64,000 bases of DNA from Martelella mediterranea DSM 17316 (GTDB lineage Bacteria > Pseudomonadota > Alphaproteobacteria > Rhizobiales > Rhizobiaceae): NCBI RefSeq assembly GCF_002043005.1, contig NZ_CP020332.1:1-64000 (forward strand), given 5' to 3'. Made by a program: the position numbers and the translations under genes. The notes beneath the pieces are model-generated. The model did no database searches. It saw only the letters and a program-made list of their open reading frames with translations, and had not been told where the DNA came from. Shown here in pieces: positions 1 to 64,000 of this stretch. How positions within the stretch are numbered: the stretch's first letter is position 1; each line of letters opens with the position of its first letter.

Positions 1-1185
1 ATGAGCAGAGCCGATACACCAGAAGACCTGAACGCTGTGATCCGCCAGCACTCCGAGTTGTTGGCGGCGCAATTGCATTCGCAACGTGAGAGCCTGTTCC
101 CGCCCGACGCTTCGAAGACTATGCGCAAATTCACCTCTGGGGAAGCTGCTGCACTGCTGGGCGTCAACGACTCATACCTCAGGAAACTTCACCTTGATGG
201 CAAGGGGCCGTCGCCAGAGGTCTCATCGGGGAACCGGCGGCATTACTCGGCCGAAGATATCCATAACTTGCGGATCCTGTTGGAGAAAACGGCTCGCAAG
301 CCGGGAGACTATCTGCCTGGTCGCCGCGCTGGGGATCATCTTCAGATCATCGGCGTGATGAACTTCAAGGGTGGCAGCGGCAAGACAACCTCCTCGGCGC
401 ATCTTGCGCAGCGGTTGGCCCTCAAGGGGTACCGTGTCCTGGCAATCGACCTTGATCCGCAGGCTTCGCTTACGGCCTTGCACGGGGTTCAGCCAGAATT
501 CGACCTGCGTGATGGTGGCACACTCTACGATGCGATCCGCTACGAAGACCCGGTTCCGATCGCAGAGGTCATCCGCAAGACCTACATACCAAACTTGGAT
601 CTGATTCCTGGAAACCTCGAACTCATGGAGTTCGAGCACGAAACGCCCCGGGCTCTTTCTCGTGGCAACGCGGGCTTGTTCTTCTTCCGTGTGAAGGAGG
701 CGCTGGCACAGGTCGATGATCGGTATGACGTCGTCGTCATCGACTGTCCTCCGCAACTTGGGTTCTTGACTATGTCCGCACTGTCGGCCGCGACAGGCGT
801 TCTTGTGACGATCCATCCCGAGATGCTCGACGTGATGTCGATGAGCCAGTTCCTCAGGATGACAGCCGACCTCATGGATGTCATCGCCGACAGTGGAGCC
901 GACATGTCGCATGACTGGATGCGCTATCTGTTGACCCGCTATGAGCCGACGGACGCGCCACAGAACCGCATCGTCGCCTTCCTGCGGACGATGTACGGAG
1001 ACAAGGTATTAAACGCTCCGATGCTCAAGTCGACGGCCATCTCGGATGCCGGCCTGACGAAGCAGACCCTGTACGAAGTCGAGCGGAGCGCCTTCACCCG
1101 GACTACCTATGACCGGGCAATCGAAAGCCTGAATGCCGTCAACGATGAGATCGCCCAGCTCATCCAGAAGACGTGGGGGCGCTGA
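1..1185 (+). CDS. repA: RepA, ParA-type partition ATPase of a repABC replicon
   Basis: This is the Walker-type ATPase that, with RepB and parS, segregates repABC plasmids and represses the repABC operon. The 394-residue protein has an N-terminal MerR/wHTH-like DNA-binding part (around residues 40-100, with FTSGEAAALLGV and SYLRKL), then a deviant Walker A motif, FKGGSGKTT, near residue 122, the switch-like DLDPQAS, and the Walker B-like VVVIDCPPQLG. Length and domain order are typical of RepA. The ATG is the first base of the window and the N-terminus reads like a normal RepA start, so it is taken as complete, but the promoter lies outside. Its stop overlaps the repB start by one base (TGATG), which indicates translational coupling. 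Confidence 0.95.
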   Translation: MSRADTPEDLNAVIRQHSELLAAQLHSQRESLFPPDASKTMRKFTSGEAAALLGVNDSYLRKLHLDGKGPSPEVSSGNRRHYSAEDIHNLRILLEKTARKPGDYLPGRRAGDHLQIIGVMNFKGGSGKTTSSAHLAQRLALKGYRVLAIDLDPQASLTALHGVQPEFDLRDGGTLYDAIRYEDPVPIAEVIRKTYIPNLDLIPGNLELMEFEHETPRALSRGNAGLFFFRVKEALAQVDDRYDVVVIDCPPQLGFLTMSALSAATGVLVTIHPEMLDVMSMSQFLRMTADLMDVIADSGADMSHDWMRYLLTRYEPTDAPQNRIVAFLRTMYGDKVLNAPMLKSTAISDAGLTKQTLYEVERSAFTRTTYDRAIESLNAVNDEIAQLIQKTWGR

Positions 1186-2177
1186 TGACCGACAGCAAGA
1201 AAAAGCGCATGTCCATGCTCGACAGTTTGGCGGCGGCGGGCACGCCCCCTCCCCCGGGCAGCATGATGTCAAGTAATCGGGCGCTCCGCTCTGCGCGCGA
1301 TGCCGTGGATGCTCACCATGTCTGGGAACTCGATCCGGTTGAGATCGAGGACGAAAGGTATTCAGATCGCCTCGACCCCAAGGATGTGCATGATCTACGC
1401 GCCTCGATAGAGCAGAACGGCCAGACCGTCCCCATTCTCGTAAGGCGCCACCCGACCGAGACCAATCGCTATCTCCTTGTCTATGGACGCCGACGTCTTG
1501 AGGCCATTCGTGCCTCCGACAAGGTCAAGAAGGTTCGAGCGCTTATCGCGAACCTGGACGATACGGCCGCGTTGCGCGCCCAGGTTTCCGAGAACACCGG
1601 ACGGCGCGACCTCAGTTACATCGAACGCTCCCTCTTTGCCCAGGAGCTGCTCGACAACGGCTTTGGTTCGCAGGCTCAGATTGCCGAAGTGCTGAACGTG
1701 ACCCGTTCTGCGGTTTCGATGTCGATCTCGGTTGCCAAGGCGATCGGGACTGCCTTGGCCCATGCGATCGGACCGGCTCATGGAATCGGGCGCCCCAGAT
1801 GGGAATCCTTGGCGAAGGAACTCTCCAACGCCGGCATGGGCATGGACGAGCTGTGCCGGGTTGCGATTGATGCCCGTGGCAAAGCAGCCGCAGGCGTACC
1901 GGCCGACGAGGAGCCCCAGGTTGATCCTTCGGTCGCGGCATTTGAGGCCGTTGTCCGTCATGTGAGGAGGACCAGTGGTCCTTCTCTTGACAGGAGGCCG
2001 AGACCAAAAGCGACGCCCCTTTTGATCGATGGCGCACCTGTGGGAGCCATCAAGAGGTCGGCTCGGGCAGTCAGGCTGGACCTAACGGATGTGGACGATG
2101 CCTTTGCACAGTGGCTCGACGCCCGTGCGCAGGACGTCCTCGAAGAGCTTCATGATCGCTGGAAACGCGAGACATGA
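1185..2177 (+). CDS. repB: RepB, ParB-type centromere-binding protein of repABC
   Basis: RepB binds parS and works with RepA in plasmid segregation. The 330-residue protein contains a ParB/Spo0J N-terminal domain (DLRASIEQNGQTVPILVRR, then VYGRRRLEA, the counterpart of the GERR box) and an HTH near residues 165-190 (SQAQIAEVLNVTRSAVSMSI). The C-terminal RepB family region follows. The start is the ATG that overlaps the repA stop; an in-frame earlier start would lie inside repA and is unnecessary. The gene is followed by a 183-base gap before repC, which is the normal position of the incompatibility antisense RNA. Confidence 0.94.
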   Translation: MTDSKKKRMSMLDSLAAAGTPPPPGSMMSSNRALRSARDAVDAHHVWELDPVEIEDERYSDRLDPKDVHDLRASIEQNGQTVPILVRRHPTETNRYLLVYGRRRLEAIRASDKVKKVRALIANLDDTAALRAQVSENTGRRDLSYIERSLFAQELLDNGFGSQAQIAEVLNVTRSAVSMSISVAKAIGTALAHAIGPAHGIGRPRWESLAKELSNAGMGMDELCRVAIDARGKAAAGVPADEEPQVDPSVAAFEAVVRHVRRTSGPSLDRRPRPKATPLLIDGAPVGAIKRSARAVRLDLTDVDDAFAQWLDARAQDVLEELHDRWKRET

Positions 2178-2220
2178 AGAGAGGTAGAGCAGCAACAAGA
2201 AGGAGGCACGGTACAGGCTA

Positions 2221-2275
2221 AAGAAAAGGTCCCGCAAAGCTTGCGCTCCACGAGACCCCAACTTTGATCTTCGCA
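2221..2275 (-). ncRNA. Candidate repABC antisense RNA (ctRNA/incA)
   Basis: repABC plasmids carry a 50-60 nt antisense RNA between repB and repC that limits RepC synthesis. On the minus strand this gap holds a matching transcription unit. A promoter-like pair (2304-2309 and 2281-2286) would start RNA near 2274. A two-part hairpin follows: GGTC/GACC at 2254-2257 with 2228-2231, enclosing CGCAA/TTGCG at 2241-2245 with 2233-2237. It is directly followed by TTTTCTTT, an intrinsic terminator. The predicted length is about 53 nt. Position, strand, size and terminator all fit, but this is inferred from sequence only. Confidence 0.6.
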
Positions 2276-2280
2276 CCTTC

Positions 2281-2309
2281 AAGGTAGTGGGCCAGCGCGC
2301 AAACCGCAA
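2281..2309 (-). promoter_or_regulatory. Candidate ctRNA promoter
   Basis: Read on the minus strand, TTGCGG (2309-2304) and TACCTT (2286-2281) are separated by exactly 17 bases and point at the antisense-RNA terminator. The -10 match is imperfect; support comes mainly from spacing and context. Confidence 0.4.
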
Positions 2310-2360
2310 GTCATATGTGATTCGCGGCGCAGTCTTTCTTTGCCTTCGTGAACTGACATC

Positions 2361-3572
2361 ATGGAGTACACACCGATTTCGCCGTTTATGCGGCCGATCT
2401 CGCACGCCCATCTGCGCGTGGTCGAGCGGCCTGAGGCGTCTGTTCCAGGCAAGCCTGTCAACAAGTGGGAGCTCCTTCGCGAGCTTTCGAAGGCGCAGGC
2501 CGCCTTTGGGGTTACCGAGCGCGATCTGACCGTCCTGCAGGGGCTTCTCAGCTTCTTTCCCGATGATGCGCTTGGCGGGAACGCCGAGATGGTCGTCTTC
2601 CCGTCCAACAAGGCGATCTGCGAGCGGCTGAATGGCATGCCCTGCTCCACGATGCGCCGTCACCTGGCCCGCCTGGTCGAGGCAGGCTTGCTGATGCGTC
2701 GCGATAGCCCCAACGGGAAGAGGTATGTCCGCAAGCATGGCGATGGGCGCGTGGCTTTCGGCTTTGATCTCTCGCCACTCTACTGCCGGTCCGAAGAGGT
2801 GGCACGGGCCGCAGAGGCCGTGCGTGAGGTAGAGGGCCGTGTGCGGCGACTGCGCGAGGTCGTGAGCCTCATGCGGCGCGATCTCGCTGCTCTTGCGGAG
2901 TTTGGAGAGGATATCCAGCCAGGCCTTGGCCTCTGGGATCAGCTACGCGACAAGGCGGCCCTCATTGCCCGCGCCCTCCGCCGCAAGCTCGCGATCGAGG
3001 AGCTTTCGGCATACCGAGCAGACCTCGAGGCCCTTCTCGACCATGCTCGCAACGTCATTGACGGTCCTGAAACAGAAGAAATGAACACCAATGGTGCCAG
3101 TTTTGAGCGTCACCATCATAATTCAAATAAAGAATCCATAGATCTTGAACCTGCCTTAGAAAAAGGCGGGGCGGCGGCCGGCGCGCCAGATGTTGAAACG
3201 GATGCGCCATTTGCTGACCTGGAAGAAGCAGACACAAGACGCGTGCCAAAGATCCCGCTTCATCTGGTGATCGCGGGCTGCCCGTCGCTCAAAACCTTCT
3301 ACCAGGGCGATATCCGCCACTGGCATCAGCTTTTCGACGCGGCTTGCCATGTACGGCCCGCCATGGGCATCAGTGCGTCCGCTTGGGAAGAAGCGCAACG
3401 GTTCATGGGCCCCGAACAGGCCTCGATCGTTGTTGTCGCCATGCTGGAACGCTTTGCTGACATTAGATCGCCCGGCGGATACCTCCGTGCGCTGACATCG
3501 AAGGCGGCTGCGGGCGAGTTCTCCTGCGGGCCGATGGTCATGGCACTGATGTCGCGACGAACCGCGGCATGA
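2361..3572 (+). CDS. repC: RepC replication initiator
   Basis: RepC is the replication initiator of repABC plasmids and acts on an origin inside its own gene. The 403-residue protein has the family N-terminal DNA-binding region (wHTH around residues 80-115: NKAICERLNGMPCSTMRRHLARL), a central linker rich in charged residues, and the conserved C-terminal part starting near PKIPLHLVIAGCPS and ending SPGGYLRALT. The start ATG follows the ctRNA region and gives the usual RepC length. The linker is encoded by a conspicuously AT-rich stretch. Two parS sites follow the stop codon by 1 and 36 bases. Confidence 0.95.
   Translation: MEYTPISPFMRPISHAHLRVVERPEASVPGKPVNKWELLRELSKAQAAFGVTERDLTVLQGLLSFFPDDALGGNAEMVVFPSNKAICERLNGMPCSTMRRHLARLVEAGLLMRRDSPNGKRYVRKHGDGRVAFGFDLSPLYCRSEEVARAAEAVREVEGRVRRLREVVSLMRRDLAALAEFGEDIQPGLGLWDQLRDKAALIARALRRKLAIEELSAYRADLEALLDHARNVIDGPETEEMNTNGASFERHHHNSNKESIDLEPALEKGGAAAGAPDVETDAPFADLEEADTRRVPKIPLHLVIAGCPSLKTFYQGDIRHWHQLFDAACHVRPAMGISASAWEEAQRFMGPEQASIVVVAMLERFADIRSPGGYLRALTSKAAAGEFSCGPMVMALMSRRTAA
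3075..3165 (+). other. Probable origin of replication (AT-rich tract inside repC)
   Basis: In repABC plasmids the origin maps within repC, usually at an AT-rich stretch. Here a roughly 90-base segment with runs such as ATAATTCAAATAAAGAATCC stands out within a gene that is otherwise strongly GC-rich. It encodes the non-conserved linker of RepC. Placement is inferred from this composition and from knowledge of the family. Confidence 0.45.
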
Positions 3573-3573
3573 T

Positions 3574-3589
3574 GTTCACAGCTGTGAAC
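3574..3589. promoter_or_regulatory. parS site 1 (RepB-binding palindrome)
   Basis: GTTCACAGCTGTGAAC is a perfect 16-base palindrome fitting the repABC parS pattern GTTnnnnGCnnnnAAC. It begins one base after the repC stop codon. Confidence 0.85.
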
Positions 3590-3604
3590 TCTTGTCACGC
3601 TCGA

Positions 3605-3628
3605 GACAGTTCACAGCTGTGAACTGTC
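3605..3628. promoter_or_regulatory. parS site 2 (extended palindrome)
   Basis: The same 16-base palindrome recurs at 3609-3624, and here symmetry extends four more bases on each side (GACA and TGTC), making 24 perfect palindromic bases. The centres of the two sites are 35 bp apart. Confidence 0.85.
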
Positions 3629-3680
3629 GGACGGGTCGCGCGACGTTGAACGTAGAGAGGGAAAGGTTGGGGGTTTGAAG

Positions 3681-3722
3681 GGTGACGGGAAGTGAGATCG
3701 GGAGAGTGGCTTCCGGCGACCG
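3681..3722 (+). promoter_or_regulatory. Shared leader element, copy A
   Basis: GGTGACGGG is followed 11 bases later by GGGAGAGTGGCTTCCGGCG. The second block folds as CGGGA/TTCCG with loop GAGTGGC. A near-identical element precedes the DUF932 gene (12345-12385) and a variant precedes the gene at 14278. It ends about 17 bases before the start codon of the ParB-like gene, so it is likely a 5' leader or promoter-proximal regulatory element. Confidence 0.5.
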
Positions 3723-3738
3723 TTGTGGAGAAGATCTG

Positions 3739-5910
3739 ATGGCGAAAGCAGCTCAGAAAATCACGCTGTCCCCCTCGCGGGACATCCCCTTCGACAAGCT
3801 CGTGCTGAGCCAGTCTAACGTACGGCGTATCAAGGCAGGCGTCTCGATCGAGGAACTGGCCGAGGATATCGCGCGGCGCGGCCTGCTGCAGGGCTTGAAC
3901 GTCCGGCCCGTGGTCGATGCTGAAGGGGTCGAAACCGACATGTTCGAGATCCCGGCCGGTGGTCGCCGCTTCCAGGCACTGTCGCTACTGGTGAAGCAGA
4001 AGCGGCTGGCCAAGTCGGCGCCGATCCCTTGCATCGTGCGGGATGCTGCGTCGGAGATCCTCGCCGAGGACGACTCGCTGGCGGAGAATATGCAGCGCGT
4101 TGCCCTGCATCCGCTCGATCAGTTCCGTGCGTTCGCAGCCCTGCGCGAAAAGGGTCAGGGCGAAGAAGCGATCGCGGCAGCCTTCTTCGTCACGCCTCAG
4201 ATCGTCAAGCAGCGCCTGAAGCTCGCCTCCATGGCCCCTGCCCTGCTCGCGGTCTACGCCGAGGATGGGATGACGCTGGAACAGCTGATGGCCTTCACAG
4301 TTAACCCCGATCATGACCGTCAGGTGCAGGTCTGGGATGCGGTGAAGAACTCCTGGAACAAGGAGCCCTACGCCATCCGGCGCATGCTGACGGAAACCTC
4401 GGTCCGGGCCTCGGATCGTCGTGCGGTCTTCGTCGGTGTCGATGCCTATGAGGCCGCGGGCGGTGTCGTGCTGCGCGATCTCTTCCAAGGTGACGATGGT
4501 GGCTGGCTCGAGGACCCTGCCCTCCTCGACCGACTGGTCGCCGATAAGCTTCAGGCTGAGGCCGAGGCACTCGCGTCCGAGGGCTGGAAGTGGATCGAGG
4601 TCGCGACCGACCTGCCCTATGGTTACAGCCACGGCCTGCGGCGCGTGGCCGGTAATCCTGCGCCAATGACCGAGGAGGAAAGCGCGGCCCACGCTGTGCT
4701 CCTCGCCGAGTACCACGCGCTGGAGGAAGAGTATTCCGGCGAAGACGAATACCCCGAGGAGATCGACGCTCGGCTGGGCCAGCTCGAAACGGCGATGGAA
4801 TCGCTTGAGCAGCGGCCCTTGATCTACGATCCGGCCGAGGTCGGGCGCGCCGGCGCCTTCGTCACGCTGGATCGGGACGGCCGCCTTGCGATCTATCGCG
4901 GCTATGTCCGGCCCGAGGACGAGCCGCGCGAGGAGACCGCGGTCCAGGAGGATGGTGCCGTGGATGCTATGGCGCAGGGGGAGCACGTCGGGGGTTCTGG
5001 CTGGACGCCCTCTGCAGCCTCCGCTCGGGGTACCGTCATCACCTTGGGAGGTCAGCCGATCGGTGCTGATCCGTCCGACGAGGAAGATGACGGCGCGCTG
5101 AAGCCGTTGCCCGAACGGCTGGTCATGGAACTGACGGCCCACCGGACCCTCGCGCTACGCGAGGCCATCGGGCGTTCGCCGGACGTAGCGCTGACGCTTC
5201 TGCTCCTGAAGCTGGTGACGGATACCTTCCACACCTCCTCAGCCTCGGGCAGCTGTCTCGAAGCCTCCGTGCGTCATGTCTACATGTCGGCGCAGGCGCC
5301 CAATCTCAAGGACAGCGTCGTCGCAAAGCTGGTCGATGAGCGTCACGCTGCCTGGGAGTCTGATCTGCCCCTCGGTGACGATGCCGCGCTCTGGGACTAT
5401 CTGACCGTGCTCGACCATGGCAGCCGTCTGGCGCTCCTGGCGCATTGCCTCAGCTTCGGCATCAACGCGCTCCATGAGAAGGTGAACCCCTATGGGGCGG
5501 GAATCTCAGCCACCGGCCTGACCCGCCGCATGGCCCATGCCGATCTGGTGGCGCGTGCCGTCGATCTCGACATGGTCGAAGCGGGGTGGGAGCCGACAGT
5601 CGATGGCTACCTCAACCGTGTGCCCAAAGCCCGGATCCTCGAGGCCGTGCGCGAGGCGAAGGGGGAAGGGACCGCGCAGCTTCTCGATCACCTGAAGAAG
5701 GGCGAGATGGCCACGGAAGCCGAGCGGCTTCTCAAAGGCAGTGGCTGGTTGCCCGAGGTCCTGCGCCGAGCCGATCTGGCGGCACGCGATGGTGAGGCGA
5801 TCGCGGAAGGGCAGGGGCAGGACGCGGGTGAGCCCGACGACATCGATCTCCCGGCCTTCCTGACTGCCGATCTGCCGGACAGCGCCGCGTCGATGATGGC
5901 GGCGGAGTGA
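3739..5910 (+). CDS. Large ParB/Spo0J-family nuclease-domain protein
   Basis: A 723-residue ParB-like protein distinct from RepB. The N-terminal ParB domain shows PAGGRRFQAL (ParB box) near residue 70 and ENMQRVALHPLDQF near residue 115. An HTH region follows (EEAIAAAFFVTPQIVKQRLKLA), with a long C-terminal part of unknown fold that contains acidic segments. This long form is common on Rhodobacterales plasmids beside the replication genes. Its role (partition helper, KorB-like repressor or a DNA-processing enzyme) cannot be fixed from sequence. The ATG was chosen for the GGAGAAG ribosome-binding site 8 bases upstream; an earlier in-frame start would overlap the conserved leader. A strong hairpin terminator follows the stop. 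Confidence 0.88.
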   Translation: MAKAAQKITLSPSRDIPFDKLVLSQSNVRRIKAGVSIEELAEDIARRGLLQGLNVRPVVDAEGVETDMFEIPAGGRRFQALSLLVKQKRLAKSAPIPCIVRDAASEILAEDDSLAENMQRVALHPLDQFRAFAALREKGQGEEAIAAAFFVTPQIVKQRLKLASMAPALLAVYAEDGMTLEQLMAFTVNPDHDRQVQVWDAVKNSWNKEPYAIRRMLTETSVRASDRRAVFVGVDAYEAAGGVVLRDLFQGDDGGWLEDPALLDRLVADKLQAEAEALASEGWKWIEVATDLPYGYSHGLRRVAGNPAPMTEEESAAHAVLLAEYHALEEEYSGEDEYPEEIDARLGQLETAMESLEQRPLIYDPAEVGRAGAFVTLDRDGRLAIYRGYVRPEDEPREETAVQEDGAVDAMAQGEHVGGSGWTPSAASARGTVITLGGQPIGADPSDEEDDGALKPLPERLVMELTAHRTLALREAIGRSPDVALTLLLLKLVTDTFHTSSASGSCLEASVRHVYMSAQAPNLKDSVVAKLVDERHAAWESDLPLGDDAALWDYLTVLDHGSRLALLAHCLSFGINALHEKVNPYGAGISATGLTRRMAHADLVARAVDLDMVEAGWEPTVDGYLNRVPKARILEAVREAKGEGTAQLLDHLKKGEMATEAERLLKGSGWLPEVLRRADLAARDGEAIAEGQGQDAGEPDDIDLPAFLTADLPDSAASMMAAE

Positions 5911-5925
5911 TCTGAGCCATCCGGG

Positions 5926-5954
5926 GGGGGCGGGGGAACCCGCCCCCTTCTCTC
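5926..5954 (+). terminator. Intrinsic terminator after the ParB-like gene
   Basis: GGGGGCGGG and CCCGCCCCC form a 9-bp stem with a 4-base loop, followed by the pyrimidine run TTCTCTC. Confidence 0.6.
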
Positions 5955-5980
5955 ACAAAACAAAGTAATATCAATATGAT

Positions 5981-6000
5981 GAATGCGAACGCTCGCATTC
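5981..6000. promoter_or_regulatory. Perfect inverted repeat before the 157-residue gene
   Basis: GAATGCGA-ACGC-TCGCATTC is a perfect 8-bp inverted repeat 14 bases before the next start codon. It follows an AT-rich stretch (AAAGTAATATCAATATGATG) that could hold a promoter. It may act as an operator or as a hairpin controlling translation. Confidence 0.45.
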
Positions 6001-6013
6001 GGGATGAGGAATC

Positions 6014-6487
6014 ATGTCTGCAACAACCATCATCGACAAAGCCCCCCTTGGGGCGCTGATCCGTTACACCGATGGCAGTCCCAAGCCGCCGGCACGTTTC
6101 ACTAAGAAGCTTGCCGCCTGGGAGCGCTCGAACGGCGTGGGCCGTCTCGTGAAGAAGGAGCCGCCCCGGCCGTACCCGACCTGGACCGCTCCGGCCTCCT
6201 TCACGCTGCATGAGGGCAACTTCTCTTCGGACGGGGTCATCCTCGTCACCATCATGCGCAGTCACTCGGCGGACAGCCGGTTGGTATTCGAGGTCGCCGA
6301 GGAGCCGAAGCCCGGGCAGGTCCGCGTGCTACTGGACTTCGGGGGCAACACCGAGTTGCTGCATCTGGCGGAATCCGTCAACGCGGCCGAGCTCTGGATC
6401 GCACGGGAAGGCTATCGCAACGCGAGGCTCGATTTCGTCGGTGCCGAGGTCGGCGAGAGGGCAGGGGGCGCGGATCTGGCCGCCTGA
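6014..6487 (+). CDS. Hypothetical protein, plasmid backbone
   Basis: A 157-residue soluble protein with no motif I recognise and no signal peptide or membrane segment. The N-terminal third is basic and proline-rich (SPKPPARFTKK, KKEPPRPYPTW). The C-terminal part reads like a mixed alpha/beta domain with LVFEVAEE and VRVLLDFGG. The start is supported by GATGAGGAATC upstream. It lies alone between the ParB-like gene and a gene-poor stretch; the perfect inverted repeat upstream suggests its own regulation. Confidence 0.7.
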   Translation: MSATTIIDKAPLGALIRYTDGSPKPPARFTKKLAAWERSNGVGRLVKKEPPRPYPTWTAPASFTLHEGNFSSDGVILVTIMRSHSADSRLVFEVAEEPKPGQVRVLLDFGGNTELLHLAESVNAAELWIAREGYRNARLDFVGAEVGERAGGADLAA

Positions 6488-6876
6488 GCCCTGACAAGGC
6501 GTGAGGGGCCTGCCGACGGGCGAGCCCCTCACCGATCACACTATCGTCCCGCGATGTCGCGGGGCGCCGAAGGTTCCATCCCCCAAGATGGCGGTCTTCA
6601 ACCAAGAGCCTGCCCCGGGAGGCTCGCGGCGTTCCAAGCATCAGCGGGACAACCGGCTCCTGACGTTGGGGCACCATCCCCCGCTCGCCATTCCCTTCCT
6701 TGCCCCGAATCCTGTCTTCGAGATCAACCCGCGAGGGGTCGGACTACGGGCGAGCCCGTGCCGCCGCGTGGATTCGGACGAGCCGAACGCACCCGGTGAT
6801 GTCAGCCAGTCTTCGGGCCTGCGGGGTCCTGTCGCGCGGGGGATGGTCCCCCGCCTCCAAGACAGGAGCCAAACAG
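6488..6876. other. Gene-poor stretch
   Basis: About 390 bases with short overlapping open frames in several phases. None has a convincing ribosome-binding site or recognisable protein character. No clear promoter, repeat or RNA structure was seen. Confidence 0.5.
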
Positions 6877-7041
6877 ATGTCCCGCAAAGATGCACACGCC
6901 TTCGCCGCCTCCCTCGCTGCCACGCTCATGGTCTCGATCGTCGTCTTCCAGGCAGGGGATGGAACCTTCGGCGCCGTCCCCGCCGATGAAATCGACGGCG
7001 ACGAAGTCGTGATCGTGGGAGAGCACGATCCCTTTGGGTGA
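6877..7041 (+). CDS. Small single-pass membrane protein, unknown function
   Basis: A 54-residue frame starting at an ATG preceded by ACAGGAGCC. Residues about 8-25 (AFAASLAATLMVSIVVFQAG) form one hydrophobic segment resembling a signal anchor. The tail is acidic (DEIDGDEVVIVGEHD). A GC-rich hairpin follows the stop. There is no homology I can name. The ribosome-binding site, terminator and sensible topology support a real small gene, but the evidence is modest. Confidence 0.5.
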   Translation: MSRKDAHAFAASLAATLMVSIVVFQAGDGTFGAVPADEIDGDEVVIVGEHDPFG

Positions 7042-7063
7042 GGCTTCGGCCTCACTTCCCGGG

Positions 7064-7093
7064 GGCCCGGGCGGGTGCGCCCCCGGGCCTATT
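7064..7093 (+). terminator. GC-rich hairpin after the small membrane protein
   Basis: GGCCCGGG pairs with CCCGGGCC across a 10-base loop and is followed by TATT. There is no true T-run, so it may be a weak terminator or a transcript-stabilising hairpin. Confidence 0.4.
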
Positions 7094-7199
7094 GGCGACT
7101 GCATGACCGTCAACTCGACTGTTTGTAGCGTTGCGCACAAGCTTAACTCAGCCTGTGGCTCCTGCGCGTTTGGCGGATTGCCGCAATCCTCGGTGGTCA

Positions 7200-9329
7200 C
7201 TAAGCTTCTGAGGATTTCCGCCAGTGATCAGCCAGCATCCGTTGGCCGTTTGGCAAGTCGAGATACCAATCATTCCAGCCATTTCGGCTCGTCTTTGTGA
7301 TATGTTTGGAGGCAGCGGAAAAGCTTCCAAACTGCTCTGCAACTCCAGCCAAAACAATTGAACCGGAAACGATCTCACCTCTATAAATCGTTTCTCCATA
7401 AGTGAAATCGCACTTTGTGCCGTCTTTTGGAAAACCCTTTCGCACTTCTGTGGTCATACCTGCTAAGCCTTCGGATGTCTTTACGAAGCCATCCTTGCGT
7501 TGAGGCGCCAACCAGATTTTTTGGGCTTCCTTAAAAAGCATCTCTCCACGCTGCCGGATGGTGTCTTCGTCCCAATGATTCCAGGCATTCAAATCTCTGT
7601 TCAAAGCGAGACTGGAATGCGCTCTGATCGCAGGCATTTTAACCTTGTAGGGACCGTTCGAAACACTGGAGTTCAGCTTTTGTGTAAGCAATGTCAAATT
7701 GCCAAACGTGTTTACGACTCGGTTCCGTGTGAACATCTTATTACGGTAGTCAGGATCAGCTTCATCAACGTCGACATCTTCATAGCCAGGAATAACCCAG
7801 TTTCCCTGCCACTTCTGGGGCATGATATGCTCGATGGTCAGTGCAGACTTTATGTCGATGTCCTCGTTACGCTCGCTTCGCAGTGCCTTTTCGATTACCT
7901 CAAAGAGGTAGTTCAGACGGGGTTGGCGTGCTGTTCCGTATTGGTCTCGACTCATCCATGCTGTCTTCCACTCCTGGTCATCAGGCCAGCGGTCGATATC
8001 GCTACTCCGTTCCGAGAGACTTTCACGTAGGAAGTCTACTTGGTCGATTGTTGCTTCTCGCATCTTGGGGATGAGGCCGACGAAATGCTTATTATAGTTC
8101 TTTGTGGTCAGACCGCAGGTATCTCGCCGCAAGATGTAACTCTTTAGGATAGAGAGTGCGTCCTTCAACTGACCGCCAAGATTTGCTTCGGTCGCCAGGT
8201 AGAGAACCAGTGGCATAGCAGTAGATACGTCGAAAGCGTTCGCAAAGCGCCCAAAGTCCCCAAGCGCATCATTCTTGTCTTGTTCAAAAAGTCGCTCTTC
8301 GACGAACGCTGACGAAGTGATTGCTTCTAGTTCTGGCACCACACTTGCGAATGGGCGCTCGTTCAAGATCCACCGACGATAGTTGTCATAAAGGTTTTCA
8401 ATGGAAATGATGTTGCCGACATTCATAGAGAGATGGTCTGTCAAGAGCCAGTCCAGCCTCGATCTGGTCTGGCGCCCACGAGAAGCGGTCTGGGACCAGA
8501 ATGGCCGGTCCAGTGGAAACCAGTGCTTTTCATAGAGCTTGTCAACGTTCAGTGAACCGCCGACTTGTCCCATGCCCTTTGCACGCTGAAAGATGAAATT
8601 GCGCATCAGATCGCCTGGCGACAGGTCCACACCACGGCTGTTCAGGGTTTCGAAAATAGTCTGGGGGTCGTCACCGCCTTCCAATTCGATAGACACAATT
8701 GCCAAGCCTTCTTTCAAGGCTTCAAAGATTGTCTCGAAGCGATGTTCATCGAACGAACCGTCAAGAAAGACGTGCTTCCGAATTACGTCTTTAAGGTACT
8801 CATGCGCGAGGGTAGCTTTCTTCACGAACCCATCATCGTGCTGCTTAGGAACAATCCCATCCAAATCAGCTTCTGGATCGATTATTGCAATGAATGTCCC
8901 TCTATCCGTCAGCGAGGGCCAGAGCTTATATCGTTCGATCTCCGGATGCTCCATTACCCCGTCGTTGATGAGATACTTTTGTAGCTCGGTGGCATACTTG
9001 GACTTGCCTTCAACGGCGACATCACGCAGCGACGCCAAGAAGATCGAAAAGGTGGTAAGCCGTTGCTGGCCGTCGATGATTTCGAAGGCTTGGACTTGCT
9101 TTCCAAATGTCTTTATTTGGGCGATGACCATAGCACCCATGAAATGTGGAACAACAGACATCCGGTCCTCATCGATCCGCTTGGCCACTCTTTCGATGTC
9201 CTCCCACAGCAATTCAAGCTGAGGATTAACATTCCAAGCGTATTGGCGCTGGTATAGAGGAATGAGGAAACGTTTCTTGCCGTCAAAAAGTTCGATAATG
9301 GAACGCGTATAGGGCTTCATTTGAGTCAC
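7200..9329 (-). CDS. GmrSD-type (DUF262 + DUF1524) type IV restriction-like endonuclease
   Basis: A 709-residue protein. The N-terminal DUF262 domain has PLYQRQYAWN (about residues 25-34) and IDGQQRLTTF (about 84-93), the nucleotide-dependent ParB-like part of GmrS. A DUF1524 HNH-type nuclease lies around residue 500 (IEHIMPQ, then FGNLTLLTQKLN), the GmrD part. Single-chain GmrSD enzymes cut modified phage DNA. The last ~85 residues (DGTKCDFTYGETIYRGEIV to WNDWYLDLP) form an extra domain resembling RAMA/DUF4357 modules found on restriction proteins. Codon use is clearly less GC-rich than in the neighbours, a sign of transfer. It overlaps the upstream small gene by 4 bases, so the two form an operon. 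Confidence 0.88.
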   Translation of the reverse strand: MTQMKPYTRSIIELFDGKKRFLIPLYQRQYAWNVNPQLELLWEDIERVAKRIDEDRMSVVPHFMGAMVIAQIKTFGKQVQAFEIIDGQQRLTTFSIFLASLRDVAVEGKSKYATELQKYLINDGVMEHPEIERYKLWPSLTDRGTFIAIIDPEADLDGIVPKQHDDGFVKKATLAHEYLKDVIRKHVFLDGSFDEHRFETIFEALKEGLAIVSIELEGGDDPQTIFETLNSRGVDLSPGDLMRNFIFQRAKGMGQVGGSLNVDKLYEKHWFPLDRPFWSQTASRGRQTRSRLDWLLTDHLSMNVGNIISIENLYDNYRRWILNERPFASVVPELEAITSSAFVEERLFEQDKNDALGDFGRFANAFDVSTAMPLVLYLATEANLGGQLKDALSILKSYILRRDTCGLTTKNYNKHFVGLIPKMREATIDQVDFLRESLSERSSDIDRWPDDQEWKTAWMSRDQYGTARQPRLNYLFEVIEKALRSERNEDIDIKSALTIEHIMPQKWQGNWVIPGYEDVDVDEADPDYRNKMFTRNRVVNTFGNLTLLTQKLNSSVSNGPYKVKMPAIRAHSSLALNRDLNAWNHWDEDTIRQRGEMLFKEAQKIWLAPQRKDGFVKTSEGLAGMTTEVRKGFPKDGTKCDFTYGETIYRGEIVSGSIVLAGVAEQFGSFSAASKHITKTSRNGWNDWYLDLPNGQRMLADHWRKSSEA

Positions 9330-9493
9330 TTCTTCACTTTGATTTCGTGCCCAAGCTGTTTTTCAGCTAGAGCCCGAAGGCTTTCCAACCCACCTACCGC
9401 GTTTTCGATAGCGGATCTTAGCTTTTGATCATGTCCCGGCAGCCACTTTCCACCCTTGGTCTGTTCGCCGCATCCGCATGTGCACAGAGGCAT
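9326..9493 (-). CDS. Small Cys-rich protein co-operonic with the GmrSD-like gene
   Basis: A 55-residue protein beginning MPLCTCGCGEQTKGGKWLPG. The CxCxC and GHDQKL pattern is recognisable from small zinc-ribbon-like proteins of mobile elements. The rest is a short helix rich in Leu and Lys. The ATG at 9493 was chosen because the conserved Cys segment follows it at once; longer in-frame versions start with unlikely sequence. Its stop overlaps the GmrSD start (ATGA), so it may be a regulator or accessory subunit, although nothing proves this. Confidence 0.6.
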   Translation of the reverse strand: MPLCTCGCGEQTKGGKWLPGHDQKLRSAIENAVGGLESLRALAEKQLGHEIKVKK

Positions 9494-9643
9494 GAAGTGA
9501 TATCTCCGCTTTGTTACTGCCCTAACGCCGTGTGGAAATGTTAGCATCCTGATCTGCTCTCTGCACATGAATAAAGTGGGAGCAGACGACCACCCGGGAT
9601 AACCAGCCATCTGTTGTGGTGGGTAGCGCGTCGGTACGACCAT

Positions 9644-9964
9644 TCAACTGATCGCTAAGTTCTCAGCCGTTTTCCCAGCAGCCAACGCCTCCACGAACCA
9701 CTGCGGTTTGCGACCGCGACCGGACCAGGTGAGCGCAGGGTTCTCAGGGTGCCGGTATTTCGCCGCGACAGGCGCACGGGCGGTTTTCGTCTCGGTGCCG
9801 ACAAGTTCGGCCAGGGAGTAGCCCAGATCCCTTGCGAGCGCTTCCACCTTGGCGCGGGCTTCCGCCTTCTGCCGATCCTCGAATGTGGAAATCGCCTTGG
9901 CGACGTCCTTCTAGATTTTCTTCAGATCGCTGAGCGACAGTGCCTCGAGATCGTAATCAGCCAT
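9644..9964 (-). pseudogene. H-NS-family nucleoid protein gene with an internal amber codon
   Basis: Read from the ATG at 9964, the frame encodes MADYDLEALSLSDLKKI, then a TAG at codon 18 (9913-9911). It resumes with KDVAKAISTFEDRQKAEARA and ends in the DNA-binding signature YRHPENPALTWSGRGRKPQW typical of alphaproteobacterial H-NS/HvrA-type proteins. In this family a Gln is common at this point, so one CAG-to-TAG change would explain the break. The rest of the frame is intact, so the event is recent, a sequencing error or a suppressible codon. A downstream GTG at 9847 could give a 67-residue C-terminal fragment. Confidence 0.8.
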
Positions 9965-10391
9965 TGATGCGGTCCGCGTCCTGTATGCTCCGGTATCGAT
10001 AGCCCGTCGATGCAGGGCGCTGCAACTCCCGGAAGGCTAGGGCAGGGGCGGCAGAGGCTGGTGATCGCCGTTTTCGCCGCCAGGGAGGTGCTGAACTGGG
10101 GGTCGGGCAGTCCCGATCGGCAGGGTGCCAAGTTCTGGCTTGGGCTCCCCGCGCATCTCTGTCTCCTGGGCCATCCCTTCGACTGACAATCCCCTAATCC
10201 CGTTCGCTTGCCTGCATGCAACCCCGCGTCAGTCCGGGCCGTGTTGCCCCTTTGGGGCTGCCCGCTCCACCCCGGTCCTCTGGGGGTTTCCGGCGTCCGT
10301 TCCGTCCACCGTGCACGCGTCACCCGACGGGCTTTTTCCGGGTCTTGTCGAAGGGACGGTCCCGAAGACAGGACACAGAAGGAAGCTTACC
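9965..10391. other. Intergenic region upstream of ssb
   Basis: About 430 bases between the divergent H-NS-like pseudogene and ssb. It should contain both promoters. Overlapping open frames run into ssb from upstream but look non-coding. I see no clear repeat, RNA structure or strong promoter match. Confidence 0.4.
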
Positions 10392-10796
10392 ATGCAGAAC
10401 ATCGTCATCCTCGCTGGCAACATCGGTCAGAACCCCGAAGCCCGCACCACCCAGGGCGGCACCAAGATCACCAACTTCAGCCTCGCCACCTCCCGCCCCC
10501 GCCTCTCGGAAGGTCGCGTCCTGCGCGACGAGAACGGCTACCGGGTCATGGACACCGAATGGCACCGCATCACCTGCTTCAACGGTCTCGGCAAGACGGT
10601 CGCGGAGCACTGCGAAAAGGGCATGAAGGTCCTCGTCCACGGCCGCATCCACTACACCAAGTGGATCGACAGCATGGGGAACGACCGCTACGGCTGCGAG
10701 ATCATCGCCGAGAAGGTCGACTTCCTGAGCCGCCCGAAGTCGGCCGAGAACGAAAACCCCGAGCTGGTCGACCGCGACGACGAGATCCCGTTCTGA
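10392..10796 (+). CDS. ssb: Single-stranded DNA-binding protein
   Basis: A 134-residue SSB with an OB fold: MQNIVILAGNIGQNPE at the start, FSLATSRP, then DTEWHRITCFNGLGKTVAEH and VLVHGRIHYTKW. It ends in DRDDEIPF, the acidic partner-binding tail of SSB proteins. Plasmid-borne SSBs coat the transferred strand and suppress SOS signals after conjugation. The ATG at 10392 has a GAAGGAAGC ribosome-binding site; the longer upstream open frame lacks SSB character. A strong hairpin follows 18 bases after the stop. Confidence 0.93.
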   Translation: MQNIVILAGNIGQNPEARTTQGGTKITNFSLATSRPRLSEGRVLRDENGYRVMDTEWHRITCFNGLGKTVAEHCEKGMKVLVHGRIHYTKWIDSMGNDRYGCEIIAEKVDFLSRPKSAENENPELVDRDDEIPF

Positions 10797-10814
10797 GGAA
10801 CGGGGTCCCTCCTC

Positions 10815-10841
10815 GGGCCCGGCGGGAAAACCGCCGGGCCC
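10815..10841 (+). terminator. Hairpin after ssb
   Basis: GGGCCCGGCGG and CCGCCGGGCCC form a perfect 11-bp stem around GAAAA. No T-run follows, so its strength as a terminator is uncertain; it could serve both convergent genes. Confidence 0.55.
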
Positions 10842-10939
10842 GCTGCACTGCCGCAAGGCAGCTTCGAGCCCAAAGTTCCGGACTCGCTGCGCAGTGGCGA
10901 ATGTCGGTTTCCGGTTCGCACGTCAGCTTTTCCGCCAGA

Positions 10940-11791
10940 TCACTCGGTTTCTGACAGATCACTCCGCGCATCCCGGATGATCATCCATGACGAATGCAGG
11001 AACAGCCCTGCGATGGCGAAAGCAACGATGAGGTCAGGCCAGGCACTGCCGAGCCAGGCGACCAGTCCGGCAGCGATCACCACGGCGAGGTTGCCGATGG
11101 CGTCGTTCCGGGAGAACAGCCATACGGCCCGCATGTTGGCGTCGCCCTTGCGGTGTTTTAGCAGCGGCAGCACCGCAAGAATGTTTACGATCAGCGCGCC
11201 CACGGCGAAGGCTCCCATTAACCCGGCCTCTGGTGTCGTCTGATTCAGGACACGCCAGATTGTGCTGCCGACAACGCCAAGCCCCAGAAATCCCAAGAAC
11301 ACGCCCTGGATCATCGCCGACCGCGCCCGCCATGTCAGACTCCAACCGATAGCGAGCAGGCCCAGAAAGGTGATTGCGCCGTCGCCCAAAAAATCCAGGG
11401 CATCTGCTTTCAAAGCTTGCGATCCGGACAGGAACCCGCCGAACATCTCGATCACCCCGTAGCCGAGATTGAGCAGGACCACGATCCAGAGCGCGCGGCG
11501 ATAGCTCGGGTCTTTGTAAGCCGGATCGGACGATGTATCCCAGCTCTTGATCAGCTCAAAGCCATAGCCGGTTGCGTCCAGTGCTGGACGCACTTTCGGC
11601 AAGTCGTCTTCGGCGATCCGCAATGTCATGACATGGGTTGCGGCAGACACCTTCACATCGCCTTCAGCCACGCCCGCAGACCGAGCGGCCCGTTCGATCT
11701 CGGCGGCATCCTTGGCGCAGTCCATGCCATGCACCCGCATCCGGATCGGCAAAGACGTTGTAGGCAATGTGGTGTTATCTGCTCGGCTCAT
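10940..11791 (-). CDS. Cation diffusion facilitator (CDF) metal exporter with N-terminal HMA-like domain
   Basis: A 283-residue inner-membrane transporter expected to export divalent metal ions. Residues ~15-80 resemble a heavy-metal-associated domain, with GMDCAKDAAEIE where the usual CxxC has lost its second Cys. Around residues 95-270 is a CDF membrane domain with several hydrophobic segments, KADALDFLGDGA in the second helix and FSRNDAIGNLAVV in the fifth, which carry the metal-binding Asp and Asn residues. It diverges from an ArsR-type regulator 63 bases away, a classic metal-response pair. The metal cannot be read from the sequence; zinc, cadmium or cobalt are plausible. Confidence 0.88.
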   Translation of the reverse strand: MSRADNTTLPTTSLPIRMRVHGMDCAKDAAEIERAARSAGVAEGDVKVSAATHVMTLRIAEDDLPKVRPALDATGYGFELIKSWDTSSDPAYKDPSYRRALWIVVLLNLGYGVIEMFGGFLSGSQALKADALDFLGDGAITFLGLLAIGWSLTWRARSAMIQGVFLGFLGLGVVGSTIWRVLNQTTPEAGLMGAFAVGALIVNILAVLPLLKHRKGDANMRAVWLFSRNDAIGNLAVVIAAGLVAWLGSAWPDLIVAFAIAGLFLHSSWMIIRDARSDLSETE

Positions 11792-11837
11792 ATGCGATCC
11801 TCTTGAAGGTAGCGTGCGAAAGAAGTCGCCGCTAACG

Positions 11838-11855
11838 TATCAGTGGATAATGATA
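11838..11855. promoter_or_regulatory. Candidate ArsR operator
   Basis: TATCA and TGATA form an inverted repeat spaced by 8 bases. It lies in the short divergent region and touches the ArsR start codon. Position and symmetry fit autoregulation of this family. Confidence 0.45.
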
Positions 11856-12205
11856 TGACATTGCAAAACATTCAAGACGATCTTTCGGCAGCTGACACCC
11901 TTGAGCCGCGGGCAAAGCTCTTCCGGGGTCTCGGCGACCCTAGCCGTCTTGCGATCCTCGATGCGCTACTGTCGGACGAACGCAGCGTGCAGGAAATCGT
12001 TACCCAAACAGGGCTTGGTCAGCCCAATGTCTCGAACCATCTGCGCTGCCTTTTGGATTGCGGTCTGGTCAGTCGCAGGAACGAAGGTCGGTTCGTCCGG
12101 TATCGCCTTGCGGACAGGCGGATCGCTGATCTCATCCGCGACGCAGATCAACTACTTGCCTCGACAGCCGTAGGGGTCGATGCCTGCCGAAGCTATACGG
12201 ATTAA
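11855..12205 (+). CDS. ArsR/SmtB-family metal-responsive repressor
   Basis: A 116-residue winged-helix repressor: AKLFRGLGDPSRLAILDALL opens the family fold and LGQPNVSNHLRCLLDCGLV is the recognition helix region. The Cys in the recognition region (LRCLLDCGLV) and a C-terminal Cys (DACRSYTD) could be metal ligands, as in CmtR/CadC-like sensors. It is expected to repress itself and the divergent CDF exporter until metal binds. The ATG was chosen over an upstream GTG because it sits just before the conserved core; the GTG adds four residues. Confidence 0.88.
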   Translation: MTLQNIQDDLSAADTLEPRAKLFRGLGDPSRLAILDALLSDERSVQEIVTQTGLGQPNVSNHLRCLLDCGLVSRRNEGRFVRYRLADRRIADLIRDADQLLASTAVGVDACRSYTD

Positions 12206-12344
12206 CCGACGTGTCCTGCTGCAATGTTCTATTGGTGCGCCAGGCCTAAAGCAGCCATTTGCGCAGCCGCAGCAAAATGGCGCTTTGTCCCGCGTTGCTG
12301 CCATTCGCGTTCCGGCTGAAGAGTGAGAGGAGTGCCGGTTTCCC

Positions 12345-12385
12345 GGTGACGGGTTGAGGGCTGGGAGAGTGGCTTCCGGCGCCCG
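12345..12385 (+). promoter_or_regulatory. Shared leader element, copy B
   Basis: GGTGACGGG and, 9 bases on, GGGAGAGTGGCTTCCGGCG repeat the element that precedes the ParB-like gene. The distance to the start codon (about 20 bases) is also similar. Confidence 0.5.
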
Positions 12386-12401
12386 TCGCGGGAGATAGCC
12401 G

Positions 12402-13601
12402 ATGGGCGTTGTGGAAGTTCTGGATCCGGTCGTACCGACGCGGGCGGGTGGCTGGAAAGTGGACGCGAGCCGGGGTGAGCGGAACAGGCGGGTGTCGTCC
12501 GAATGGTTCAACCGGCCCGATGACGAGCGGTATCTGTCGCTCGACGATCTCTGGGCCAATGTGAAAGGTCGCTCCGAGCGCAGCCGCAGCAGGGTGGTTC
12601 AGACAGCCGACATCCGTGTCGAGGCAACGCGCGACAGCGCTGAGCGATTGCACCTGGTCTTGCCGAAAGCGCAGGAACCCGTAGCGCCCACACACTGGGC
12701 CTTCGGCCAGCTCGCCAGCATTGTCGGCGCTCCGGCCTCCTACCTGCGGCAGCTGCCTGCTCCTCTGGCGGGGATCAACCTGCAATACGGTTTGACCAAC
12801 CACCGCGCCGAGCAGGTGAAGACCTTCGAGACCGAGGATGGCCGCACGGAACTGCGCGCCGTGACCGGTCCCGACTACGGCCGCATCCATGACTTCGAGC
12901 TTGTCGAGGCGGTTCAGCGCATCGCGGGCAATGGTACGGGCGATACGCGTTGGAAGGTGCCGGGTGTGCTGGATTGGTCGACCGGGGTCTACAACCCCGA
13001 TGTCGAAATCAGCCGCGACACGACCACGCTCTACGCCTCGGACCGCGACGTCTTCCTGTTCCTGGTCGACGACCGCAATCCGATCGAAGCAGGCAAGTTG
13101 CCCGACGGCTCCCCCGATCTCTATTTCCGGGGCTTCTACTGCTGGAACTCCGAGGTGGGGGCAAAGACCCTCGGCATGGCGAGCTTCTACTTGCGGGCGG
13201 TGTGCCAGAACCGGAACCTGTGGGGCGTCGAGGATTTCCAGGAGATCAAGATCCGCCACTCGAAATACGCCGCGTCGCGCTTCGCACATGAGGCGGCGCC
13301 CGCGTTGACGCGCTTCGCCGATTCCTCGCCCCAGGGGTTCGTGAACGGCATCAAAGCGGCGCGGCAACAGATCGTGGCGCGCAGCGACGAAGATCGTGCG
13401 GATTTCCTGCGCAAGCGCGGTTTCTCGAAAGCCGAATCCGGCAAGATCATCGAGAAGGTTCTGATGGAGGAAGGCCGCCCGCCCGAGAGCATCTTCGATT
13501 TTGTGCAGGGCATCACGCGGCTTGCGCGCGACAAGACCCAGCAGGACGCCCGCCTCGACATGGAAGGGCGCGCCAAGAAGCTGCTCGACCGGGTCGGCTG
13601 A
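12402..13601 (+). CDS. DUF932 domain protein (plasmid/phage type)
   Basis: A 399-residue protein whose middle and C-terminal regions match the DUF932 family found on plasmids and phages. Recognisable stretches are WAFGQLASIVGAPASYLRQL, a segment with TGPDYGRIHDFELVEAV, and SRDTTTLYASDRDVFLFLVD. The biochemical role is unknown. The gene travels with ssb and radC on many conjugative plasmids, which hints at a job soon after transfer. A strong intrinsic terminator follows the stop, so it is transcribed alone. Confidence 0.82.
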   Translation: MGVVEVLDPVVPTRAGGWKVDASRGERNRRVSSEWFNRPDDERYLSLDDLWANVKGRSERSRSRVVQTADIRVEATRDSAERLHLVLPKAQEPVAPTHWAFGQLASIVGAPASYLRQLPAPLAGINLQYGLTNHRAEQVKTFETEDGRTELRAVTGPDYGRIHDFELVEAVQRIAGNGTGDTRWKVPGVLDWSTGVYNPDVEISRDTTTLYASDRDVFLFLVDDRNPIEAGKLPDGSPDLYFRGFYCWNSEVGAKTLGMASFYLRAVCQNRNLWGVEDFQEIKIRHSKYAASRFAHEAAPALTRFADSSPQGFVNGIKAARQQIVARSDEDRADFLRKRGFSKAESGKIIEKVLMEEGRPPESIFDFVQGITRLARDKTQQDARLDMEGRAKKLLDRVG

Positions 13602-13618
13602 CGCCGGGGCCCGCCACA

Positions 13619-13660
13619 GCGACCGCCCTCGCACGCGGCGGCGGTCGCGCTTTCCTCTTC
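13619..13660 (+). terminator. Intrinsic terminator after the DUF932 gene
   Basis: GCGACCGCC pairs with GGCGGTCGC (9 bp) and is followed by TTTCCTCTTCC. Confidence 0.65.
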
Positions 13661-13730
13661 CACACGCATGCCACTGGCCCCGCCCCGAAAGGGCAGGGAG
13701 CTTTGGCATGCGCAATTCAGCGAGACCCCC

Positions 13731-14171
13731 ATGACCCCCCAGGAAGAAACCGTCATTCTCGAGGCCCGCGACATCCTCGGCCGCTACCTCAGTCAGAACC
13801 CGGTGATCGGCAGCTGGCAGGCGCTGATGGACTATTGTGCGCTCACCGTTCGCGGCCCAATCGAGCGGTTCCACGTGCTCTACCTCGACCGCAAGAACCG
13901 CATCATCTCCGATGAGCTTCTCTCGACCGGCACGGTTGACCATGTGCCCGTCTATCCGCGCGAGGTGATCAAGCGGGCGCTGATGCTGAACGCCAGCGCC
14001 TTGATCCTGATCCACAACCACCCTTCGGGCGATCCGACGCCCTCGGAGGCCGATCTCAGCATGACCAAGGAGATCCAGAAGGGGTGCAAGTACCTCGGCC
14101 TGACGCTGCATGACCACATCATCGTGGGTGCCGGAACAGAGCTGAGCCTGCGGGCCCTCGGCAAGCTCTGA
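13731..14171 (+). CDS. radC: RadC-family JAB-domain protein
   Basis: A 146-residue protein consisting mainly of the RadC/JAB (MPN) metal-binding fold. The family signature HNHPSGDPTPSEAD sits near residue 97, following RALMLNASALILI, with a conserved Glu-rich N-terminus. It lacks the N-terminal HhH region of longer chromosomal RadC proteins, as is usual for plasmid copies. The exact activity of RadC is unsettled. The start ATG gives the conserved N-terminus; longer frames upstream are not RadC-like. A clear terminator follows. Confidence 0.9.
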   Translation: MTPQEETVILEARDILGRYLSQNPVIGSWQALMDYCALTVRGPIERFHVLYLDRKNRIISDELLSTGTVDHVPVYPREVIKRALMLNASALILIHNHPSGDPTPSEADLSMTKEIQKGCKYLGLTLHDHIIVGAGTELSLRALGKL

Positions 14172-14188
14172 TGGTCCCAGCAGACCTG

Positions 14189-14222
14189 CCGCCGCCCCTT
14201 CGAGGAAGAGGGCGGCGGTTTT
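14189..14222 (+). terminator. Intrinsic terminator after radC
   Basis: CCGCCGCCC pairs with GGGCGGCGG over a 12-base loop and runs directly into TTTT. Confidence 0.75.
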
Positions 14223-14225
14223 GTC

Positions 14226-14263
14226 TTTGACGGATGAGGCGGGGAGAGAGGCTTCCCGCGCCG
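14226..14263 (+). promoter_or_regulatory. Shared leader element, copy C
   Basis: TGACGGATGAG then GGGGAGAGAGGCTTCCCGCG is a variant of copies A and B. The stem is GGGGA/TTCCC with loop GAGAGGC. Relative to copy A the outer pair changes from C-G to G-C, which keeps the stem. Confidence 0.45.
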
Positions 14264-14277
14264 TCGGAGATTTTCCT

Positions 14278-14796
14278 ATGTTCGACTTGCCCCTGCCCAT
14301 CCACCCGACCACCGGCCCGCGAGGCTTCGCGCCGGTTTTCGCTGTGGGCGATGCTGATCCCAACCACCCCTTTGCTCTGACCCTGTCGCGCCGCACGCCT
14401 GCGGATCTGATGTCGGGCCGGGCCGCACCCTTGGTTCTCGCGCGCTTTGCGACGCTGGCCGATGCCATGCTGGGCGCGATCGACCATGCCGAGGGGATGG
14501 CCACGAACACCGCGCCCCAGCTGCTGGCGATCTTCGACCGCGACGAGCGCCTTGTGCTGGCCGGGGCCGCCAGCGACTGCGCCGTCGCATGGTGTCACCC
14601 GGTGATGAGCGCCACAGAAGCGCGGGGCGTGGTGACCGAGGCGAGCCAGCTGCGCGCGCAGGCGGGCCGCGCGGCGACCTGGGGTGAACCCGATCTTGCG
14701 CAGCGGCTGCGCCACCGCGCCGATCTTCTGGATGGGCGGCTCGTCGACCCGCTCTGGCGCGCCTTCGCCGCCAGGTCGCTGCAGGTCGCTGCGTGA
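14278..14796 (+). CDS. Hypothetical protein, Rhodobacterales plasmid type
   Basis: A 172-residue protein with no domain I can name. It begins MFDLPLPIHPTTGPRGFAPV and contains an Ala- and Arg-rich helical C-terminus (EASQLRAQAGRAATW). No signal peptide or membrane helix is seen. The start ATG lies 15 bases after leader copy C; an upstream alternative start would run through that leader. It is the first of a same-strand run of small unknown genes. Confidence 0.7.
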   Translation: MFDLPLPIHPTTGPRGFAPVFAVGDADPNHPFALTLSRRTPADLMSGRAAPLVLARFATLADAMLGAIDHAEGMATNTAPQLLAIFDRDERLVLAGAASDCAVAWCHPVMSATEARGVVTEASQLRAQAGRAATWGEPDLAQRLRHRADLLDGRLVDPLWRAFAARSLQVAA

Positions 14797-14835
14797 GGCC
14801 CGAGAGACAGAGAAGGGCAGGGGGATTTGGAGCTT

Positions 14836-14861
14836 GGCCGGGGGAGAGAGATCGCCCGGCC
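14836..14861 (+). promoter_or_regulatory. Leader hairpin with GA-rich loop before the DUF6878-like gene
   Basis: GGCCGGG and CCCGGCC form a 7-bp stem whose loop is GGAGAGAGATCG. The GA-rich loop recalls leader copies A to C, although the flanking sequence differs. Confidence 0.35.
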
Positions 14862-14896
14862 CGGCTCCGATCCCTTCCCCTTACCGGAGACACCCG

Positions 14897-15388
14897 ATGA
14901 ACATGACTGAACCCACCCTCGCGCCGCCGATGGCCCCCACGACCGTCGACATGGCCCAGATCTTCGCCGCTCATGCCGAACGCGCGTCCCGCATCGAAGC
15001 CTTGCGCCCCGGCAACAAGGACCGCCTCTTCGATGGTCTTATGGCCGCCGGCATCACCCATGTCACCGTGACCTTCGACGGGGCCGGGGACAGCGGCCAG
15101 ATCGAAAGCATCGGCGCATGGTCCGGCGAGACCAATGTCGATTTCCCCGCGACCGAGATCGAATACGCCGCGCTGACCTGGGACAATCCTGAGGTCGAGA
15201 TGCGAAAGCTCTCGCTGGAGGATGTCGTCGAACAACTCGCCTACGACTTCCTCTCCGACACCCATGACGGTTGGGAAAACAACGACGGCGCTTACGGCGA
15301 GTTCTGCTTCGACGCGGCGGCCCGCTGCATCCACCTCGAGTTCAATGAGCGCTTCACCTCGTCCGAACTCTACACCCATGATTTCTGA
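14897..15388 (+). CDS. DUF6878-like hypothetical protein
   Basis: A 163-residue acidic soluble protein. THVTVTFDGAGDSGQIESI, then DGWENNDGAYGEFCFDAA, match the pattern of DUF6878 proteins on alphaproteobacterial plasmids. No enzymatic motif is visible. The ATG is preceded by ACCGGAGACACCCG. It precedes a DUF6915-like gene by 10 bases and is likely co-transcribed with it. Confidence 0.7.
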   Translation: MNMTEPTLAPPMAPTTVDMAQIFAAHAERASRIEALRPGNKDRLFDGLMAAGITHVTVTFDGAGDSGQIESIGAWSGETNVDFPATEIEYAALTWDNPEVEMRKLSLEDVVEQLAYDFLSDTHDGWENNDGAYGEFCFDAAARCIHLEFNERFTSSELYTHDF

Positions 15389-15398
15389 GGAGGCGGCG

Positions 15399-15776
15399 AT
15401 GGCACATCCCTATCACCACGCCCTCTCCTCGGTGAAGAAATGGGGCGGCACGGTCGATGATTTCATGGCGGTGCATGCCTGGTTCGACCAGAGCAAGGAG
15501 ATCACTGCAGATTTTCGGCACCGGGCCCTGCGCCACCATGCCGAGGGCATCTTCATGGCCGAGACGATCTTCGGTCGCACCCTCACACTCTCGACCGGGC
15601 GCATCATCCCGACCCGCTGGGTCGGTGAGCAGCATGTGAAGGAAGACCTCGGCTTCATCCCGAGCTTCGCCGATTGGGTGAAGGCCATCCGGCCCGAGCC
15701 TTGGATGGGCCGGGCCGAGCGGATCGAGGCACAGGTCGATCCGCATCTCGCTTCGCCCGTGGTCGAGGTCACGTGA
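15399..15776 (+). CDS. DUF6915-like hypothetical protein
   Basis: A 125-residue protein with the pattern HPYHHALSSVKKWGG near the N-terminus, VHAWFDQSKEITADFRHRAL in the middle and RTLTLSTGRIIPTRWVGEQH later. These match DUF6915, a family carried with DUF6878 proteins on plasmids. The conserved His residues might bind a metal, but no function is known. The start follows GAGGAGGCG. The next small gene starts one base after its stop. Confidence 0.7.
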   Translation: MAHPYHHALSSVKKWGGTVDDFMAVHAWFDQSKEITADFRHRALRHHAEGIFMAETIFGRTLTLSTGRIIPTRWVGEQHVKEDLGFIPSFADWVKAIRPEPWMGRAERIEAQVDPHLASPVVEVT

Positions 15777-15777
15777 C

Positions 15778-15975
15778 ATGACCGATCCCACTTATCTAAG
15801 TCTTGGCTTGCCGTCGACCGCTTCGCCACTGGCAGTGGTTCGCGCGGCGGTCCGGGCGCTGCACCCCGACACACGCGCCGTTTGCGGCCTCCGGACCGCG
15901 CGCAAGCGTTTCTACTGGCAGATGCTCTGCGCGCATGCCGCACGACAGGCGGCGGGCGACAGTCTCACCGGCTGA
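15778..15975 (+). CDS. Small hypothetical protein, third gene of the operon
   Basis: A 65-residue basic protein (LPSTASPLAVVRAAVRALHP, then RTARKRFYWQML). Its ATG begins one base after the previous stop, which argues for translation within the same operon. No family is recognised. An intrinsic terminator follows about 35 bases later and closes the 14897-15975 transcription unit. Confidence 0.6.
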   Translation: MTDPTYLSLGLPSTASPLAVVRAAVRALHPDTRAVCGLRTARKRFYWQMLCAHAARQAAGDSLTG

Positions 15976-16009
15976 TCGCCCCCAACCACCCCTTCATTCC
16001 AACACAACG

Positions 16010-16031
16010 CCCGGCCGCCCGGCCGGGTTTT
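16010..16031 (+). terminator. Intrinsic terminator of the small-gene operon
   Basis: CCCGGCC pairs with GGCCGGG around a GCCC loop, followed at once by TTTT. It lies 19 bases before the next start codon and could also act as an attenuator. Confidence 0.75.
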
Positions 16032-16049
16032 CCCATTCAGGAGGTCCCC

Positions 16050-16616
16050 ATGGCGGATTACTTCACCCATTTCTCATGCCTGATCGACGTCGGCAGCCCC
16101 TACAAGGCCGCCCGCGCGCTCGCGCTGTTTCAGGAACTCCGCGCTGCGGATCAGGACGCTGACGCCCCAGATGTCGCTGGCTTCGATCTCGTGCACCAGG
16201 ATGCCCCCGAGGGCAGCAGCCTCTGGATCCATGATGACGAACACGGCGATGTCGAAGCGGTCATCCGCTTCGTCCTGCGTCTTGCTGAAGAGCTCGACCT
16301 CACGGGCCTTTGGGGGTTCCAGTATTCTCTGACCTGCTCTCGGCCACGACTCGACGCCTTTGGCGGCGGTGCGCATGCCATTGATCTCGGGGCGCGCAAA
16401 TCCATCGGCTGGTCCAGCACGCAAGAATGGCTGGCCGCCGCATTGAACGGGGAGGACATCGATGCCTTCTGTAATGGGGCCAGTGCTGTCAATGGGAAAC
16501 TTCCAAACGAAAGCAGCCTCGAAGCTGAGCGCTTCGAGGGCATGGCTCGACGGAATGTACAAGGCTTGGCGGGCACCCCCCCTCTGGCGCTTTCGATGCC
16601 GTTCCATCGGTCATGA
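16050..16616 (+). CDS. Hypothetical plasmid protein with a probably altered C-terminus
   Basis: A 188-residue frame starting MADYFTHFSCLIDVGSPYKA with a strong GGAGGT ribosome-binding site. Residues 1-140 look like a coherent acidic alpha/beta protein (VIRFVLRLAEELDLTGLWGF, CSRPRLDAFGGGAHAIDL, TQEWLAAAL). The last ~48 residues read differently and lie over a hairpin (16517-16539) near the IS110 element, so the natural end was probably close to residue 140 and the tail may be readthrough into inserted sequence. The function is unknown. Confidence 0.65.
   Translation: MADYFTHFSCLIDVGSPYKAARALALFQELRAADQDADAPDVAGFDLVHQDAPEGSSLWIHDDEHGDVEAVIRFVLRLAEELDLTGLWGFQYSLTCSRPRLDAFGGGAHAIDLGARKSIGWSSTQEWLAAALNGEDIDAFCNGASAVNGKLPNESSLEAERFEGMARRNVQGLAGTPPLALSMPFHRS
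16517..16539. other. Perfect hairpin near the IS110 element
   Basis: CCTCGAAGC-TGAGC-GCTTCGAGG has 9-bp arms and a 5-base loop. It lies in the non-coding flank downstream of the transposase, where a structural RNA of the element or its terminator could be. Confidence 0.45.
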
Positions 16617-17990
16617 TCCTACACCGGTTCGCGCTTCTGTCCGTGGTCGACGCAGTGGTCGCCAACTTGATGCGGGTTCGTAGCGGTTTCCGCGCGCCTA
16701 TCTGAGATACGTGCTCGGAGCAGAAGCTTCGGCAACAAGGCATCGGGCGGCGTCGTCGGAAACCGCGTCCTGGTGAGGACCTCGATGGCCGGTTCTCAGG
16801 TCGGCCAGATTGTTGTTTTCATTCGCGGCGGCTCGACTGGCTTGCTTTAAACCTGTCTGGCAGCCTGGAATTCTGTGTTGTCGACCCACATGCGATGCAG
16901 GATTACGCCCATCCTGCGGGCCAGCGCGACCGCTGCCCGTTTCGCTCCACGCCGACGAACAACCCGTTCCGCCCATGCGCGCAACCAAGTCGGCTTTTTC
17001 GAACGGTGGATCACCACTGTGGCAGCTTGGTAGAGCGCGGTCCGCATATCCAGGTCGCCGGCTTTGGTGATACCGCCGACAATGTCCGTCTCTCCGGACT
17101 GGTAGCGACGAGGGGTCAAACCGATTGCCGGACCGACATCTTTCGACCGCCGGAACCTGCCGGGGTCATCGATGGAGGAACGGACTGTCAGAGCGACGAC
17201 CGAGCCGACGCCGGGCATCGTCATCAGCAAGCGACAAACCGGATCCTCGCGCGTGATGTCCCGTGCCATGCGTTCAAGGCGCACAAGCTCGCTGCGCAAC
17301 GCAGCTCGAGCCCTGAGCATCGGTTCGATTGAAAGCTGGATGAGCTTGTTGCCCTCGGTCAATTCGCGAACCCGGTCTTCAAAGCTGACTTTGCCGATCC
17401 GACCAAGTCGGAGTCCGAAATTGCGCAGCATGCCCCGAATAGACATCTCGATGTTGATAGCAGCGTCTTGCACCGATCGGCGTGCACCGAGAAGCACCCT
17501 CAGTTCCTGCGCGGAAAGCGACTTGCAATGGACCGGCCGGAACCAGCCCATCTGCAGCAAGCGGGCCAGGCCAGCAGCATCGCGGCGATCAGTCTTTACC
17601 GGCGCGGCCTTCAAGGCGGCTTTGACCTGCCGCGTCTCCATCAGCACCACTGGCAGTCCAAGGTCGGTCAAAGACTTATGAAGCCACTGGGACAAGGGTC
17701 CGGCTTCAATACCGATCGCTTCTACCACTCCCGGCATGCCCCTGATGCAGGCGTTCAATGCCGCAGGGTCACTCGCAACTTTCGTTTCTTTCACAAGCTT
17801 GCCGTGTTCGTCCACGGCGCAAACCGCAGAATTTTCGAGAGATACGTCAATGCCAACGAAAACACCCATAGATCATTCCCCTCTTGATCCCAATGACAGG
17901 CAGCCTGAATCAGGCAACGAAGCGCCCGAATTTCCCAGCGGGAAAAGTTCGGGTTCCGCTTCAGCGTCGGGCGGCCGCCCCATTACGGCA
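16617..17990 (-). mobile_element. IS110-family insertion sequence (approximate limits)
   Basis: The transposase gene defines the element. IS110 elements lack terminal inverted repeats and usually make no target duplication, so the ends cannot be set from one copy. The left limit lies somewhere between about 16470 (where the upstream gene loses its normal character) and 16846. The right limit lies between 17870 and about 17996 (where the downstream gene becomes family-like). Confidence 0.55.
16847..17869 (-). CDS. IS110-family DEDD transposase
   Basis: A 340-residue recombinase. The N-terminal RuvC-like domain shows the DEDD residues: D8 in FVGIDVS, E55 in IGIEAG, and D94 and D97 in VKTDRRDAAGLARLL. 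The C-terminal Transposase_20 domain contains LMTMPGVGSVVALTV, then IGLTPRRYQSGETDI and ITKAGDLDMRTALYQAA. Length and layout are normal, so it is probably active. IS110-type enzymes use a bridge RNA from the element's non-coding end to choose target and donor. It lies opposite to its neighbours and splits what was probably one run of plasmid genes. Confidence 0.95.
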   Translation of the reverse strand: MGVFVGIDVSLENSAVCAVDEHGKLVKETKVASDPAALNACIRGMPGVVEAIGIEAGPLSQWLHKSLTDLGLPVVLMETRQVKAALKAAPVKTDRRDAAGLARLLQMGWFRPVHCKSLSAQELRVLLGARRSVQDAAINIEMSIRGMLRNFGLRLGRIGKVSFEDRVRELTEGNKLIQLSIEPMLRARAALRSELVRLERMARDITREDPVCRLLMTMPGVGSVVALTVRSSIDDPGRFRRSKDVGPAIGLTPRRYQSGETDIVGGITKAGDLDMRTALYQAATVVIHRSKKPTWLRAWAERVVRRRGAKRAAVALARRMGVILHRMWVDNTEFQAARQV

Positions 17991-17996
17991 TCTGAG

Positions 17997-18632
17997 GTGA
18001 TCTGCACCACCGTCTACAAGTTCCCCGAACTCTCGGATGCCGCCAAGGAGAAGGCGCGCAGCTGGTATCGCGAGCTTGGCCCCCATGACGATTGGTGGGA
18101 CGCGGTCTATGAGGATTTTGAGCGGGTCTGCGAGATCCTCGGCATCCGCCTGAAAACCACGCCTGTCCGCATGATGGGTGGCGGGGCGCGGGCCAAGCCT
18201 TGCATCTGGTTTTCCGGCTTCTGGAGCCAGGGCGATGGCGCCTGCTTCGAGGGCTACTGGTCCCACGCCAAGGGCGCTGCCGCGCGCATCCGAGACTATG
18301 CCCCGACGGATGTGACGTTGCATGGAATTGCCGACCGGCTGCAGGCCATTCAGCGGCGGAATTTCTACCAGCTCGCCGCGGAGGCCAGCCACCGTGGCCG
18401 CTATTACCATGAATACACCATGTCGGTGGACATCACGCGGGAGAGCGCGACCTGGCAGCCGCCGACCGAGGACGCCGAGGAGCTCGTGACCGAGGCGCTG
18501 CGCGATCTGGCCCGCTGGCTCTACCGCCAGCTTGAAGCCGAATACGACCACCTCACCTCGGACGAGGCCATCGAGGAGGGGATCATCGTCAACGAGTATA
18601 CGTTCACGGAAGGAGGGCGGAGGTTCGGGTAA
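17997..18632 (+). CDS. Plasmid protein of the antitoxin-of-TA-stability-like family, 5' end altered by the IS
   Basis: The conserved part begins VICTTVYKFPELSDAAKEKA and continues with CIWFSGFWSQGDGACFEGYW, FYQLAAEASHRGRYYHEY and LARWLYRQLEAEYDHLTSDE to FTEGGRRFG. This is a family often labelled antitoxin of toxin-antitoxin stability system on plasmids and phages; its role is unproven. I used the in-frame GTG at 17997 because similarity starts there. An ATG at 17850 would extend the frame into the IS transposase gene and add a low-complexity Ser/Pro stretch. The insertion next door has probably removed the native start or promoter. Confidence 0.6.
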   Translation: MICTTVYKFPELSDAAKEKARSWYRELGPHDDWWDAVYEDFERVCEILGIRLKTTPVRMMGGGARAKPCIWFSGFWSQGDGACFEGYWSHAKGAAARIRDYAPTDVTLHGIADRLQAIQRRNFYQLAAEASHRGRYYHEYTMSVDITRESATWQPPTEDAEELVTEALRDLARWLYRQLEAEYDHLTSDEAIEEGIIVNEYTFTEGGRRFG

Positions 18633-18662
18633 CAGTGATCAAAGCGCAAGGTTCATTTGATC

Positions 18663-18690
18663 TTTACAGTAAGTCCATATGGACTATATT
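18663..18690 (+). promoter_or_regulatory. Promoter with embedded operator palindrome for the Xre/RES toxin-antitoxin operon
   Basis: A -35 box TTTACA (18663-18668) and a -10 box TATATT (18685-18690) are 16 bases apart. The perfect 14-bp palindrome AGTCCATATGGACT (18672-18685) fills the spacer and touches the -10 box. A repressor bound there would block RNA polymerase, which fits autoregulation by the antitoxin. Confidence 0.75.
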
Positions 18691-18709
18691 AAAGCCAATG
18701 GAGGACGCC

Positions 18710-19099
18710 ATGTACGTTGCAGAGAAAATTCGGGAACCCGCACAGATCAACGCCGTCGCGTTGAAAGCTTATGCACGCGTGGCCGATGCTTGGGGTCTCA
18801 GTCTCAAGGAAGCGGCTGGCCTTGCCGACATGTCAGAGAGCACGTGGAAGCGCGCCAAGAAGCCTGACTTTGCGGGGGAACTGACCAAGGACCAGCTGCT
18901 GAGGCTCAGTGCGGTGATCGGCATCTACAAGTCGCTCGAACTCTATTTCTCCGAGCCGCTGGCGCGAGGCTGGTTCACCCGACCGAACACCGGCCCGCTG
19001 TTCGGGGGCAACCGTCCTGTCGACACGGCCATCGATGGGGGCTTGCCGCAGATCATGGCGGTGCGGACCTATCTCGATGCGTTGCGTGGTGGGGCATGA
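18710..19099 (+). CDS. Antitoxin Xre/MbcA/ParS toxin-binding domain protein
   Basis: A 129-residue antitoxin. An HTH-like N-terminal part (WGLSLKEAAGLADMSESTWK) is followed by the MbcA/ParS (DUF2384) toxin-binding domain with LSAVIGIYKSLELYFSE and ARGWFTRPNTGPLFGG. It should neutralise the RES toxin encoded next and repress the operon. The ATG at 18710 is preferred over one at 18698 because GGAGG (18700-18704) lies five bases before it and the earlier ATG would fall at the predicted transcription start. It overlaps the toxin gene by 4 bases. Confidence 0.88.
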   Translation: MYVAEKIREPAQINAVALKAYARVADAWGLSLKEAAGLADMSESTWKRAKKPDFAGELTKDQLLRLSAVIGIYKSLELYFSEPLARGWFTRPNTGPLFGGNRPVDTAIDGGLPQIMAVRTYLDALRGGA

Positions 19100-19797
19100 A
19101 GCAGACCGAGGTTTCAGATCGCGGTCTCGTTCGTCTCCTGCCTGCCACCTACCACAAGCCGCCATCCCTGCGCGGTCTCGTCGATACCGATGACGAGATG
19201 GAGATCTTGGCAGAGATCGAGGGCCTGACCAGTGGACGTCTACAGGCCGAACGCGGGCGCAACCCACATCTGGACCCGCGCGAACTCGCTTGGCAACGCC
19301 GTAGCCGCGATCTGCGCATCTATGGGGACAGTCACGTCAACGCAGCCTTCACTTACACCCGCGCCGGCGGAAACCGCTTCAACGCCGAGGAGCGCGGCGC
19401 TTGGTACTGCGCATGGGATGTGATGGTTTCTGTCAGCGAAGTGGCCTGGCACCGCACACGCGAACTCGGCTTTACCGGCAGCTTCCACGACAGCGCCCGC
19501 TATGTGGAATTGCTGGCCGACTTCATCGGCGTCTTCAACGACATGACCGATGAGGCAGGTCATCCGGCGCTGCATCCGGATCCGGCTGTCGGGTATCCCG
19601 AGGGCCAAAGCCTGGCACAGCATCTGCGTCGGGGCGGATCCAAGGGCCTGATTTACCCTTCGGTCCGGGCTCCTGCACCGGGCGGGAATTGCCTGGTCTG
19701 CTTCGAGCCCCACGCAATTCAGAACGTTCGTCCGGGCGCGTCTTGGGATCTTGTTTGGGATGGGACACCGCACTACTCGATTGCGGCTGTCAGCTAA
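19096..19797 (+). CDS. RES-domain toxin (NAD+-degrading)
   Basis: A 233-residue protein with the RES fold: FTYTRAGGNRFNAEERGAWYC carries the key Arg, SVSEVAWHRTREL the Glu, and GSKGLIYPSVRAPAPGGNCL the Ser-containing motif that names the family. Characterised RES toxins (MbcT, Res) consume NAD+ and arrest growth until the Xre-ParS partner binds. The antitoxin-first order and the ATGA overlap are typical. The protein appears full length with all three motif regions present. Confidence 0.9.
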   Translation: MKQTEVSDRGLVRLLPATYHKPPSLRGLVDTDDEMEILAEIEGLTSGRLQAERGRNPHLDPRELAWQRRSRDLRIYGDSHVNAAFTYTRAGGNRFNAEERGAWYCAWDVMVSVSEVAWHRTRELGFTGSFHDSARYVELLADFIGVFNDMTDEAGHPALHPDPAVGYPEGQSLAQHLRRGGSKGLIYPSVRAPAPGGNCLVCFEPHAIQNVRPGASWDLVWDGTPHYSIAAVS

Positions 19798-19833
19798 TCC
19801 GCAAAACCGTAATTGCCCCGGAGGCCTATAAGG

Positions 19834-20010
19834 ATGGCAACGCCTGATATTGAAAGCCCTGACCGCACCGATCTCAAGCAGATCGACCATGCGCACTTCT
19901 TTGAAGCGATGGACTCGCCGCCTTTGCCGACCGAAGCACTGCGCTCTGCCTTTCGTCGGGCGAAAACGCGGTCATTTCAGCGAAACACAGGGCTTGGAAG
20001 CGCCGACTGA
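19834..20010 (+). CDS. Small protein, possible remnant of a TacA/DUF1778 antitoxin
   Basis: A 58-residue frame with GGAGG nine bases before its ATG. The segment HFFEAMDSPPLPTEALRSAF resembles the C-terminal toxin-binding tail of TacA/DUF1778 antitoxins, but the N-terminal ribbon-helix-helix is missing and no GNAT toxin follows. It may be an orphan fragment or a chance frame. Confidence 0.35.
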   Translation: MATPDIESPDRTDLKQIDHAHFFEAMDSPPLPTEALRSAFRRAKTRSFQRNTGLGSAD

Positions 20011-20092
20011 GTTCACCCGTCTTCGGCGCCTCCCATCGACGCGATGAGGACGGCCAACGCAAAGCGCCCCTCACGACGGTGATGGCCGTGGC

Positions 20093-21010
20093 TCAACCCA
20101 GGAGCTTCAACAAGGCGTCGCGCTGCGCTGCGTGCTTTTCGGGGTTGTCGCGCTTCAGTTTGTTCAGGTTGAGAAGTTTCCACTTCACGGCCGGTAGGTC
20201 AGCGGCCTGCGAACGGTCGATCGCCGCGAAGTCAGGCTCGCCGTCCTGAAGCGTCAGGAGGAACTGCCTCGCCTTGTCATCGAGCCTCGATTGCAGATCG
20301 GCGACCAACTTGAGGCGCGTCGCCAAAAGCGTAGCGAGCGGGACGGGTGTTCTGGTCATGCCTTCGAATTCCCGCGCGTAGGGTTGCTCGAGATCGATCG
20401 GGTTCGGATCGAGAAGCTCATGCGCCGGTCGTGGCGAACTGGCGACATAGATCAGGAAGGTGTGGAAGAGGTCCTGCGTCAGTCCCTCGTTTTCGTAAAG
20501 GAGCGTGACGTCGTAGAGATCCCGGGGATGCTGCCTGTCCAGGGCGGCGTGCAGCTTGCCAGCGAACAGATCCTCGAACGAGACGATCTGCATTTCGGCA
20601 TAGCCATAGGCATCCTCCACGGCGGCAGAGACGGTCCGGACTTCCGGGTCGTGGACCACGCCCCGGGTCACGGGCGAGGTTTCGATCTTGATCTCGGCAT
20701 TGTCCAGGCGCGCCAGGAGCCGGGTGGCTCCGCCGCCGCCCCCTTGGATGCGCTGCGATTTCGCGCCTCGGATTCCGGTCTCGATGGAAGCCGCAATGCG
20801 ATCCATCGCGGCGTTGATCTCGTCCAGGCTCTCGGCGCGTTCCTTGATTGGCAGGTAAGTCAGGTCGATGTCGACCGACAGCCGAGGCAGGTCGCGGTAG
20901 AAGAGGTTGATGGCCGTCCCGCCCTTGAGCGCGAAGACGCTTTCGCCCGCGACATGGGGCAGGACGCGCACCAGGAGCGCAACCTGGGCTTCATAGGTCT
21001 CACGCGCCAT
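20093..21010 (-). CDS. AbiEii-family nucleotidyltransferase toxin
   Basis: A 305-residue toxin of the type IV AbiE system. The nucleotidyltransferase core is clear: LKGGTAINLFYRD (residues ~29-40) and LSVDIDLTYLP (~44-54), which together give the GG...S.D.D active-site layout. FAGKLHAALDRQHPRDLYDV is the family helix that follows. AbiEii enzymes modify RNA and stop growth after phage infection. It lies downstream of and overlaps the AbiEi gene by 11 bases. Toxin and antitoxin both look intact. Confidence 0.9.
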   Translation of the reverse strand: MARETYEAQVALLVRVLPHVAGESVFALKGGTAINLFYRDLPRLSVDIDLTYLPIKERAESLDEINAAMDRIAASIETGIRGAKSQRIQGGGGGATRLLARLDNAEIKIETSPVTRGVVHDPEVRTVSAAVEDAYGYAEMQIVSFEDLFAGKLHAALDRQHPRDLYDVTLLYENEGLTQDLFHTFLIYVASSPRPAHELLDPNPIDLEQPYAREFEGMTRTPVPLATLLATRLKLVADLQSRLDDKARQFLLTLQDGEPDFAAIDRSQAADLPAVKWKLLNLNKLKRDNPEKHAAQRDALLKLLG

Positions 21011-21812
21011 TTTCGGCCTCCGGTTTCACGAATTCTTCCGGCACCATGATCCGATAGCGCGGGTGGATCTTGCCGCCCTGGACCAGAGCCCGGTCGCCGC
21101 TGCCGAGGTCGAATGCCTGCGGGTCGATCCGTTTGCGCCAGGGATGATCGTGGCGGTCCGCGAAGACGAAGAACAGGCGCTTGACCTTGATCTTCTGGCA
21201 CGCTTGCAGGAGGTCGGAAATCAGCCTTGGGCGCAGGGTTGTCAGGCTCTCGAAGACCATGTCGAGCGTGTGGAAACTCTCATGGTGGGGCAACTCGTCC
21301 ATGGCTTCCAGGATTGCGCGCTCCGGCGTCGACATCGTCAGACCCCAGTCCCATGGCAGGCCAGAATTCTTGCCCTCGATCACGCCCAGCTTCGGATCGG
21401 TGAACAAGGAACGGGGGCGGATACTGAAAGGGGCATCCGTCGGCAGTTTGATCAGCCAGTTCGGGACCTTGTCCCCATAGACCCAGACTGGAGCGCTTTC
21501 CCCCAGGCGGAGGTAATGGGCATGTCCTTGTTCACCGAGTGCCGTTGTGCTCCCGACATGCAGATCATGACCCATGATATGTTGCATCGAAAGGATGCAG
21601 GTCTTCCAGTCGATGCTGTTGGACGCCTGCATATTCGGGACTGGTCGGCGGAAGACACCGCGTGCGATGCGCTCCAGCCAGCCGCGTTTCACATAGTCAC
21701 GGAAGCTCTCATAGGCGATGCCCTGCGAGACGAGCCATGCCGCGTCGACCAGATACCCGGCGGGTACGGCATCGAGCACTTTCTTCAGATTCTGTGACCT
21801 TGCGGTGTCCAT
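21000..21812 (-). CDS. AbiEi-family antitoxin and autorepressor
   Basis: A 270-residue protein with an N-terminal winged helix (LVDAAWLVSQGIAYESFRDYVKRGWLERIARGVF) and the AbiEi C-terminal domain (ERAILEAMDELPHHESFHTL). AbiEi proteins counter AbiEii without binding it (type IV) and repress their operon by binding inverted repeats at the promoter; a candidate repeat lies just upstream. The ATG gives the standard N-terminus. Codon use is slightly less GC-rich at the 5' end and in the upstream region. Confidence 0.88.
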   Translation of the reverse strand: MDTARSQNLKKVLDAVPAGYLVDAAWLVSQGIAYESFRDYVKRGWLERIARGVFRRPVPNMQASNSIDWKTCILSMQHIMGHDLHVGSTTALGEQGHAHYLRLGESAPVWVYGDKVPNWLIKLPTDAPFSIRPRSLFTDPKLGVIEGKNSGLPWDWGLTMSTPERAILEAMDELPHHESFHTLDMVFESLTTLRPRLISDLLQACQKIKVKRLFFVFADRHDHPWRKRIDPQAFDLGSGDRALVQGGKIHPRYRIMVPEEFVKPEAENGA

Positions 21813-21833
21813 GATACCTAAAGTGACAGATTT

Positions 21834-21861
21834 TCAAAGAGACATCTACAGTTTTCTTTGA
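21834..21861. promoter_or_regulatory. Candidate AbiEi operator
   Basis: TCAAAGA and TCTTTGA are perfect inverted arms separated by 14 bases in an AT-rich stretch 22 bases upstream of the AbiEi start. Characterised AbiEi proteins bind inverted repeats at this position. Confidence 0.5.
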
Positions 21862-22185
21862 TGAAAATGCTTTTCCTGCGTTATGGACGCTCCTATCTCA
21901 CCATTTCCAAAGAACTTAGGGACTAGCCCCAAGGGGAGGGAGATCTGAAGACGCTGGGTTGAGAGACGGCTACGACTTGCGGTGGTTACCGAAGGTCGCA
22001 GCGGTGCACATCCCGGCGTGCCGCCGGAACCAGACCTTGGTCCTTCGGACAGGAGCTTGACCGAGGCTGATGTCCCGAAGGGCCAGTCTGCCAACCTACA
22101 GGTTGGCAGCTGCGCTCGGTTTGCCAAACTATGATGTGGCAAAAAGCTGGACGATCGCACAGAGCGTCACTAGCCGGTGCGGTGC
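21862..22185. other. Gene-free stretch with two TGCCAA-type inverted repeats
   Basis: No convincing gene. Two neighbouring symmetrical sites are present: CTGCCAACCT-AC-AGGTTGGCAG (22088-22109, perfect 10-bp arms) and TTTGCCA/TGGCAAA (22120-22126 and 22137-22143, 10-base spacer). They share the half-site TGCCAA. They could be operators for an adjacent or lost gene. Confidence 0.45.
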
Positions 22186-22482
22186 TCACTTATTCCCGTC
22201 GATCCACTTCGACATGAGCCCCTTGTCGCGGAAGCATTCGTCTGGAACGGCGCACCGTTTGATCCGGGCGAGCTTCTCAGCGAAGGCCACTTGCCTGGAG
22301 GTGGGCAGCTGGTCCATGTCCGACACGGGCTTCAGCCGGGCCTGAGCCTCGATCCAGGCGCTCAAAGATCGCCGGTCTTGCTGAACTTCCCAGGGCAGGA
22401 GCGTCCGGTTGCGCTGCGCGAGCGATCGCGCATAGGCGATCTGCTTGGGCGTTGCCGGCAGGGCGTGCGTGGTGATTTCCAT
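22186..22482 (-). CDS. Hypothetical protein with two similar helical repeats
   Basis: A 98-residue basic protein. Two segments resemble each other: ATPKQIAYARSLAQRN near residue 10 and PTSRQVAFAEKLARIK near residue 60, each followed by a W-containing helix (LSAWIEAQ and MSKWIDG). This suggests an internal duplication of a short helical unit, as in small nucleic-acid-binding proteins. No family name is recognised with confidence. It is divergent from the large helicase operon downstream. Confidence 0.65.
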   Translation of the reverse strand: MEITTHALPATPKQIAYARSLAQRNRTLLPWEVQQDRRSLSAWIEAQARLKPVSDMDQLPTSRQVAFAEKLARIKRCAVPDECFRDKGLMSKWIDGNK

Positions 22483-22591
22483 GGTGGAACCCCCTTTCTG
22501 GCTTGGCTCAGAATATAGAACATAACAAGAACAAAATCAAGCCGAGCTTCCGGGACGCGTCAGATTCGAGAGGGAGAGAGGGGCCGGGAAA

Positions 22592-22635
22592 GATCAGGTC
22601 CGAGGCTGCCCGAGAGAGGGTGTCCGGGCCTGATC
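22592..22635 (+). promoter_or_regulatory. Leader hairpin before the strawberry-notch gene
   Basis: GATCAGGTCC pairs with GGGCCTGATC (one G-U pair). Inside it CCC/GGG closes a GAGAGA loop. It ends 25 bases before the start codon and follows a GAGGGAGAGAGGGGCCGGG stretch similar to the other plasmid leaders. Confidence 0.4.
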
Positions 22636-22660
22636 CTGTCCTTCATTCCGGAGTTTCCCG

Positions 22661-25600
22661 ATGACCCATCTTGCCCCTGTTGCGCAGGCGTCCTTGCCTG
22701 CGCCCATTGTCCCGTTGGCAGCAAATCCTGCCCCTGCGATCGTTGCTGTTGCCGAAGCGCTGCAGCCCGATCTGGCGCAAGGGCTTCAGATCGACGCGCT
22801 GCGCCTCCGCCGCGAGATGGAACATGCCTTTGGCGGTTCCGATGCGACCGGTGCTTGGGACTGGAAGCTCGCCTATGAGGCGGGCGAGGTGGCGCTGATC
22901 CTCTTTCTGCGAAAGTTCGGTCGGGCGCTGCTTGCGCGTGCCGGCTCGCCTGCGGCGCTCTTGCCGATCCTCGCCAAGGTGGCAGGCCTCTTGCCCACGC
23001 ACACCCGGCGGTCGGAAGAGATGGAGCGCTTTCAGCAATTCTCGACGCCGCTGCCCATGGGGCTCGCGGCTGTGGCGGCAGCACAGATCACGCCCTATGA
23101 TCTTGTCCTAGAGCCGTCTGCCGGGACCGGGCTTCTGGCGATCCTCGCCGAGATCGCCGGCGGCGCTCTGGCTCTCAACGAGTTGGCGGACACCCGCGCC
23201 GACCTTCTTCGCTTGCTGTTCCCGGGCCGACCGGTCACGGGGTTTGATGCCGCGCAGATCGACGATCATCTCGATGCCTGCTCAAGCCCGAGCGTCATTC
23301 TGATGAACCCGCCTTTCTCGGCCCAAGCCAATGTCGATGGTCGGTCGACCGAGGCGACCGCCCGACATCTGCGCTCGGCCCTTGCGCGCTTAGTTCCCGG
23401 CGGACGGCTCGTGGCCATCACAGGGGCCGGTTTCGCGCCGGATGCGCCGGCCTGGGCCGAGACCTTCGGCCGTCTGACCGAGACCGCCCATCTCGTCTTC
23501 ACCGGCGCGGTGTCGGGCGCCGCTTTCGCCAAGCACGGCACCAGCTTCGAGACGCGGATTTCTGTCTTCGACAAATGCCGCGGCGGCGAGCCGGGCGGCA
23601 CCACCGCAGACCTGCGCCAACCCATGTCTAGGGACGTGGCGCATCTGATGTCCCGGGTCACTGCCGAGGTTCCGCCGCGCCTCAAACTGGATCCAGCTCC
23701 TGCTGCGGGGCAGGGCCATTCTTCCCCCTTTCCGGGAAATTTTCACCTCACCACCCGCAAACCCGCCAGCCGATCGCACGCGACCTCTGCAGCCAATCCG
23801 GCGAAGCCTGAAACCCAGATTGAGGCCGAGGAACTGGACTACGCTCTCCGCGACGCCGCCGAAGACGAAGACACGGCACGGCTGTCCGACGCGATCTACG
23901 AGACCTTCCGCCTGCAGGCCATCAACATCCCCGGCGCGGCGCCGCACCCCACCAAACTTGTGCAATCGGCGGCCATGGCCTCTGTCGCACCGCCGAAACC
24001 CAGCTATCGCCCCAAGCTTCCGGCGGCCATCCTGCGCGACGGCCTGTTGTCCGACGCGCAGCTTGAGACTGTCATCTACGCGGGGGAGGCGCATGGCGCG
24101 CATCTCACTGGGTCTTGGACCGTCGATGAAACCGGAGACGTGGTCTCCGCTGCACCGGACGATGCCGCTGACGCCGTCCGCTTCCGCCGCGGCTTTTTCC
24201 TCGGCGATGGCACCGGGGCGGGCAAGGGCCGCCAGTCGGCCGGGATCCTGCTCGACAACTGGTGCCAAGGCCGCCGCAAGGCGCTCTGGATCTCGAAGAG
24301 CGACAAGCTTCTCGAGGATGCGCAGCGCGACTGGTCCGCACTCGGCCAGGAGCGGCTGCTTGTCACGCCCCTCTCGCGCTTCGCGCAGGGCCGCGACATC
24401 CCGCTCTCCGAGGGCATTCTCTTCACCACCTACGCCACGCTGCGCTCCGAAGAGCGGGGGACCAAGAAGTCCCGCGTCGACCAGATCGTCGACTGGCTCG
24501 GGGCGGATTTCGACGGAGTGATCCTCTTCGACGAAAGCCATGCCATGGCGAATGCCGCTGGCGGCAAAGGCGAGCGGGGCGATACCATGGCCTCGCAGCA
24601 GGGCAGGGCGGGCCTGCGCCTTCAACACAAGCTTCCGAATGCCCGCGTGGTCTATGTCTCGGCCACCGGCGCGACGACGGTCCACAACCTTGCCTATGCG
24701 CAACGCCTCGGCCTCTGGGGCGGGGAGGATTTCCCCTTTCAGACCCGGTCGGAATTCGTGGAAGCCATCGAGGCTGGCGGTGTCGCGGCGATGGAGGTCC
24801 TGGCCCGCGACCTCCGGGCGCTCGGCCTCTACACAGCGCGGTCGCTTTCCTATGACGGTGTCGAATACGAGATGCTGGAACATGCTCTCAGCCCCGAGCA
24901 GCGCGGCATTTACGATGCCTATGCCGGGGCCTTCGCCATCATCCACAACAACCTGACCGCGGCGTTGGAAGCGGCGAACATCACGGGCGACAGCGGCACG
25001 CTCAACCGGCAGGCCAAGTCTGCCGCGCGGTCAGCCTTCGAGTCCGCCAAGCAGCGATTCTTCGGCCATTTGCTCACCTCGATGAAGACCCCCACGCTGA
25101 TCGCATCTATCGATGCCGATCTGGCTGCGGGTCATGCGGCGGTCATCCAGATCGTCTCGACGGGCGAGGCACTGATGGAACGCCGCCTGACGGAAATCCC
25201 AACCGAAGAATGGAACGATATCCGCTGTGACATCACGCCCAGGGAATACGTCCTGGATTACCTCGCCCATTCCTTCCCGGTGCAGCTCTACGAGCCTTTC
25301 ACCGACAGCGAAGGTAATCTTTCGTCGCGCCCCGTCACGCGCGACGGCCAACCGGTCGAATGCCGCGAAGCCGTCCGCCATCGTGACGCGCTGATAGAAA
25401 AGTTGGCTTCGCTGCCGCCGGTCCCTGGTGCGCTCGACCAGATCGTCCAGCGCTTCGGCACGGATCTCGTGGCCGAGGTCACGGGGCGTTCACGGCGCAT
25501 CGTGCGCAAGGGCGAAGGGCATTCGGCACGGCTCGTAGTGGAGAACCGGGCCGGAGCCGCGAACCTCACTGAGACCCAAGCCTTCATGGATGATGAAAAG

Positions 25601-27037
25601 CGCATCCTGATCTTCTCGGATGCCGGTGGCACCGGGCGCAGCTATCACGCCGATCTCGGGGCGAAGAACCAGCGCTTGCGGGTCCACTACCTCTTGGAGC
25701 CCGGCTGGAAGGCAGATGCGGCGATTCAGGGCCTTGGCCGCACCAACCGAACCAATCAGGCGCAGCCGCCGCTCTTCCGGCCAGTGGCCACCGATGTGAA
25801 GGCGGAGAAGCGGTTCCTGTCGACCATTGCGCGACGTCTCGACACGCTTGGCGCGATCACGCGCGGTCAGCGGCAGACCGGCGGGCAAGGGCTGTTCCGC
25901 CCGGAGGATAACCTCGAGTCGCCCTACGCCCGAGACGCCCTGCGCCAGCTTTACCGCCGCATCTATCGCGGCGATCTGGCGGGATGCTCACTTGGGGCTT
26001 TCGAGGATGCCACAGGCCTCAGCCTGACCGACGACAACGGGCTGAAGGACGACCTGCCGCCGATCACGACCTTCCTCAATCGCCTGCTGGCGCTGACGAT
26101 CGACATGCAGGCCGTGCTGTTCGCGGGTTTCGAGGAGCTGCTCGATCAGAGAATTGAGGGCGCCATCGCCGCCGGGGTCTATGATCTCGGGCTCGAGACA
26201 CTCCGTGCCGAGAGCTTCCGGGTGACCGACGCACAGGTCATCTACACCCATCCCGGCTCCGGCGCCGAAACCCAACTGCTAACCATCGCGGAAAAGCGCC
26301 GCAACAAACCTACCTCGCTGGCCGATGCGCTCGACTGGCTGGATGACCCGAAGGCGCGGCTTCTGGTCAACAGCCGCTCGGGCCGGGCTGCCGTGCAGGT
26401 TCCCGCCACCAGTCACATGCTGGAAGATGGGACCATCGAGCCGCGCCTGCGCCTGATCCGCCCGACCGATGCCAGCACAGTCCCGGCAAAGATCATGGAG
26501 GACACCCACTGGCTCGAGGCCGACCGCGCGGCCTTCTCCGCCGCCTGGACCGCGGAACTGGCCGAGGTGCCGGAGTTTTCGGACTCCACGCTGCACATCG
26601 TGGCAGGCCTGCTGCTGCCGATCTGGAAGCAGCTCCCCCAGGACGAAACCCGCGTCTACCGCCTGCAGACCGATGACGGGCAGCGCATCATCGGCCGCCG
26701 CGTCTCGCCTGCCTGGGTCGCGACCACGCTGGCCAGCGACGCCCCAAAGCTCTCAGCGGCGCAGGTCCATGCCCTCGTTCTGGAGGGAAAGACACTCGTG
26801 CGCCTGTCAGAAGGGATGGAGTTGCACCGCTCCCGCGTCATGGGGGTGAACCGGATTGAACTGTCCGGCTTCACAGAAGCGGCGAAGGACCGCCTCAAGG
26901 CCGATGGCTTCTTCTCGGAGATCATCAGCTGGAAGCTGCGTCTCTTCTGCCCGGCGGACTCGGGCGGCATTGCCGTGCTGGATCGTCTGCTTGCACGTTG
27001 TCCTGTAACGGGACTACATCAACGCGGAGGTTGTTGA
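22661..27037 (+). CDS. Strawberry-notch-family helicase fused to a methyltransferase-like domain
   Basis: A 1458-residue protein. Residues ~140-290 form a class I methyltransferase-like domain with LEPSAGTGLLAILAE (motif I) and LMNPPFSAQAN (NPPF at about 215-218). A strawberry-notch AAA/SNF2-like domain follows: GDGTGAGKGRQSAG (about 517-530) as Walker A, FDESHAM (about 623) as Walker B, and the strawberry-notch helicase C region with LGRTNRTNQAQPP. Such giants are conserved on alphaproteobacterial plasmids and phage-like elements. The presence of both methylase and helicase parts suggests DNA modification or remodelling, but no activity is established. It is translated just ahead of a Toprim protein (3 bases apart). 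Confidence 0.9.
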   Translation: MTHLAPVAQASLPAPIVPLAANPAPAIVAVAEALQPDLAQGLQIDALRLRREMEHAFGGSDATGAWDWKLAYEAGEVALILFLRKFGRALLARAGSPAALLPILAKVAGLLPTHTRRSEEMERFQQFSTPLPMGLAAVAAAQITPYDLVLEPSAGTGLLAILAEIAGGALALNELADTRADLLRLLFPGRPVTGFDAAQIDDHLDACSSPSVILMNPPFSAQANVDGRSTEATARHLRSALARLVPGGRLVAITGAGFAPDAPAWAETFGRLTETAHLVFTGAVSGAAFAKHGTSFETRISVFDKCRGGEPGGTTADLRQPMSRDVAHLMSRVTAEVPPRLKLDPAPAAGQGHSSPFPGNFHLTTRKPASRSHATSAANPAKPETQIEAEELDYALRDAAEDEDTARLSDAIYETFRLQAINIPGAAPHPTKLVQSAAMASVAPPKPSYRPKLPAAILRDGLLSDAQLETVIYAGEAHGAHLTGSWTVDETGDVVSAAPDDAADAVRFRRGFFLGDGTGAGKGRQSAGILLDNWCQGRRKALWISKSDKLLEDAQRDWSALGQERLLVTPLSRFAQGRDIPLSEGILFTTYATLRSEERGTKKSRVDQIVDWLGADFDGVILFDESHAMANAAGGKGERGDTMASQQGRAGLRLQHKLPNARVVYVSATGATTVHNLAYAQRLGLWGGEDFPFQTRSEFVEAIEAGGVAAMEVLARDLRALGLYTARSLSYDGVEYEMLEHALSPEQRGIYDAYAGAFAIIHNNLTAALEAANITGDSGTLNRQAKSAARSAFESAKQRFFGHLLTSMKTPTLIASIDADLAAGHAAVIQIVSTGEALMERRLTEIPTEEWNDIRCDITPREYVLDYLAHSFPVQLYEPFTDSEGNLSSRPVTRDGQPVECREAVRHRDALIEKLASLPPVPGALDQIVQRFGTDLVAEVTGRSRRIVRKGEGHSARLVVENRAGAANLTETQAFMDDEKRILIFSDAGGTGRSYHADLGAKNQRLRVHYLLEPGWKADAAIQGLGRTNRTNQAQPPLFRPVATDVKAEKRFLSTIARRLDTLGAITRGQRQTGGQGLFRPEDNLESPYARDALRQLYRRIYRGDLAGCSLGAFEDATGLSLTDDNGLKDDLPPITTFLNRLLALTIDMQAVLFAGFEELLDQRIEGAIAAGVYDLGLETLRAESFRVTDAQVIYTHPGSGAETQLLTIAEKRRNKPTSLADALDWLDDPKARLLVNSRSGRAAVQVPATSHMLEDGTIEPRLRLIRPTDASTVPAKIMEDTHWLEADRAAFSAAWTAELAEVPEFSDSTLHIVAGLLLPIWKQLPQDETRVYRLQTDDGQRIIGRRVSPAWVATTLASDAPKLSAAQVHALVLEGKTLVRLSEGMELHRSRVMGVNRIELSGFTEAAKDRLKADGFFSEIISWKLRLFCPADSGGIAVLDRLLARCPVTGLHQRGGC

Positions 27038-27040
27038 TCC

Positions 27041-28072
27041 ATGTATTCCGAGACTGAAGATGTGATCCGCGCACTGGCGGAGAATGCAGAGAGCGTCTGT
27101 CGCGCCTACCTTCCCGCCGGACGGCGGGAAGGGTCCTACTGGATTGTGGGCGATCTGCAGAACAACCCGGGCAGGTCGCTCTTCGTGCGGCTGACCGGGC
27201 CAGCCTCAGGGCCGGGCGCGGCCGGCAAGTTCACCGATGGCGCCACAGGCGAGCATGGTGATCTTCTCGATATCATCCGTGAGAGGACCGGGATCTCCCG
27301 CTTTCCCAATCTTCTGGCTGAAGCCCGGGCGCATCTTGGCCGTCCGCAGCCGGTCCTCCTGGATGCGGCAATGCCGAAAAAGGCCAAGGGCCCCGGCGGC
27401 ACTCCGGCGGCGGCGGCGCGATTGTTTGCAGCCTCGGTGCCGGTCGCAGGCACGCTTGCCGACACCTACCTCCGCTCCCGCGGCCTGACCCAAGGCGGCA
27501 CAATGAGCGCCCTGCGCTTCCACCCGAAGTGCTGGCATCGGGATGAGGGTCAGACCAAAAGCATTCCCCGACCAGCGCTGATCGCTGCAGTCACCGATGG
27601 GGCAGGGGCATTGCAGGGCGTGCATCGCACCTGGCTGGCGCCTGACGGACAGGGAAAAGCTCGGGTTGAAACGCAGCGGCGTGCCATGGGTCACCTCCTC
27701 GGCAATGCCGTCAGGCTGACCCCGCATGACGACATCTTCGTGGTCGGTGAAGGCATCGAGACCATGCTGTCCCTTGTCGAAGCGTTGCCGGGCCTTCCCG
27801 TCTGGGCGGCGCTCTCGTCGGGTCACCTCGGAGCGGTCCTGCTGCCGGAGGGGGTGCAGCGCCTCTACATCGCCATCGACCGCGATCCGGCCGGGCAAGG
27901 CGCGGCAGAGAGGTTGCGCGCTAGAGCCACCGAGGTCGGGATTGGTTGCCATGTGCTGGAACCGCTTCTCGGGGATTTCAACGATGATCTCCGGGCGAAC
28001 GGCAAGGAGGCACTGCGCCAGCATCTGGCATGTCAGATCGGGCCAGAGGATCGGCAGCGCCTGTTGGGCTGA
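27041..28072 (+). CDS. Toprim-domain primase-like protein (DUF7146 type)
   Basis: A 343-residue protein. The N-terminal half (SYWIVGDLQNNPGRSLFVRL, then GEHGDLLDIIRE) resembles the zinc-less N-terminus of phage/plasmid DnaG-like proteins. The C-terminal Toprim fold has VVGEGIETMLSLVEALPG with the catalytic Glu and LYIAIDRDPAGQGAAERL with the DxD. It probably primes or processes DNA together with the helicase encoded just upstream; the two genes form one operon. Confidence 0.82.
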   Translation: MYSETEDVIRALAENAESVCRAYLPAGRREGSYWIVGDLQNNPGRSLFVRLTGPASGPGAAGKFTDGATGEHGDLLDIIRERTGISRFPNLLAEARAHLGRPQPVLLDAAMPKKAKGPGGTPAAAARLFAASVPVAGTLADTYLRSRGLTQGGTMSALRFHPKCWHRDEGQTKSIPRPALIAAVTDGAGALQGVHRTWLAPDGQGKARVETQRRAMGHLLGNAVRLTPHDDIFVVGEGIETMLSLVEALPGLPVWAALSSGHLGAVLLPEGVQRLYIAIDRDPAGQGAAERLRARATEVGIGCHVLEPLLGDFNDDLRANGKEALRQHLACQIGPEDRQRLLG

Positions 28073-28435
28073 GCAGCATCGAGCAGGGGGCGGTCGGGGA
28101 TAGCGGGGTAGGGGGGTACGGATCCCTGTCATGGCTGTGGATCGCCGCTTTGCCCCTTCCCGGGCAATCTCATCCACCCGTCACCCGAGCGGCCTTCAAG
28201 AGATGGGCAGGCGGCCGTCAAAGGTGCCGCCCCTTCAAGGACGGGGGGCGACTGATTTCCGCCGGCGGCAGAGCCGCCTTTGCATCGCGAAGCAAATCAG
28301 CCGCCCCCCGTCCTCCTCCACATGCGTTCCGGCCCCGAAGGCGGGGTGAAGGGCCAGCCCCTCCCACGGCTTTCGCAGCCCATGAAGGCCGCGCGGGATG
28401 ACGCGCGGACGAGACAGGCCCGGAGGCAAGAACCG
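28073..28435. other. Non-coding region before the DUF2493 gene
   Basis: About 360 bases with no supported gene. The main content is the large two-branched inverted repeat described separately. The overlapping frames on both strands look like chance frames through a repeat. Confidence 0.5.
28239..28313. repeat. Large branched inverted repeat
   Basis: Arms GGACGGGGGGCGACTGATTT (28239-28258) and AAATCAGCCGCCCCCCGTCC (28294-28313) match at 19 of 20 positions. Within the 35-base interior lie two smaller hairpins, GGCGGC/GCCGCC and TTGC/GCAA. The whole could fold as a three-way junction in RNA or a cruciform in DNA. It may be an interspersed repeat, a leader RNA or a replication or transfer signal. 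Confidence 0.6.
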
Positions 28436-29368
28436 ATGAAGATCCACACCCACAACGACGCGTATGAACCCGCCCACACCGCATCCCAGACCGCCCATGC
28501 GCTCGACGAGCTGCAGCTCTATGGCTACCGCCCGTTCGACGAGCCCGATCCGCGCCCGATGCCCGATGGGCAGCGCCTCGCGGTCGCTGTCGCCGACATC
28601 TTCGATGCCCTCGTCGCGACCCTGGAAGACACCCGCATGGAGCCCGACCTCGAAGAGGTGCTCTGGGGTCAGGTCAACCTCTTCCACCGCGCCACGGCCC
28701 GGATCGAACGGTCGCTCGATGAGAACGAGCAGGCGCAGCGCCGCCTCCAGCGCGAGCAGGACGGCTCCGAGGTGAAATCCACCGAGCTCGAGCGCCTGAC
28801 GGCCGAAGGCCTGACGCTGATCGAACGGCGCAACTGCATGGACATGATGCGCGATCACGCCGCCACCGAGTTCGTCCATCACACTGGGTCAACATGGCGC
28901 CCCCGCACTGGCTCGATGGTGAACCGCCAGCACATGACCGCAGCACTGATCGACAGCCGCGACTTCCTGGCCGCCAAGCGCCGCGCGGAGACCGAGGTGA
29001 TGCTGCCCGCGGGCCCCAAGGTCGCACTCACCGGTGGGACCGACTTCAACGATCACCGCTTGATCTGGGGCAAGCTTGACCAGGTCCGGACCAAACATCC
29101 CGATATGGTGCTCTTGCACGGGGGAAGCCCGAAGGGCGCAGAACTCATCGCCGCCAAATGGGCCGAGGCCCGCGGCGTAACGCAGGTGGCCTTCAAGCCC
29201 GACTGGACCAAGCACGCCAAGGCAGCTCCCTTCAAGCGCAACGACGCGATGCTGGACGTGCTGCCCGTGGGCGTCCTCGTCTTCCCGGGCAATGGCATCC
29301 AGGAGAACCTCGCCGACAAGGCCAAGAAGCTGGGCATCCCGGTCATGAAGTTCGAGAAGGGGGCGTGA
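28436..29368 (+). CDS. DUF2493 (SLOG-like) domain protein
   Basis: A 310-residue protein. The N-terminal ~190 residues are helical and acidic, with HALDELQLYGYRPFDEPDPR and a possible coiled coil around RRLQREQDGSEVKSTELERL. The C-terminal ~115 residues form a DUF2493 Rossmann-like fold: VALTGGTDFNDHRLIWGKLD, then LLHGGSPKGAELIAAKWAE and VLVFPGNGIQENLADKA. This fold belongs to the SLOG group, which binds nucleotides, and is widespread on plasmids and phages; its substrate is unknown. The ATG was chosen for GGAGGCAAG upstream. The stop codon lies inside a terminator hairpin. Confidence 0.82.
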   Translation: MKIHTHNDAYEPAHTASQTAHALDELQLYGYRPFDEPDPRPMPDGQRLAVAVADIFDALVATLEDTRMEPDLEEVLWGQVNLFHRATARIERSLDENEQAQRRLQREQDGSEVKSTELERLTAEGLTLIERRNCMDMMRDHAATEFVHHTGSTWRPRTGSMVNRQHMTAALIDSRDFLAAKRRAETEVMLPAGPKVALTGGTDFNDHRLIWGKLDQVRTKHPDMVLLHGGSPKGAELIAAKWAEARGVTQVAFKPDWTKHAKAAPFKRNDAMLDVLPVGVLVFPGNGIQENLADKAKKLGIPVMKFEKGA

Positions 29369-29378
29369 GCCCCCTTTT
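29359..29378 (+). terminator. Intrinsic terminator overlapping the DUF2493 stop codon
   Basis: GGGGGC-GTGA-GCCCCC is followed by TTTT; the loop contains the stop codon. Confidence 0.7.
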
Positions 29379-29396
29379 CCCCTTGCGGGGAAATCG

Positions 29397-29420
29397 AGGT
29401 GGAAGTGCAGACTTCCACCT
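29397..29420. promoter_or_regulatory. Perfect inverted repeat before the WGR gene
   Basis: AGGTGGAAGT-GCAG-ACTTCCACCT has 10-bp perfect arms. It lies about 35 bases before the WGR start and could be an operator or a structured leader. Confidence 0.5.
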
Positions 29421-29453
29421 GATATTGTGGAGAAAACCTCAGTCGATCACTAC

Positions 29454-29714
29454 ATGTACCACAGCCCGATCCAGCTCGATGTCTTCCCAACCGACGTGCA
29501 GATGCGCCGGATCGATCCGGCGCGCAACATGCGTCGCTACTATCGGTTGAGTGTGCAACGCGACCTCTTCGGTCGCGCCAGCCTCGTGCGCGAGTGGGGC
29601 CGGATCGGCTTTCGGGGGCAGATGATGGTCGAGACGCACCCTGATGAAGGCAAGGCCATCACGGCTTTGATGAAGCTCGCAGGGGCGAAGAAGCGGCGCG
29701 GGTACGTCGACTGA
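29454..29714 (+). CDS. WGR-domain protein
   Basis: An 86-residue protein that is essentially one WGR domain. MRRYYRLSVQRDLFGRASLV is followed by the name-giving REWGRIGFRGQ, and it ends KLAGAKKRRGYVD. WGR domains bind nucleic acids and occur in PARPs and in many plasmid proteins. The ATG at 29454 begins MYHSPIQLD; an upstream GTG at 29427 would add nine residues and cannot be excluded. Confidence 0.8.
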   Translation: MYHSPIQLDVFPTDVQMRRIDPARNMRRYYRLSVQRDLFGRASLVREWGRIGFRGQMMVETHPDEGKAITALMKLAGAKKRRGYVD

Positions 29715-29821
29715 CGCTGAGACCAGACGAGCGCGCCACGAAGCACTGACAGTTCATTATCGTCATGTGCTCGCCCGATTTGCGTTGAAAAACCGAAGCC
29801 TAAGCCATACGGTCAGCGGAA

Positions 29822-29855
29822 GCCCAGTTATTGGGCGCGCATAGTTTTAATGCGC
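29822..29855. promoter_or_regulatory. Tandem inverted repeats upstream of the WYL regulator
   Basis: Two adjacent symmetrical sites: GCCCA-GTTAT-TGGGC (29822-29836) and GCGCAT-AGTTTTA-ATGCGC (29837-29855). They sit immediately before the ribosome-binding site of the WYL gene, where an autorepressor would bind. Confidence 0.5.
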
Positions 29856-29879
29856 ACGGGTATGCTTGGGGGGGAAGTC

Positions 29880-30740
29880 GTGTCCAACGACAAGTCGGAT
29901 CTACGCTGGGGAGTCGAGCAACGTCTCGAGTTCATAGAGTTCCGCCTGTTCTGGGAGGGGCACGTGAACCGCATTGATCTGATGGATCAATTCGGGGTTT
30001 CGGTGAACCAGGCCTCTATGGATCTGAACCGCTATATCGGCTTCGCACCAGACAACATGGTCTACGACAAAAGCGCTCGGACCTACGTGCGCGGGCCAGG
30101 GTTCAAGCCACAGTTTCTAGAGCCTGACGCAAGCCGGTATCTGGCCCAGCTGCGGTCTGTCGCTGACGGTATCCTCGATAGAGAAGACTCCTGGATAGCC
30201 GACTTGCCGCCCTACGCAGCCTCGCCCACGCCCGTGCGAGGCGTCGACCCTGTCACGCTCCGGTCAGTGGTCGGGGCTATCCGGCGTTCGGAGGCGATCG
30301 AGGTCAAATATCAGTCCTTGTCGAACCCTGAGCCACGTTGGCGCTGGATTGCGCCCCATGCCATCGCTTTTGATGGCTTCAGGTGGCATGCGCGCGCCTA
30401 TTGTCTCTCCGACGAAGTCTTCAAGGGTTTCCTGCTCTCTCGGATGATCGAAATTCGCGGGTGCACTGAGAGCGCCGCGGTGCCTTCGGCGGACGCGGAT
30501 TGGAATGATGACGTGGTCCTCGAGATAGGTCCGCATCCTGATCTTTCCCCGACGCAGGCAAAGGTCATTGCGCTCGACTACGGCATGGATGGTGGAAAGG
30601 CGGCGATCAAGGTCAGGCGCGCCCTTCTCTATTACGCATTGCGACGGCTTGGACTGGATACCGATCCAAGCGCGCGACCGCCCAAAGATCAGCAAATTGT
30701 GCTTCTTAACCGTGAGACACTGGAGGCGACAGCGCCATGA
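29880..30740 (+). CDS. WYL-domain transcriptional regulator, BrxR/CapW type
   Basis: A 286-residue regulator. The N-terminal winged helix (RWGVEQRLEFIEFRLFWEGH, NRIDLMDQFGVSVNQASMDL) is followed by a WYL domain (RSEAIEVKYQSLSNPEPRWR, IAPHAIAFDGFRWHARAYC) and a C-terminal WCX region. This layout matches BrxR/CapW proteins, which repress phage-defence operons and respond to nucleic-acid or nucleotide signals. I used the GTG at 29880, preceded by GGGGGGGAAG. ATGs at 29850 and 29862 would place the start inside the putative operator and add non-conserved residues. It directly precedes the helicase-methylase operon and probably controls it. Confidence 0.85.
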   Translation: MSNDKSDLRWGVEQRLEFIEFRLFWEGHVNRIDLMDQFGVSVNQASMDLNRYIGFAPDNMVYDKSARTYVRGPGFKPQFLEPDASRYLAQLRSVADGILDREDSWIADLPPYAASPTPVRGVDPVTLRSVVGAIRRSEAIEVKYQSLSNPEPRWRWIAPHAIAFDGFRWHARAYCLSDEVFKGFLLSRMIEIRGCTESAAVPSADADWNDDVVLEIGPHPDLSPTQAKVIALDYGMDGGKAAIKVRRALLYYALRRLGLDTDPSARPPKDQQIVLLNRETLEATAP

Positions 30741-30812
30741 GAAAATGGTTCTCTCGTCTGCTGTCGAACACTTACGGCTCGCCAGGTTTGGATTGAAAAG
30801 AGTGCGTCTCAA

Positions 30813-33764
30813 ATGAGTTCAGCAATCCCCACCCCCGGGTCCGTCATCAGCCTCCGCTCCGCCACATGGAAGGTGCTGGGCACCTCGACGCTGAAGCGCG
30901 GCTTCCGGGAGGTCCACTGTCGGGGCCTGAACGGTCTGGTTCGCGACAAGGAGGCCCGGTTTGTCTGGGACCTCGAGAAGGACGCGCGCGTCCTTGACCC
31001 GGCGGCGGTCAGGCTCGTCCCGGACACGTCCCCCGGTCTGATCGATACGAAGCTTCACCTCGCGGCCGCATTTCGGGCAACACCGACAACAACCCGCCGC
31101 CCGCTTACGCTTGGTCGGGCCGCGATCGACGATCTGACTTTCCAGCATCTGCCAGTGGAGCGGGCACTGGCGCAAGACCGAGTTCGGCTCCTGATCGCGG
31201 ATGATGTCGGCCTCGGGAAGACCCTTGAAGCGGGCCTGATCACCTCAGAGCTCGCTCTGCGCGGCCGGGCGGACCGAATCCTTGTGGTCACGACACGAGC
31301 CATGCTGACCCAGTTTCAGAAGGAGTTCTGGACCCGGTTCTCGATTCCGCTTTCCCGGCTCGACAGCGCCGCAATCCGGAGGATGCGGAACAAGATCCCG
31401 GCTCATTACAACGTGTTCGACCAGTTCGACCGGTCCATCGTCTCGATCGACACCCTGAAACGGGACAACCAGATCCGGGACGCGCTGAAACATTCCTACT
31501 GGGACCTCATCATCATCGACGAGGCGCATAATACCGCCGAACGGAAGTCGGTCGCCGGGTCGAACTCGCAGCGGGCGGAGCTGGCGCAGCTCCTGTCTCG
31601 CCGCACCGACTCCCTGCTCCTGCTGACCGCGACCCCGCATGATGGATCGCAGGAAAGCTTCGCCAGTCTTATCAAGATGCTCGACCCAACCCGGGTTCCG
31701 GATCCGACCCGGCTGCACCGGTCTGACATCGAGGATCTTGTCATCCGCCGGTTCCGCTCGTCGCCGGAGGTGGTCGCCGATATCGGCCGAGAGGTCCCGA
31801 AACGGCAGCTGTTCCCGCGCCGCTTCCCGCTCAGCCCTCAGGAAGAGGTGGCCTATCAGGCGATCGCGGACCTGCACCTCGATCTTGATGAAGAGCAGAC
31901 CCGGGGACGCGCGATCGACCTGTTCCGGACCACGATCGCCAAGGCGATTTTTTCCAGTCCGGCCGCCTGTCGCGAGACACTAGAGCGGCGGATCCGGGGG
32001 ATCGAAAACGGGACAGCCCGCGGCACCCCGGCTGACCGGGACCGGTTGCGGGCGCTGGCGGACAACGTGGCAGCGATCGATACGGGCGCGTTCAGCAAGT
32101 ACCAGGAGCTCCTGCGCCTGCTGCGTCAGTTGAACTGGACCGGGCGCGCCGCCCGGGACCGGCTCGTCATCTTCTCGGAACGGATCGCGACCGTGTCCTG
32201 GCTCGCCGACCGGCTGCGCGAGGACTTAGACTTGTCGGCCGAACAGGTAGCGCGGGTGGATGGGGGGAGCGTCGAGGCTGACGTTCGGACCCAGGAAGTG
32301 ATTGAGGCGTTCGGCCAGGAGCGGTCGCCGATCCGGATCCTGATCGCCTCTGACATGGCGTCCGAGGGGCTGAACCTCCATTTCCAGTGCCACCGGCTGA
32401 TCCATTTCGACCTCCCCTGGTCCCTTCTGCGGTTCCAGCAGCGCAACGGGCGGATCGACCGGTACGGGCAGGACAGACCCCCGCAGATCAGCTATTTCGT
32501 CGGTGAGAGCACGCATCCGAAGGTGCGGCAGATGTGGGTTCTCGAGAAGCTGGTCGCGAAGGACGAGGCGGCTCAGGCCGGCGTCGGGGACCCGGCCGTG
32601 TTCCTCGGCGCGGGGGACGCGGATGGGGAGGAGGCGGTCGTCGCGGAGGCGGTCGCCACCGGCATCGGTGCGGAGGCGTTTGAGCGCCAGATGGACGCCC
32701 GGGCCGCGGAGGCCGTCACCCACATGTTGGTCGACGATGAGTTCGCGGCCCTCTTCGGGGATTATGCGGCCCCGGCTCCAGCCGACGCGGCGCCCCCGAC
32801 GGATCAGGCCCCGCCGCGCCTCTATTCGGATACGTTCAGCTACGCCCGGGCGATGATTGAGCGGCTCTCCCGATCGGAGGGGCGCATCTTCCCGGAGCAG
32901 CCCGGGATATTCCCGGATGACCGGGTCATCCGGCTCTCGATCCCGGACGACATGCGGGCGCGTGACGGTTTCGGTTACGCGAGCGAGGGAGCGGTGGATA
33001 GCCGGTTCATGCCGGAGGAAGCCGTCGGCCCTGGGGGCCGGGTCGAGCTGACCGACCAACCCGGGGTGATCAACCAGGCGATCAACGACGCGAAGGCGCA
33101 GGAGCGGGCTTGGCCGACCGTTCAATTCCTGTGGGACGGGCACCCGATCCTGCACTGGTTCGCAGACCAGGCCAGCACCTTCTTCCCGGAGCACGCCGCC
33201 CCGGTAGCGTCGCTACAGGGACGCATGCCCGCGGGGGAGGTGGCCGTGGTCCTTCACGGGGCGATCCCGAACGCGAACGGGGCCCCGGTCGTGGACCGGT
33301 GGGCCGTGGTGATCCGGTCGGCGGACGGGACCGTTTGGATCGAGGAGGTGGGCACATTTCTGGAACGGACCCGGCTCGCCGGGGACACTCCGAGCCGCTC
33401 ACTGGAGGACCTCTCGGCGGCGCAGGCAGCGATCCCGGTTGCGGTGGACCGGTTCCAGACGCACCTGGTCGATCTCCGGAAGGCGCGAGAAGCGGACATC
33501 CAGCGCGCCCTCGACGCGGTTCTTGAGCGGCTGTCCGCCCTGGAGACGCGGTTCCGAGCCCAGCTTACGCTTGATCTCGGCGACTTGCCCGGTACCGATG
33601 AGGGGCTCAGCCCGTTTGAGAAGAGACGCCTGACGATCCGCCGCAAGCGGGAACAGGAGATCGAGAAGCTGTTCCATGACTGGACAGACTGGTTCGAGCG
33701 GACCCGGAAGATGATTCCGGACCCGAACCCGCATGTTGACGTCAAAGCTGTGTTTGTGGGGTGA
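30813..33764 (+). CDS. SNF2-type helicase, DrmD-like
   Basis: A 983-residue superfamily 2 ATPase. LLIADDVGLGKTLEAGLITS gives Walker A near residue 130, LIIIDEAHN Walker B near 235, and LLLLTATPHDGSQESFASLI motif III. The helicase C half shows LVIFSERIATVSWLADRLRE, ILIASDMASEGLNLHFQCHR and LRFQQRNGRIDRYGQ. This is the RapA/HepA-like branch used by DISARM DrmD. The C-terminal ~330 residues are a less conserved domain with a coiled region at the end. It is the first structural gene of the operon, 4 bases before the methyltransferase. Arg codons are strongly biased to CGG, unlike the CGC-rich plasmid backbone. Confidence 0.88.
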   Translation: MSSAIPTPGSVISLRSATWKVLGTSTLKRGFREVHCRGLNGLVRDKEARFVWDLEKDARVLDPAAVRLVPDTSPGLIDTKLHLAAAFRATPTTTRRPLTLGRAAIDDLTFQHLPVERALAQDRVRLLIADDVGLGKTLEAGLITSELALRGRADRILVVTTRAMLTQFQKEFWTRFSIPLSRLDSAAIRRMRNKIPAHYNVFDQFDRSIVSIDTLKRDNQIRDALKHSYWDLIIIDEAHNTAERKSVAGSNSQRAELAQLLSRRTDSLLLLTATPHDGSQESFASLIKMLDPTRVPDPTRLHRSDIEDLVIRRFRSSPEVVADIGREVPKRQLFPRRFPLSPQEEVAYQAIADLHLDLDEEQTRGRAIDLFRTTIAKAIFSSPAACRETLERRIRGIENGTARGTPADRDRLRALADNVAAIDTGAFSKYQELLRLLRQLNWTGRAARDRLVIFSERIATVSWLADRLREDLDLSAEQVARVDGGSVEADVRTQEVIEAFGQERSPIRILIASDMASEGLNLHFQCHRLIHFDLPWSLLRFQQRNGRIDRYGQDRPPQISYFVGESTHPKVRQMWVLEKLVAKDEAAQAGVGDPAVFLGAGDADGEEAVVAEAVATGIGAEAFERQMDARAAEAVTHMLVDDEFAALFGDYAAPAPADAAPPTDQAPPRLYSDTFSYARAMIERLSRSEGRIFPEQPGIFPDDRVIRLSIPDDMRARDGFGYASEGAVDSRFMPEEAVGPGGRVELTDQPGVINQAINDAKAQERAWPTVQFLWDGHPILHWFADQASTFFPEHAAPVASLQGRMPAGEVAVVLHGAIPNANGAPVVDRWAVVIRSADGTVWIEEVGTFLERTRLAGDTPSRSLEDLSAAQAAIPVAVDRFQTHLVDLRKAREADIQRALDAVLERLSALETRFRAQLTLDLGDLPGTDEGLSPFEKRRLTIRRKREQEIEKLFHDWTDWFERTRKMIPDPNPHVDVKAVFVG

Positions 33765-33768
33765 TCGA

Positions 33769-36700
33769 ATGGACCTGATCGGGATCGAAAACGAAGCTGA
33801 GTTCTTCCCATCCGGGACCCTTTCGGACGTGCTGAAGGAGGAGCTTCAGGACATCACCGCACGCTGGGCCGGTCTGGACCGGGCCGCCCATCCGGTGGAA
33901 CGGCTGGCCCGCGTCGCCGGCCCGACCATCGAGGCGCTCCGCCAGGTCCGTAACAGTTCAGACCGGTCCCGGCGCGCCGAGCTGGTCCGGGACGCGCATC
34001 ACGAGGTGCTTACTGCTCTCGGCTACATGTGGCGGCGCGAGGGAGCCTTCGCCGCCCTTGACGGGGCACCGGTGATCCCCCTTGTGTCGCGCGCCGCGGA
34101 TTCCAGCGGTCGTGACGCGCTCTGGGTGATCGAGGCGCCCATCCCGGCCCCGGAGGATGAAGCCTCGGACCCACTCGGTGCCTGCTTCACCGAAGATCAA
34201 TTACCGCCGGACCAGCGCGAGGCGGCACTGACCGACCGGACCATCGAGTCCGTTCTTGCCGAAGGGGTGTTCGAGCTGTCCGACGGCCCGCGTCACGTTC
34301 TCGTCCTCGGCCTCTCGCAGATCGTGCTGATCGACAAGCGAAAATGGCCGGCCCGGTCTGTCCTCCGCTTCGACCTCCAGGAGATCTTCGCCCGGGCGGA
34401 CCGTGACACGCTGACCGTGATGGCCTGCCTGATCTCTCGCGAGGCGCGCGTCCCGGATCAGGGGGCGCCGATCTCGGATCGGCTCGAAGAGGAGGCGCAG
34501 CGGAACGCGAACGCTGTCACCACCTCCCTGAAACGGACTGTGCGGGACGCAATCGAGCTGCTCGGCCAGGAGGTGATCGCGGTTACCGGCGGGAAGTACC
34601 CGTCCACCTTCCGGGACCAGGGGAGACGCGGGGTCTGGATCGACGGCCCGGATCTGTCGCGCGAGTGCCTGCGCTACATGTACCGGCTCCTCTTCCTGTT
34701 CTACGCCGAGGCGAACCCGCGCCTGAACCTTTTGGACATGCGCAACCCCATCTACGCGACCGGGTATTCGCTGGAGGCGCTGCGTGAACTGGAATCTGTC
34801 CCGCTCCGGACCACGGCGGACCGGGAGGGGACTTTCCTCTGGGAAAGCCTCCAGAGGACCCTCGACCTTCTCTACACCGGCCTCGACCTCGCCGATGAAG
34901 AACGCGGCACTGGCCTTCGCCTGCCGGCCGTCAAAGTGTCCCTGCTCGACCCGGAGAGCACCCCACTCCTGAACGGGCTGCAGCTGCGGAACGAGGCGGT
35001 TCAACAGGTGATCCGCCTGCTGTCGCTCCGGTCCACTGGCAAGAGTACTGGCCGAATTTCTTACGCCAAGCTTGGCATCGGACAGCTGGGCGCAGTCTAT
35101 GAGACCCTGATTTCGTTCACCGGAGTGGTCGCCAAGACCGATCTCATCGAACTCAAACCCCGCAAGGGCCGGTCGAATGACGCGGCCGAGGACGTGGAGG
35201 AGGCGGAAGCGCCCGAGCCGGAAGAGGACGACGAGGAGGACCTGTTCGGCGAAGATGAGGCTGACCAGGAGGACGCCTTCCGCCGTGACAAGGTGGACAA
35301 GCTGGCGCCTAGTTGGTTCGTCCCCCGCAGCCGGATCAACGAATTTGCCACGGATGAGATCGTCTTCAACGGGTCCGAAGCGCTCGTCTACGAAAAGGGG
35401 ACCTTCATCTACCGCCTCGCCGGCCGGGACCGGGAAAAGTCCGCGTCCTATTACACACCCGAACCCCTAGCCCGACTTTTGGTCAAGCACGCGCTGATGG
35501 AGCGGTGCCGGGACCTGACTGCTGATCAGCTTATGGACCTGAAGATCCTCGAGCCGGCGATGGGGTCCGCCGCTTTCCTCGTGGAGACCACGAACCAGCT
35601 GGCCGACCTCTACCTTGAGCGGAAACAGAAGGAGACGGGCCGGACCATCCCGCAGGAGGATATCGTCCTCGAGAAGCAGCGGGTCCGGGCCTATATCGCG
35701 GACCGGAACTGCTTCGGGGTAGACCTCAACCCGATCGCCGTCGAACTGGGGGCGATCTCGCTGTGGCTGAACAGCCTGCACGGGAGCGAGTTCTCGCCCT
35801 GGTTCGGGGACCAGCTTCATGCCGGGAACTCCCTGATCGGCGCGCGCAGGGCCGCCTATGCCCCCGCGCTTCTCAGCGCCAAGGCGCAGGGGGACCTGTG
35901 GTTCAACGGGAAACCCGAGGAGATCGGCTGGCGCAAACGCCTGCCGGACGGTCACGTCTGGCAGTGGCTCCTGCCCGCCAAGGACATGGCGAACTTCGAC
36001 AAGGACAAGTCGATCGCCCCTTTCGCGAAATCCGCACAAGACCAGATCAAGGCGTGGCGCAAGGACGGCTTCTTCAAGAAGCTCGAACCCCACGAAATCA
36101 AGCTGGTCCAGAAACTCAGCCGGGTCGCCGAGGCGTTGTTCGACCAGGTCGCCGAGGACCTCGCCAAGACGCGCGCCGCCGCGAATGACGAGATCACGCT
36201 CTGGCCTGACAAGGTGATCCCCGGCAACCGTCAGATGGACTTCCACCAGAAGGAACAACTGAACGCCCACCTGATCGGTGCGGATCACGCCACGAACACG
36301 CTCCCCTTCAAGCGGCTCAAGACCGCGATGGATGCGTGGTGCGCGCTTTGGCTGTGGCCGCTGGACAAGGCGCATCTGCTGCCCAACCGGCGGGAATTCA
36401 TGGAAGGCATGCGCCTGATCCTTGATGGCGGGTTCTCTGCCGACGGGTCGCTTGCGATGGAAAGCACCGCAGACATTCAGGACCCGTCCCCCGATTTCCT
36501 GGACATGTTAGAACCCGACGCACCTGCGCGCGATCTATTCAAGGCGGCGTCCAAGCGTCAGGACACCCTGTTCCGCGAAACCAATGTCGAGGCGCTGGTC
36601 GAGACCTTCGACTGGCTGGGCATCGCGGTCGAAGTGGCCGAGCGCGAGCGGTTCGTGCATTTCGACCTGATCTTTGCCGACGTGATGCGGGCGCGTGGCG

Positions 36701-38718
36701 GGTTCGACGTGATCGTCGGGAACCCTCCTTGGGCCAAACCCTCGTGGAACGAGGGGCTGGTGCTGGCGGATATCGATCCGCTTTATGCGGGTCTGTCGGC
36801 GTCAGACGCGAAGAAGGTTCTGGGCGAGGCGCTGCCAAAGGCCCCGCCCGTGCGGCGTGAGGGGCGGACGGTTCCGGCGGTCGAGGCCTTCCTTCAGGAC
36901 TTCGTGTCGACCCGGGGGGCGATGGAGGTGACCTCGTCCGAGGTGATGAACCCCTTCGCCGGGGGCGGGTCGAACAATCTCTATCGCTGTTTCATCGACC
37001 TGTCGTTCCGGCTGGTCGCGCCGCAGGGCTATGCGGCGCTGATCCATCAGGACGGGCATTTGGGAGATCCCAAGTCGGGGGCGTTCCGGCGGCACTGGTA
37101 TGCGCGGGCCGCGAAGCATTTCGAGTTCAGCAACCGGATGACGGCGCGCAATTTTGCTGAGGTCGACCATAACCGCAGGTTCAGCTTGAACGTCTATCGC
37201 GGCGAGGAACGTACACCAGATTTCGAAAAATTCACCTACGCCTTTACCGCTGCCCAAGTCGAAGATTCGTATGCAGATATGGACGGCATCGGGCCGGTCC
37301 CTAGTATCAAAAATCCCGAAGGGAATTGGGACACCCGTGGTCACCGTGACCGCCTGATGCGGATCGACCGGGATGCGCTGGCGGTGATCCATGCCCTCTC
37401 CGAGGAGGAAAGGGTACCGGTTGAAGAAGCCCGGTTCATTCAGCCCTATTCGGCCCGCACACTGGACGTGTTCCGCCAGATGGCGCGGTTTCCAAAACTG
37501 GACGCGGCGATCCCGAAGATCGAGCGCAGAGTCAGCACGGCAACAGGGGAGCGGACGGTCGAGGTGCCGCTGTGGCAGATGAACCGCCTCTGGGATGAAA
37601 CGAACGCCCAGAAAGACGGGACCATCCGGCGCGAAACGGCTTTCCGCGCGGCGGATCAGATGATCCTTCAAGGGCCGCTCTTTTATGTTGGAAACCCGCT
37701 TTACAAAACGCCCAAGGCGGTTTCGCGGACTAACGCGGATTACCTCGTCATCGACCTGGCCACCGCGCCAGACGACTACCTCCCGCGCACGAATTACGGT
37801 CCTGCACTGGAGATGACCGACTACCGGAACCGGATGACCCAGTGCCGCTGGGACCCGACGAAAGGCCACGCCGATTTCTATCGCGTGGCGTTTCGGAACA
37901 TGATTGCTCTAAACGGAGAGCGCAGCTTGATCGGTGCGATGATCCCGCCGGGCGCGGCGCACATACACAAGGTTGAAAGCATCGCTTGTGCGGACGTTTC
38001 AATTTCTCTCGCAATACACTCGTTCGCTTGTTCGATCCTGTTCGACTATTTGGTCAAGGCAAACGGACGCGGTGATCTTTTTGCCTCTGATATAGGCCGG
38101 TGGCCGTTCCCAGAACTGGAGGATACCGCCCGGCACCGCTCCCTGCGACTCGCCTGTATCACCTCGGCCTACGCCAACCTCTGGAACCGTCACGCCTCTA
38201 CGCTCGACGTCCTTCCATGGTCGTCCCCTGACCCCCGCCTCCACCTCGAAGGCCCGGTCGAAGGCCCGGCCACCTGGGACCGGACCGCAGGCCTCCGGAC
38301 GGAATTCGCCCGCCGCATGGCGCTGGTCGAAATCGACGTGCTGGTCGCCCAGGCGCTTGGCCTGACCCTCGACCAGTTGATCGAGATCTACCGGATCTAT
38401 TTCCCGGTCCTGCAAGAGAACGAGGCGGGCACCTGGTACGACCAGAACGGCCGGATCGTCTGGACCTGCTCCAAGGGCCTGCCCGGCGTTGGCTGGCTTG
38501 ACGACCGCGGCAAAAGCCCCGGCCGCGCTGCCTGGGAGAAGAAGCTGGAGGAAAACCCGCCGCATCTGACCTGCACCGCCATCGACGACACGATGCCCGG
38601 CGGCCCCCGCACCGTCACCCGCCACTTCGTCGGCCCCTTCACCCAGTGCGACCGGATCGAGGACTACCGCCGCGCCTGGGCCCATTTCGAGCGGCTGAAA
38701 TCCGAAGAGGCCGCCTGA
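33769..38718 (+). CDS. Large N6-adenine DNA methyltransferase (PglX/DrmMI/Eco57I-like)
   Basis: A 1649-residue protein. A long N-terminal region (about 1-470) precedes an extremely acidic linker (about 471-505, rich in Glu and Asp). The gamma-class methyltransferase follows: LKILEPAMGSAAFLVE (motif I, about 594) and FDVIVGNPPWAKPSW (catalytic NPPW, about 984). Target-recognition-like segments lie after that. Such proteins methylate adenine to mark self DNA in BREX and DISARM systems; some type IIG relatives also cut, but I see no obvious nuclease motif in the N-terminus. Base composition changes inside the gene: CGG-rich first third, CGC-rich middle and a more AT-rich stretch around 37.1-38.1 kb. 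The ATG follows the helicase stop by 4 bases. Confidence 0.88.
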   Translation: MDLIGIENEAEFFPSGTLSDVLKEELQDITARWAGLDRAAHPVERLARVAGPTIEALRQVRNSSDRSRRAELVRDAHHEVLTALGYMWRREGAFAALDGAPVIPLVSRAADSSGRDALWVIEAPIPAPEDEASDPLGACFTEDQLPPDQREAALTDRTIESVLAEGVFELSDGPRHVLVLGLSQIVLIDKRKWPARSVLRFDLQEIFARADRDTLTVMACLISREARVPDQGAPISDRLEEEAQRNANAVTTSLKRTVRDAIELLGQEVIAVTGGKYPSTFRDQGRRGVWIDGPDLSRECLRYMYRLLFLFYAEANPRLNLLDMRNPIYATGYSLEALRELESVPLRTTADREGTFLWESLQRTLDLLYTGLDLADEERGTGLRLPAVKVSLLDPESTPLLNGLQLRNEAVQQVIRLLSLRSTGKSTGRISYAKLGIGQLGAVYETLISFTGVVAKTDLIELKPRKGRSNDAAEDVEEAEAPEPEEDDEEDLFGEDEADQEDAFRRDKVDKLAPSWFVPRSRINEFATDEIVFNGSEALVYEKGTFIYRLAGRDREKSASYYTPEPLARLLVKHALMERCRDLTADQLMDLKILEPAMGSAAFLVETTNQLADLYLERKQKETGRTIPQEDIVLEKQRVRAYIADRNCFGVDLNPIAVELGAISLWLNSLHGSEFSPWFGDQLHAGNSLIGARRAAYAPALLSAKAQGDLWFNGKPEEIGWRKRLPDGHVWQWLLPAKDMANFDKDKSIAPFAKSAQDQIKAWRKDGFFKKLEPHEIKLVQKLSRVAEALFDQVAEDLAKTRAAANDEITLWPDKVIPGNRQMDFHQKEQLNAHLIGADHATNTLPFKRLKTAMDAWCALWLWPLDKAHLLPNRREFMEGMRLILDGGFSADGSLAMESTADIQDPSPDFLDMLEPDAPARDLFKAASKRQDTLFRETNVEALVETFDWLGIAVEVAERERFVHFDLIFADVMRARGGFDVIVGNPPWAKPSWNEGLVLADIDPLYAGLSASDAKKVLGEALPKAPPVRREGRTVPAVEAFLQDFVSTRGAMEVTSSEVMNPFAGGGSNNLYRCFIDLSFRLVAPQGYAALIHQDGHLGDPKSGAFRRHWYARAAKHFEFSNRMTARNFAEVDHNRRFSLNVYRGEERTPDFEKFTYAFTAAQVEDSYADMDGIGPVPSIKNPEGNWDTRGHRDRLMRIDRDALAVIHALSEEERVPVEEARFIQPYSARTLDVFRQMARFPKLDAAIPKIERRVSTATGERTVEVPLWQMNRLWDETNAQKDGTIRRETAFRAADQMILQGPLFYVGNPLYKTPKAVSRTNADYLVIDLATAPDDYLPRTNYGPALEMTDYRNRMTQCRWDPTKGHADFYRVAFRNMIALNGERSLIGAMIPPGAAHIHKVESIACADVSISLAIHSFACSILFDYLVKANGRGDLFASDIGRWPFPELEDTARHRSLRLACITSAYANLWNRHASTLDVLPWSSPDPRLHLEGPVEGPATWDRTAGLRTEFARRMALVEIDVLVAQALGLTLDQLIEIYRIYFPVLQENEAGTWYDQNGRIVWTCSKGLPGVGWLDDRGKSPGRAAWEKKLEENPPHLTCTAIDDTMPGGPRTVTRHFVGPFTQCDRIEDYRRAWAHFERLKSEEAA

Positions 38719-38719
38719 G

Positions 38720-41700
38720 ATGAACCCGATCCTCCTCGCCCGTCATGTGCAGGACAGCCTGCGCGAACTGGTCCATACGACACTGAACAGCACCAGCCCC
38801 GCCTTCGAGGGGATGGTGGACCGGTTCATCGCCGAGCCCGGGAACTTTCTGAAGGGGCCGTGGATCTCGGTCGACATGCCGTTCCGGCAGATTGACGGGG
38901 CGAAGGAGGGGACGTGGGCGCAGCCCTTCCCGGAGGTGCCACTGAAATTCGCGCCCTACCAGCACCAGACGGACGCCTTTGCCCGGCTGAGCGGGACGGC
39001 GATGCGCTCGACCCTGGTCGCGACCGGGACCGGGTCGGGGAAAACTGAATCCTACCTGTGGCCGATCCTGGACCACTGTCGGCGGAACAAGGGGAAGCCC
39101 GGGATCAAGGCGATCCTGATCTACCCGATGAACGCGCTGGCGACGGACCAGGCGCGCCGCATTGCGGATGCGCTGACCCGGATCCCGTCGCTGAACGGGG
39201 TGCGGGCCGGGATCTATGCGGACGCGGAGCCGCAGAACCCGGCGCATGAGGTGACCGAGGACAGCGTGATCACGCATCGCGAGACGATGCGGAAGAACCC
39301 GCCGGACATCCTGCTCACGAACTACAAGATGTTGGATTACCTGCTTCTACGCGGCCGGGACAAGCCGCTCTGGGCGCAGAACGACCCGGAAACGCTCCGG
39401 TTTCTGGTGGTCGACGAGATGCACACCTTCGACGGGGCGCAGGGGGCGGACCTGGCCCTGCTGCTGCGCCGCCTGAAGTACCGGCTGAACACCCCGGAAG
39501 GACACCTGATCTGCGTGGGGTCGTCGGCAACGCTTGGCTCCGGGGAAGAGGCGGCGACGGACTTGCGCCAATACGCCGAGACAATCTTCGGCGAGCCGTT
39601 CGACGCGGGCGCGGTGGTCCGGGAGACCCGGAAATCCCCCAACGAGGTGTTCGGCGACGCGGAGTATCTGGACCGGCCGGATCCCGCCGATATCCACGGC
39701 GCCTTGAGAGCGGCGACGGAAATGGACCAGCCGGGTGCCGCGCGACGGCTCGCTGTCTGTCTGTTCCCGGATCGGACCGACCCCGACCTCGCCTTTCTGG
39801 ACACAGGTGATCCAGCGGACCCGGCTTGGCGGATCGCACTCGGGGACCGGCTCGTCCAGCATCACCTGTGTCAGCGGACCCTGAAGATCATCGCCGAGCA
39901 CAAGGGACCCGCTTCGCTTGAGGCGATTGCGGCTGGGCTGGGACAAGTCCGGGTCCTTCGTGACTGGCCCGAGGCAGACCTGACTGCGCTCGCCGAGCTG
40001 GTCGTAGGGCTGGTCGCCTGGGCCCGGTCCGGGTCGGCTGAGAGCCCGCGCCCTCTATTCAACGTCAGGCTCCAGCTCTGGATCCGGGAGATGGCCCGGA
40101 TGGTGACAACCCTGCCGCGACTCGAGGCGGGCGGGGTCCGTTCACAGATCGACCTTTTCCATGAAATGGACCTGGAAAGGGACCAGCTTTGCCGGGCCCT
40201 TCCGGTCGTGAACTGCAACCGGTGCGGGGCGACCGCGCATCTCGGACGGCAGGACGCCCGGTCGAAGTCGCTACATGCGGACCTGGAGCAGCTCTACCAG
40301 GAGTTCTTCGACGAGAACGGGGCGGACCGGATCCGGCTCATCTATCACGAGTCGATCGACCGGATGGTCCCGGCCAGCGGCGCCGGTGGTCAGATCGTGA
40401 AGGGGGTCCTGAACGCGGAAACGGTCGAGTTCACCCCGGCCGATCACAAGGATCTCGGCCCGGGACCGGCCTCACAGGTCTGGTTGTACAACCCGACCGA
40501 CGCGAACGGACGGATCGACCGGACCTGCCCTGCCTGCGGGCAGGCGCGCGGGCTTCTCCTCTTCGGGATGCGGGCGGCGCGTTTGACGACCGGGATCACC
40601 GGTACCCTTTACACCTCCGAACAGAACGAAGAGAGCCCCGAGGCAAAACCGCGCTTCCTGATGTTCTCGGATTCGGTTCAGGACGCGGCGCACCGGGCGG
40701 CGGTGGCCGAAACCCGGAACGCACTGTCGGTCTACCAGAAGGCACTCTACGGGGCGCTTCGGTCTGCGGAAACGGGCGCGATGAGCCTGAAAGAGGTGAT
40801 CGAGGACGTCCCGCGCGCCCAGTTGAACGACCTCGGCCCGGACGGGTTCACAGCGCTGTTCATCCCGAAGGAGTTGACCTGGCGGCGGCGCTACCGGGAG
40901 CTGGTCGAAAGCGGGGCCACCATCACCGACCCGGTGTTTCTCGACCATATCCGGATCCGGCTCGGCTGGGAGTATTTCGTCGACCTGAGCTACAGGGCGC
41001 ATTTCAACCACACGCTTGAATTGAACGGCATGGCGGCGGCGGATGTGCCCACGGATCTGCTGCGCCTGTCCGCGGAGCGGCTGGCACGGGAGCTGCGAAA
41101 CGATCTGCCGGGCGCGCCGGAGTTCGACCCGGCCCTTCTGACCCGGCTCCTCGCCGGGGTGACGCAGCGGATGCGGCGGCAGGGGTCCGTGGCGCACCCC
41201 TATCTCGAGAGCGCGATCGCGAACGGGAAAGGGAACTACGGGCTGAACTGGTACGCGGCCGCCATCCAGGTGGGCGTGGGGAAGACCGGTTCCCTGCCAA
41301 GCCCGGACAGCCGGCGGGGCCTCGCGCCGATCCCGGTGACCCTCGGCGCCGCCCCGACCGGGTTTGAGAAGATCACCCGGACCGGCCCCGCGAGCTGGTA
41401 CCGGGACTGGCTGTTCCGGCTGATCGGACCGTCCGACCTGCGCTACGGCGCGGACCCTGACGCGATCTATCCGCTCCTCCTGCGCCGACTTGAGGCCGAC
41501 GACATCGTCCGACGCGTGAACGGGCCCGAGGGGCAGAACCGGCATGCCTGGCTTCTCGTGCCGGAACGGGTCACCGTCTCCACCGCGACGATCGGGCTGT
41601 GCTGCGACTTGTGCGGTCGGCGCGAGACCGGGCTTTCGGAAAACGCAGGTGTCCTGATCGGCTCCCCCTGTACGCGGATCGGTTGTGACGGGCACCTAGC

Positions 41701-44700
41701 AGCGGTTGAGCAGGCTGACCGGCCCGCCCTGCGCCGCGCCCTTCGCTCGGACCGAAACCACCGGGTGGTGGCGCGAGAACATACCGGCATCCTCGAAACG
41801 GATGAGCGGCTGCGGATCGAGACCGGGTTCATCAAGAGCGAAACCCGCTGGGCCCCGAACCTGATCTCGGCCACTCCGACCCTGGAGATGGGGATCGATA
41901 TCGGGGACCTGTCCACCCTGCTTCTGAGCTCGGTCCCCCCGGAGGAGGCGAATTACGTCCAGCGGATGGGGCGGAGCGGGCGGCGCGACGGGAACGCGCT
42001 GAACATTGTGCTGGCGAATGCGCGTGCCCATGACCTCCAGTTCTGGGAAGACCCAACCCCGATGCTGGCAGGCCAGGTCCGGCCGCCGGGCGTGTTCCTC
42101 GCGGCCGAAGAGGTGCTGCTTCGTCAGGTGACCGCCTATACCCTCGACGCCTATGTCGCGGCCACGAAGGAGAGCGGGGATTACGGGAAGGTCCGGGACG
42201 TGCTGAAACGCCGGGCCTCCGGCGCGACCGAAGGGTTCCCGGTTGAGTGGCTTGAACTGGTTCGCGAAACCGGGCCGGAACTGGCAGACCGGTTCCTGTC
42301 TGGCCTGCCGCAAGAGGTGCAGGACCGGACGGATCTGGCCGACCGGATCCGATCTTACCTGACCGGAACGGACCCGAAATCGATCGGCTGGCGCGTCGGG
42401 GAGGCCTTCGACGGGGCTGCCACCGAACGGGCCCGGCTGGTGGAAAAGCGCGAGGAAGCGACCAAGGAACTTGGTCGGCTCAAGAAGCGCCGGGCCGAGC
42501 TGACCGATGAAGAATATGAGCGTCGTGAACAGGACCTGACCCGGGACCGGACCGAGATCAACCGTCTGATCCGAAGCGGGATCGACGATGTGCCGGTGAT
42601 CAAGTTTCTGACCGACAAGGGAATCTTGCCGAACTACGCCTTCCCCGAAGAAGGGGTGAAGCTGACGTCGATCCTGTCGCGGCGCAACGATGGCGCGACA
42701 GCACGGGACGAGGACGGGCTTCTGCACGTCGAATACTCCCGGCCCGCCAGCTCCGCCCTGTCGGAATTCGCGCCGGGCCAGTTCTTCTACGCCAACGGGC
42801 GCCAGGTGCAGATCGACCGGATCGAGATCGGCAAGGAAGATTTGGCCCGCTGGACCTTTTGCCCAGCCTGTTCGCATGTCGCGCACCGGATTGAGGGCGC
42901 CGAGACCCGCACCTGCCCGCAATGCGGGGACGAGATGTGGTCGGATAGCGGCTCCGCGCATGACGTGGTCCAGCTCAAGTCTGTCATCGCGATCGACAGC
43001 GAGGAAAAGGCGGCGATCCGGGACGGGGATCAGCGGGACCAGCGTCAGTTCGACCGGGTTCTCATGCCCTTCCATGGACCGGAAGACATCGTCGCCTCCT
43101 GGTTCACCAGCCGGGAGAACGGTGCCCCGTTCGGGTTTGAATTCCTGCCCAGTTGCACGTTCCGCGACTTCAACTTCGGGACGAAGTCCACCCTCCCCGG
43201 GCCGCGGATCGCGGGCGAGCGTCGGCCCGCACAGCCGTTCCGGATCTGTCGCCACTGCGGGTCGCTTCAGGGTCCCCCACGCGGCGAGGACGATCGCGGA
43301 ACGCACCCGCCGAACTGTCTTGTCATGCGGGATGAGGACCTGCTTCGCGAGCAGTGGGAAACCGGCGTGTTCCTGATGCGAAAGTTCGACACGGAGGCGA
43401 TCCGGATCGTGATCCCGGTGGTCGGGGACGCGGATGATGATGACCTGAAAAGCTTCGTCGCGGCGATCAACCTCGGGATGCGGCGTCACTTCGCGGGGAA
43501 GGTCGACCATATCCGGTCCACCATCTTCCAGGCGCAGCTGAACGGAATGACCACGGTTCGCAGCCTTTACCTCTACGATTCCGTGCCGGGCGGATCAGGC
43601 TATCTGCGTCAGATCGCGGAACATCCGAACACGATGCGCGAGGTTGTCAGCCGCGCGGCGGAGGCGCTCCGGGACTGCCCCTGCAACCAGGAGCCGGACC
43701 GGAACGGGTGCTTCCAATGTGTGAAGCCCTACCGGTCACAGTTCGGGCCCGGCGAGCCAGATCGGGACCGGGCGCGGCAGATGATGGAGGCGATCCTCGA
43801 GAAATGGGACAGCCTGACCCAGACCGAGACCGGGATCGACGCGTCAATTCGGGGCGCGCTGGTCGAGAGCGTGCTGGAGAAGCGGTTGCTGCGCGCCCTT
43901 TCCGGCTTCTATGGAGACGGGGCGCTGACGCCGCAGGTGCTGCCGGGTGGACGGCGTGGGTTCGTCCTGCGCGCGGGTCGGCCGGACGCGCCGCGCCTCT
44001 GGACGATCGAGCCGCAGGTGCAGATTGACGCGCGGTTCCGGGGCCTGCCCCGCAAGCGTGTCGACTTCCTGCTCACCCCGGTTGGCCGCAGCAGCGGCCT
44101 GCCGATCGTCATCGAAATGGACGGGATCGAGTATCACGCGGGTACGGTCGCCCAGGACCTGTTGGACCGGATGTTGATGATCCGGTCCGGGCAGGTGCGG
44201 GTCTGGACCCTGTCCTGGCGCGATCTTGACCCAGAGGACAAGGGCTACCTGAACCCGCTCTCTGAAACCGCCCTCGGGGCGCAGATGACCGGGCCCCTTG
44301 GGCGTGCGCTGGCGCATCCGCTGCTCGCCCCACATGCAGAGGCGGTCCGGACGCTTCAGACCATCAGCACGCTCGATGCACTGAGGCGCCTTCTGGACGG
44401 GGATGCGGACGGGGATGCGGTGATCCGGTCCGTCCTGATCCGGGGCCTCGTGAAGGGCGGTCGCCCCATCGACCAGCTTCCCCGGCAGGCGGCCCTTTCA
44501 GAGGCGGGGCGCCTGTTTCTCTCCGGTACACAGGCTGTGGAACAGGTCGGGGTCGGGGCGCTCGATCTCTATCTGGCCTGTGAGAAGATCTCGCCCACCG
44601 AATGGGCCCAATCGGATCGCGACCTTCGTTTTCTCCTGCGTTCGGTCCTGCCCGATCCGGGCGAGGTTCCGGCCGCGAAAACCCTCTACACGGAGGCCTG

Positions 44701-45121
44701 GCGCGGGCTCTGGCGGATCGTGAACCTGTTCCAGGGCGTGCGTGGTCTTCATGTCGAGTTCGACGGGCTGGACTCGTTGGCCCCACCCGACATGGTGGAA
44801 CCCGTCGACCAGGGGGACCAGGGCCCCGGCTTGGCCGCTTGGGAAGAGGCGCGGGCGCTGTGCGACGACGCGTTCCACCCGTTGATTGACGCGTTGATCG
44901 CGGCCGAGGCGCCCGGGCCGGACCACTTCGGGGACGATCTGGTTGCGGGCGGACGCGTGGTGGGCGCTATGGAATTCGGATGGTCGGATACCCGCGTCGC
45001 GGTTGCCGAAACATCCCTTGTGGGGGTCGGCTGGGCGCTGATCCCGTTTGATCCGGAAACCGATCAGATCGGGGAGACGGTCTCGCGAATTATCACGGCC
45101 CTTCAGGAGGCACGGACATGA
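38720..45121 (+). CDS. Giant DEAD/DEAH helicase with DUF1998 and a putative Vsr/DUF559-like nuclease domain
   Basis: A 2133-residue protein. LVATGTGSGKTESYLWPIL is Walker A (about residue 100) and FLVVDEMHTFDGAQGADLAL Walker B (about 230). Helicase C follows with LISATPTLEMGIDIGDLSTL and NYVQRMGRSGRRDGNALNI. A DUF1998 domain ends in the Cys cluster C1653, C1655, C1664, C1667 (CPCNQEPDRNGCFQC). After that, about residues 1690-1835, RKRVDFLLTP and PIVIEMDGIEYHAG with a later RVWTLSWRDL resemble a Vsr/DUF559 PD-(D/E)XK nuclease (D1782, E1799). It looks like DISARM DrmA and DrmB joined with a nuclease; DruE of Druantia is another large DUF1998 helicase to compare. It starts one base after the methyltransferase stop. 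Confidence 0.85.
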   Translation: MNPILLARHVQDSLRELVHTTLNSTSPAFEGMVDRFIAEPGNFLKGPWISVDMPFRQIDGAKEGTWAQPFPEVPLKFAPYQHQTDAFARLSGTAMRSTLVATGTGSGKTESYLWPILDHCRRNKGKPGIKAILIYPMNALATDQARRIADALTRIPSLNGVRAGIYADAEPQNPAHEVTEDSVITHRETMRKNPPDILLTNYKMLDYLLLRGRDKPLWAQNDPETLRFLVVDEMHTFDGAQGADLALLLRRLKYRLNTPEGHLICVGSSATLGSGEEAATDLRQYAETIFGEPFDAGAVVRETRKSPNEVFGDAEYLDRPDPADIHGALRAATEMDQPGAARRLAVCLFPDRTDPDLAFLDTGDPADPAWRIALGDRLVQHHLCQRTLKIIAEHKGPASLEAIAAGLGQVRVLRDWPEADLTALAELVVGLVAWARSGSAESPRPLFNVRLQLWIREMARMVTTLPRLEAGGVRSQIDLFHEMDLERDQLCRALPVVNCNRCGATAHLGRQDARSKSLHADLEQLYQEFFDENGADRIRLIYHESIDRMVPASGAGGQIVKGVLNAETVEFTPADHKDLGPGPASQVWLYNPTDANGRIDRTCPACGQARGLLLFGMRAARLTTGITGTLYTSEQNEESPEAKPRFLMFSDSVQDAAHRAAVAETRNALSVYQKALYGALRSAETGAMSLKEVIEDVPRAQLNDLGPDGFTALFIPKELTWRRRYRELVESGATITDPVFLDHIRIRLGWEYFVDLSYRAHFNHTLELNGMAAADVPTDLLRLSAERLARELRNDLPGAPEFDPALLTRLLAGVTQRMRRQGSVAHPYLESAIANGKGNYGLNWYAAAIQVGVGKTGSLPSPDSRRGLAPIPVTLGAAPTGFEKITRTGPASWYRDWLFRLIGPSDLRYGADPDAIYPLLLRRLEADDIVRRVNGPEGQNRHAWLLVPERVTVSTATIGLCCDLCGRRETGLSENAGVLIGSPCTRIGCDGHLAAVEQADRPALRRALRSDRNHRVVAREHTGILETDERLRIETGFIKSETRWAPNLISATPTLEMGIDIGDLSTLLLSSVPPEEANYVQRMGRSGRRDGNALNIVLANARAHDLQFWEDPTPMLAGQVRPPGVFLAAEEVLLRQVTAYTLDAYVAATKESGDYGKVRDVLKRRASGATEGFPVEWLELVRETGPELADRFLSGLPQEVQDRTDLADRIRSYLTGTDPKSIGWRVGEAFDGAATERARLVEKREEATKELGRLKKRRAELTDEEYERREQDLTRDRTEINRLIRSGIDDVPVIKFLTDKGILPNYAFPEEGVKLTSILSRRNDGATARDEDGLLHVEYSRPASSALSEFAPGQFFYANGRQVQIDRIEIGKEDLARWTFCPACSHVAHRIEGAETRTCPQCGDEMWSDSGSAHDVVQLKSVIAIDSEEKAAIRDGDQRDQRQFDRVLMPFHGPEDIVASWFTSRENGAPFGFEFLPSCTFRDFNFGTKSTLPGPRIAGERRPAQPFRICRHCGSLQGPPRGEDDRGTHPPNCLVMRDEDLLREQWETGVFLMRKFDTEAIRIVIPVVGDADDDDLKSFVAAINLGMRRHFAGKVDHIRSTIFQAQLNGMTTVRSLYLYDSVPGGSGYLRQIAEHPNTMREVVSRAAEALRDCPCNQEPDRNGCFQCVKPYRSQFGPGEPDRDRARQMMEAILEKWDSLTQTETGIDASIRGALVESVLEKRLLRALSGFYGDGALTPQVLPGGRRGFVLRAGRPDAPRLWTIEPQVQIDARFRGLPRKRVDFLLTPVGRSSGLPIVIEMDGIEYHAGTVAQDLLDRMLMIRSGQVRVWTLSWRDLDPEDKGYLNPLSETALGAQMTGPLGRALAHPLLAPHAEAVRTLQTISTLDALRRLLDGDADGDAVIRSVLIRGLVKGGRPIDQLPRQAALSEAGRLFLSGTQAVEQVGVGALDLYLACEKISPTEWAQSDRDLRFLLRSVLPDPGEVPAAKTLYTEAWRGLWRIVNLFQGVRGLHVEFDGLDSLAPPDMVEPVDQGDQGPGLAAWEEARALCDDAFHPLIDALIAAEAPGPDHFGDDLVAGGRVVGAMEFGWSDTRVAVAETSLVGVGWALIPFDPETDQIGETVSRIITALQEART

Positions 45122-47289
45122 CAGACACAATGACCAAGCGGGTCTCCTACGACATCGGCTGCATGAAGAGCCTGCGGAAACTGCCGGACCGGGTTGCGCT
45201 CCGGTTCATGGACCTGATGACCAAGTATATGTCGGACCCGTCCGCGAATGGGCTGAACCTGGAAACGGTGGAAGGATCGAGGGACAGCTCGATCAAGTCC
45301 ATGCGGGTCGACCAGGGGTATCGGGCCATCGCCTTCGAGGTCGGCCGCGACATCATGTTCGTGCATGTCAACGAGCACGACAAGGCCTACCGCTGGGCGG
45401 CAGGGCGCCGGGTCAAGCTCGACCCGGAAACGAACCGGATCCGGGTGATTGAGGAGGTGGACGCGGTTGTCGAACCGGTGGCGACGCCGGATACCTACGC
45501 TCCTCGCCTCTTCGACGAGGTGACGGATGCAAGGCTGCGCGCCCTCGGCGTGCCGGAGGAGGAGCTGACGGCCGTTCGTCAGATCCCCACGATCGAGGCG
45601 CTGGAAGGCGCGGAGGACCGGTTCGATCCGCTCACCTATCAGATCCTTTACGCGGTCGCGGCCGGTTATGCGGATGAGGAAATCCAGTCCCTGACCGGGG
45701 TCGGCGCGGAACCGGACGCGGAACCGCAGCAGCCCGCCGCGGAGCTGACCTTCGGAAAGCTGATCGAGACCGAGCAGAGCCGCCAGACCATCTTCATTCC
45801 CGAAAGCGAGGAGGAGCTGCGCCGCGTTTTCGAGGAGGGGCTTGAGGGCTGGCGCGTGTTCCTGCACCCCGAACAGCGCAAGATCGCCTACCGGGACTAC
45901 AACGGGCCGGTTCTGGTCCGGGGCGGGGCTGGTACCGGCAAGACTGTCGTCGCGATGCACCGGGCCAAGCACCTTGCAGACCAGATCAAAAACGATCCGA
46001 CCCGATCCGGCCAGCGGGTCCTTCTGACCACCTTCACGACCAGCCTCGCGCATGACATCGAGGCGAACCTCCGGACCCTGTGCCCTGACCATCTGGACGC
46101 CCGCCCGCCCCGGATCGAGGTGATCAACCTCGACCGCTGGGTCTCTCAGTTCCTCAAGCGCAAGAGCTTCGCCCGCGAGGTCGCCTTCTTCGGCGAGGCG
46201 CGGGACCGGCTGGACCAGGTGTGGAAGGAGGTCTTCGATGATCACGAGCTGCCCGAGGGGCTGTCTGAGCCGTTCGTTCGCGCGGAATGGGCGCAGATCG
46301 TCCAGGCGAAGGGGCTGACCGATCAGAAGGGATACCTGAAGGCGTCCCGGGCCGGCCGGGGCACCCCTCTCGACCGCAAGAAGCGGGCGGTGCTGTGGGA
46401 CATCTTCGCCGATTACCGGGCCCGGCTGATCAGCGAAGGGCTCGCGGAGCCTGACGACGCTTACCGCGAGGCGACCGAGATCCTGACCTCCGAAGCGCCG
46501 AACCTGCCCTACAGCGCGGTCATCGTCGATGAGGCGCAGGACATGGGCGAACAGGCGTTCCGGCTGATCCGCGCGATCATGCCCGAGACCCCGGCGGGGG
46601 ACCGGAACTCCCTCTTCATCGTGGGCGACGCGCATCAGCGGATCTATGGGCGGCGGGCCGCCATGTCCGCCTGCGGGATCAACGTGCGCGGCCGCTCGAA
46701 GCGCCTCCGCCTGAACTACCGGACCACGCAGGAGATCCGGGCCTGGGCGGTCTCGGTTCTCGAGGGGGTCAGCGTTGACGATCTTGATGAAGGGACGGAT
46801 ACCCTACGCGGTTATGTCAGCCTCATGCGCGGGGCCGCCCCCGAGCTGGTCGGGTGCCGGACAGAGGCGGAGGAGCTGGACGGGCTGGTGGCCTGGGTCC
46901 GGGCCCTGCCGCCCGACCAGATCCGCCTCTCCGACATCGGGGTCCTGTGCGCGCGTCGCGCCGACGCGGACCGGGTTCAGGCGGCGCTCCGCGCGGCCGG
47001 TATCGAGACGGTGATGCTCCAGTCCGGTGCGGACGACCGGTCCGTTCCGGGGATTCGGATCACCACGATGCACCGGGCGAAGGGGCTCGAGTTCTTCGCC
47101 GTGGCGATCCCCTTCCTGTCCGAGGCGGCCTTCCCGCCACCGGGTGCGCTCCGGGCCGCCGTGGATCCGGCAGATAAGGAGGACATTATCATGCAGTACC
47201 GGTCCCTCCTGCATGTCGCTGCGACCCGGGCGAAAAAAGCTCTCCGCATTTCATGGTCGGGGACGCCAACTGGCATTTTCACGGTCTGA
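45118..47289 (+). CDS. UvrD/Rep-like helicase with N-terminal RelE/ParE-like domain
   Basis: A 723-residue protein. Residues ~8-100 resemble a RelE/ParE fold: MKSLRKLPDRVALRFMDLM, GLNLETVEGSRDSSIKSMR, QGYRAIAFEVG and HVNEHDKAYRWAAGRRV. After a linker comes a superfamily 1 helicase with VLVRGGAGTGKTVVAMHRAK (about 265-280), VIVDEAQDMGEQAF (about 468), FIVGDAHQRIYG, LRLNYRTTQEIRAW and ITTMHRAKGLEFFAVA, ending LLHVAATRAKKAL. It overlaps the giant helicase gene by 4 bases, so it belongs to the operon. In classic DISARM this position is held by DrmC, a phospholipase-D protein; none is seen here. An ATG at 45130 is an alternative start. Confidence 0.87.
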   Translation: MTDTMTKRVSYDIGCMKSLRKLPDRVALRFMDLMTKYMSDPSANGLNLETVEGSRDSSIKSMRVDQGYRAIAFEVGRDIMFVHVNEHDKAYRWAAGRRVKLDPETNRIRVIEEVDAVVEPVATPDTYAPRLFDEVTDARLRALGVPEEELTAVRQIPTIEALEGAEDRFDPLTYQILYAVAAGYADEEIQSLTGVGAEPDAEPQQPAAELTFGKLIETEQSRQTIFIPESEEELRRVFEEGLEGWRVFLHPEQRKIAYRDYNGPVLVRGGAGTGKTVVAMHRAKHLADQIKNDPTRSGQRVLLTTFTTSLAHDIEANLRTLCPDHLDARPPRIEVINLDRWVSQFLKRKSFAREVAFFGEARDRLDQVWKEVFDDHELPEGLSEPFVRAEWAQIVQAKGLTDQKGYLKASRAGRGTPLDRKKRAVLWDIFADYRARLISEGLAEPDDAYREATEILTSEAPNLPYSAVIVDEAQDMGEQAFRLIRAIMPETPAGDRNSLFIVGDAHQRIYGRRAAMSACGINVRGRSKRLRLNYRTTQEIRAWAVSVLEGVSVDDLDEGTDTLRGYVSLMRGAAPELVGCRTEAEELDGLVAWVRALPPDQIRLSDIGVLCARRADADRVQAALRAAGIETVMLQSGADDRSVPGIRITTMHRAKGLEFFAVAIPFLSEAAFPPPGALRAAVDPADKEDIIMQYRSLLHVAATRAKKALRISWSGTPTGIFTV

Positions 47290-47308
47290 TGATTGTAGCG
47301 GTTTTATC

Positions 47309-48409
47309 TCAAACCATGAGCCAATACCGCGTATGGCGCCGCTCCCCGGTACGGCTAAGCGCGCCCATCTCCACCAGGTCCTGCAGGTCCCGCGTTGTGG
47401 TGGCGCGTGACGTGCCGGTTATGGCGATGTAGTTCTCGGCGCTGAGGCCGCCTTTGAACCCGTCGGGCCCCTCGCGGAACATGCGCTCAATCACCTTGGC
47501 TTGTCGCTCGTTCAGTCGATCACGGAACTGGTCGTAGAACTTCGCCTTGGCGATGAAGAACGCGACCCGTGTCAGCGTTACCTGCTGCGCCTTCAGAACG
47601 ATCTCGGCGAACCAGATCAGCCAGCCGGTTACGTCCAGCGTCTTCTGGTGGGTTTCGAGCTGGTCGTAGTAGGCTTTCCGGTCCCGTTCGATCGTATAGG
47701 CCAGCGCGATTAGGCTCGGCTGGCCGATGTTCTGCGCAAGGGACTTTTCCGCCAAGGCGCGGCCGAGGCGACCATTGCCGTCCTCGAAGGGATGGATGCT
47801 TTCGAACCAGAGGTGCCCAAGCGCCGCGCGGGCTAGTGCTGGCAGGGGCGTTGTGCCGTCTGGCGCCGTTCGGTTGAACCAGTCGACGAACACGTCCATC
47901 TCGCCCTGGACCTGCGCGGAGGGCGGCGCCTCGAAATGCACCGTCGGCCGGTCGATGCGACCGGAGACGATCTGCATCGCGTCGGCATGTCGCCGGTAGG
48001 CCCCGATGGTTTCGAGCCCGCGGTCATGTGCCAGGAGCATCCCGTGCCATCGGCTGAGGGTCTCGTGGGTCAGAGGCGCGCCGTAGGTCGAGTAGACGTC
48101 GACCATCATCTCTGCGACGCCCTGTTCCTTGGGCTTCGATGGCGCACCGTCAGTGATCAGACCGAATTGCCGCCGGAGGGAGGATTGCACACTGCCCCTG
48201 TCTAGCACCTCGCCTTCGATGGCGCTTGTCCGCATCGCCTCTTCACTCAGAAGTTCGATGCGCAGGCGGTCGCGTTCATTGCCGGTCACATGGCGGACGG
48301 CGCCGAGAATCTCGCCGGATGACAGTAGGAACCGCCGCTCGAGAGGTTCGATGGCAGCGCTGTCATAGACGAAATTCGGCCAGTCGGGTTGATTCCAGTT
48401 CCAGCGCAT
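47309..48409 (-). CDS. Fic-family protein with DUF4172-like N-terminus and winged-helix C-terminus
   Basis: A 366-residue Fic enzyme expected to transfer AMP (or another nucleotide part) to proteins. The catalytic motif HPFEDGNGRLGR is intact (H206 to R217). The inhibitory helix motif (S/T)xxxE(G/N) is present near the N-terminus as TSAIEG (T61 to G66), so the enzyme is autoinhibited (class II). The start RWNWNQPDWPNFVYD matches DUF4172. The C-terminal ~80 residues look like a winged helix (IAITGTSRATTTRDLQDLVE), probably for autoregulation. It converges on the helicase operon with a 19-base gap. No separate antitoxin gene is next to it, which agrees with the internal inhibitory helix. Confidence 0.9.
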   Translation of the reverse strand: MRWNWNQPDWPNFVYDSAAIEPLERRFLLSSGEILGAVRHVTGNERDRLRIELLSEEAMRTSAIEGEVLDRGSVQSSLRRQFGLITDGAPSKPKEQGVAEMMVDVYSTYGAPLTHETLSRWHGMLLAHDRGLETIGAYRRHADAMQIVSGRIDRPTVHFEAPPSAQVQGEMDVFVDWFNRTAPDGTTPLPALARAALGHLWFESIHPFEDGNGRLGRALAEKSLAQNIGQPSLIALAYTIERDRKAYYDQLETHQKTLDVTGWLIWFAEIVLKAQQVTLTRVAFFIAKAKFYDQFRDRLNERQAKVIERMFREGPDGFKGGLSAENYIAITGTSRATTTRDLQDLVEMGALSRTGERRHTRYWLMV

Positions 48410-48452
48410 GAGCTATAGGATCCATTTCTATAACTCACAATAATGGCGACTC

Positions 48453-48483
48453 ATGATGCATGAAAGCGAATTCTATGCATCAT
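48453..48483. promoter_or_regulatory. Inverted repeat upstream of the Fic gene
   Basis: ATGATGCAT and ATGCATCAT are perfect 9-bp arms with a 13-base spacer, in an AT-rich stretch 44 bases upstream of the Fic start. It is a candidate binding site for the Fic protein's own winged helix or another repressor. Confidence 0.5.
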
Positions 48484-48523
48484 CCCGAGCGCTGGCGTTT
48501 AACCAGCTGGGCGTCTCCCCGCT

Positions 48524-48694
48524 TCAGGCGGCCTGTACCATGGGCTCGTAGCGGACCTCGGCCATGGCCTCGTTGATCCATGCCGGTTGGAGGTCGCCGT
48601 TGTTCCACTGGTAAAGATAGCCCACAAGGGCGTCGGTCTTCTTGCAGAGGATGCGCATGATGGGTTCGCCTGTCAGGCGGGCTGTGTTGGACAT
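48524..48694 (-). CDS. Small 56-residue protein, short minus-strand gene
   Basis: Read on the minus strand from the ATG at 48694: MSNTARLTGEPIMRILCKKT, then DALVGYLYQWNNGDLQPAWI and NEAMAEVRYEPMVQAA. The compositional pattern (KKT..L.GYLYQWNNGDL) looks like a real small protein family of Rhodobacterales plasmids. AGAGGAGCAG lies 7-16 bases upstream as a ribosome-binding site. The frame is complete, ends in TGA and is too short for most gene callers. The function is unknown. Confidence 0.6.
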   Translation of the reverse strand: MSNTARLTGEPIMRILCKKTDALVGYLYQWNNGDLQPAWINEAMAEVRYEPMVQAA

Positions 48695-48851
48695 AATCTG
48701 CTCCTCTACCTGGACCTCTGCACCGGGAAAAAGGAGGCCACTCTATCCTTGGCAGGGTTGTTAATGACTGGTTTCTGCAACTGCAAGATGAACAGGTGCT
48801 TTCGGGAAAATTGTGATCGGATGCTTGGCGGAAACGCGCCTAAACAATGGG

Positions 48852-49499
48852 TTAGACTTCGTCATCTCCGTGCGGCACCGCAGCATAGGCGGCGATCTCG
48901 CTCAGGATAGCGTCGATCTCGGCCCAGACTCGGGGCTCCAACTGCCCGCGGATCAGGGTCCATTTGCTCATCACGTTGAGCGGGTCGTGGGCGCGCAGGA
49001 GGGTGGTCACAGTGGCGTCATCGACTGCCAGCGAGGTTCGTGCACGCCATTCGGTGATCCGCGTGCGCTGCTCCTCGGCGGGAGGGATGAAGTCGGGCCC
49101 GAGCTCCCAGTTCTTCACTGCACGACGCAGGGCGGCGCGGATGACATGTGCCGGATCGACGCCGCAGTCGATCAGGGCTTCCTCCTGCCGTTCCAGCGCG
49201 TTCACCCGGATGTCGATCTTGCGCGTCGCCGGACCGCGTCGCGGGCGGGTGGGAGATACCATGGCCAAGGATGCTGCAGGCCAAGCTGTCTCCTGTCTGG
49301 GCTGAGGAGCGGGCGCAGGCTGCGTACTTGGCGGCGAAACAGCGTGACCGTCCAAGACCACAGGCTCGACGTTTTCAGCTTCTGGCATTGTCTCAGCTCG
49401 CAGAACCTCTTCCCTTCCCGGGTCTTCTCCCACCTCTGGCCGAAGGGATGCAGCATAAGCCGGGTCGGGCCGCGTGATTGTCGGGATTCTCTTCCTCAC
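48852..49499 (-). CDS. VirC2-like accessory protein of the transfer region
   Basis: A 215-residue protein starting at a GTG 10 bases after the ParA-like stop. The N-terminal ~80 residues are Pro/Ala-rich and disordered-looking. The C-terminal part, beginning RKIDIRVNALERQEEALIDC and VIRAALRRAVKNWELGPDFI, recalls the ribbon-helix-helix DNA-binding domain of VirC2. Its place right behind a VirC1-like ATPase supports that reading. Such proteins help the relaxase at oriT. The start is uncertain because upstream in-frame sequence overlaps the ParA-like gene. Confidence 0.6.
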   Translation of the reverse strand: MRKRIPTITRPDPAYAASLRPEVGEDPGREEVLRAETMPEAENVEPVVLDGHAVSPPSTQPAPAPQPRQETAWPAASLAMVSPTRPRRGPATRKIDIRVNALERQEEALIDCGVDPAHVIRAALRRAVKNWELGPDFIPPAEEQRTRITEWRARTSLAVDDATVTTLLRAHDPLNVMSKWTLIRGQLEPRVWAEIDAILSEIAAYAAVPHGDDEV

Positions 49500-49509
49500 A
49501 ACCCTGACC

Positions 49510-50229
49510 TCACGCCGCGAGGATGTTGTTGAGGATGTCGGTCGCCTCTTCGAGTGCCTCGACCACATGCCGCACATGGGGGCGCATGAGGGGGTTCGGA
49601 TCGGCCTGCTTTTGCAACGCCACAGCGTGCAGGAGGCCCTTCTCGTCCATCTCCTTGTAGACATTCCGGCGCATCATCACGGTCTCGACCACCGGGAACC
49701 GCGCAATAGCCGCCTCGATGAGGGTCGCATCTGCGCGCGTGGTCTTGGGGTCAACCATATTCAGAACGACGTGGTGCCGCGGCAAGCTGTCGGGGTCATC
49801 GACGCGGGCGCGGAGCTTTTCGAACCAGTCGGCGGTCTGTGCGCCGACATCGAGATCCGAGGTCGAGAGCATCACCGGTGTCACGATGTGATCGGCGAGA
49901 ACGGCGATCCCGTCCGACCACTCGGCCCCGACGCCTGCCGTATCGATGAAGATGAAATCCGCCGAGTCCGCCGCATAGACCTGCTCGATCCGGCGATCCA
50001 CGGCCCCTACGCTCTCGACGGTTGCCGATCGCAGGAGCGGTGATCCCAGCCCCGCGGCTTCAGCCCGCTTGTGCCAGGTGCCGAGCACGCCGGTACTGTC
50101 GGTATCGATCAAAAGGACGCGACGGCCAGCGGCAACGGCAGCGCTGATCAGGGCGCGAGAGAGTGTGGTCTTGCCACTCCCTCCCTTCCGGGCCATCGCA
50201 GCGATCACCACGAGATTGTCGTTCGGCAT
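49510..50229 (-). CDS. ParA/VirC1-like ATPase
   Basis: A 239-residue deviant Walker ATPase. AAMARKGGSGKTTLSRALI holds the P-loop (about residues 11-22), LLIDTDSTGVLGTWHKRA the switch region, and DFIFIDTAGVG the Walker B. It is separate from RepA and has no N-terminal HTH. Its location divergent to mobC and the relaxase, followed by a VirC2-like gene, suggests a VirC1-type role: bringing the relaxosome to the cell pole and raising transfer-strand copy number. A second partition system is the alternative. Confidence 0.82.
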   Translation of the reverse strand: MPNDNLVVIAAMARKGGSGKTTLSRALISAAVAAGRRVLLIDTDSTGVLGTWHKRAEAAGLGSPLLRSATVESVGAVDRRIEQVYAADSADFIFIDTAGVGAEWSDGIAVLADHIVTPVMLSTSDLDVGAQTADWFEKLRARVDDPDSLPRHHVVLNMVDPKTTRADATLIEAAIARFPVVETVMMRRNVYKEMDEKGLLHAVALQKQADPNPLMRPHVRHVVEALEEATDILNNILAA

Positions 50230-50352
50230 GGGGGCAGGCCTCTCACAAGAATAGTGAATCGCAGCAAAGATGTTTCCGCGTCGCTAACCCCCGTGTGCGA
50301 CGGCGTCAAGCAGAAGACGTGAGGCAGGTTCCCTTGGGCGGAATACGGGGCG

Positions 50353-50545
50353 CATGGACCATCGCGCAGGGGGCGGAAAGCAGCACTCACGCAACAGTGG
50401 ACGTCATCCAGTCTGCACGATGCGGTCCCCAGATGACGCGCGACATGCGACATCGGCCATAGGGCGCAACGCAGGAGGCGCGACGCATACCGCACGGGAC
50501 ATGGACCATCGGCCACCACGCCCGATGCGGGCAGCACGGGCCATC
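50353..50545. repeat. Direct repeats in the putative oriT region
   Basis: CATGGACCATC occurs at 50353-50363 and 50500-50510. Close relatives are CACGGGCCATC at 50535-50545 and CATGCGACATC at 50444-50454. Around them CATCGGCCA/CATCTGCCA recurs. The region is non-coding, lies between divergent VirC1-like and mobC genes, and probably binds relaxosome proteins. Confidence 0.5.
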
Positions 50546-50671
50546 TGCCACTCGCCAGAAACCGTGCTGCAGGGCGCGCAAAACGCAGTCCAAAGGACGC
50601 GATGCGCGATGCAGGGAACGCGCGACGCGTTGCATTGAGCGCCTTGCGCGCTGCATTTGCCAAAGGTCGTC

Positions 50672-50698
50672 AAATCGGCCCTCGGGGCCGATTTTCTA
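50672..50698 (+). terminator. Hairpin AAATCGGCCC/GGGCCGATTT upstream of mobC
   Basis: A perfect 10-bp stem with a 3-base loop, followed by TTCT. It may be a terminator for transcripts crossing the intergenic region or part of the transfer origin. Confidence 0.5.
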
Positions 50699-50704
50699 CA
50701 TTGA

Positions 50705-50757
50705 GTACAAGCCCTTGGTGCCTTCTCCGCTTGTGCTGGGAGAAGGCGGGCTTGTAC
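50705..50757. other. Candidate oriT inverted repeat
   Basis: GTACAAGCCC (50705-50714) and GGGCTTGTAC (50748-50757) are perfect 10-bp arms, with an inner pair GCCTTCTCC (50720-50728) and GGAGAAGGC (50739-50747). Transfer origins typically carry such a repeat next to the nick site, just upstream of mobC and the relaxase gene. The nick site itself cannot be assigned; it would be expected in the ~30 bases after the right arm. Confidence 0.6.
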
Positions 50758-50791
50758 GAAGTTGGCAAGAAATAGGAACGTTAACTTCAAA

Positions 50792-51394
50792 ATGTCACGC
50801 GGCCGCAGACTGACCGAAACCGAGCGCCTGAGCATCGCCGAAGAGCGGTCGCAGGGCGTCGCCGCTGGCGATCTCGCCACCCGCTACGGGGTCAGTCTCA
50901 AGTCCGTCTACAACGCGGCCAACCACGCCGCAGATCGCCAGACGGCGAACGGCAGTCGGCCGAAGGTGATTGGCGTCCGCGTCAGCCAAAGGGAGCTGCA
51001 GGGCTTCGACGCTGCTCTTGCACGCCACGGTGTCGCTCATCGGTCGGACGCTTTGCGCTGTCTTATCCTGGCCGCCGACGACATCCTGCGCCCGGATGAG
51101 GGCATGACGGACGAGCTGCGAAACTTAAGCGCGGCGTTGAACCGGGTCGGCAATAACGTGAACCAGGTCGCGCGTCGACTGAACGAGGCAAAGCTCAAGG
51201 GGGAGCGTCTGCCCTACACCCCCGCTAGCCATGCCGAGATCCGCGATCTCGCGGTGCTCGTCTTCGATATGGCCGACCAGATCCAGGAGATGTTCCGCGC
51301 GCGGCGTCGCGAACTGGACCTCGAGGTCACCAAGGCGCTCGCCGGTCTGGCACGGCAGGAAGCGGAGCAGGTGGCCGAACATGGCGCGGAGTGA
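50792..51394 (+). CDS. MobC-like relaxosome accessory protein
   Basis: A 200-residue protein with an N-terminal HTH-like part (LTETERLSIAEERSQGVAAG, LATRYGVSLKSVYN). The MobC family region follows: VRVSQRELQGFDAALARHG and LRNLSAALNRVGNNVNQVAR, then RRLNEAK. MobC proteins bind oriT and help melt DNA for the relaxase. The ATG at 50792 is preferred because upstream residues overlap the putative oriT. It overlaps the relaxase gene by 14 bases. Confidence 0.82.
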   Translation: MSRGRRLTETERLSIAEERSQGVAAGDLATRYGVSLKSVYNAANHAADRQTANGSRPKVIGVRVSQRELQGFDAALARHGVAHRSDALRCLILAADDILRPDEGMTDELRNLSAALNRVGNNVNQVARRLNEAKLKGERLPYTPASHAEIRDLAVLVFDMADQIQEMFRARRRELDLEVTKALAGLARQEAEQVAEHGAE

Positions 51395-53732
51395 GGCGCG
51401 CGGTGTCAGCCCCGCCCTTTTCGATCGTGACTGGAGCCGGGTCTCGGGCAGTTGGCAGGGGCTCGCCAAGAAGGCGCAGATGGTCCGGGCCGCACGCGGC
51501 TACTCGCCGGCCATATTCAAGCCGATCTCGAAAGGCGGGTGCCATACCGGCGCCCAGCTCAAGGCCCAGCTCACCTACCTCACCACAAAGTCGAGCCACA
51601 TCCTCGACAGCCGCGGCACCCATGATGGCAAGAAGACCCTGACCGAGGCCGAGATCGACCGGGTCGTGCGTCGGTTCGAGAACCAATGGGGCGAGCAGCA
51701 CAGCCCGAAGCTCGGACATACCTCGCATCTTCTCATGGCCTTTCCCGTCGGCACCAGCGGCGAAGAGGTGCGCGCGATCACGGAATCCGTCTGTGAGAAG
51801 TTCTTTCAAGGTGAGGGGTCGCAATTCGACTATATTGCTGCAATACACCAAGATCGCGCGCATCCACATGCGCATATCGTTCTGAACCGCCGCAGCAAGG
51901 ATGGCGAAATGTTCTTTCTCGGGAAGGATCACCACTTCAACTACGACGCCTTCCGGGTGGCGATGGTTGAGGCGGCGCAGGTCCACGGGATCCGGCTCGA
52001 GGCGACACGGCGTCTTGACCGGGGGGTCACGACCTATCGCGCCGAGATCGACGAGGTCTATAAGGCCCGTGACGAAGGCCGACCGCCCGTCGAGCGCCAG
52101 CGCACAGGCGCTGATCTCGCCGCGGCCCTGGAAACGGTGGCGCGCAATGCACTGACCTATCGGGGGCTGGCGGCCGAGGCGTCCCGGTCGAACTTCGAAG
52201 ACGTGGCTGAGGCGCTCGAGCGGGCCAGCACTGTCCTTGCCAGGGGCGGTCAGATCCAATCTGACGGAGCCATCTACATGTCCCAAGACGAAACAGCCTT
52301 CGACACGCTGATCACCGAGTTTTCTCAGAACATCCGTCAGATCGAAGCGGCGATCGACCGGGCACCCGCGGCCGAGAGGCCAGAGATCGAGCGCAAGCTC
52401 ACCGATGTGCTGGCCTCGGTCGCGCATTTGAACCCACTTGGCGACCGTTCGGCTGCACTCCTCGACGCACCATCCCGGGATGGAGTCTATGCCCGGGCCA
52501 ACATGCGCGAGGGCCAGCTCGGACGCCTCGACGACGATGCGATCAAGGCGCGCCTCAGCGAGGCGCTGCAGGGCACAGGTATTGACCCCGACGCCGTCGC
52601 CGCCCGCATGCGCGAAGGTGCCGGCAACGCAGCACTCGAACGGCAGTGGTTGGCGCAGGATCTGCGCGCCATCGCCAAGGCCGGCGATCTCGATCTGGAG
52701 AAGGACGCGGACCGCGAGGAAGCGCTCGACCGGCTGGAAGCCGTCCATGTCCGTCTGGGCGACACCCTTACCGAGGCGCGCATCCTTCAGGCCGTCGATG
52801 AGGTGGATGACACCGACGGTGACACGGTTGCCTTGGCGGAACGCGTGACGCTGCCGGAGCGTCCGCGCGCGATAGGCGAGCCCGACATCTTCGCCCCATC
52901 CGAGCGCCGGGATTTCCAGGAGCTCGTCGCTCAGTTCCGCCGGACTGATTTCGACCATCCCTTCTCGGATGATCCGTCCATGCGCCGAGCCGGTGCCGTC
53001 GAGGTCGAAGAGGCCCGCGCCGCCTTCAACGCCTTCGCGCAACGGTCGTCCGATCATGCCGAACTGGCGTCGATGGCCTGGGACAAGATCACCGACAGCC
53101 GCAAGCCACAGGAGTTCGCCGTCGAGGAAAAGGACCGCACCCTTCATGCCGGCGACATGGATATCGCGCTGCGCGATCCGATGCAGCATCTCGGCACGAT
53201 CACAGAAGACGACCGCACCCTCGCGCGCTACCGTGCCGAGATGCCGGATGAGGAGTTTGGGGCGGCAGTGCAGAAAGAGATCAACCAGCTGCGCGCCATG
53301 GGCGCATCCCGCGCCTACATCAGTGAACGGAGCTTCGACATCGAGGATCAGGCACGACAGGACTATGCCGAGCGGCGTTTCATGGCTGAGACCGCCCCTG
53401 ATGTGTTGACCTTCCTGCAGCGGGCAGAGGCCGAGGACGTGAAACCGCTCAACGAGACGGACGGCCAGCGCCTCGCCGCCCAGATCGACCGCAACCTCAC
53501 GCCGGACGCGGTGACGGCCCTTCGTGCGGGCCACGCCGATGTGCTGGAAAAGTTCAGCGAGCACCCCTTGCGGCAACTGGAACTCGCCAAGGCCTATCTG
53601 GAAAGCAGCGAGGTGACGGCCCACGGCCCTGCCATGGAGCGGGTGCTGGATGCCTTGGCCGAGGAGCAGATCGAGGCGCAGCGTGCACGTCACGCAGCAG
53701 CGCATGGCGAGAAGGGGATCACCCATGGATAA
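51381..53732 (+). CDS. Relaxase (VirD2/MobA-like nickase)
   Basis: A 783-residue relaxase that nicks oriT and pilots the transferred strand. The N-terminal domain has a candidate catalytic Tyr in ARGYSPAIFKPISKGG and the metal-binding motif HQDRAHPHAHIVLN (H156, H161, H163, H165). The long C-terminus is acidic, helical and repetitive, with no helicase or primase motif that I can see; it probably serves as the secretion signal and for protein contacts. The start ATG at 51381 lies inside the end of mobC. It overlaps the coupling-protein gene by 8 bases, which gives a mobC-relaxase-T4CP operon. Confidence 0.88.
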   Translation: MARSEARGVSPALFDRDWSRVSGSWQGLAKKAQMVRAARGYSPAIFKPISKGGCHTGAQLKAQLTYLTTKSSHILDSRGTHDGKKTLTEAEIDRVVRRFENQWGEQHSPKLGHTSHLLMAFPVGTSGEEVRAITESVCEKFFQGEGSQFDYIAAIHQDRAHPHAHIVLNRRSKDGEMFFLGKDHHFNYDAFRVAMVEAAQVHGIRLEATRRLDRGVTTYRAEIDEVYKARDEGRPPVERQRTGADLAAALETVARNALTYRGLAAEASRSNFEDVAEALERASTVLARGGQIQSDGAIYMSQDETAFDTLITEFSQNIRQIEAAIDRAPAAERPEIERKLTDVLASVAHLNPLGDRSAALLDAPSRDGVYARANMREGQLGRLDDDAIKARLSEALQGTGIDPDAVAARMREGAGNAALERQWLAQDLRAIAKAGDLDLEKDADREEALDRLEAVHVRLGDTLTEARILQAVDEVDDTDGDTVALAERVTLPERPRAIGEPDIFAPSERRDFQELVAQFRRTDFDHPFSDDPSMRRAGAVEVEEARAAFNAFAQRSSDHAELASMAWDKITDSRKPQEFAVEEKDRTLHAGDMDIALRDPMQHLGTITEDDRTLARYRAEMPDEEFGAAVQKEINQLRAMGASRAYISERSFDIEDQARQDYAERRFMAETAPDVLTFLQRAEAEDVKPLNETDGQRLAAQIDRNLTPDAVTALRAGHADVLEKFSEHPLRQLELAKAYLESSEVTAHGPAMERVLDALAEEQIEAQRARHAAAHGEKGITHG

Positions 53733-55707
53733 GGGCAAGATCGCGGGCGGGATCCTCAGTCTGACGCTGGTTGGCCTCGCCATCGGCTATGTCGTGGCCA
53801 CCGGTTACTTGACCATCCGCTACGGGCTTCGGACGGACGTCTTCGACGTCACCCTGCTTGCGCGGGAGTACCGCGCTCTTGGCGCCAGCGCGCCGCGGGA
53901 CTTCCTCTGGGTGAACCTGATCCTCGCGGGCTTTGGGATCGCCGCGCTGATGCTGAGTGTCACGCTTCTCGGCGATGCCCTGACGCGCTTCGGCACGACG
54001 CATTGGCAAACCCGGGGCGAGATGAAGCGCAACGGCTTCTTCGCCAAGCCGGGTGGCGGCTTCCTTCTCGGCAAGCTTGGCTCTCCGAAATCGACGCGCC
54101 CCTTCCTCGTCTCGAAGACCTTCCCGCATGCGCTGATCGTGGCACCCACGGGTCGGGGCAAGGGCGTAGGCTTCGTAATCCCGAACCTGCTCACCTACAA
54201 GGGTTCGGCTGTGGTGCTTGACGTGAAGGGTGAAAACTTCCGCGAGACCTCGCGCTTCCGCGCCAGCATGGGCGACAAGGTCTTCCGCTTCGCGCCGACC
54301 GACTGGGACCGCCCGACGCATCGCTATAACCCGCTGGCGCGTATCGCGGCGATGACCAACCCCGACCGCCAGCAGATGGAGCTGAAGCTCACCGCCAAGC
54401 TCTTCCTGCAGACCGACAATGAAAAACTGAGCGGGCTTCTTGCAGGTGGCATCGATCTCTTCGTGGCGGCCGGCCTTCTGGCCTTCGAGCGCGGCGTGCC
54501 GACCATCGGTGAGATCTATCGGATCACCGCCTCCGGCGGCGACAAACAGAAGGAATATTTCAAGCGCGCGCATGAGGTGAAGAACACCTCGGCCAAGCTG
54601 ATCTTCGAACGCATGGCCTCGACCAACAACGACACCCTGACCTCGTACCTGTCGCTCCTGATGACCTCGGGTCTCGACACCTGGGACAACCGTGCGATCG
54701 ACGCGGCCACCGCAACCTCGGACTTCTCCTTCCGCGATATCAGACGCCGCCCCCACGCGATCTATCTTGTGGTCGAGTCCGAGATGATCCGCCCGCTGGC
54801 CCCGCTGATCCGGCTCTTCTTCTCCGACCTGATCGCCTCGCTGCAGGCGCAGGAGCCGGGGGACGACGAGCCTTGGCCCGTGATGATCATGCTCGATGAA
54901 TTCGACCGGCTCGGGAAAATGCCGATCGTCGCCGAAAGCATCAAGACGCTGCGATCCTTCGGCGGAAACCTCGCCATCGTCACCCAGACCATCCCGGCGC
55001 TGGATGAGATCTATGGCGAAAACACCCGCCGCTCGTTGCAGGGTGGCGCAGGTGTGAAACTCTACCTCACGCCGTCCGAGCAGAAGACGATCGAGGAACT
55101 GAGCCAGGCTGTGGGCAAGACCACCAAGCGCGTAGTAACGCGGTCCCGTGCGGTCGGGCGCAACCCGTTCGAGGGACGCAGCGTCTCCGAGCGGACAGAG
55201 GACACGCCGCTCCTCACCGAAGACCAGGCCCGTCGCATGGACCTCGACGAGGTGATCCTCGTGATCGACGCGCAGATGCCGATCCGGGCGCGGCGGATCA
55301 AGTATTTTGAGGACCCGGTGTTGAAGACGCTGCACGCGGGTCAGGCGGGGAGTTTCCCCTATCCGGATGAAGACGGGCTGCGGCGCGATCGGCAAATGAC
55401 CGAGACGCGCGAGACAGTGGAGAAGCTGAAGCAGGAACTGCAGGCGGTGCGGGCGGCTGCAGGGGCACAGGGGTCTGGGACTGCGTCCTCGTCGATGACC
55501 GTTGAGCTACCTGCAACGGAGACGCAGGATCCGCAGCCAGCGCCAATAGGTCGGGCGCGCGGCCGAGCAGCACGCGCTGCGGCGGGTGGCGGTGGGTCCG
55601 GTCAATTGTCGTTCGATCTGGTTGGTCTGGGGCTCAAGGAGGCAGACAGGACCCAACTTGCGGCGGCTGTGCAAACGACTCGGGCCATCATCGCGGAGTT
55701 TACGTGA
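53725..55707 (+). CDS. virD4: Type IV coupling protein, VirD4/TraG family
   Basis: A 660-residue inner-membrane ATPase that links the relaxosome to the secretion channel. Two N-terminal membrane helices (about 8-30 and 61-83) precede the ATPase. LIVAPTGRGKGVGFVIPNLL is Walker A (about 138-157), VVLDVKGENFRETSRFR is a family motif and MIMLDEFDRLGKMP is Walker B. AIVTQTIPALDEIYG and RSLQGGAGVKLYLTPSEQ follow. The C-terminal ~130 residues are variable and Ala/Gly-rich. It is full length and follows the relaxase gene without a gap. Confidence 0.93.
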   Translation: MDKGKIAGGILSLTLVGLAIGYVVATGYLTIRYGLRTDVFDVTLLAREYRALGASAPRDFLWVNLILAGFGIAALMLSVTLLGDALTRFGTTHWQTRGEMKRNGFFAKPGGGFLLGKLGSPKSTRPFLVSKTFPHALIVAPTGRGKGVGFVIPNLLTYKGSAVVLDVKGENFRETSRFRASMGDKVFRFAPTDWDRPTHRYNPLARIAAMTNPDRQQMELKLTAKLFLQTDNEKLSGLLAGGIDLFVAAGLLAFERGVPTIGEIYRITASGGDKQKEYFKRAHEVKNTSAKLIFERMASTNNDTLTSYLSLLMTSGLDTWDNRAIDAATATSDFSFRDIRRRPHAIYLVVESEMIRPLAPLIRLFFSDLIASLQAQEPGDDEPWPVMIMLDEFDRLGKMPIVAESIKTLRSFGGNLAIVTQTIPALDEIYGENTRRSLQGGAGVKLYLTPSEQKTIEELSQAVGKTTKRVVTRSRAVGRNPFEGRSVSERTEDTPLLTEDQARRMDLDEVILVIDAQMPIRARRIKYFEDPVLKTLHAGQAGSFPYPDEDGLRRDRQMTETRETVEKLKQELQAVRAAAGAQGSGTASSSMTVELPATETQDPQPAPIGRARGRAARAAAGGGGSGQLSFDLVGLGLKEADRTQLAAAVQTTRAIIAEFT

Positions 55708-55726
55708 TCGGCCCAGAGTGGCCGAT
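55707..55726 (+). terminator. Hairpin at the end of the coupling-protein gene
   Basis: ATCGGCC-CAGAGT-GGCCGAT has 7-bp arms and starts at the last base of the stop codon. No T-run follows. Confidence 0.4.
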
Positions 55727-56014
55727 TAGGCCCTCCCGATGCGGCGCAGCAGCATTCTCCAATGCCGTCGCTTGGCCCGAGCGCAGCGAAATCTGCGCAG
55801 GACAGGCATGGCCGACTTAGAAGCCGTTCACCTCTTGCATCAGGATTGGTTGCATTACAGCATGAATCACCAGCTGGACAGAAGGCTTTCGGACAGCAGC
55901 ACGGGGCAGTATCCACGCCTTGCATCGACAGAATTCTATAATTGAGAAGTGATTTTGCGGAAATATCGTTGAAAGAGTCATTCTAACTCACTACATTTGG
56001 CCTTGGAGGCCCAG
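55727..56014 (+). promoter_or_regulatory. Intergenic region with a candidate promoter for the RloAB pair
   Basis: No supported gene. The right part is AT-rich and includes a perfect TATAAT (55937-55942). There is no good -35 match at the usual distance. A further AT-rich run follows up to the ribosome-binding site TTGGAGG before the RloA start. Confidence 0.4.
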
Positions 56015-57226
56015 ATGATCTACAAGCTCGAAATCGCGAACTTCTACTCTGTTCGGGAGCCACAGGTCATTGACTTGACCGTCGGACGAAAGGTTCCTGA
56101 GGAGGCCGGAAGGCTCGTCAAGATCCACGACGGGTCAGAGGATCGTGCGCCCCGGGTGGTCGCCATTTACGGGGCAAACGCCTCGGGCAAGTCGAACGTC
56201 CTGCGGGCTATCGCCTTCCTCAGCTGGTTCGTGCAGTTCAGCTTCGAGCACAAGGCGCGGACCCTTCTACCCTACCAGAAGTTTCTGACCGAGGCCCAAG
56301 GCTCACTGCCTACCAAGCTGTCGATCACCTTCGCGGGGCTTGAGGACCCTCTCGCCGATGGGGCGACGGGAACCTGCCCGTACGTCTATTCACTTGAGCT
56401 TGGCACCCGAAGCGGCGGGGAAGACCGGGTTCTTCACGAGAGCCTGCACTATCGTCCGAGCGGCTCGGCCAGGATGGTTCGTGTGTTCGAGCGCGACGAG
56501 GTGGGAGCGGTCAAGGTCGCGCCCTGGCTCGGGCTTGGACGGGAGCTCACCGTTCTCGAAAGCATTTTGCGGCCTGACGCGAGCGTCATCGCCACGCTGG
56601 GCCAACTTAACAACCGGCTGGCGCTGAGCTTTGTGCAGGCCGCCAACGCGATCGATACGAACATCTTGCTAACCCGGTTTGAGCGGAACGACTTCGACCT
56701 GCTGACTGGCTATGCGCGGAACCCGGAGCTACTGAGCGCGCTGAACCGTGACATCAGGCGCATTGATCTCGGCGTCGACCAGGTCCAGATCCTGGCGGAG
56801 AACGGCGGGCCGGTCGCCAGTTTCACGCACGCCGGACTCGATCAGCCGATCCGGATGATCTTCGAAAGCCACGGAACTCAGCAGTTTTTCCGGATCTACC
56901 CCACCATCCACCGGGCGCTGGCGCTCGGTGGGGTGGCGGTGATCGACGAACTGGACGTGGCAATTCACCCGTCCGTCCTCCCGGAGATCCTTCGATGGTT
57001 CGCAGACCCGGAGCGAAATCCTTATGGCGCGCAGCTTTGGATGAGCTGCCACGCCGTGTCCCTGCTCGACGGGCTCCTGAAGGAGGAGGTCCTGTTCTGT
57101 GAGAAGGCGCCGGACGGGGCGACCCAGATCTATGGCCTCGGCGACATCAAGGGGATCCGACGCGACGAGAATTTCCTGCAGAACTACCTCGGCGGGGTCT
57201 ATGGCGGGGTCCCGAGCATCGGATGA
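56015..57226 (+). CDS. RloA/AbiLi-like AAA ATPase
   Basis: A 403-residue ABC/SMC-type ATPase. VVAIYGANASGKSNVLRAI is Walker A (about residues 49-67) and GGVAVIDELDVAIHPSVLPE holds the signature and Walker B region (about 305-325). The N-terminus MIYKLEIANFYSVREPQ is typical of RloA/AbiLi-type proteins. In pairs with RloB/AbiLii it forms an abortive-infection system in which the ATPase senses infection and licenses the Toprim-like partner. The ATG has TTGGAGG nine bases upstream; longer frames lack support. It overlaps rloB by 4 bases. Confidence 0.85.
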   Translation: MIYKLEIANFYSVREPQVIDLTVGRKVPEEAGRLVKIHDGSEDRAPRVVAIYGANASGKSNVLRAIAFLSWFVQFSFEHKARTLLPYQKFLTEAQGSLPTKLSITFAGLEDPLADGATGTCPYVYSLELGTRSGGEDRVLHESLHYRPSGSARMVRVFERDEVGAVKVAPWLGLGRELTVLESILRPDASVIATLGQLNNRLALSFVQAANAIDTNILLTRFERNDFDLLTGYARNPELLSALNRDIRRIDLGVDQVQILAENGGPVASFTHAGLDQPIRMIFESHGTQQFFRIYPTIHRALALGGVAVIDELDVAIHPSVLPEILRWFADPERNPYGAQLWMSCHAVSLLDGLLKEEVLFCEKAPDGATQIYGLGDIKGIRRDENFLQNYLGGVYGGVPSIG

Positions 57227-57783
57227 GGGGGCGTCGGGTCATAGAGCGGCGGGCAAGGGTCTTCCTGGGTTGCGAAGGGGAGAGCGAACAGGGCTATGGC
57301 GCCCTGCTTCAGCGGCTGGTTGACGCGAGCGGAGCCAAGATTCATGTGGTCCCTGTTAACCTCCAGCCGGCTGGTAACCCGCTAGAGCTCGCGAAGAAGG
57401 CGGAGCGCAAGCTGGCGGAAGAGATCAGGCGGGGCGGCCCATTCACGGCGCAGGCGGTCATGCTGGATACCGACCGGTTGCAGGAGCTACCCGACCGCGG
57501 TCTCGAGGCGAGGACGATCTTTGCCCGGAGCGAGATGATCGCGATCTGGCAGCGCCCAGATTTCGAGGGCTTTCTGCTTCGCCATTTCGCCGGTCACGAA
57601 CATGATAACCCGCCCCGTGGCAGGTCACTGGCCGCGCTTTCCGCCCTCTGGGCTGACTATCACAAGAACATGTCGGCGTCGGAGCTTCAGAAAAGGATCG
57701 GGCTCGGTCACGTGCAGCGGGCAGCCGGGGTTGAGCCGGATCTGGCCGAGCTTCTTAAGCGGCTCAAGCTCATTGCGCCGTGA
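57223..57783 (+). CDS. RloB/AbiLii-like Toprim-type nuclease partner
   Basis: A 186-residue protein. RARVFLGCEGESEQGYGALL carries the Glu-rich first motif (EGESE) and AVMLDTDRLQELPDR the DxD-type second motif of the RloB/OLD-like Toprim fold. IAIWQRPDFEGFLLRHF is also typical of the family. It probably cuts nucleic acid when activated by the ATPase encoded just upstream. The start ATG lies in the ATGA overlap. The pair is compact and complete, a self-contained defence cassette. Confidence 0.82.
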   Translation: MRGRRVIERRARVFLGCEGESEQGYGALLQRLVDASGAKIHVVPVNLQPAGNPLELAKKAERKLAEEIRRGGPFTAQAVMLDTDRLQELPDRGLEARTIFARSEMIAIWQRPDFEGFLLRHFAGHEHDNPPRGRSLAALSALWADYHKNMSASELQKRIGLGHVQRAAGVEPDLAELLKRLKLIAP

Positions 57784-58082
57784 CCGGTGTGGGAAGCGGG
57801 TTAGGCTGACCAAGGTCACGTCATAGTCGCTCCGGCCCCGGAACAACGCTGCCACCGGCAATCGGCCGAATTTTGACATAGCCTGCGCATCGCGACCGTT
57901 CGTCCGGGGCGCAGCCAAGGTCGCCCCACCGCCCGACACCGGGCTCGGGCAAAGGGATCGCTGCGCCGCGTATGGATGGCCGCTGTCCCGGGCTTGCTGC
58001 AGTTGCCACGCCGCGCTGCAGTCAGGCGGCTCTCCGCCCTTCGCATCAACGAGAAGGCATCATGGCGGCGGCGCATTAGGCT
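57784..58082. other. Gap between convergent rloB and virB6
   Basis: About 300 bases with no gene, clear terminator or repeat that I can support. It marks the junction between the inserted defence pair and the minus-strand transfer operon. Confidence 0.4.
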
Positions 58083-59108
58083 TCACCGACCCAACCGCTT
58101 CGCTCTCTCAGCCATCCTGACCACCTGCGCGCTTGCCGTAGCTGCAGCACTCCGCACAGCGGCGGGTGCCTGCATTGTCCCCCGCCCAATCACTTCACCT
58201 GTCGTGAGCGCGCCAATCCGCGCCCTGCCCTTCACGCCGTCGGTATTGAGGATCCCCCGCATGATCCCGGCCGAGCCAGAGACCACAGCAGGTGCCGCAG
58301 CCACCATCAGGTTTCCAGAGATCCCCCGAACGATGAGGGGTGTTGCTGCGACGAACCCCTTCGCCAGGAACACCATCACGAAGAACGGCACCAGCGAGCC
58401 GATATTGGTCGCGGAGTTTGGGTCACCGAGCTGGGCCAGCAGCGAATTCGCCATGCCGACCATGGTCGAGAACATGGCGGCGATGACGATGGGGTAGAAG
58501 GCGTAGCTGATCGTGGTCGAGACCCATCTGTGGAAAAAATCCTTGGTCGCATCGAAGAGCGACAGCGCGATCATGATCGGCGCAAGGCCAAGCATCAGGG
58601 TCAGCATCATCTTGGCGAAGATGAGGACGATGCCGGTCATGAAGCCGAGCAGACTCAAGAGCACCAGGCCGATGCCGCCGAGGATCGCGCCCGTCATCCA
58701 GTTCATATTGCTGCCGATCGCGTTCAAATATGTCGCGAAGCGCTCGATCAGGTTGTCGAATTCTCCCGCGAAATGGGTTGCGCCTGCGCCACCTCCGCCG
58801 ACCGACGAAACCAGCGCGCCGGCGACATAGTCGAGGCCTCCGATCACGGCGTTGGACACCGCGTTGAAATTGGCCCAGTTAAACGCGAAGAGACCTATCA
58901 GCGTCAGCTTGATCAGGTACCAGAAGAAGCTGGCCCCATCCATGCTGCGGAATTGGAAGGCCATGTTGATACAGACGCCGATCAGGGAAAGCGTGACCAT
59001 CAGAAGGACGATCGTGCCGGTATTGCTGGCCACAGCCCCGAACTGGGACTCGGCAGCATCGACAAGGAAACCGTCGGCGGTTTCGACCATCCAACTGACG
59101 ACGCTCAT
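58083..59108 (-). CDS. virB6: VirB6/TrbL-family inner-membrane protein of the type IV secretion system
   Basis: A 341-residue polytopic membrane protein with about six hydrophobic helices. Examples are TIVLLMVTLSLIGVCINMAF, FFWYLIKLTLIGLFAFNW, MTGAILGGIGLVLLSLLGFM and LIFAKMMLTLMLGLAPIMIA. The pattern LGLAPIMIALSLFDATKDFFHRWV is the conserved VirB6 core. It lines the inner-membrane entry of the DNA channel. It is the last gene of the minus-strand virB operon; its ATG overlaps the upstream stop by one base (TAATG). The C-terminal tail is basic and cytoplasmic. Confidence 0.88.
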   Translation of the reverse strand: MSVVSWMVETADGFLVDAAESQFGAVASNTGTIVLLMVTLSLIGVCINMAFQFRSMDGASFFWYLIKLTLIGLFAFNWANFNAVSNAVIGGLDYVAGALVSSVGGGGAGATHFAGEFDNLIERFATYLNAIGSNMNWMTGAILGGIGLVLLSLLGFMTGIVLIFAKMMLTLMLGLAPIMIALSLFDATKDFFHRWVSTTISYAFYPIVIAAMFSTMVGMANSLLAQLGDPNSATNIGSLVPFFVMVFLAKGFVAATPLIVRGISGNLMVAAAPAVVSGSAGIMRGILNTDGVKGRARIGALTTGEVIGRGTMQAPAAVRSAAATASAQVVRMAERAKRLGR

Positions 59109-59527
59109 TACCAGTTGCCCTGAGCTTCGCAGATATCCTGAACCGCATGGCGCAGATCGTTGCGCTTCTGCCGGATGTCCCGCTGCGCTGCCGTATGTTC
59201 CGCGGGGGACGCCAGGAGATACCGTTCGTTGAACTCTTCAGAGGCATCTTCCCATTCCGGGAAGCGGATTTCGCAGCCGCAGTTGCCTGTCTCGACGATC
59301 TGTTCCCATGCTCGCAGTTCATACAGATCCATCAACGTCAGCGCCTTGTAGGCCTCACGCGGGTGGACCTCATCCATCCAGGTCGGCCGTGCGGGCCGGT
59401 CGTTGCAGATCCGGTATTGCTGGGACGACATGGTTACGGTGAGATCATTCGTGACCTGAGGCGAGGTCTGGGCCGCGAGCGGCGCGGCCAGCAGGGTGAC
59501 AGCTGCGGCGAGGGTGATCTTGTGCAT
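59108..59527 (-). CDS. Exported protein in the virB operon, unknown function
   Basis: A 139-residue protein with a clear signal peptide (MHKITLAAAVTLLAAPLAAQ, cleavage after AAQ likely). The mature part is soluble and periplasmic, with three Cys residues (RICNDRP, CGCEIRFPEW) and a helical C-terminus rich in Arg and Asp. It is placed between virB11 and virB6 and is probably an accessory part of the channel. The ATG at 59527 is the start of the signal peptide; longer frames are not plausible. Confidence 0.72.
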   Translation of the reverse strand: MHKITLAAAVTLLAAPLAAQTSPQVTNDLTVTMSSQQYRICNDRPARPTWMDEVHPREAYKALTLMDLYELRAWEQIVETGNCGCEIRFPEWEDASEEFNERYLLASPAEHTAAQRDIRQKRNDLRHAVQDICEAQGNW

Positions 59528-59546
59528 GGGGTTTCCTTTCGGGTCT

Positions 59547-60581
59547 TCATTCGGCCACGACCGGGGGGCGCTTGGTGCCCTCGGTTCCGGCAATGTTCTG
59601 GTCTGGATGGCTTGCCTGCCCCGGCAGGAAGAATTCGGTGATGCCGCGCGCGCCATCGTGGCGACCTGCCTGGATGATCACGTCGATGGAGCCCTCGATG
59701 TAGTTGACCATGTCGGCATAGGTCATGGGCACATCGGTCTTGAGGGCTGCGATGGCGAGGCGGCGGACGGCAAGCTGCGGGGTCTCGGCATGCAGTGTGG
59801 TGAGCGAGCCGCCATGCCCGGTGTTGATCGCCTCGAGGAAGGTCATGGCCTCGCGTCCCCGGACCTCGCCCAGCACGATCCGGTCGGGCCGCATGCGCAG
59901 GGTCGAGGCCAGAAGCACATCGGCGCTGCGGGCGTCGGTATCACGGTCGGCGATCAGCGTTACGGCATTCGGCTGTTCAGGGCGCAGTTCCGCCGCCTCC
60001 TCGATGGTGATGATCCGTTCCTCGGGCGGGATCAGCGAGAGGATCTTGCGCGCCGCGACGGTCTTGCCGGTCGATGTGCCGCCCGAGACGATCATGTTGA
60101 GCTTGTTCTCGACGCAGAAGCGCAGGGCGGCATCGATGTCGCCGGAGGCCACCACATCGCGCAGCGCGGCGTTCCGTTCGCGACGCAGGCCTTCGAGGCT
60201 GCGCTCCTTGCCATAGAGGAAGCCAAGCTTGATGGCCTCCAGCGGCAGGGAGGAGAAGAACCGCAGCGATATGGAGAACCCCCCTTCCACCGCAGGCGGC
60301 TGGATCACCTGCGCCCGGATCGGACGATCCCGGTAGAGGATCGAGACCGAGACGATGGGTTTCTTGGTGCTGAGCGTGGTCGAGGCGGCCGAGGCGATCT
60401 GGTTGCCGAGGTCCTTGATCTCGGTCTGGGTCAGCGGCGTGCCGAGACCGCGCATGAAATGATCGCCCTGGAACTCGCCCCAGACCTGACCATTGGGGTT
60501 GATGCAGATCTCGATCGTGTCGTCTCGTCGCACGGGCGCGCCCAGACGGTCGAGCGAGGCTTCGAGATAGCTCGCTGCCAT
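59547..60581 (-). CDS. virB11: VirB11 secretion ATPase
   Basis: A 344-residue traffic ATPase at the cytoplasmic base of the type IV secretion system. The N-terminal domain ends near PPAVEGGFSISLRFFS. The RecA-like half has NMIVSGGTSTGKTVAARKIL (Walker A), ERIITIEEAAELRPEQPN (Asp box counterpart), LRMRPDRIVLGEVRGREAM (Walker B region) and NTGHGGSLTTLHAETP (His box). All motifs are intact. The start MAASYLEASLDRLG at 60581 lies just one base past the virB10 stop codon; an upstream extension would overlap virB10. Confidence 0.93.
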   Translation of the reverse strand: MAASYLEASLDRLGAPVRRDDTIEICINPNGQVWGEFQGDHFMRGLGTPLTQTEIKDLGNQIASAASTTLSTKKPIVSVSILYRDRPIRAQVIQPPAVEGGFSISLRFFSSLPLEAIKLGFLYGKERSLEGLRRERNAALRDVVASGDIDAALRFCVENKLNMIVSGGTSTGKTVAARKILSLIPPEERIITIEEAAELRPEQPNAVTLIADRDTDARSADVLLASTLRMRPDRIVLGEVRGREAMTFLEAINTGHGGSLTTLHAETPQLAVRRLAIAALKTDVPMTYADMVNYIEGSIDVIIQAGRHDGARGITEFFLPGQASHPDQNIAGTEGTKRPPVVAE

Positions 60582-60582
60582 C

Positions 60583-61905
60583 TCAGAAAATCTCCAGATC
60601 GCGGTCGACCATGACTGTGATCCGGGTGCCCTGGTCGACATGGATCACGGGCCGGATCGCCAGATAGTCCTGCATGACGCTTTGGGTACTGTCGCGCAGG
60701 TCCGTGCCGACGTCGCTCGCGATGTCGGCGGCAGCCTCATCCTCGATCTGTCCGGCGGCCGCCGCAGGCAAGGCCCCGATCAGCGAGATCAGCGCGGCCG
60801 AGCCGAAGCGCTGCGCGAAGCGGGTGTCGACAAAGCCGGTGGTGCCGGTGCGACCGAGCTCATCCCCACCGAAGGCGCTGATTTCCACGGTCTGGTTGTC
60901 GGGCAGGATGATGCGGTCCCATGCCACCATGACTCGCGACTGCGCGAGCGCCACATCGGAGCGATAGCGCCCGACAAGGCGCGCGCCGCGAGGGATCAGG
61001 ACGCGCGTGCCGTCGAAGGAATGTACGTCTTCGGAGACAATGGCGCGGATGGCACCAGGCAGCGTGCTGTCTAGCGCTGTCTCGGTCACGGCCTGGATCA
61101 TCGTGCCTTGCACGACGGTGTTGCCGGGGTTCACGATCAATTCGGCCCGCGTCACTGGGGCGGGCCTTGCGCCTGCCCGCACGAAGGCTTCGTCTTCATT
61201 CAGGCGCGCGGCCTCGAGGCTGTTCTCCCGGTCGGTCCCGGCCCCCATCCCGGAAAACGCGATCATGGGCGAGGCGATGCGTTCGGCCCGGGCCTCCGCT
61301 TCGGCGATGCGGCGGCGCTCGAGTTCGGCAAGCCGCAGCTCCTCCTCGTTCGGTCCGAGGTCCGTTGGCGCAGGCGGGGCCAGCTGCGCGACCTCGAGGT
61401 CCATGCGCAGCTGGTCGAGCTCGCGGTCGCGTTCGGTCAACTGGCGTTCGAGCGCGCGCTGCGCCTCAGACGAGGCCTCTTGCAGCGCCGCGATCTGCGC
61501 CGTGAGATCGGCGATGGCCTGCTCTGCGCCGCTACCCGATGCCTCGACGGGCCGCGCGCGCAGGTCTTCGAGTTCCGCCCGAAGCGTGGCGAGGCTTTCC
61601 ATCAGCGCCAGTTCTGACGCGGAGGGGCCGGTCTCGGCCGGCGGCGGTGCAGACTCTACCACGGGCATGGGTGCGAGATCGCCGAAGCCTGATCCTGTGG
61701 TCTGGAACTCTTCCGGAGCTGCGGTCGGCAGTGGGGCTTCCGGCGATGGCTGCAGGGCGGCCCAGGCCAGGCCGCCCACGGCCAAGATCCCGGCCACGCC
61801 AAGGATGGCCGCCAGCGGAGAGGGCCGCGGTGCGCCGCGCTTCTTGTCGCCCGTCGCTTCAAGCGCCGCGAGACGCGTAGCGAGGTCTTCGGTGTCCTGG
61901 CTCAT
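60583..61905 (-). CDS. virB10: VirB10 envelope-spanning protein
   Basis: A 440-residue protein. One membrane helix near residues 28-50 (SPLAAILGVAGILAVGGLAW) follows a short cytoplasmic N-terminus. A Pro-rich segment and a long coiled coil (about 90-225, rich in Glu, Leu and Arg) come next. The C-terminal VirB10/TrbI beta-barrel domain has VIQGTMIQAVTETALDSTLP-like sequence, EDVHSFDGTRVLIPRGARLV and VMVAWDRIILPDNQTVEIS. It links inner and outer membranes and senses ATP energy. It overlaps virB9 by 4 bases. Confidence 0.93.
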   Translation of the reverse strand: MSQDTEDLATRLAALEATGDKKRGAPRPSPLAAILGVAGILAVGGLAWAALQPSPEAPLPTAAPEEFQTTGSGFGDLAPMPVVESAPPPAETGPSASELALMESLATLRAELEDLRARPVEASGSGAEQAIADLTAQIAALQEASSEAQRALERQLTERDRELDQLRMDLEVAQLAPPAPTDLGPNEEELRLAELERRRIAEAEARAERIASPMIAFSGMGAGTDRENSLEAARLNEDEAFVRAGARPAPVTRAELIVNPGNTVVQGTMIQAVTETALDSTLPGAIRAIVSEDVHSFDGTRVLIPRGARLVGRYRSDVALAQSRVMVAWDRIILPDNQTVEISAFGGDELGRTGTTGFVDTRFAQRFGSAALISLIGALPAAAAGQIEDEAAADIASDVGTDLRDSTQSVMQDYLAIRPVIHVDQGTRITVMVDRDLEIF

Positions 61906-62615
61906 GACGTGGGCGCCCCCATGTCCTGCACGCAGACCTCTTCATCGCCCAAGCGCAAAACCCATTGGCGATTGACGCCGGAGACCCGGATTACACCGTC
62001 GCTGAGGACGGTGCTGTTGACCGCGCGCTCGCCGCCATTGGTGTAGCGGAAGATCGCAGGGACGGGCGCGTTCCGCGCAAAGCGGAAATAGGTGAAGGTG
62101 CCATCATCCCAGATGGCCGTGGGCGTGAACTCGCGGCTGCTGCTGACGGCATAGTTTGCGTTCGGGGCATCGGCCGCCACGGCGCGGGCGGGCTGGACCC
62201 GGGCCTCGGGGTAGCGGAACTGTACGACGTAATGCGGGGTCTCCCGCGCCTCGACGACGTGGAAATAGTAGGAACGGCGGTTCGTGTAGACGGTGATGTT
62301 GGTGGCCACACCCGAGGCTGCCGGCTTGATCGCGAAGGCGCGTCCGCCCGGCACACCGTCGAACTGGAAGCCCACGGTGTCGCCCGCGATGATCGAGCGG
62401 ATGGTCTCGCCCTCGCCGAATTCGACGGTGGTGACCCGGGTCAGCGTGGTGACGATCCGGTAGACCTGCCCCTCGGTCCAGGTCGCGATCCGGACGCGGT
62501 TGTCATGAGGGCCGGGGCGTGGCGCGGTCTCCGCAAAGGCTACGGGTGCGGTTAGCACGAGGGCACCAGCGACCAGCAGGGCGTGAACAGGGGCAAGAAC
62601 GGGAACAGAAGTCAT
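61902..62615 (-). CDS. virB9: VirB9 outer-membrane-complex protein
   Basis: A 237-residue protein with a signal peptide (hydrophobic APVHALLVAGALVLTAPVAFA, cut near AFA-ET). The mature part is VirB9/CagX-like: RIATWTEGQVYRIVTTLTRV, TTVEFGEGETIRSIIAGDT, ATNITVYTNRRSYYFHV and the C-terminal AIWDDGTFTYFRFARNAPVP. It forms the outer-membrane core with VirB10 and a VirB7 lipoprotein; no virB7 is evident in this part. The start MTSVPVLAPV at 62615 overlaps the virB8 stop (ATGA). Confidence 0.92.
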   Translation of the reverse strand: MTSVPVLAPVHALLVAGALVLTAPVAFAETAPRPGPHDNRVRIATWTEGQVYRIVTTLTRVTTVEFGEGETIRSIIAGDTVGFQFDGVPGGRAFAIKPAASGVATNITVYTNRRSYYFHVVEARETPHYVVQFRYPEARVQPARAVAADAPNANYAVSSSREFTPTAIWDDGTFTYFRFARNAPVPAIFRYTNGGERAVNSTVLSDGVIRVSGVNRQWVLRLGDEEVCVQDMGAPTS

Positions 62616-63289
62616 TCGGAACGGTCCGATCGGATGGCATATTGGGTGACGGTGAAGCCGAAGGGGTTTTGCCAAACGTCGTCGATCGTGCGGGTCCGTT
62701 CGGGCTGGAAGGCAAACATCAGCGTGGCGGTGAAGGATCCGTCCTGCGCGCCTTGCGGGCTGGTCAGGCGCTTTCTAAGCCGCACCTGCGCGCGGTTGTC
62801 ACCGATGAGCGTGATCGACGCGATCTCGACAGCCATCTCTGCCGCGGGGCCATATCGCGTCGGCGGATAGCTCTCCTGCCCCGAGGTCCACATGGCGCGC
62901 ATGCTGGCCTCGGCCGCCCCGGTGGATTGCGCCAGCACGCGACGCACCCGCAGATCGTTGTCGAGATGGTTGTAGGCCTCACGGTCAAGGATGTAGCGGT
63001 AGATCTGCGCCTCGATGACGGCGGGCCGCTCGGCAAGCGAGACCGTTTCGACCGTGGCGTTCGGCAGAGCGAGACCCGTTGCAGGATCATAGGGCACGAC
63101 GACCGGCGGCGGTGTCTCGACCATCAGGGCGACGGCGGCGGCGGCAAGACAGCCGAAGACACCGAAGCCCGCCCCGCCAAGTCCGATCATCCGCCAGAGC
63201 TGCTCCCGGCGCAGCGCGCCGTGGATCAGTTCCTCCTCAACGAGTTCCCGCGCACTCATGCCTGCGGTCATGTCCGGTGCCTTGGTCAT
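62612..63289 (-). CDS. virB8: VirB8 bitopic inner-membrane protein
   Basis: A 225-residue protein with a short cytoplasmic N-terminus, one membrane helix around residues 37-57 (LGGAGFGVFGCLAAAAVALM) and a periplasmic VirB8 domain. Recognisable parts are VVVPYDPATGLALPNATVET, YRYILDREAYNHLDNDLRV and the final NPFGFTVTQYAIRSD. VirB8 nucleates assembly of the channel. Length and order are normal. It overlaps the virB5-like gene by 4 bases. Confidence 0.92.
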   Translation of the reverse strand: MTKAPDMTAGMSARELVEEELIHGALRREQLWRMIGLGGAGFGVFGCLAAAAVALMVETPPPVVVPYDPATGLALPNATVETVSLAERPAVIEAQIYRYILDREAYNHLDNDLRVRRVLAQSTGAAEASMRAMWTSGQESYPPTRYGPAAEMAVEIASITLIGDNRAQVRLRKRLTSPQGAQDGSFTATLMFAFQPERTRTIDDVWQNPFGFTVTQYAIRSDRSE

Positions 63290-64000
63290 GGTCGCAGGCT
63301 CGGCAGGGTGAAGTCCATGTAGCGTCGCTCTTCCGCGACGGTGGCGGCATCCACCACGCCAGCATTGCCCGCGCCGAGGGTCTGGATGGCTTCAAGCTCC
63401 CACATCCGCGTCATCGCGATGGCCAGTTCCGCCGTAACACGGGTGTTGTGGTCCATCGACGCCTTCAGATCCTCCATGTCGGGGATCATCGCGACGAGCT
63501 GTTCGACCCGTTCGAGGGATTGCGCTGCCTCTGCATGACTGTTCTGGGCCGCCGCCGACATCACGGCACCGGTCGTGGCGCGGGTGGCGACGCCCTCTGC
63601 CCCCGGATTGCCGCTGGTGGCGATCTCGCGCAGCGAGTCCTCATCGAAGCCCGCACTCGCCAGAGCCTGTTCCATCTGCGTGCGTAGGGGACCTGCGTTG
63701 GGACCGATGAGGCTCGACCAGTCGCCCGCCTGGATGCCCCGGATCAGACCGGGGATGTCGTCGAAATTGGCCTGCAGGAGGCCGTCGAGATCGCCGCCCA
63801 TGGCGAGACCGAGAATGCTGCGTGGCCCGGTCAGTGAGGCATACATCTCCTCGAGCTGATCGAACTGCTGCTGCAGGAGGTCGAGCTGTGCCAGCGCATT
63901 GTCCAGAAGATCGGTCTGGATCCCGAAATCTTGCAGCATCTGCTGAAGCTGGCGGATTTCCTGGGCGATGTTCTGGGTATCGACCGTGGGCACGCCCTGT
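63286..64000 (-). CDS. virB5: VirB5-family pilus-tip protein, 5' end outside the window
   Basis: At least 238 residues, still open at the right edge. The visible part begins QGVPTVDTQNIAQEIRQLQQ, which in this family directly follows the signal peptide, so perhaps 20-25 residues are missing. It continues as a helical protein with LLQQQFDQLEEMYASLTGPR and ends RMWELEAIQTLGAGNAGVVD-like. VirB5 sits at the tip of the pilus and contacts recipients. The codon read as a possible start near 63993 is an internal GTG. Confidence 0.85.
   Translation of the reverse strand, partial: QGVPTVDTQNIAQEIRQLQQMLQDFGIQTDLLDNALAQLDLLQQQFDQLEEMYASLTGPRSILGLAMGGDLDGLLQANFDDIPGLIRGIQAGDWSSLIGPNAGPLRTQMEQALASAGFDEDSLREIATSGNPGAEGVATRATTGAVMSAAAQNSHAEAAQSLERVEQLVAMIPDMEDLKASMDHNTRVTAELAIAMTRMWELEAIQTLGAGNAGVVDAATVAEERRYMDFTLPSLRP

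Follow-up and report, generated by a model that had tools for sequence, protein, structure and literature searches.

We assign the locus with high confidence to ARMADA Type II, as an anti-phage operon (armABCD) with a CapW-type regulator gene in front and a probable location on a plasmid of the conjugative type. ARMADA Type II (ArmA-D) was named by Bell et al. in September 2025, with anti-phage activity in E. coli (PMC12458937), and on the features tested the operon described here is a member. The window, meaning the whole stretch of DNA analysed (64,000 nucleotides), is the first 64 kb of a 258,597-bp contig in a 5.69 Mb genome of four contigs. In the plasmid collection it comes closest to pOT1-7 of Haematobacter massiliensis, a plasmid typed as conjugative; the operon is probably plasmid cargo, and the plasmid probably conjugative-type, with pOT1-7 and the flanking genes pointing to a Rhodobacterales host. 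The gene set and class are already known from the main text of PMC12458937; added here are a fixed slot for exchangeable genes between armB and armC and a probable, swappable recognition domain in ArmB. The assignment corrects the claim of a new class made in an earlier sequence-only reading, and brings into ARMADA II operons of alphaproteobacteria that lie on plasmids and follow a CapW-type regulator gene.

Operon layout and identity

The five plus-strand genes are tightly packed after the regulator, and the open reading frames and spacing first read from the sequence were reproduced: 72 bp separate the WYL gene from armA, 4 bp armA from armB and 1 bp armB from armC, and armC and armD share an ATGA overlap. 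All core arm genes are open in the window. The longest frame for armB runs from 33733 to 38718 (1661 aa), and the annotated start of its pOT1-7 counterpart (L078) corresponds to 33769, in agreement with the 1649 residues given previously. For the WYL gene, the annotated start of the pOT1-7 counterpart matches a GTG at 29880. A repeat search around the regulator found no direct repeats and two short inverted ones, both outside the operon.

Table 1. Positions in the window of the operon genes, selected domains and the armB-armC junction.
Feature	Position	Strand	Remarks
WYL regulator, CapW/BrxR type	29850..30740	+	296 aa; optional accessory
ArmA, BrxHII/RapA-like SNF2 helicase	30813..33764	+	983 aa
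ArmB, PglX/type IIG-like N6-adenine methyltransferase	33769..38718	+	1649 aa
ArmB hypervariable block, putative target recognition domain	37093..38292	+	ORF residues 1121-1520
armB-armC junction, cargo slot, empty here	38718..38720	+	1-bp gap
ArmC, YprA/DruE-like helicase, DUF1998 (MZB), C-terminal nuclease-like domains	38720..45121	+	2133 aa
MZB/DUF1998 zinc-binding domain of ArmC	43463..43723	+	PF09369, residues 1582-1668
PD-(D/E)xK, Vsr-like nuclease domain of ArmC (probable)	43865..44236	+	
Second nuclease-fold-like domain, ArmC C-terminus (weak)	44813..45118	+	
ArmD, RelE-like domain and UvrD/GajB-like helicase	45118..47289	+	723 aa
RelE-superfamily domain of ArmD (predicted)	45139..45453	+	AF2 model and Foldseek; profile search

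The main text of PMC12458937 gives the ARMADA II order as BrxHII helicase, PglX-like methyltransferase, YprA helicase and RelE/GajB-like helicase. It describes E. coli operons from NCTC 12900 and ATCC 8739 and shows for an E. coli homologue that all four genes are needed for defence and that cells remain intact; a SAM-motif mutant loses defence only partially. The window operon has this gene order on one strand, with DUF1998/MZB fused to the YprA helicase in ArmC and a predicted RelE-like domain at the N-terminus of ArmD. All eight catalytic residues mutated in that main text, which proved necessary or contributory in E. coli, are conserved in the window proteins (8/8): K136 and D236 in ArmA, the SAM-motif G (ORF residue 611) and the NPPW N (997) in ArmB, the equivalents of K110 and D234 in ArmC, and those of K266 and D454 in ArmD. 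Identities to an E. coli plasmid operon (L077) are 39.3% for ArmA, 39.7% for ArmB, 34.8% for ArmC, where the alignment spans the length of the protein, and 40.3% for ArmD. Despite the shared genes, order, domains and RelE-UvrD fusion, the window operon differs from those of E. coli in sequence (35-40% identity, measured against L077), in its upstream CapW-type WYL regulator and in its setting on a plasmid-like contig rather than a tRNA-integrated element. The same main text presents a strict four-gene order and does not describe cargo between armB and armC, whereas relatives of the window operon carry such cargo.

The regulator matches Pfam WYL (PF13280), and phmmer against the PDB retrieved CapW (9c5g, 1.5e-65; 7tb6, 1.1e-64; 7tb5, 6.1e-56) and BrxR (7t8k, 1.1e-43), bearing out its earlier description as a CapW/BrxR-type protein. 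ArmA contains SNF2 and Helicase_C domains; DrmD is its best PADLOC model (335.5 bits), BrxHII scores 210.3, and a PLD_Helicase match is confined to the helicase part. ArmB carries Eco57I (PF07669) and N6_Mtase (PF02384) domains in Pfam, matches type IIG and DrmMI models in PADLOC (DrmMI, 205 bits) and had no phmmer match in the PDB. ArmC combines DEAD, Helicase_C and MZB/DUF1998 domains (PF09369, 42.6 bits, cut-off 24.2). Its tail bears an apparent nuclease motif; Foldseek returned no good structural match for the tail, and PDB profile searches were likewise unhelpful.

The helicase of ArmD matches UvrD (PF00580, 78.4 bits) in Pfam; in PADLOC the best model is NERD+UvrD (104.2 bits), with GajB types next (84.8 bits). 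The N-terminus of the window's own ArmD has no Pfam match to a RelE domain, and 17 of 37 aligned ArmD N-terminal domains weakly match ParE_like. The AlphaFold2 model (pLDDT 84.8) aligned by Foldseek with RelE 2khe (E 2.5e-5, TM 0.58/0.74), and a profile of the N-terminal domain matched archaeal RelE 1wmi (E 0.0019). ArmD is predicted on these grounds to begin with a RelE-like fold.

Relation to other defence systems

The operon had been read as DISARM-related with a new gene composition, and profile searches were run against DISARM, Druantia and BREX. The relation to DISARM holds. In PADLOC, ArmA and ArmB match the DrmD and DrmMI models of class 1 DISARM (335.5 and 205 bits), but against the NCBIfam DrmD model ArmA scored 352.6, below the cut-off of 610. 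The distinction from DISARM holds as well, since the YprA helicase and DUF1998 occur in a single 2133-aa protein, where DISARM has separate DrmA and DrmB, and the operon includes a RelE-UvrD gene. Among the PADLOC matches listed for the five operon and eight flanking proteins (the best 25 families each for four of the five operon proteins), there was no DrmC PLD-family nuclease, no DruA-D or DruH, no PglZ or BrxC and no Zorya or Druantia partner gene, in line with the absences noted earlier. The proposed fusion of DrmA and DrmB stands insofar as both functions reside in one protein; ArmC scores 325.8 bits with DruE against 47.5 with DrmA and is thus nearer to the former, so that "A and B fused" describes domains and not descent.

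A new, unnamed DISARM-like class would fit the incomplete matches to the DISARM, Druantia and BREX models, including the DrmD score below cut-off. The main text of PMC12458937, however, already describes these four genes, identically ordered, under the name ARMADA Type II, and the eight residues mutated there are conserved here; we give a new class next to no likelihood and reject it. The locus does represent a separate restriction-like class, as had been suggested, but one that already has a name; an earlier named system with this gene set was what the sequence-only reading itself had specified as refuting it, and the claim of novelty is refuted.

Druantia shares with the window a DruE-like YprA helicase, and a Druantia variant in which ArmC is DruE and the remaining genes are incidental draws on two results: DruE types are the top PADLOC models of ArmC, and the solved structure most similar to it in sequence is 9tu7 (8.3e-46), a DEAD/DEAH helicase of 2108 residues. 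The window operon, in contrast, has a methyltransferase and an SNF2 helicase. Given that DruA-D and DruH are lacking among the matches listed, that armA to armD co-occur across phyla (best 74 of 573 relatives; see below) and that E. coli ArmC aligns along the length of window ArmC, such a variant is highly improbable, and we reject it in favour of ARMADA II.

With BREX the operon has in common BrxHII-like and PglX-like proteins. Passages of PMC12839542 describe auxiliary effectors embedded in BREX loci (GmrSD, OLD-TOPRIM/Gabija-like and Schlafen-HATPase-wHTH), which match kinds of cargo found in the ARMADA slot; the ARMADA II cargo lies at one fixed junction. The helicase part of ArmD resembles GajB of Gabija and other UvrD helicases (84.8 bits to GajB); it differs in its predicted N-terminal RelE-like domain, and no GajA was found among the scanned window proteins.

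Distribution and the armB-armC junction

A scan of 84,980 species genomes yielded 573 confirmed relatives, of which the 74 best-scoring distinct loci (L003-L076), rather than a random draw, were compared; two pairs share a genome (L021 with L024, L009 with L017). Among these best 74 of 573, 23 alphaproteobacterial loci have 53-98% best-segment identity, a further alphaproteobacterial locus (L028) has 41%, and 50 loci at 30-36% come from gamma-, beta- and deltaproteobacteria, Campylobacterales, Clostridia and others. Within this best-scoring set the operon is kept across phyla at 30-36% ArmC identity. In 60 of the 62 loci where 2 kb or more of downstream sequence is available, armD adjoins armC (it is absent in L034 and L038), supporting the earlier view that the RelE-UvrD protein belongs to the system. 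With at least 9.7 kb upstream, armB precedes armC in 43 of 46 loci of the 74, and lies further out in the other three; armA was found in 39/46, and in several of the misses the sequence ends soon upstream of armB.

ArmC at E <= 1e-100 occurs in 2/385 genomes of the class, the window's own included, and among 61 relatives only in the window's own. This patchiness suggests horizontal spread, though the hits are not numerous enough to widen the slot sample. In E. coli a close armC is present in 518 of 5,426 complete genomes. Of the close relatives, 12 have some 1 kb or more of sequence before armA (L005, L014, L022 and L024 have less room and were left out), and 6 of these 12 carry a relative of the window's WYL gene, as do three plasmid loci (L078-L080). 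The CapW-type regulator is a common but optional switch, and on this count of WYL relatives the WYL gene was rejected as a core part.

The junctions of the operon differ in what they hold. In the best 74 of 573 relatives, the armB-armC gap exceeds 300 bp in 27 of the 55 loci with both genes within the stretch (median of all 55 gaps 174 bp, maximum 5,146; of the 27, one measures 700 bp and the others 844-5146 bp), as against 1/44 loci for armA-armB (L060, 590 bp) and 0/62 for armC-armD. Fisher tests, which ignore kinship, gave p = 5.9e-8 for armB-armC versus armA-armB and 1.6e-11 versus armC-armD. The other 19 loci have no armB in the stretch examined. Three of them were extended (L081-L083) and place armB about 10, 12.5 and 16 kb upstream of armC, making 30/58 if counted. 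The long stretches of L081 and L082 also hold minus-strand ORFs, and the operon there may be broken instead of loaded.

Insert ORFs mostly run in the direction of the operon; L055 and L073 have no clear co-directional ORF of at least 100 residues. We scanned 31 insert ORFs from these 55 loci and from L078, 30 of them against Pfam and 20 against PADLOC, and a further 10 ORFs from L081-L083 against PADLOC. A known defence, toxin or Schlafen-like family was matched in 14 of the 27 filled loci (best 74 of 573). The cargo includes GajA+GajB (L032, L038), GmrSD matching HEC-06/Orf5 models (L041), PifA (L042, 706 bits), Tiamat TmtA (L054, 736.5 bits), AbiEii with a weak AbiEi-like gene and a ResIII helicase (L040), RloB with an AbiLi-like ATPase (L051), a PDC-M38A/AbiLi-like ATPase with a DUF3226 protein (L060), a protein kinase (L047), HNH and HipA (L045), DUF4209/PDC-S39 (L043), and DprA-like (L044), FtsK-like (L048), ResIII helicase (L027) and DUF3800 (L067) proteins. 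An ORF in L050 equals the L041 GmrSD ORF in size and place. Proteins with SLFN_AlbA_2 and HATPase_c_4 stand immediately before armC in six loci (L030, L032, L042, L043, L044, L048), and other cargo in these lies between the SLFN protein and armB. The usual alphaproteobacterial insert encodes a 282-residue protein (L005, L009, L010, L017, L022, L078, L079; 285 residues in L023) with an HExxH motif (confirmed in L010, L023 and L078) and an IrrE/M78-like match in Pfam that, for the L078 copy scanned, scored 20.8, below the cut-off of 22. The L014 insert encodes an unrelated 315-residue protein with no confident family match, that of L064 matches a type IV restriction model only weakly (33.9 bits), and no family was assigned in L073. 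Among the extended loci, L081 holds two GmrSD-like proteins, L082 Ppl, and L083 a full-length DrmD-like helicase (766 bits), PDC-M16A (1,563.5 bits) and PDC-M16B. L083 also encodes a protein that weakly matches Cas9 models over their HNH region. The main text of PMC12458937 and open-licence PubMed Central papers yielded no description of armB-armC cargo, and that main text does not mention Gabija or Tiamat.

Cargo turns over fast. A FastTree tree of 60 ArmC rows, including E. coli ArmC and drawn without outgroup clades or the incomplete L023, L024 and L076, requires at least 16 changes between empty and filled states and at least 28 in cargo type; its deep forks are unsure because of long branches. 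Close pairs also differ: L039 is empty and L041/L050 hold GmrSD, L029/L031 are empty and L027 holds a helicase, and L042 carries PifA versus DUF4209 in L043. Gene gain is common all over plasmids and defence islands, the loci compared are the best-scoring 74 of 573, and two of the three long added inserts hold minus-strand ORFs in what may be broken operons, all of which would suit random gene gain in a loose operon without any slot. We nevertheless consider random gain quite improbable, because the inserts are concentrated at one junction (27/55 versus 1/44 and 0/62 in the same best-scoring set), change state so often on the ArmC tree, are mostly co-directional with seamless alphaproteobacterial joints, and match defence, toxin or Schlafen-like families in about half of the filled loci. 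A slot at armB-armC remains our preferred reading.

A further such pair is the window, which is empty, and pOT1-7, which is filled by the 282-residue IrrE-like gene, with 99.5% identical ArmC. In the alphaproteobacterial pairs the joints show no seam, armB and the 282-residue gene sharing an ATGA overlap, and no terminal repeats were seen by eye at empty versus filled joints. Between window and pOT1-7, 46/601 bases differ at the armB end, 10 differences fall in 38,776-38,941, only 22 in 38,942-48,949, and differences become dense again past about 49,069. Hence some 10 kb (most of armC, armD and the Fic gene) were shared recently. The left edge of the shared stretch lies 0.2-1.1 kb inside armC, beside the slot, which fits, and does not prove, a single exchange event there by homologous recombination.

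The pOT1-7 gene could also mean that the window operon has lost its slot gene and is functionally incomplete. This is a most unlikely account: the armB-armC gap is 300 bp or less in 28/55 loci (best 74 of 573), every core gene is open in the window, and the slot is empty in E. coli, where a 1-kb query spanning the joint is matched in one place over at least 80% of its length in 514 of 518 genomes, and where defence was demonstrated (main text of PMC12458937). The empty E. coli slot may be the source of the four-gene description.

Proposed mechanism and the variable block of ArmB

We infer a self-marking role for methylation, cleavage by ArmC, a role for the RelE-like domain and repression by CapW in this operon, as follows. 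ArmB, helped by ArmA, would mark the cell's own DNA as self through N6-adenine methylation, at a sequence that the variable domain of ArmB determines. ArmC, a putative strand-separating enzyme with a nuclease tail, would act with the ArmD helicase to attack unmarked phage DNA as it enters or replicates. The RelE-like domain of ArmD might provide an RNA-cutting back-up, against mRNA or tRNA, when the DNA attack fails, and CapW would keep the operon repressed until infection. The partial loss of defence in the SAM-motif mutant (PMC12458937, main text) speaks against methylation being a simple self-mark. The genes in the slot probably serve as second lines of defence, a view for which the embedded BREX effectors of similar kinds described in PMC12839542 offer a precedent.

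It is an even question whether ARMADA II is a modular chassis, in which back-up genes at armB-armC, and the ArmB recognition domain too, are swapped by homologous recombination. The junction would then separate armAB, the self-marking half, from armCD, the attacking half, recombination would run through the conserved 3' end of armB and 5' end of armC, and the cargo would be Gabija, GmrSD-like, PifA, Tiamat, AbiE, Schlafen-like, IrrE-like and other genes. If so, the operon renews its target and its second defence line with the core unchanged, and the window and pOT1-7 form a natural empty/filled pair. If confirmed, the slot would be a place to seek unknown immune genes, for which L014, L064 and L073 offer unassigned inserts, and would give a clean way to ask if embedded genes back up their host system, as proposed for BREX (PMC12839542).

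In PglX and type IIG enzymes, the swapped target recognition domain is a variable block inside a conserved methyltransferase. Twenty alphaproteobacterial ArmB proteins, the window's and three plasmid copies included, were compared in 40-residue windows. Mean pairwise identity falls to 0.31-0.57 per window at ORF residues 1121-1520, compared with 0.82-0.88 over the last 140 residues (1521-1661) and mostly 0.66-0.99 before the block. By analogy, this 400-residue hypervariable block is probably the target recognition domain; the main text of PMC12458937 contains no description of a swappable one in ArmB. ArmA, ArmC and ArmD average 0.81-0.83 identity, with lowest windows of 0.67, 0.60 and 0.62. 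ArmB shows a second, short dip to 0.51 at residues 481-520.

Plasmid-level hot spot around the operon

The regions bordering the ARMADA Type II operon in the window are the flanks of a plasmid-level hot spot, with DUF2493/WGR genes on one side and ParA/MobC on the other. ARMADA II occupies this interval both in the window and on pOT1-7 of Haematobacter massiliensis OT1. On pLA6_006 (L084) the annotation of the same interval lists type I RM and FitB genes, and in Tabrizicola piscis (L085) it carries restriction endonuclease, SIR2 and ATP-binding genes. A query spanning the toprim-DUF2493-WGR block of the window matched 59 plasmid records. The window's Strawberry-notch family protein (1458 aa) has a weak MAD2-like match (27.6 bits). 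The Fic protein resembles the defence protein SoFic, and its gene lies inside a nearly identical 10-kb block common to the window and pOT1-7.

Features of the window and of related loci
Locus	Feature	Coordinates	Strand	Remark
Window	Hot-spot flank, DUF2493/WGR side	28280-29714
Window	Hot-spot flank, ParA/MobC side	47309-51394
Window	Strawberry-notch family gene and toprim-DUF2493-WGR block	22661-29714		Adjoining
Window	Fic protein gene	47309-48409	-	Directly after armD; SoFic match 138.5 bits
L083, Stenotrophomonas panacihumi	Slot insert	5604-16516		~11-12 kb
L014	Slot insert	9039-9986		No confident family
L064	Slot insert	7692-8708		No confident family
L073	Slot insert	8728-10000		No confident family
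L019, Bradyrhizobium centrolobii	armA	2166-5111		Two ORFs, 260 and 719 aa
L039, Pseudomonas	WYL regulator relative	19656-20528	-	Downstream of operon, opposite strand
L047, Chromobacterium piscinae	WYL regulator relative	1-909	+	Upstream of operon

Paired operons and slot cargo

In the single strain H. massiliensis OT1, two plasmids each bear an ARMADA II operon (L078, on pOT1-7, and L079); the ArmB proteins of these operons are 92.9% and 76.3% identical to that of the window, respectively. Both contain the 282-residue gene. The armB-armC slot of S. panacihumi (L072) holds a gene for a full-length DrmD-like helicase together with PDC-M16A/B genes, so that the defence operon encloses a defence island. 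The inserts of L014, L064 and L073 are candidate unknown immune genes.

Operon irregularities and regulator relatives

No ArmD was found within 9.5-9.9 kb 3' of ArmC in two ARMADA-like loci that both have ArmC, L034 and L038, the latter of which carries GajAB in the slot. The split armA of B. centrolobii probably reflects a frameshift or stop. Relatives of the window's WYL regulator were also located close to the ARMADA operons in one Pseudomonas and in C. piscinae.
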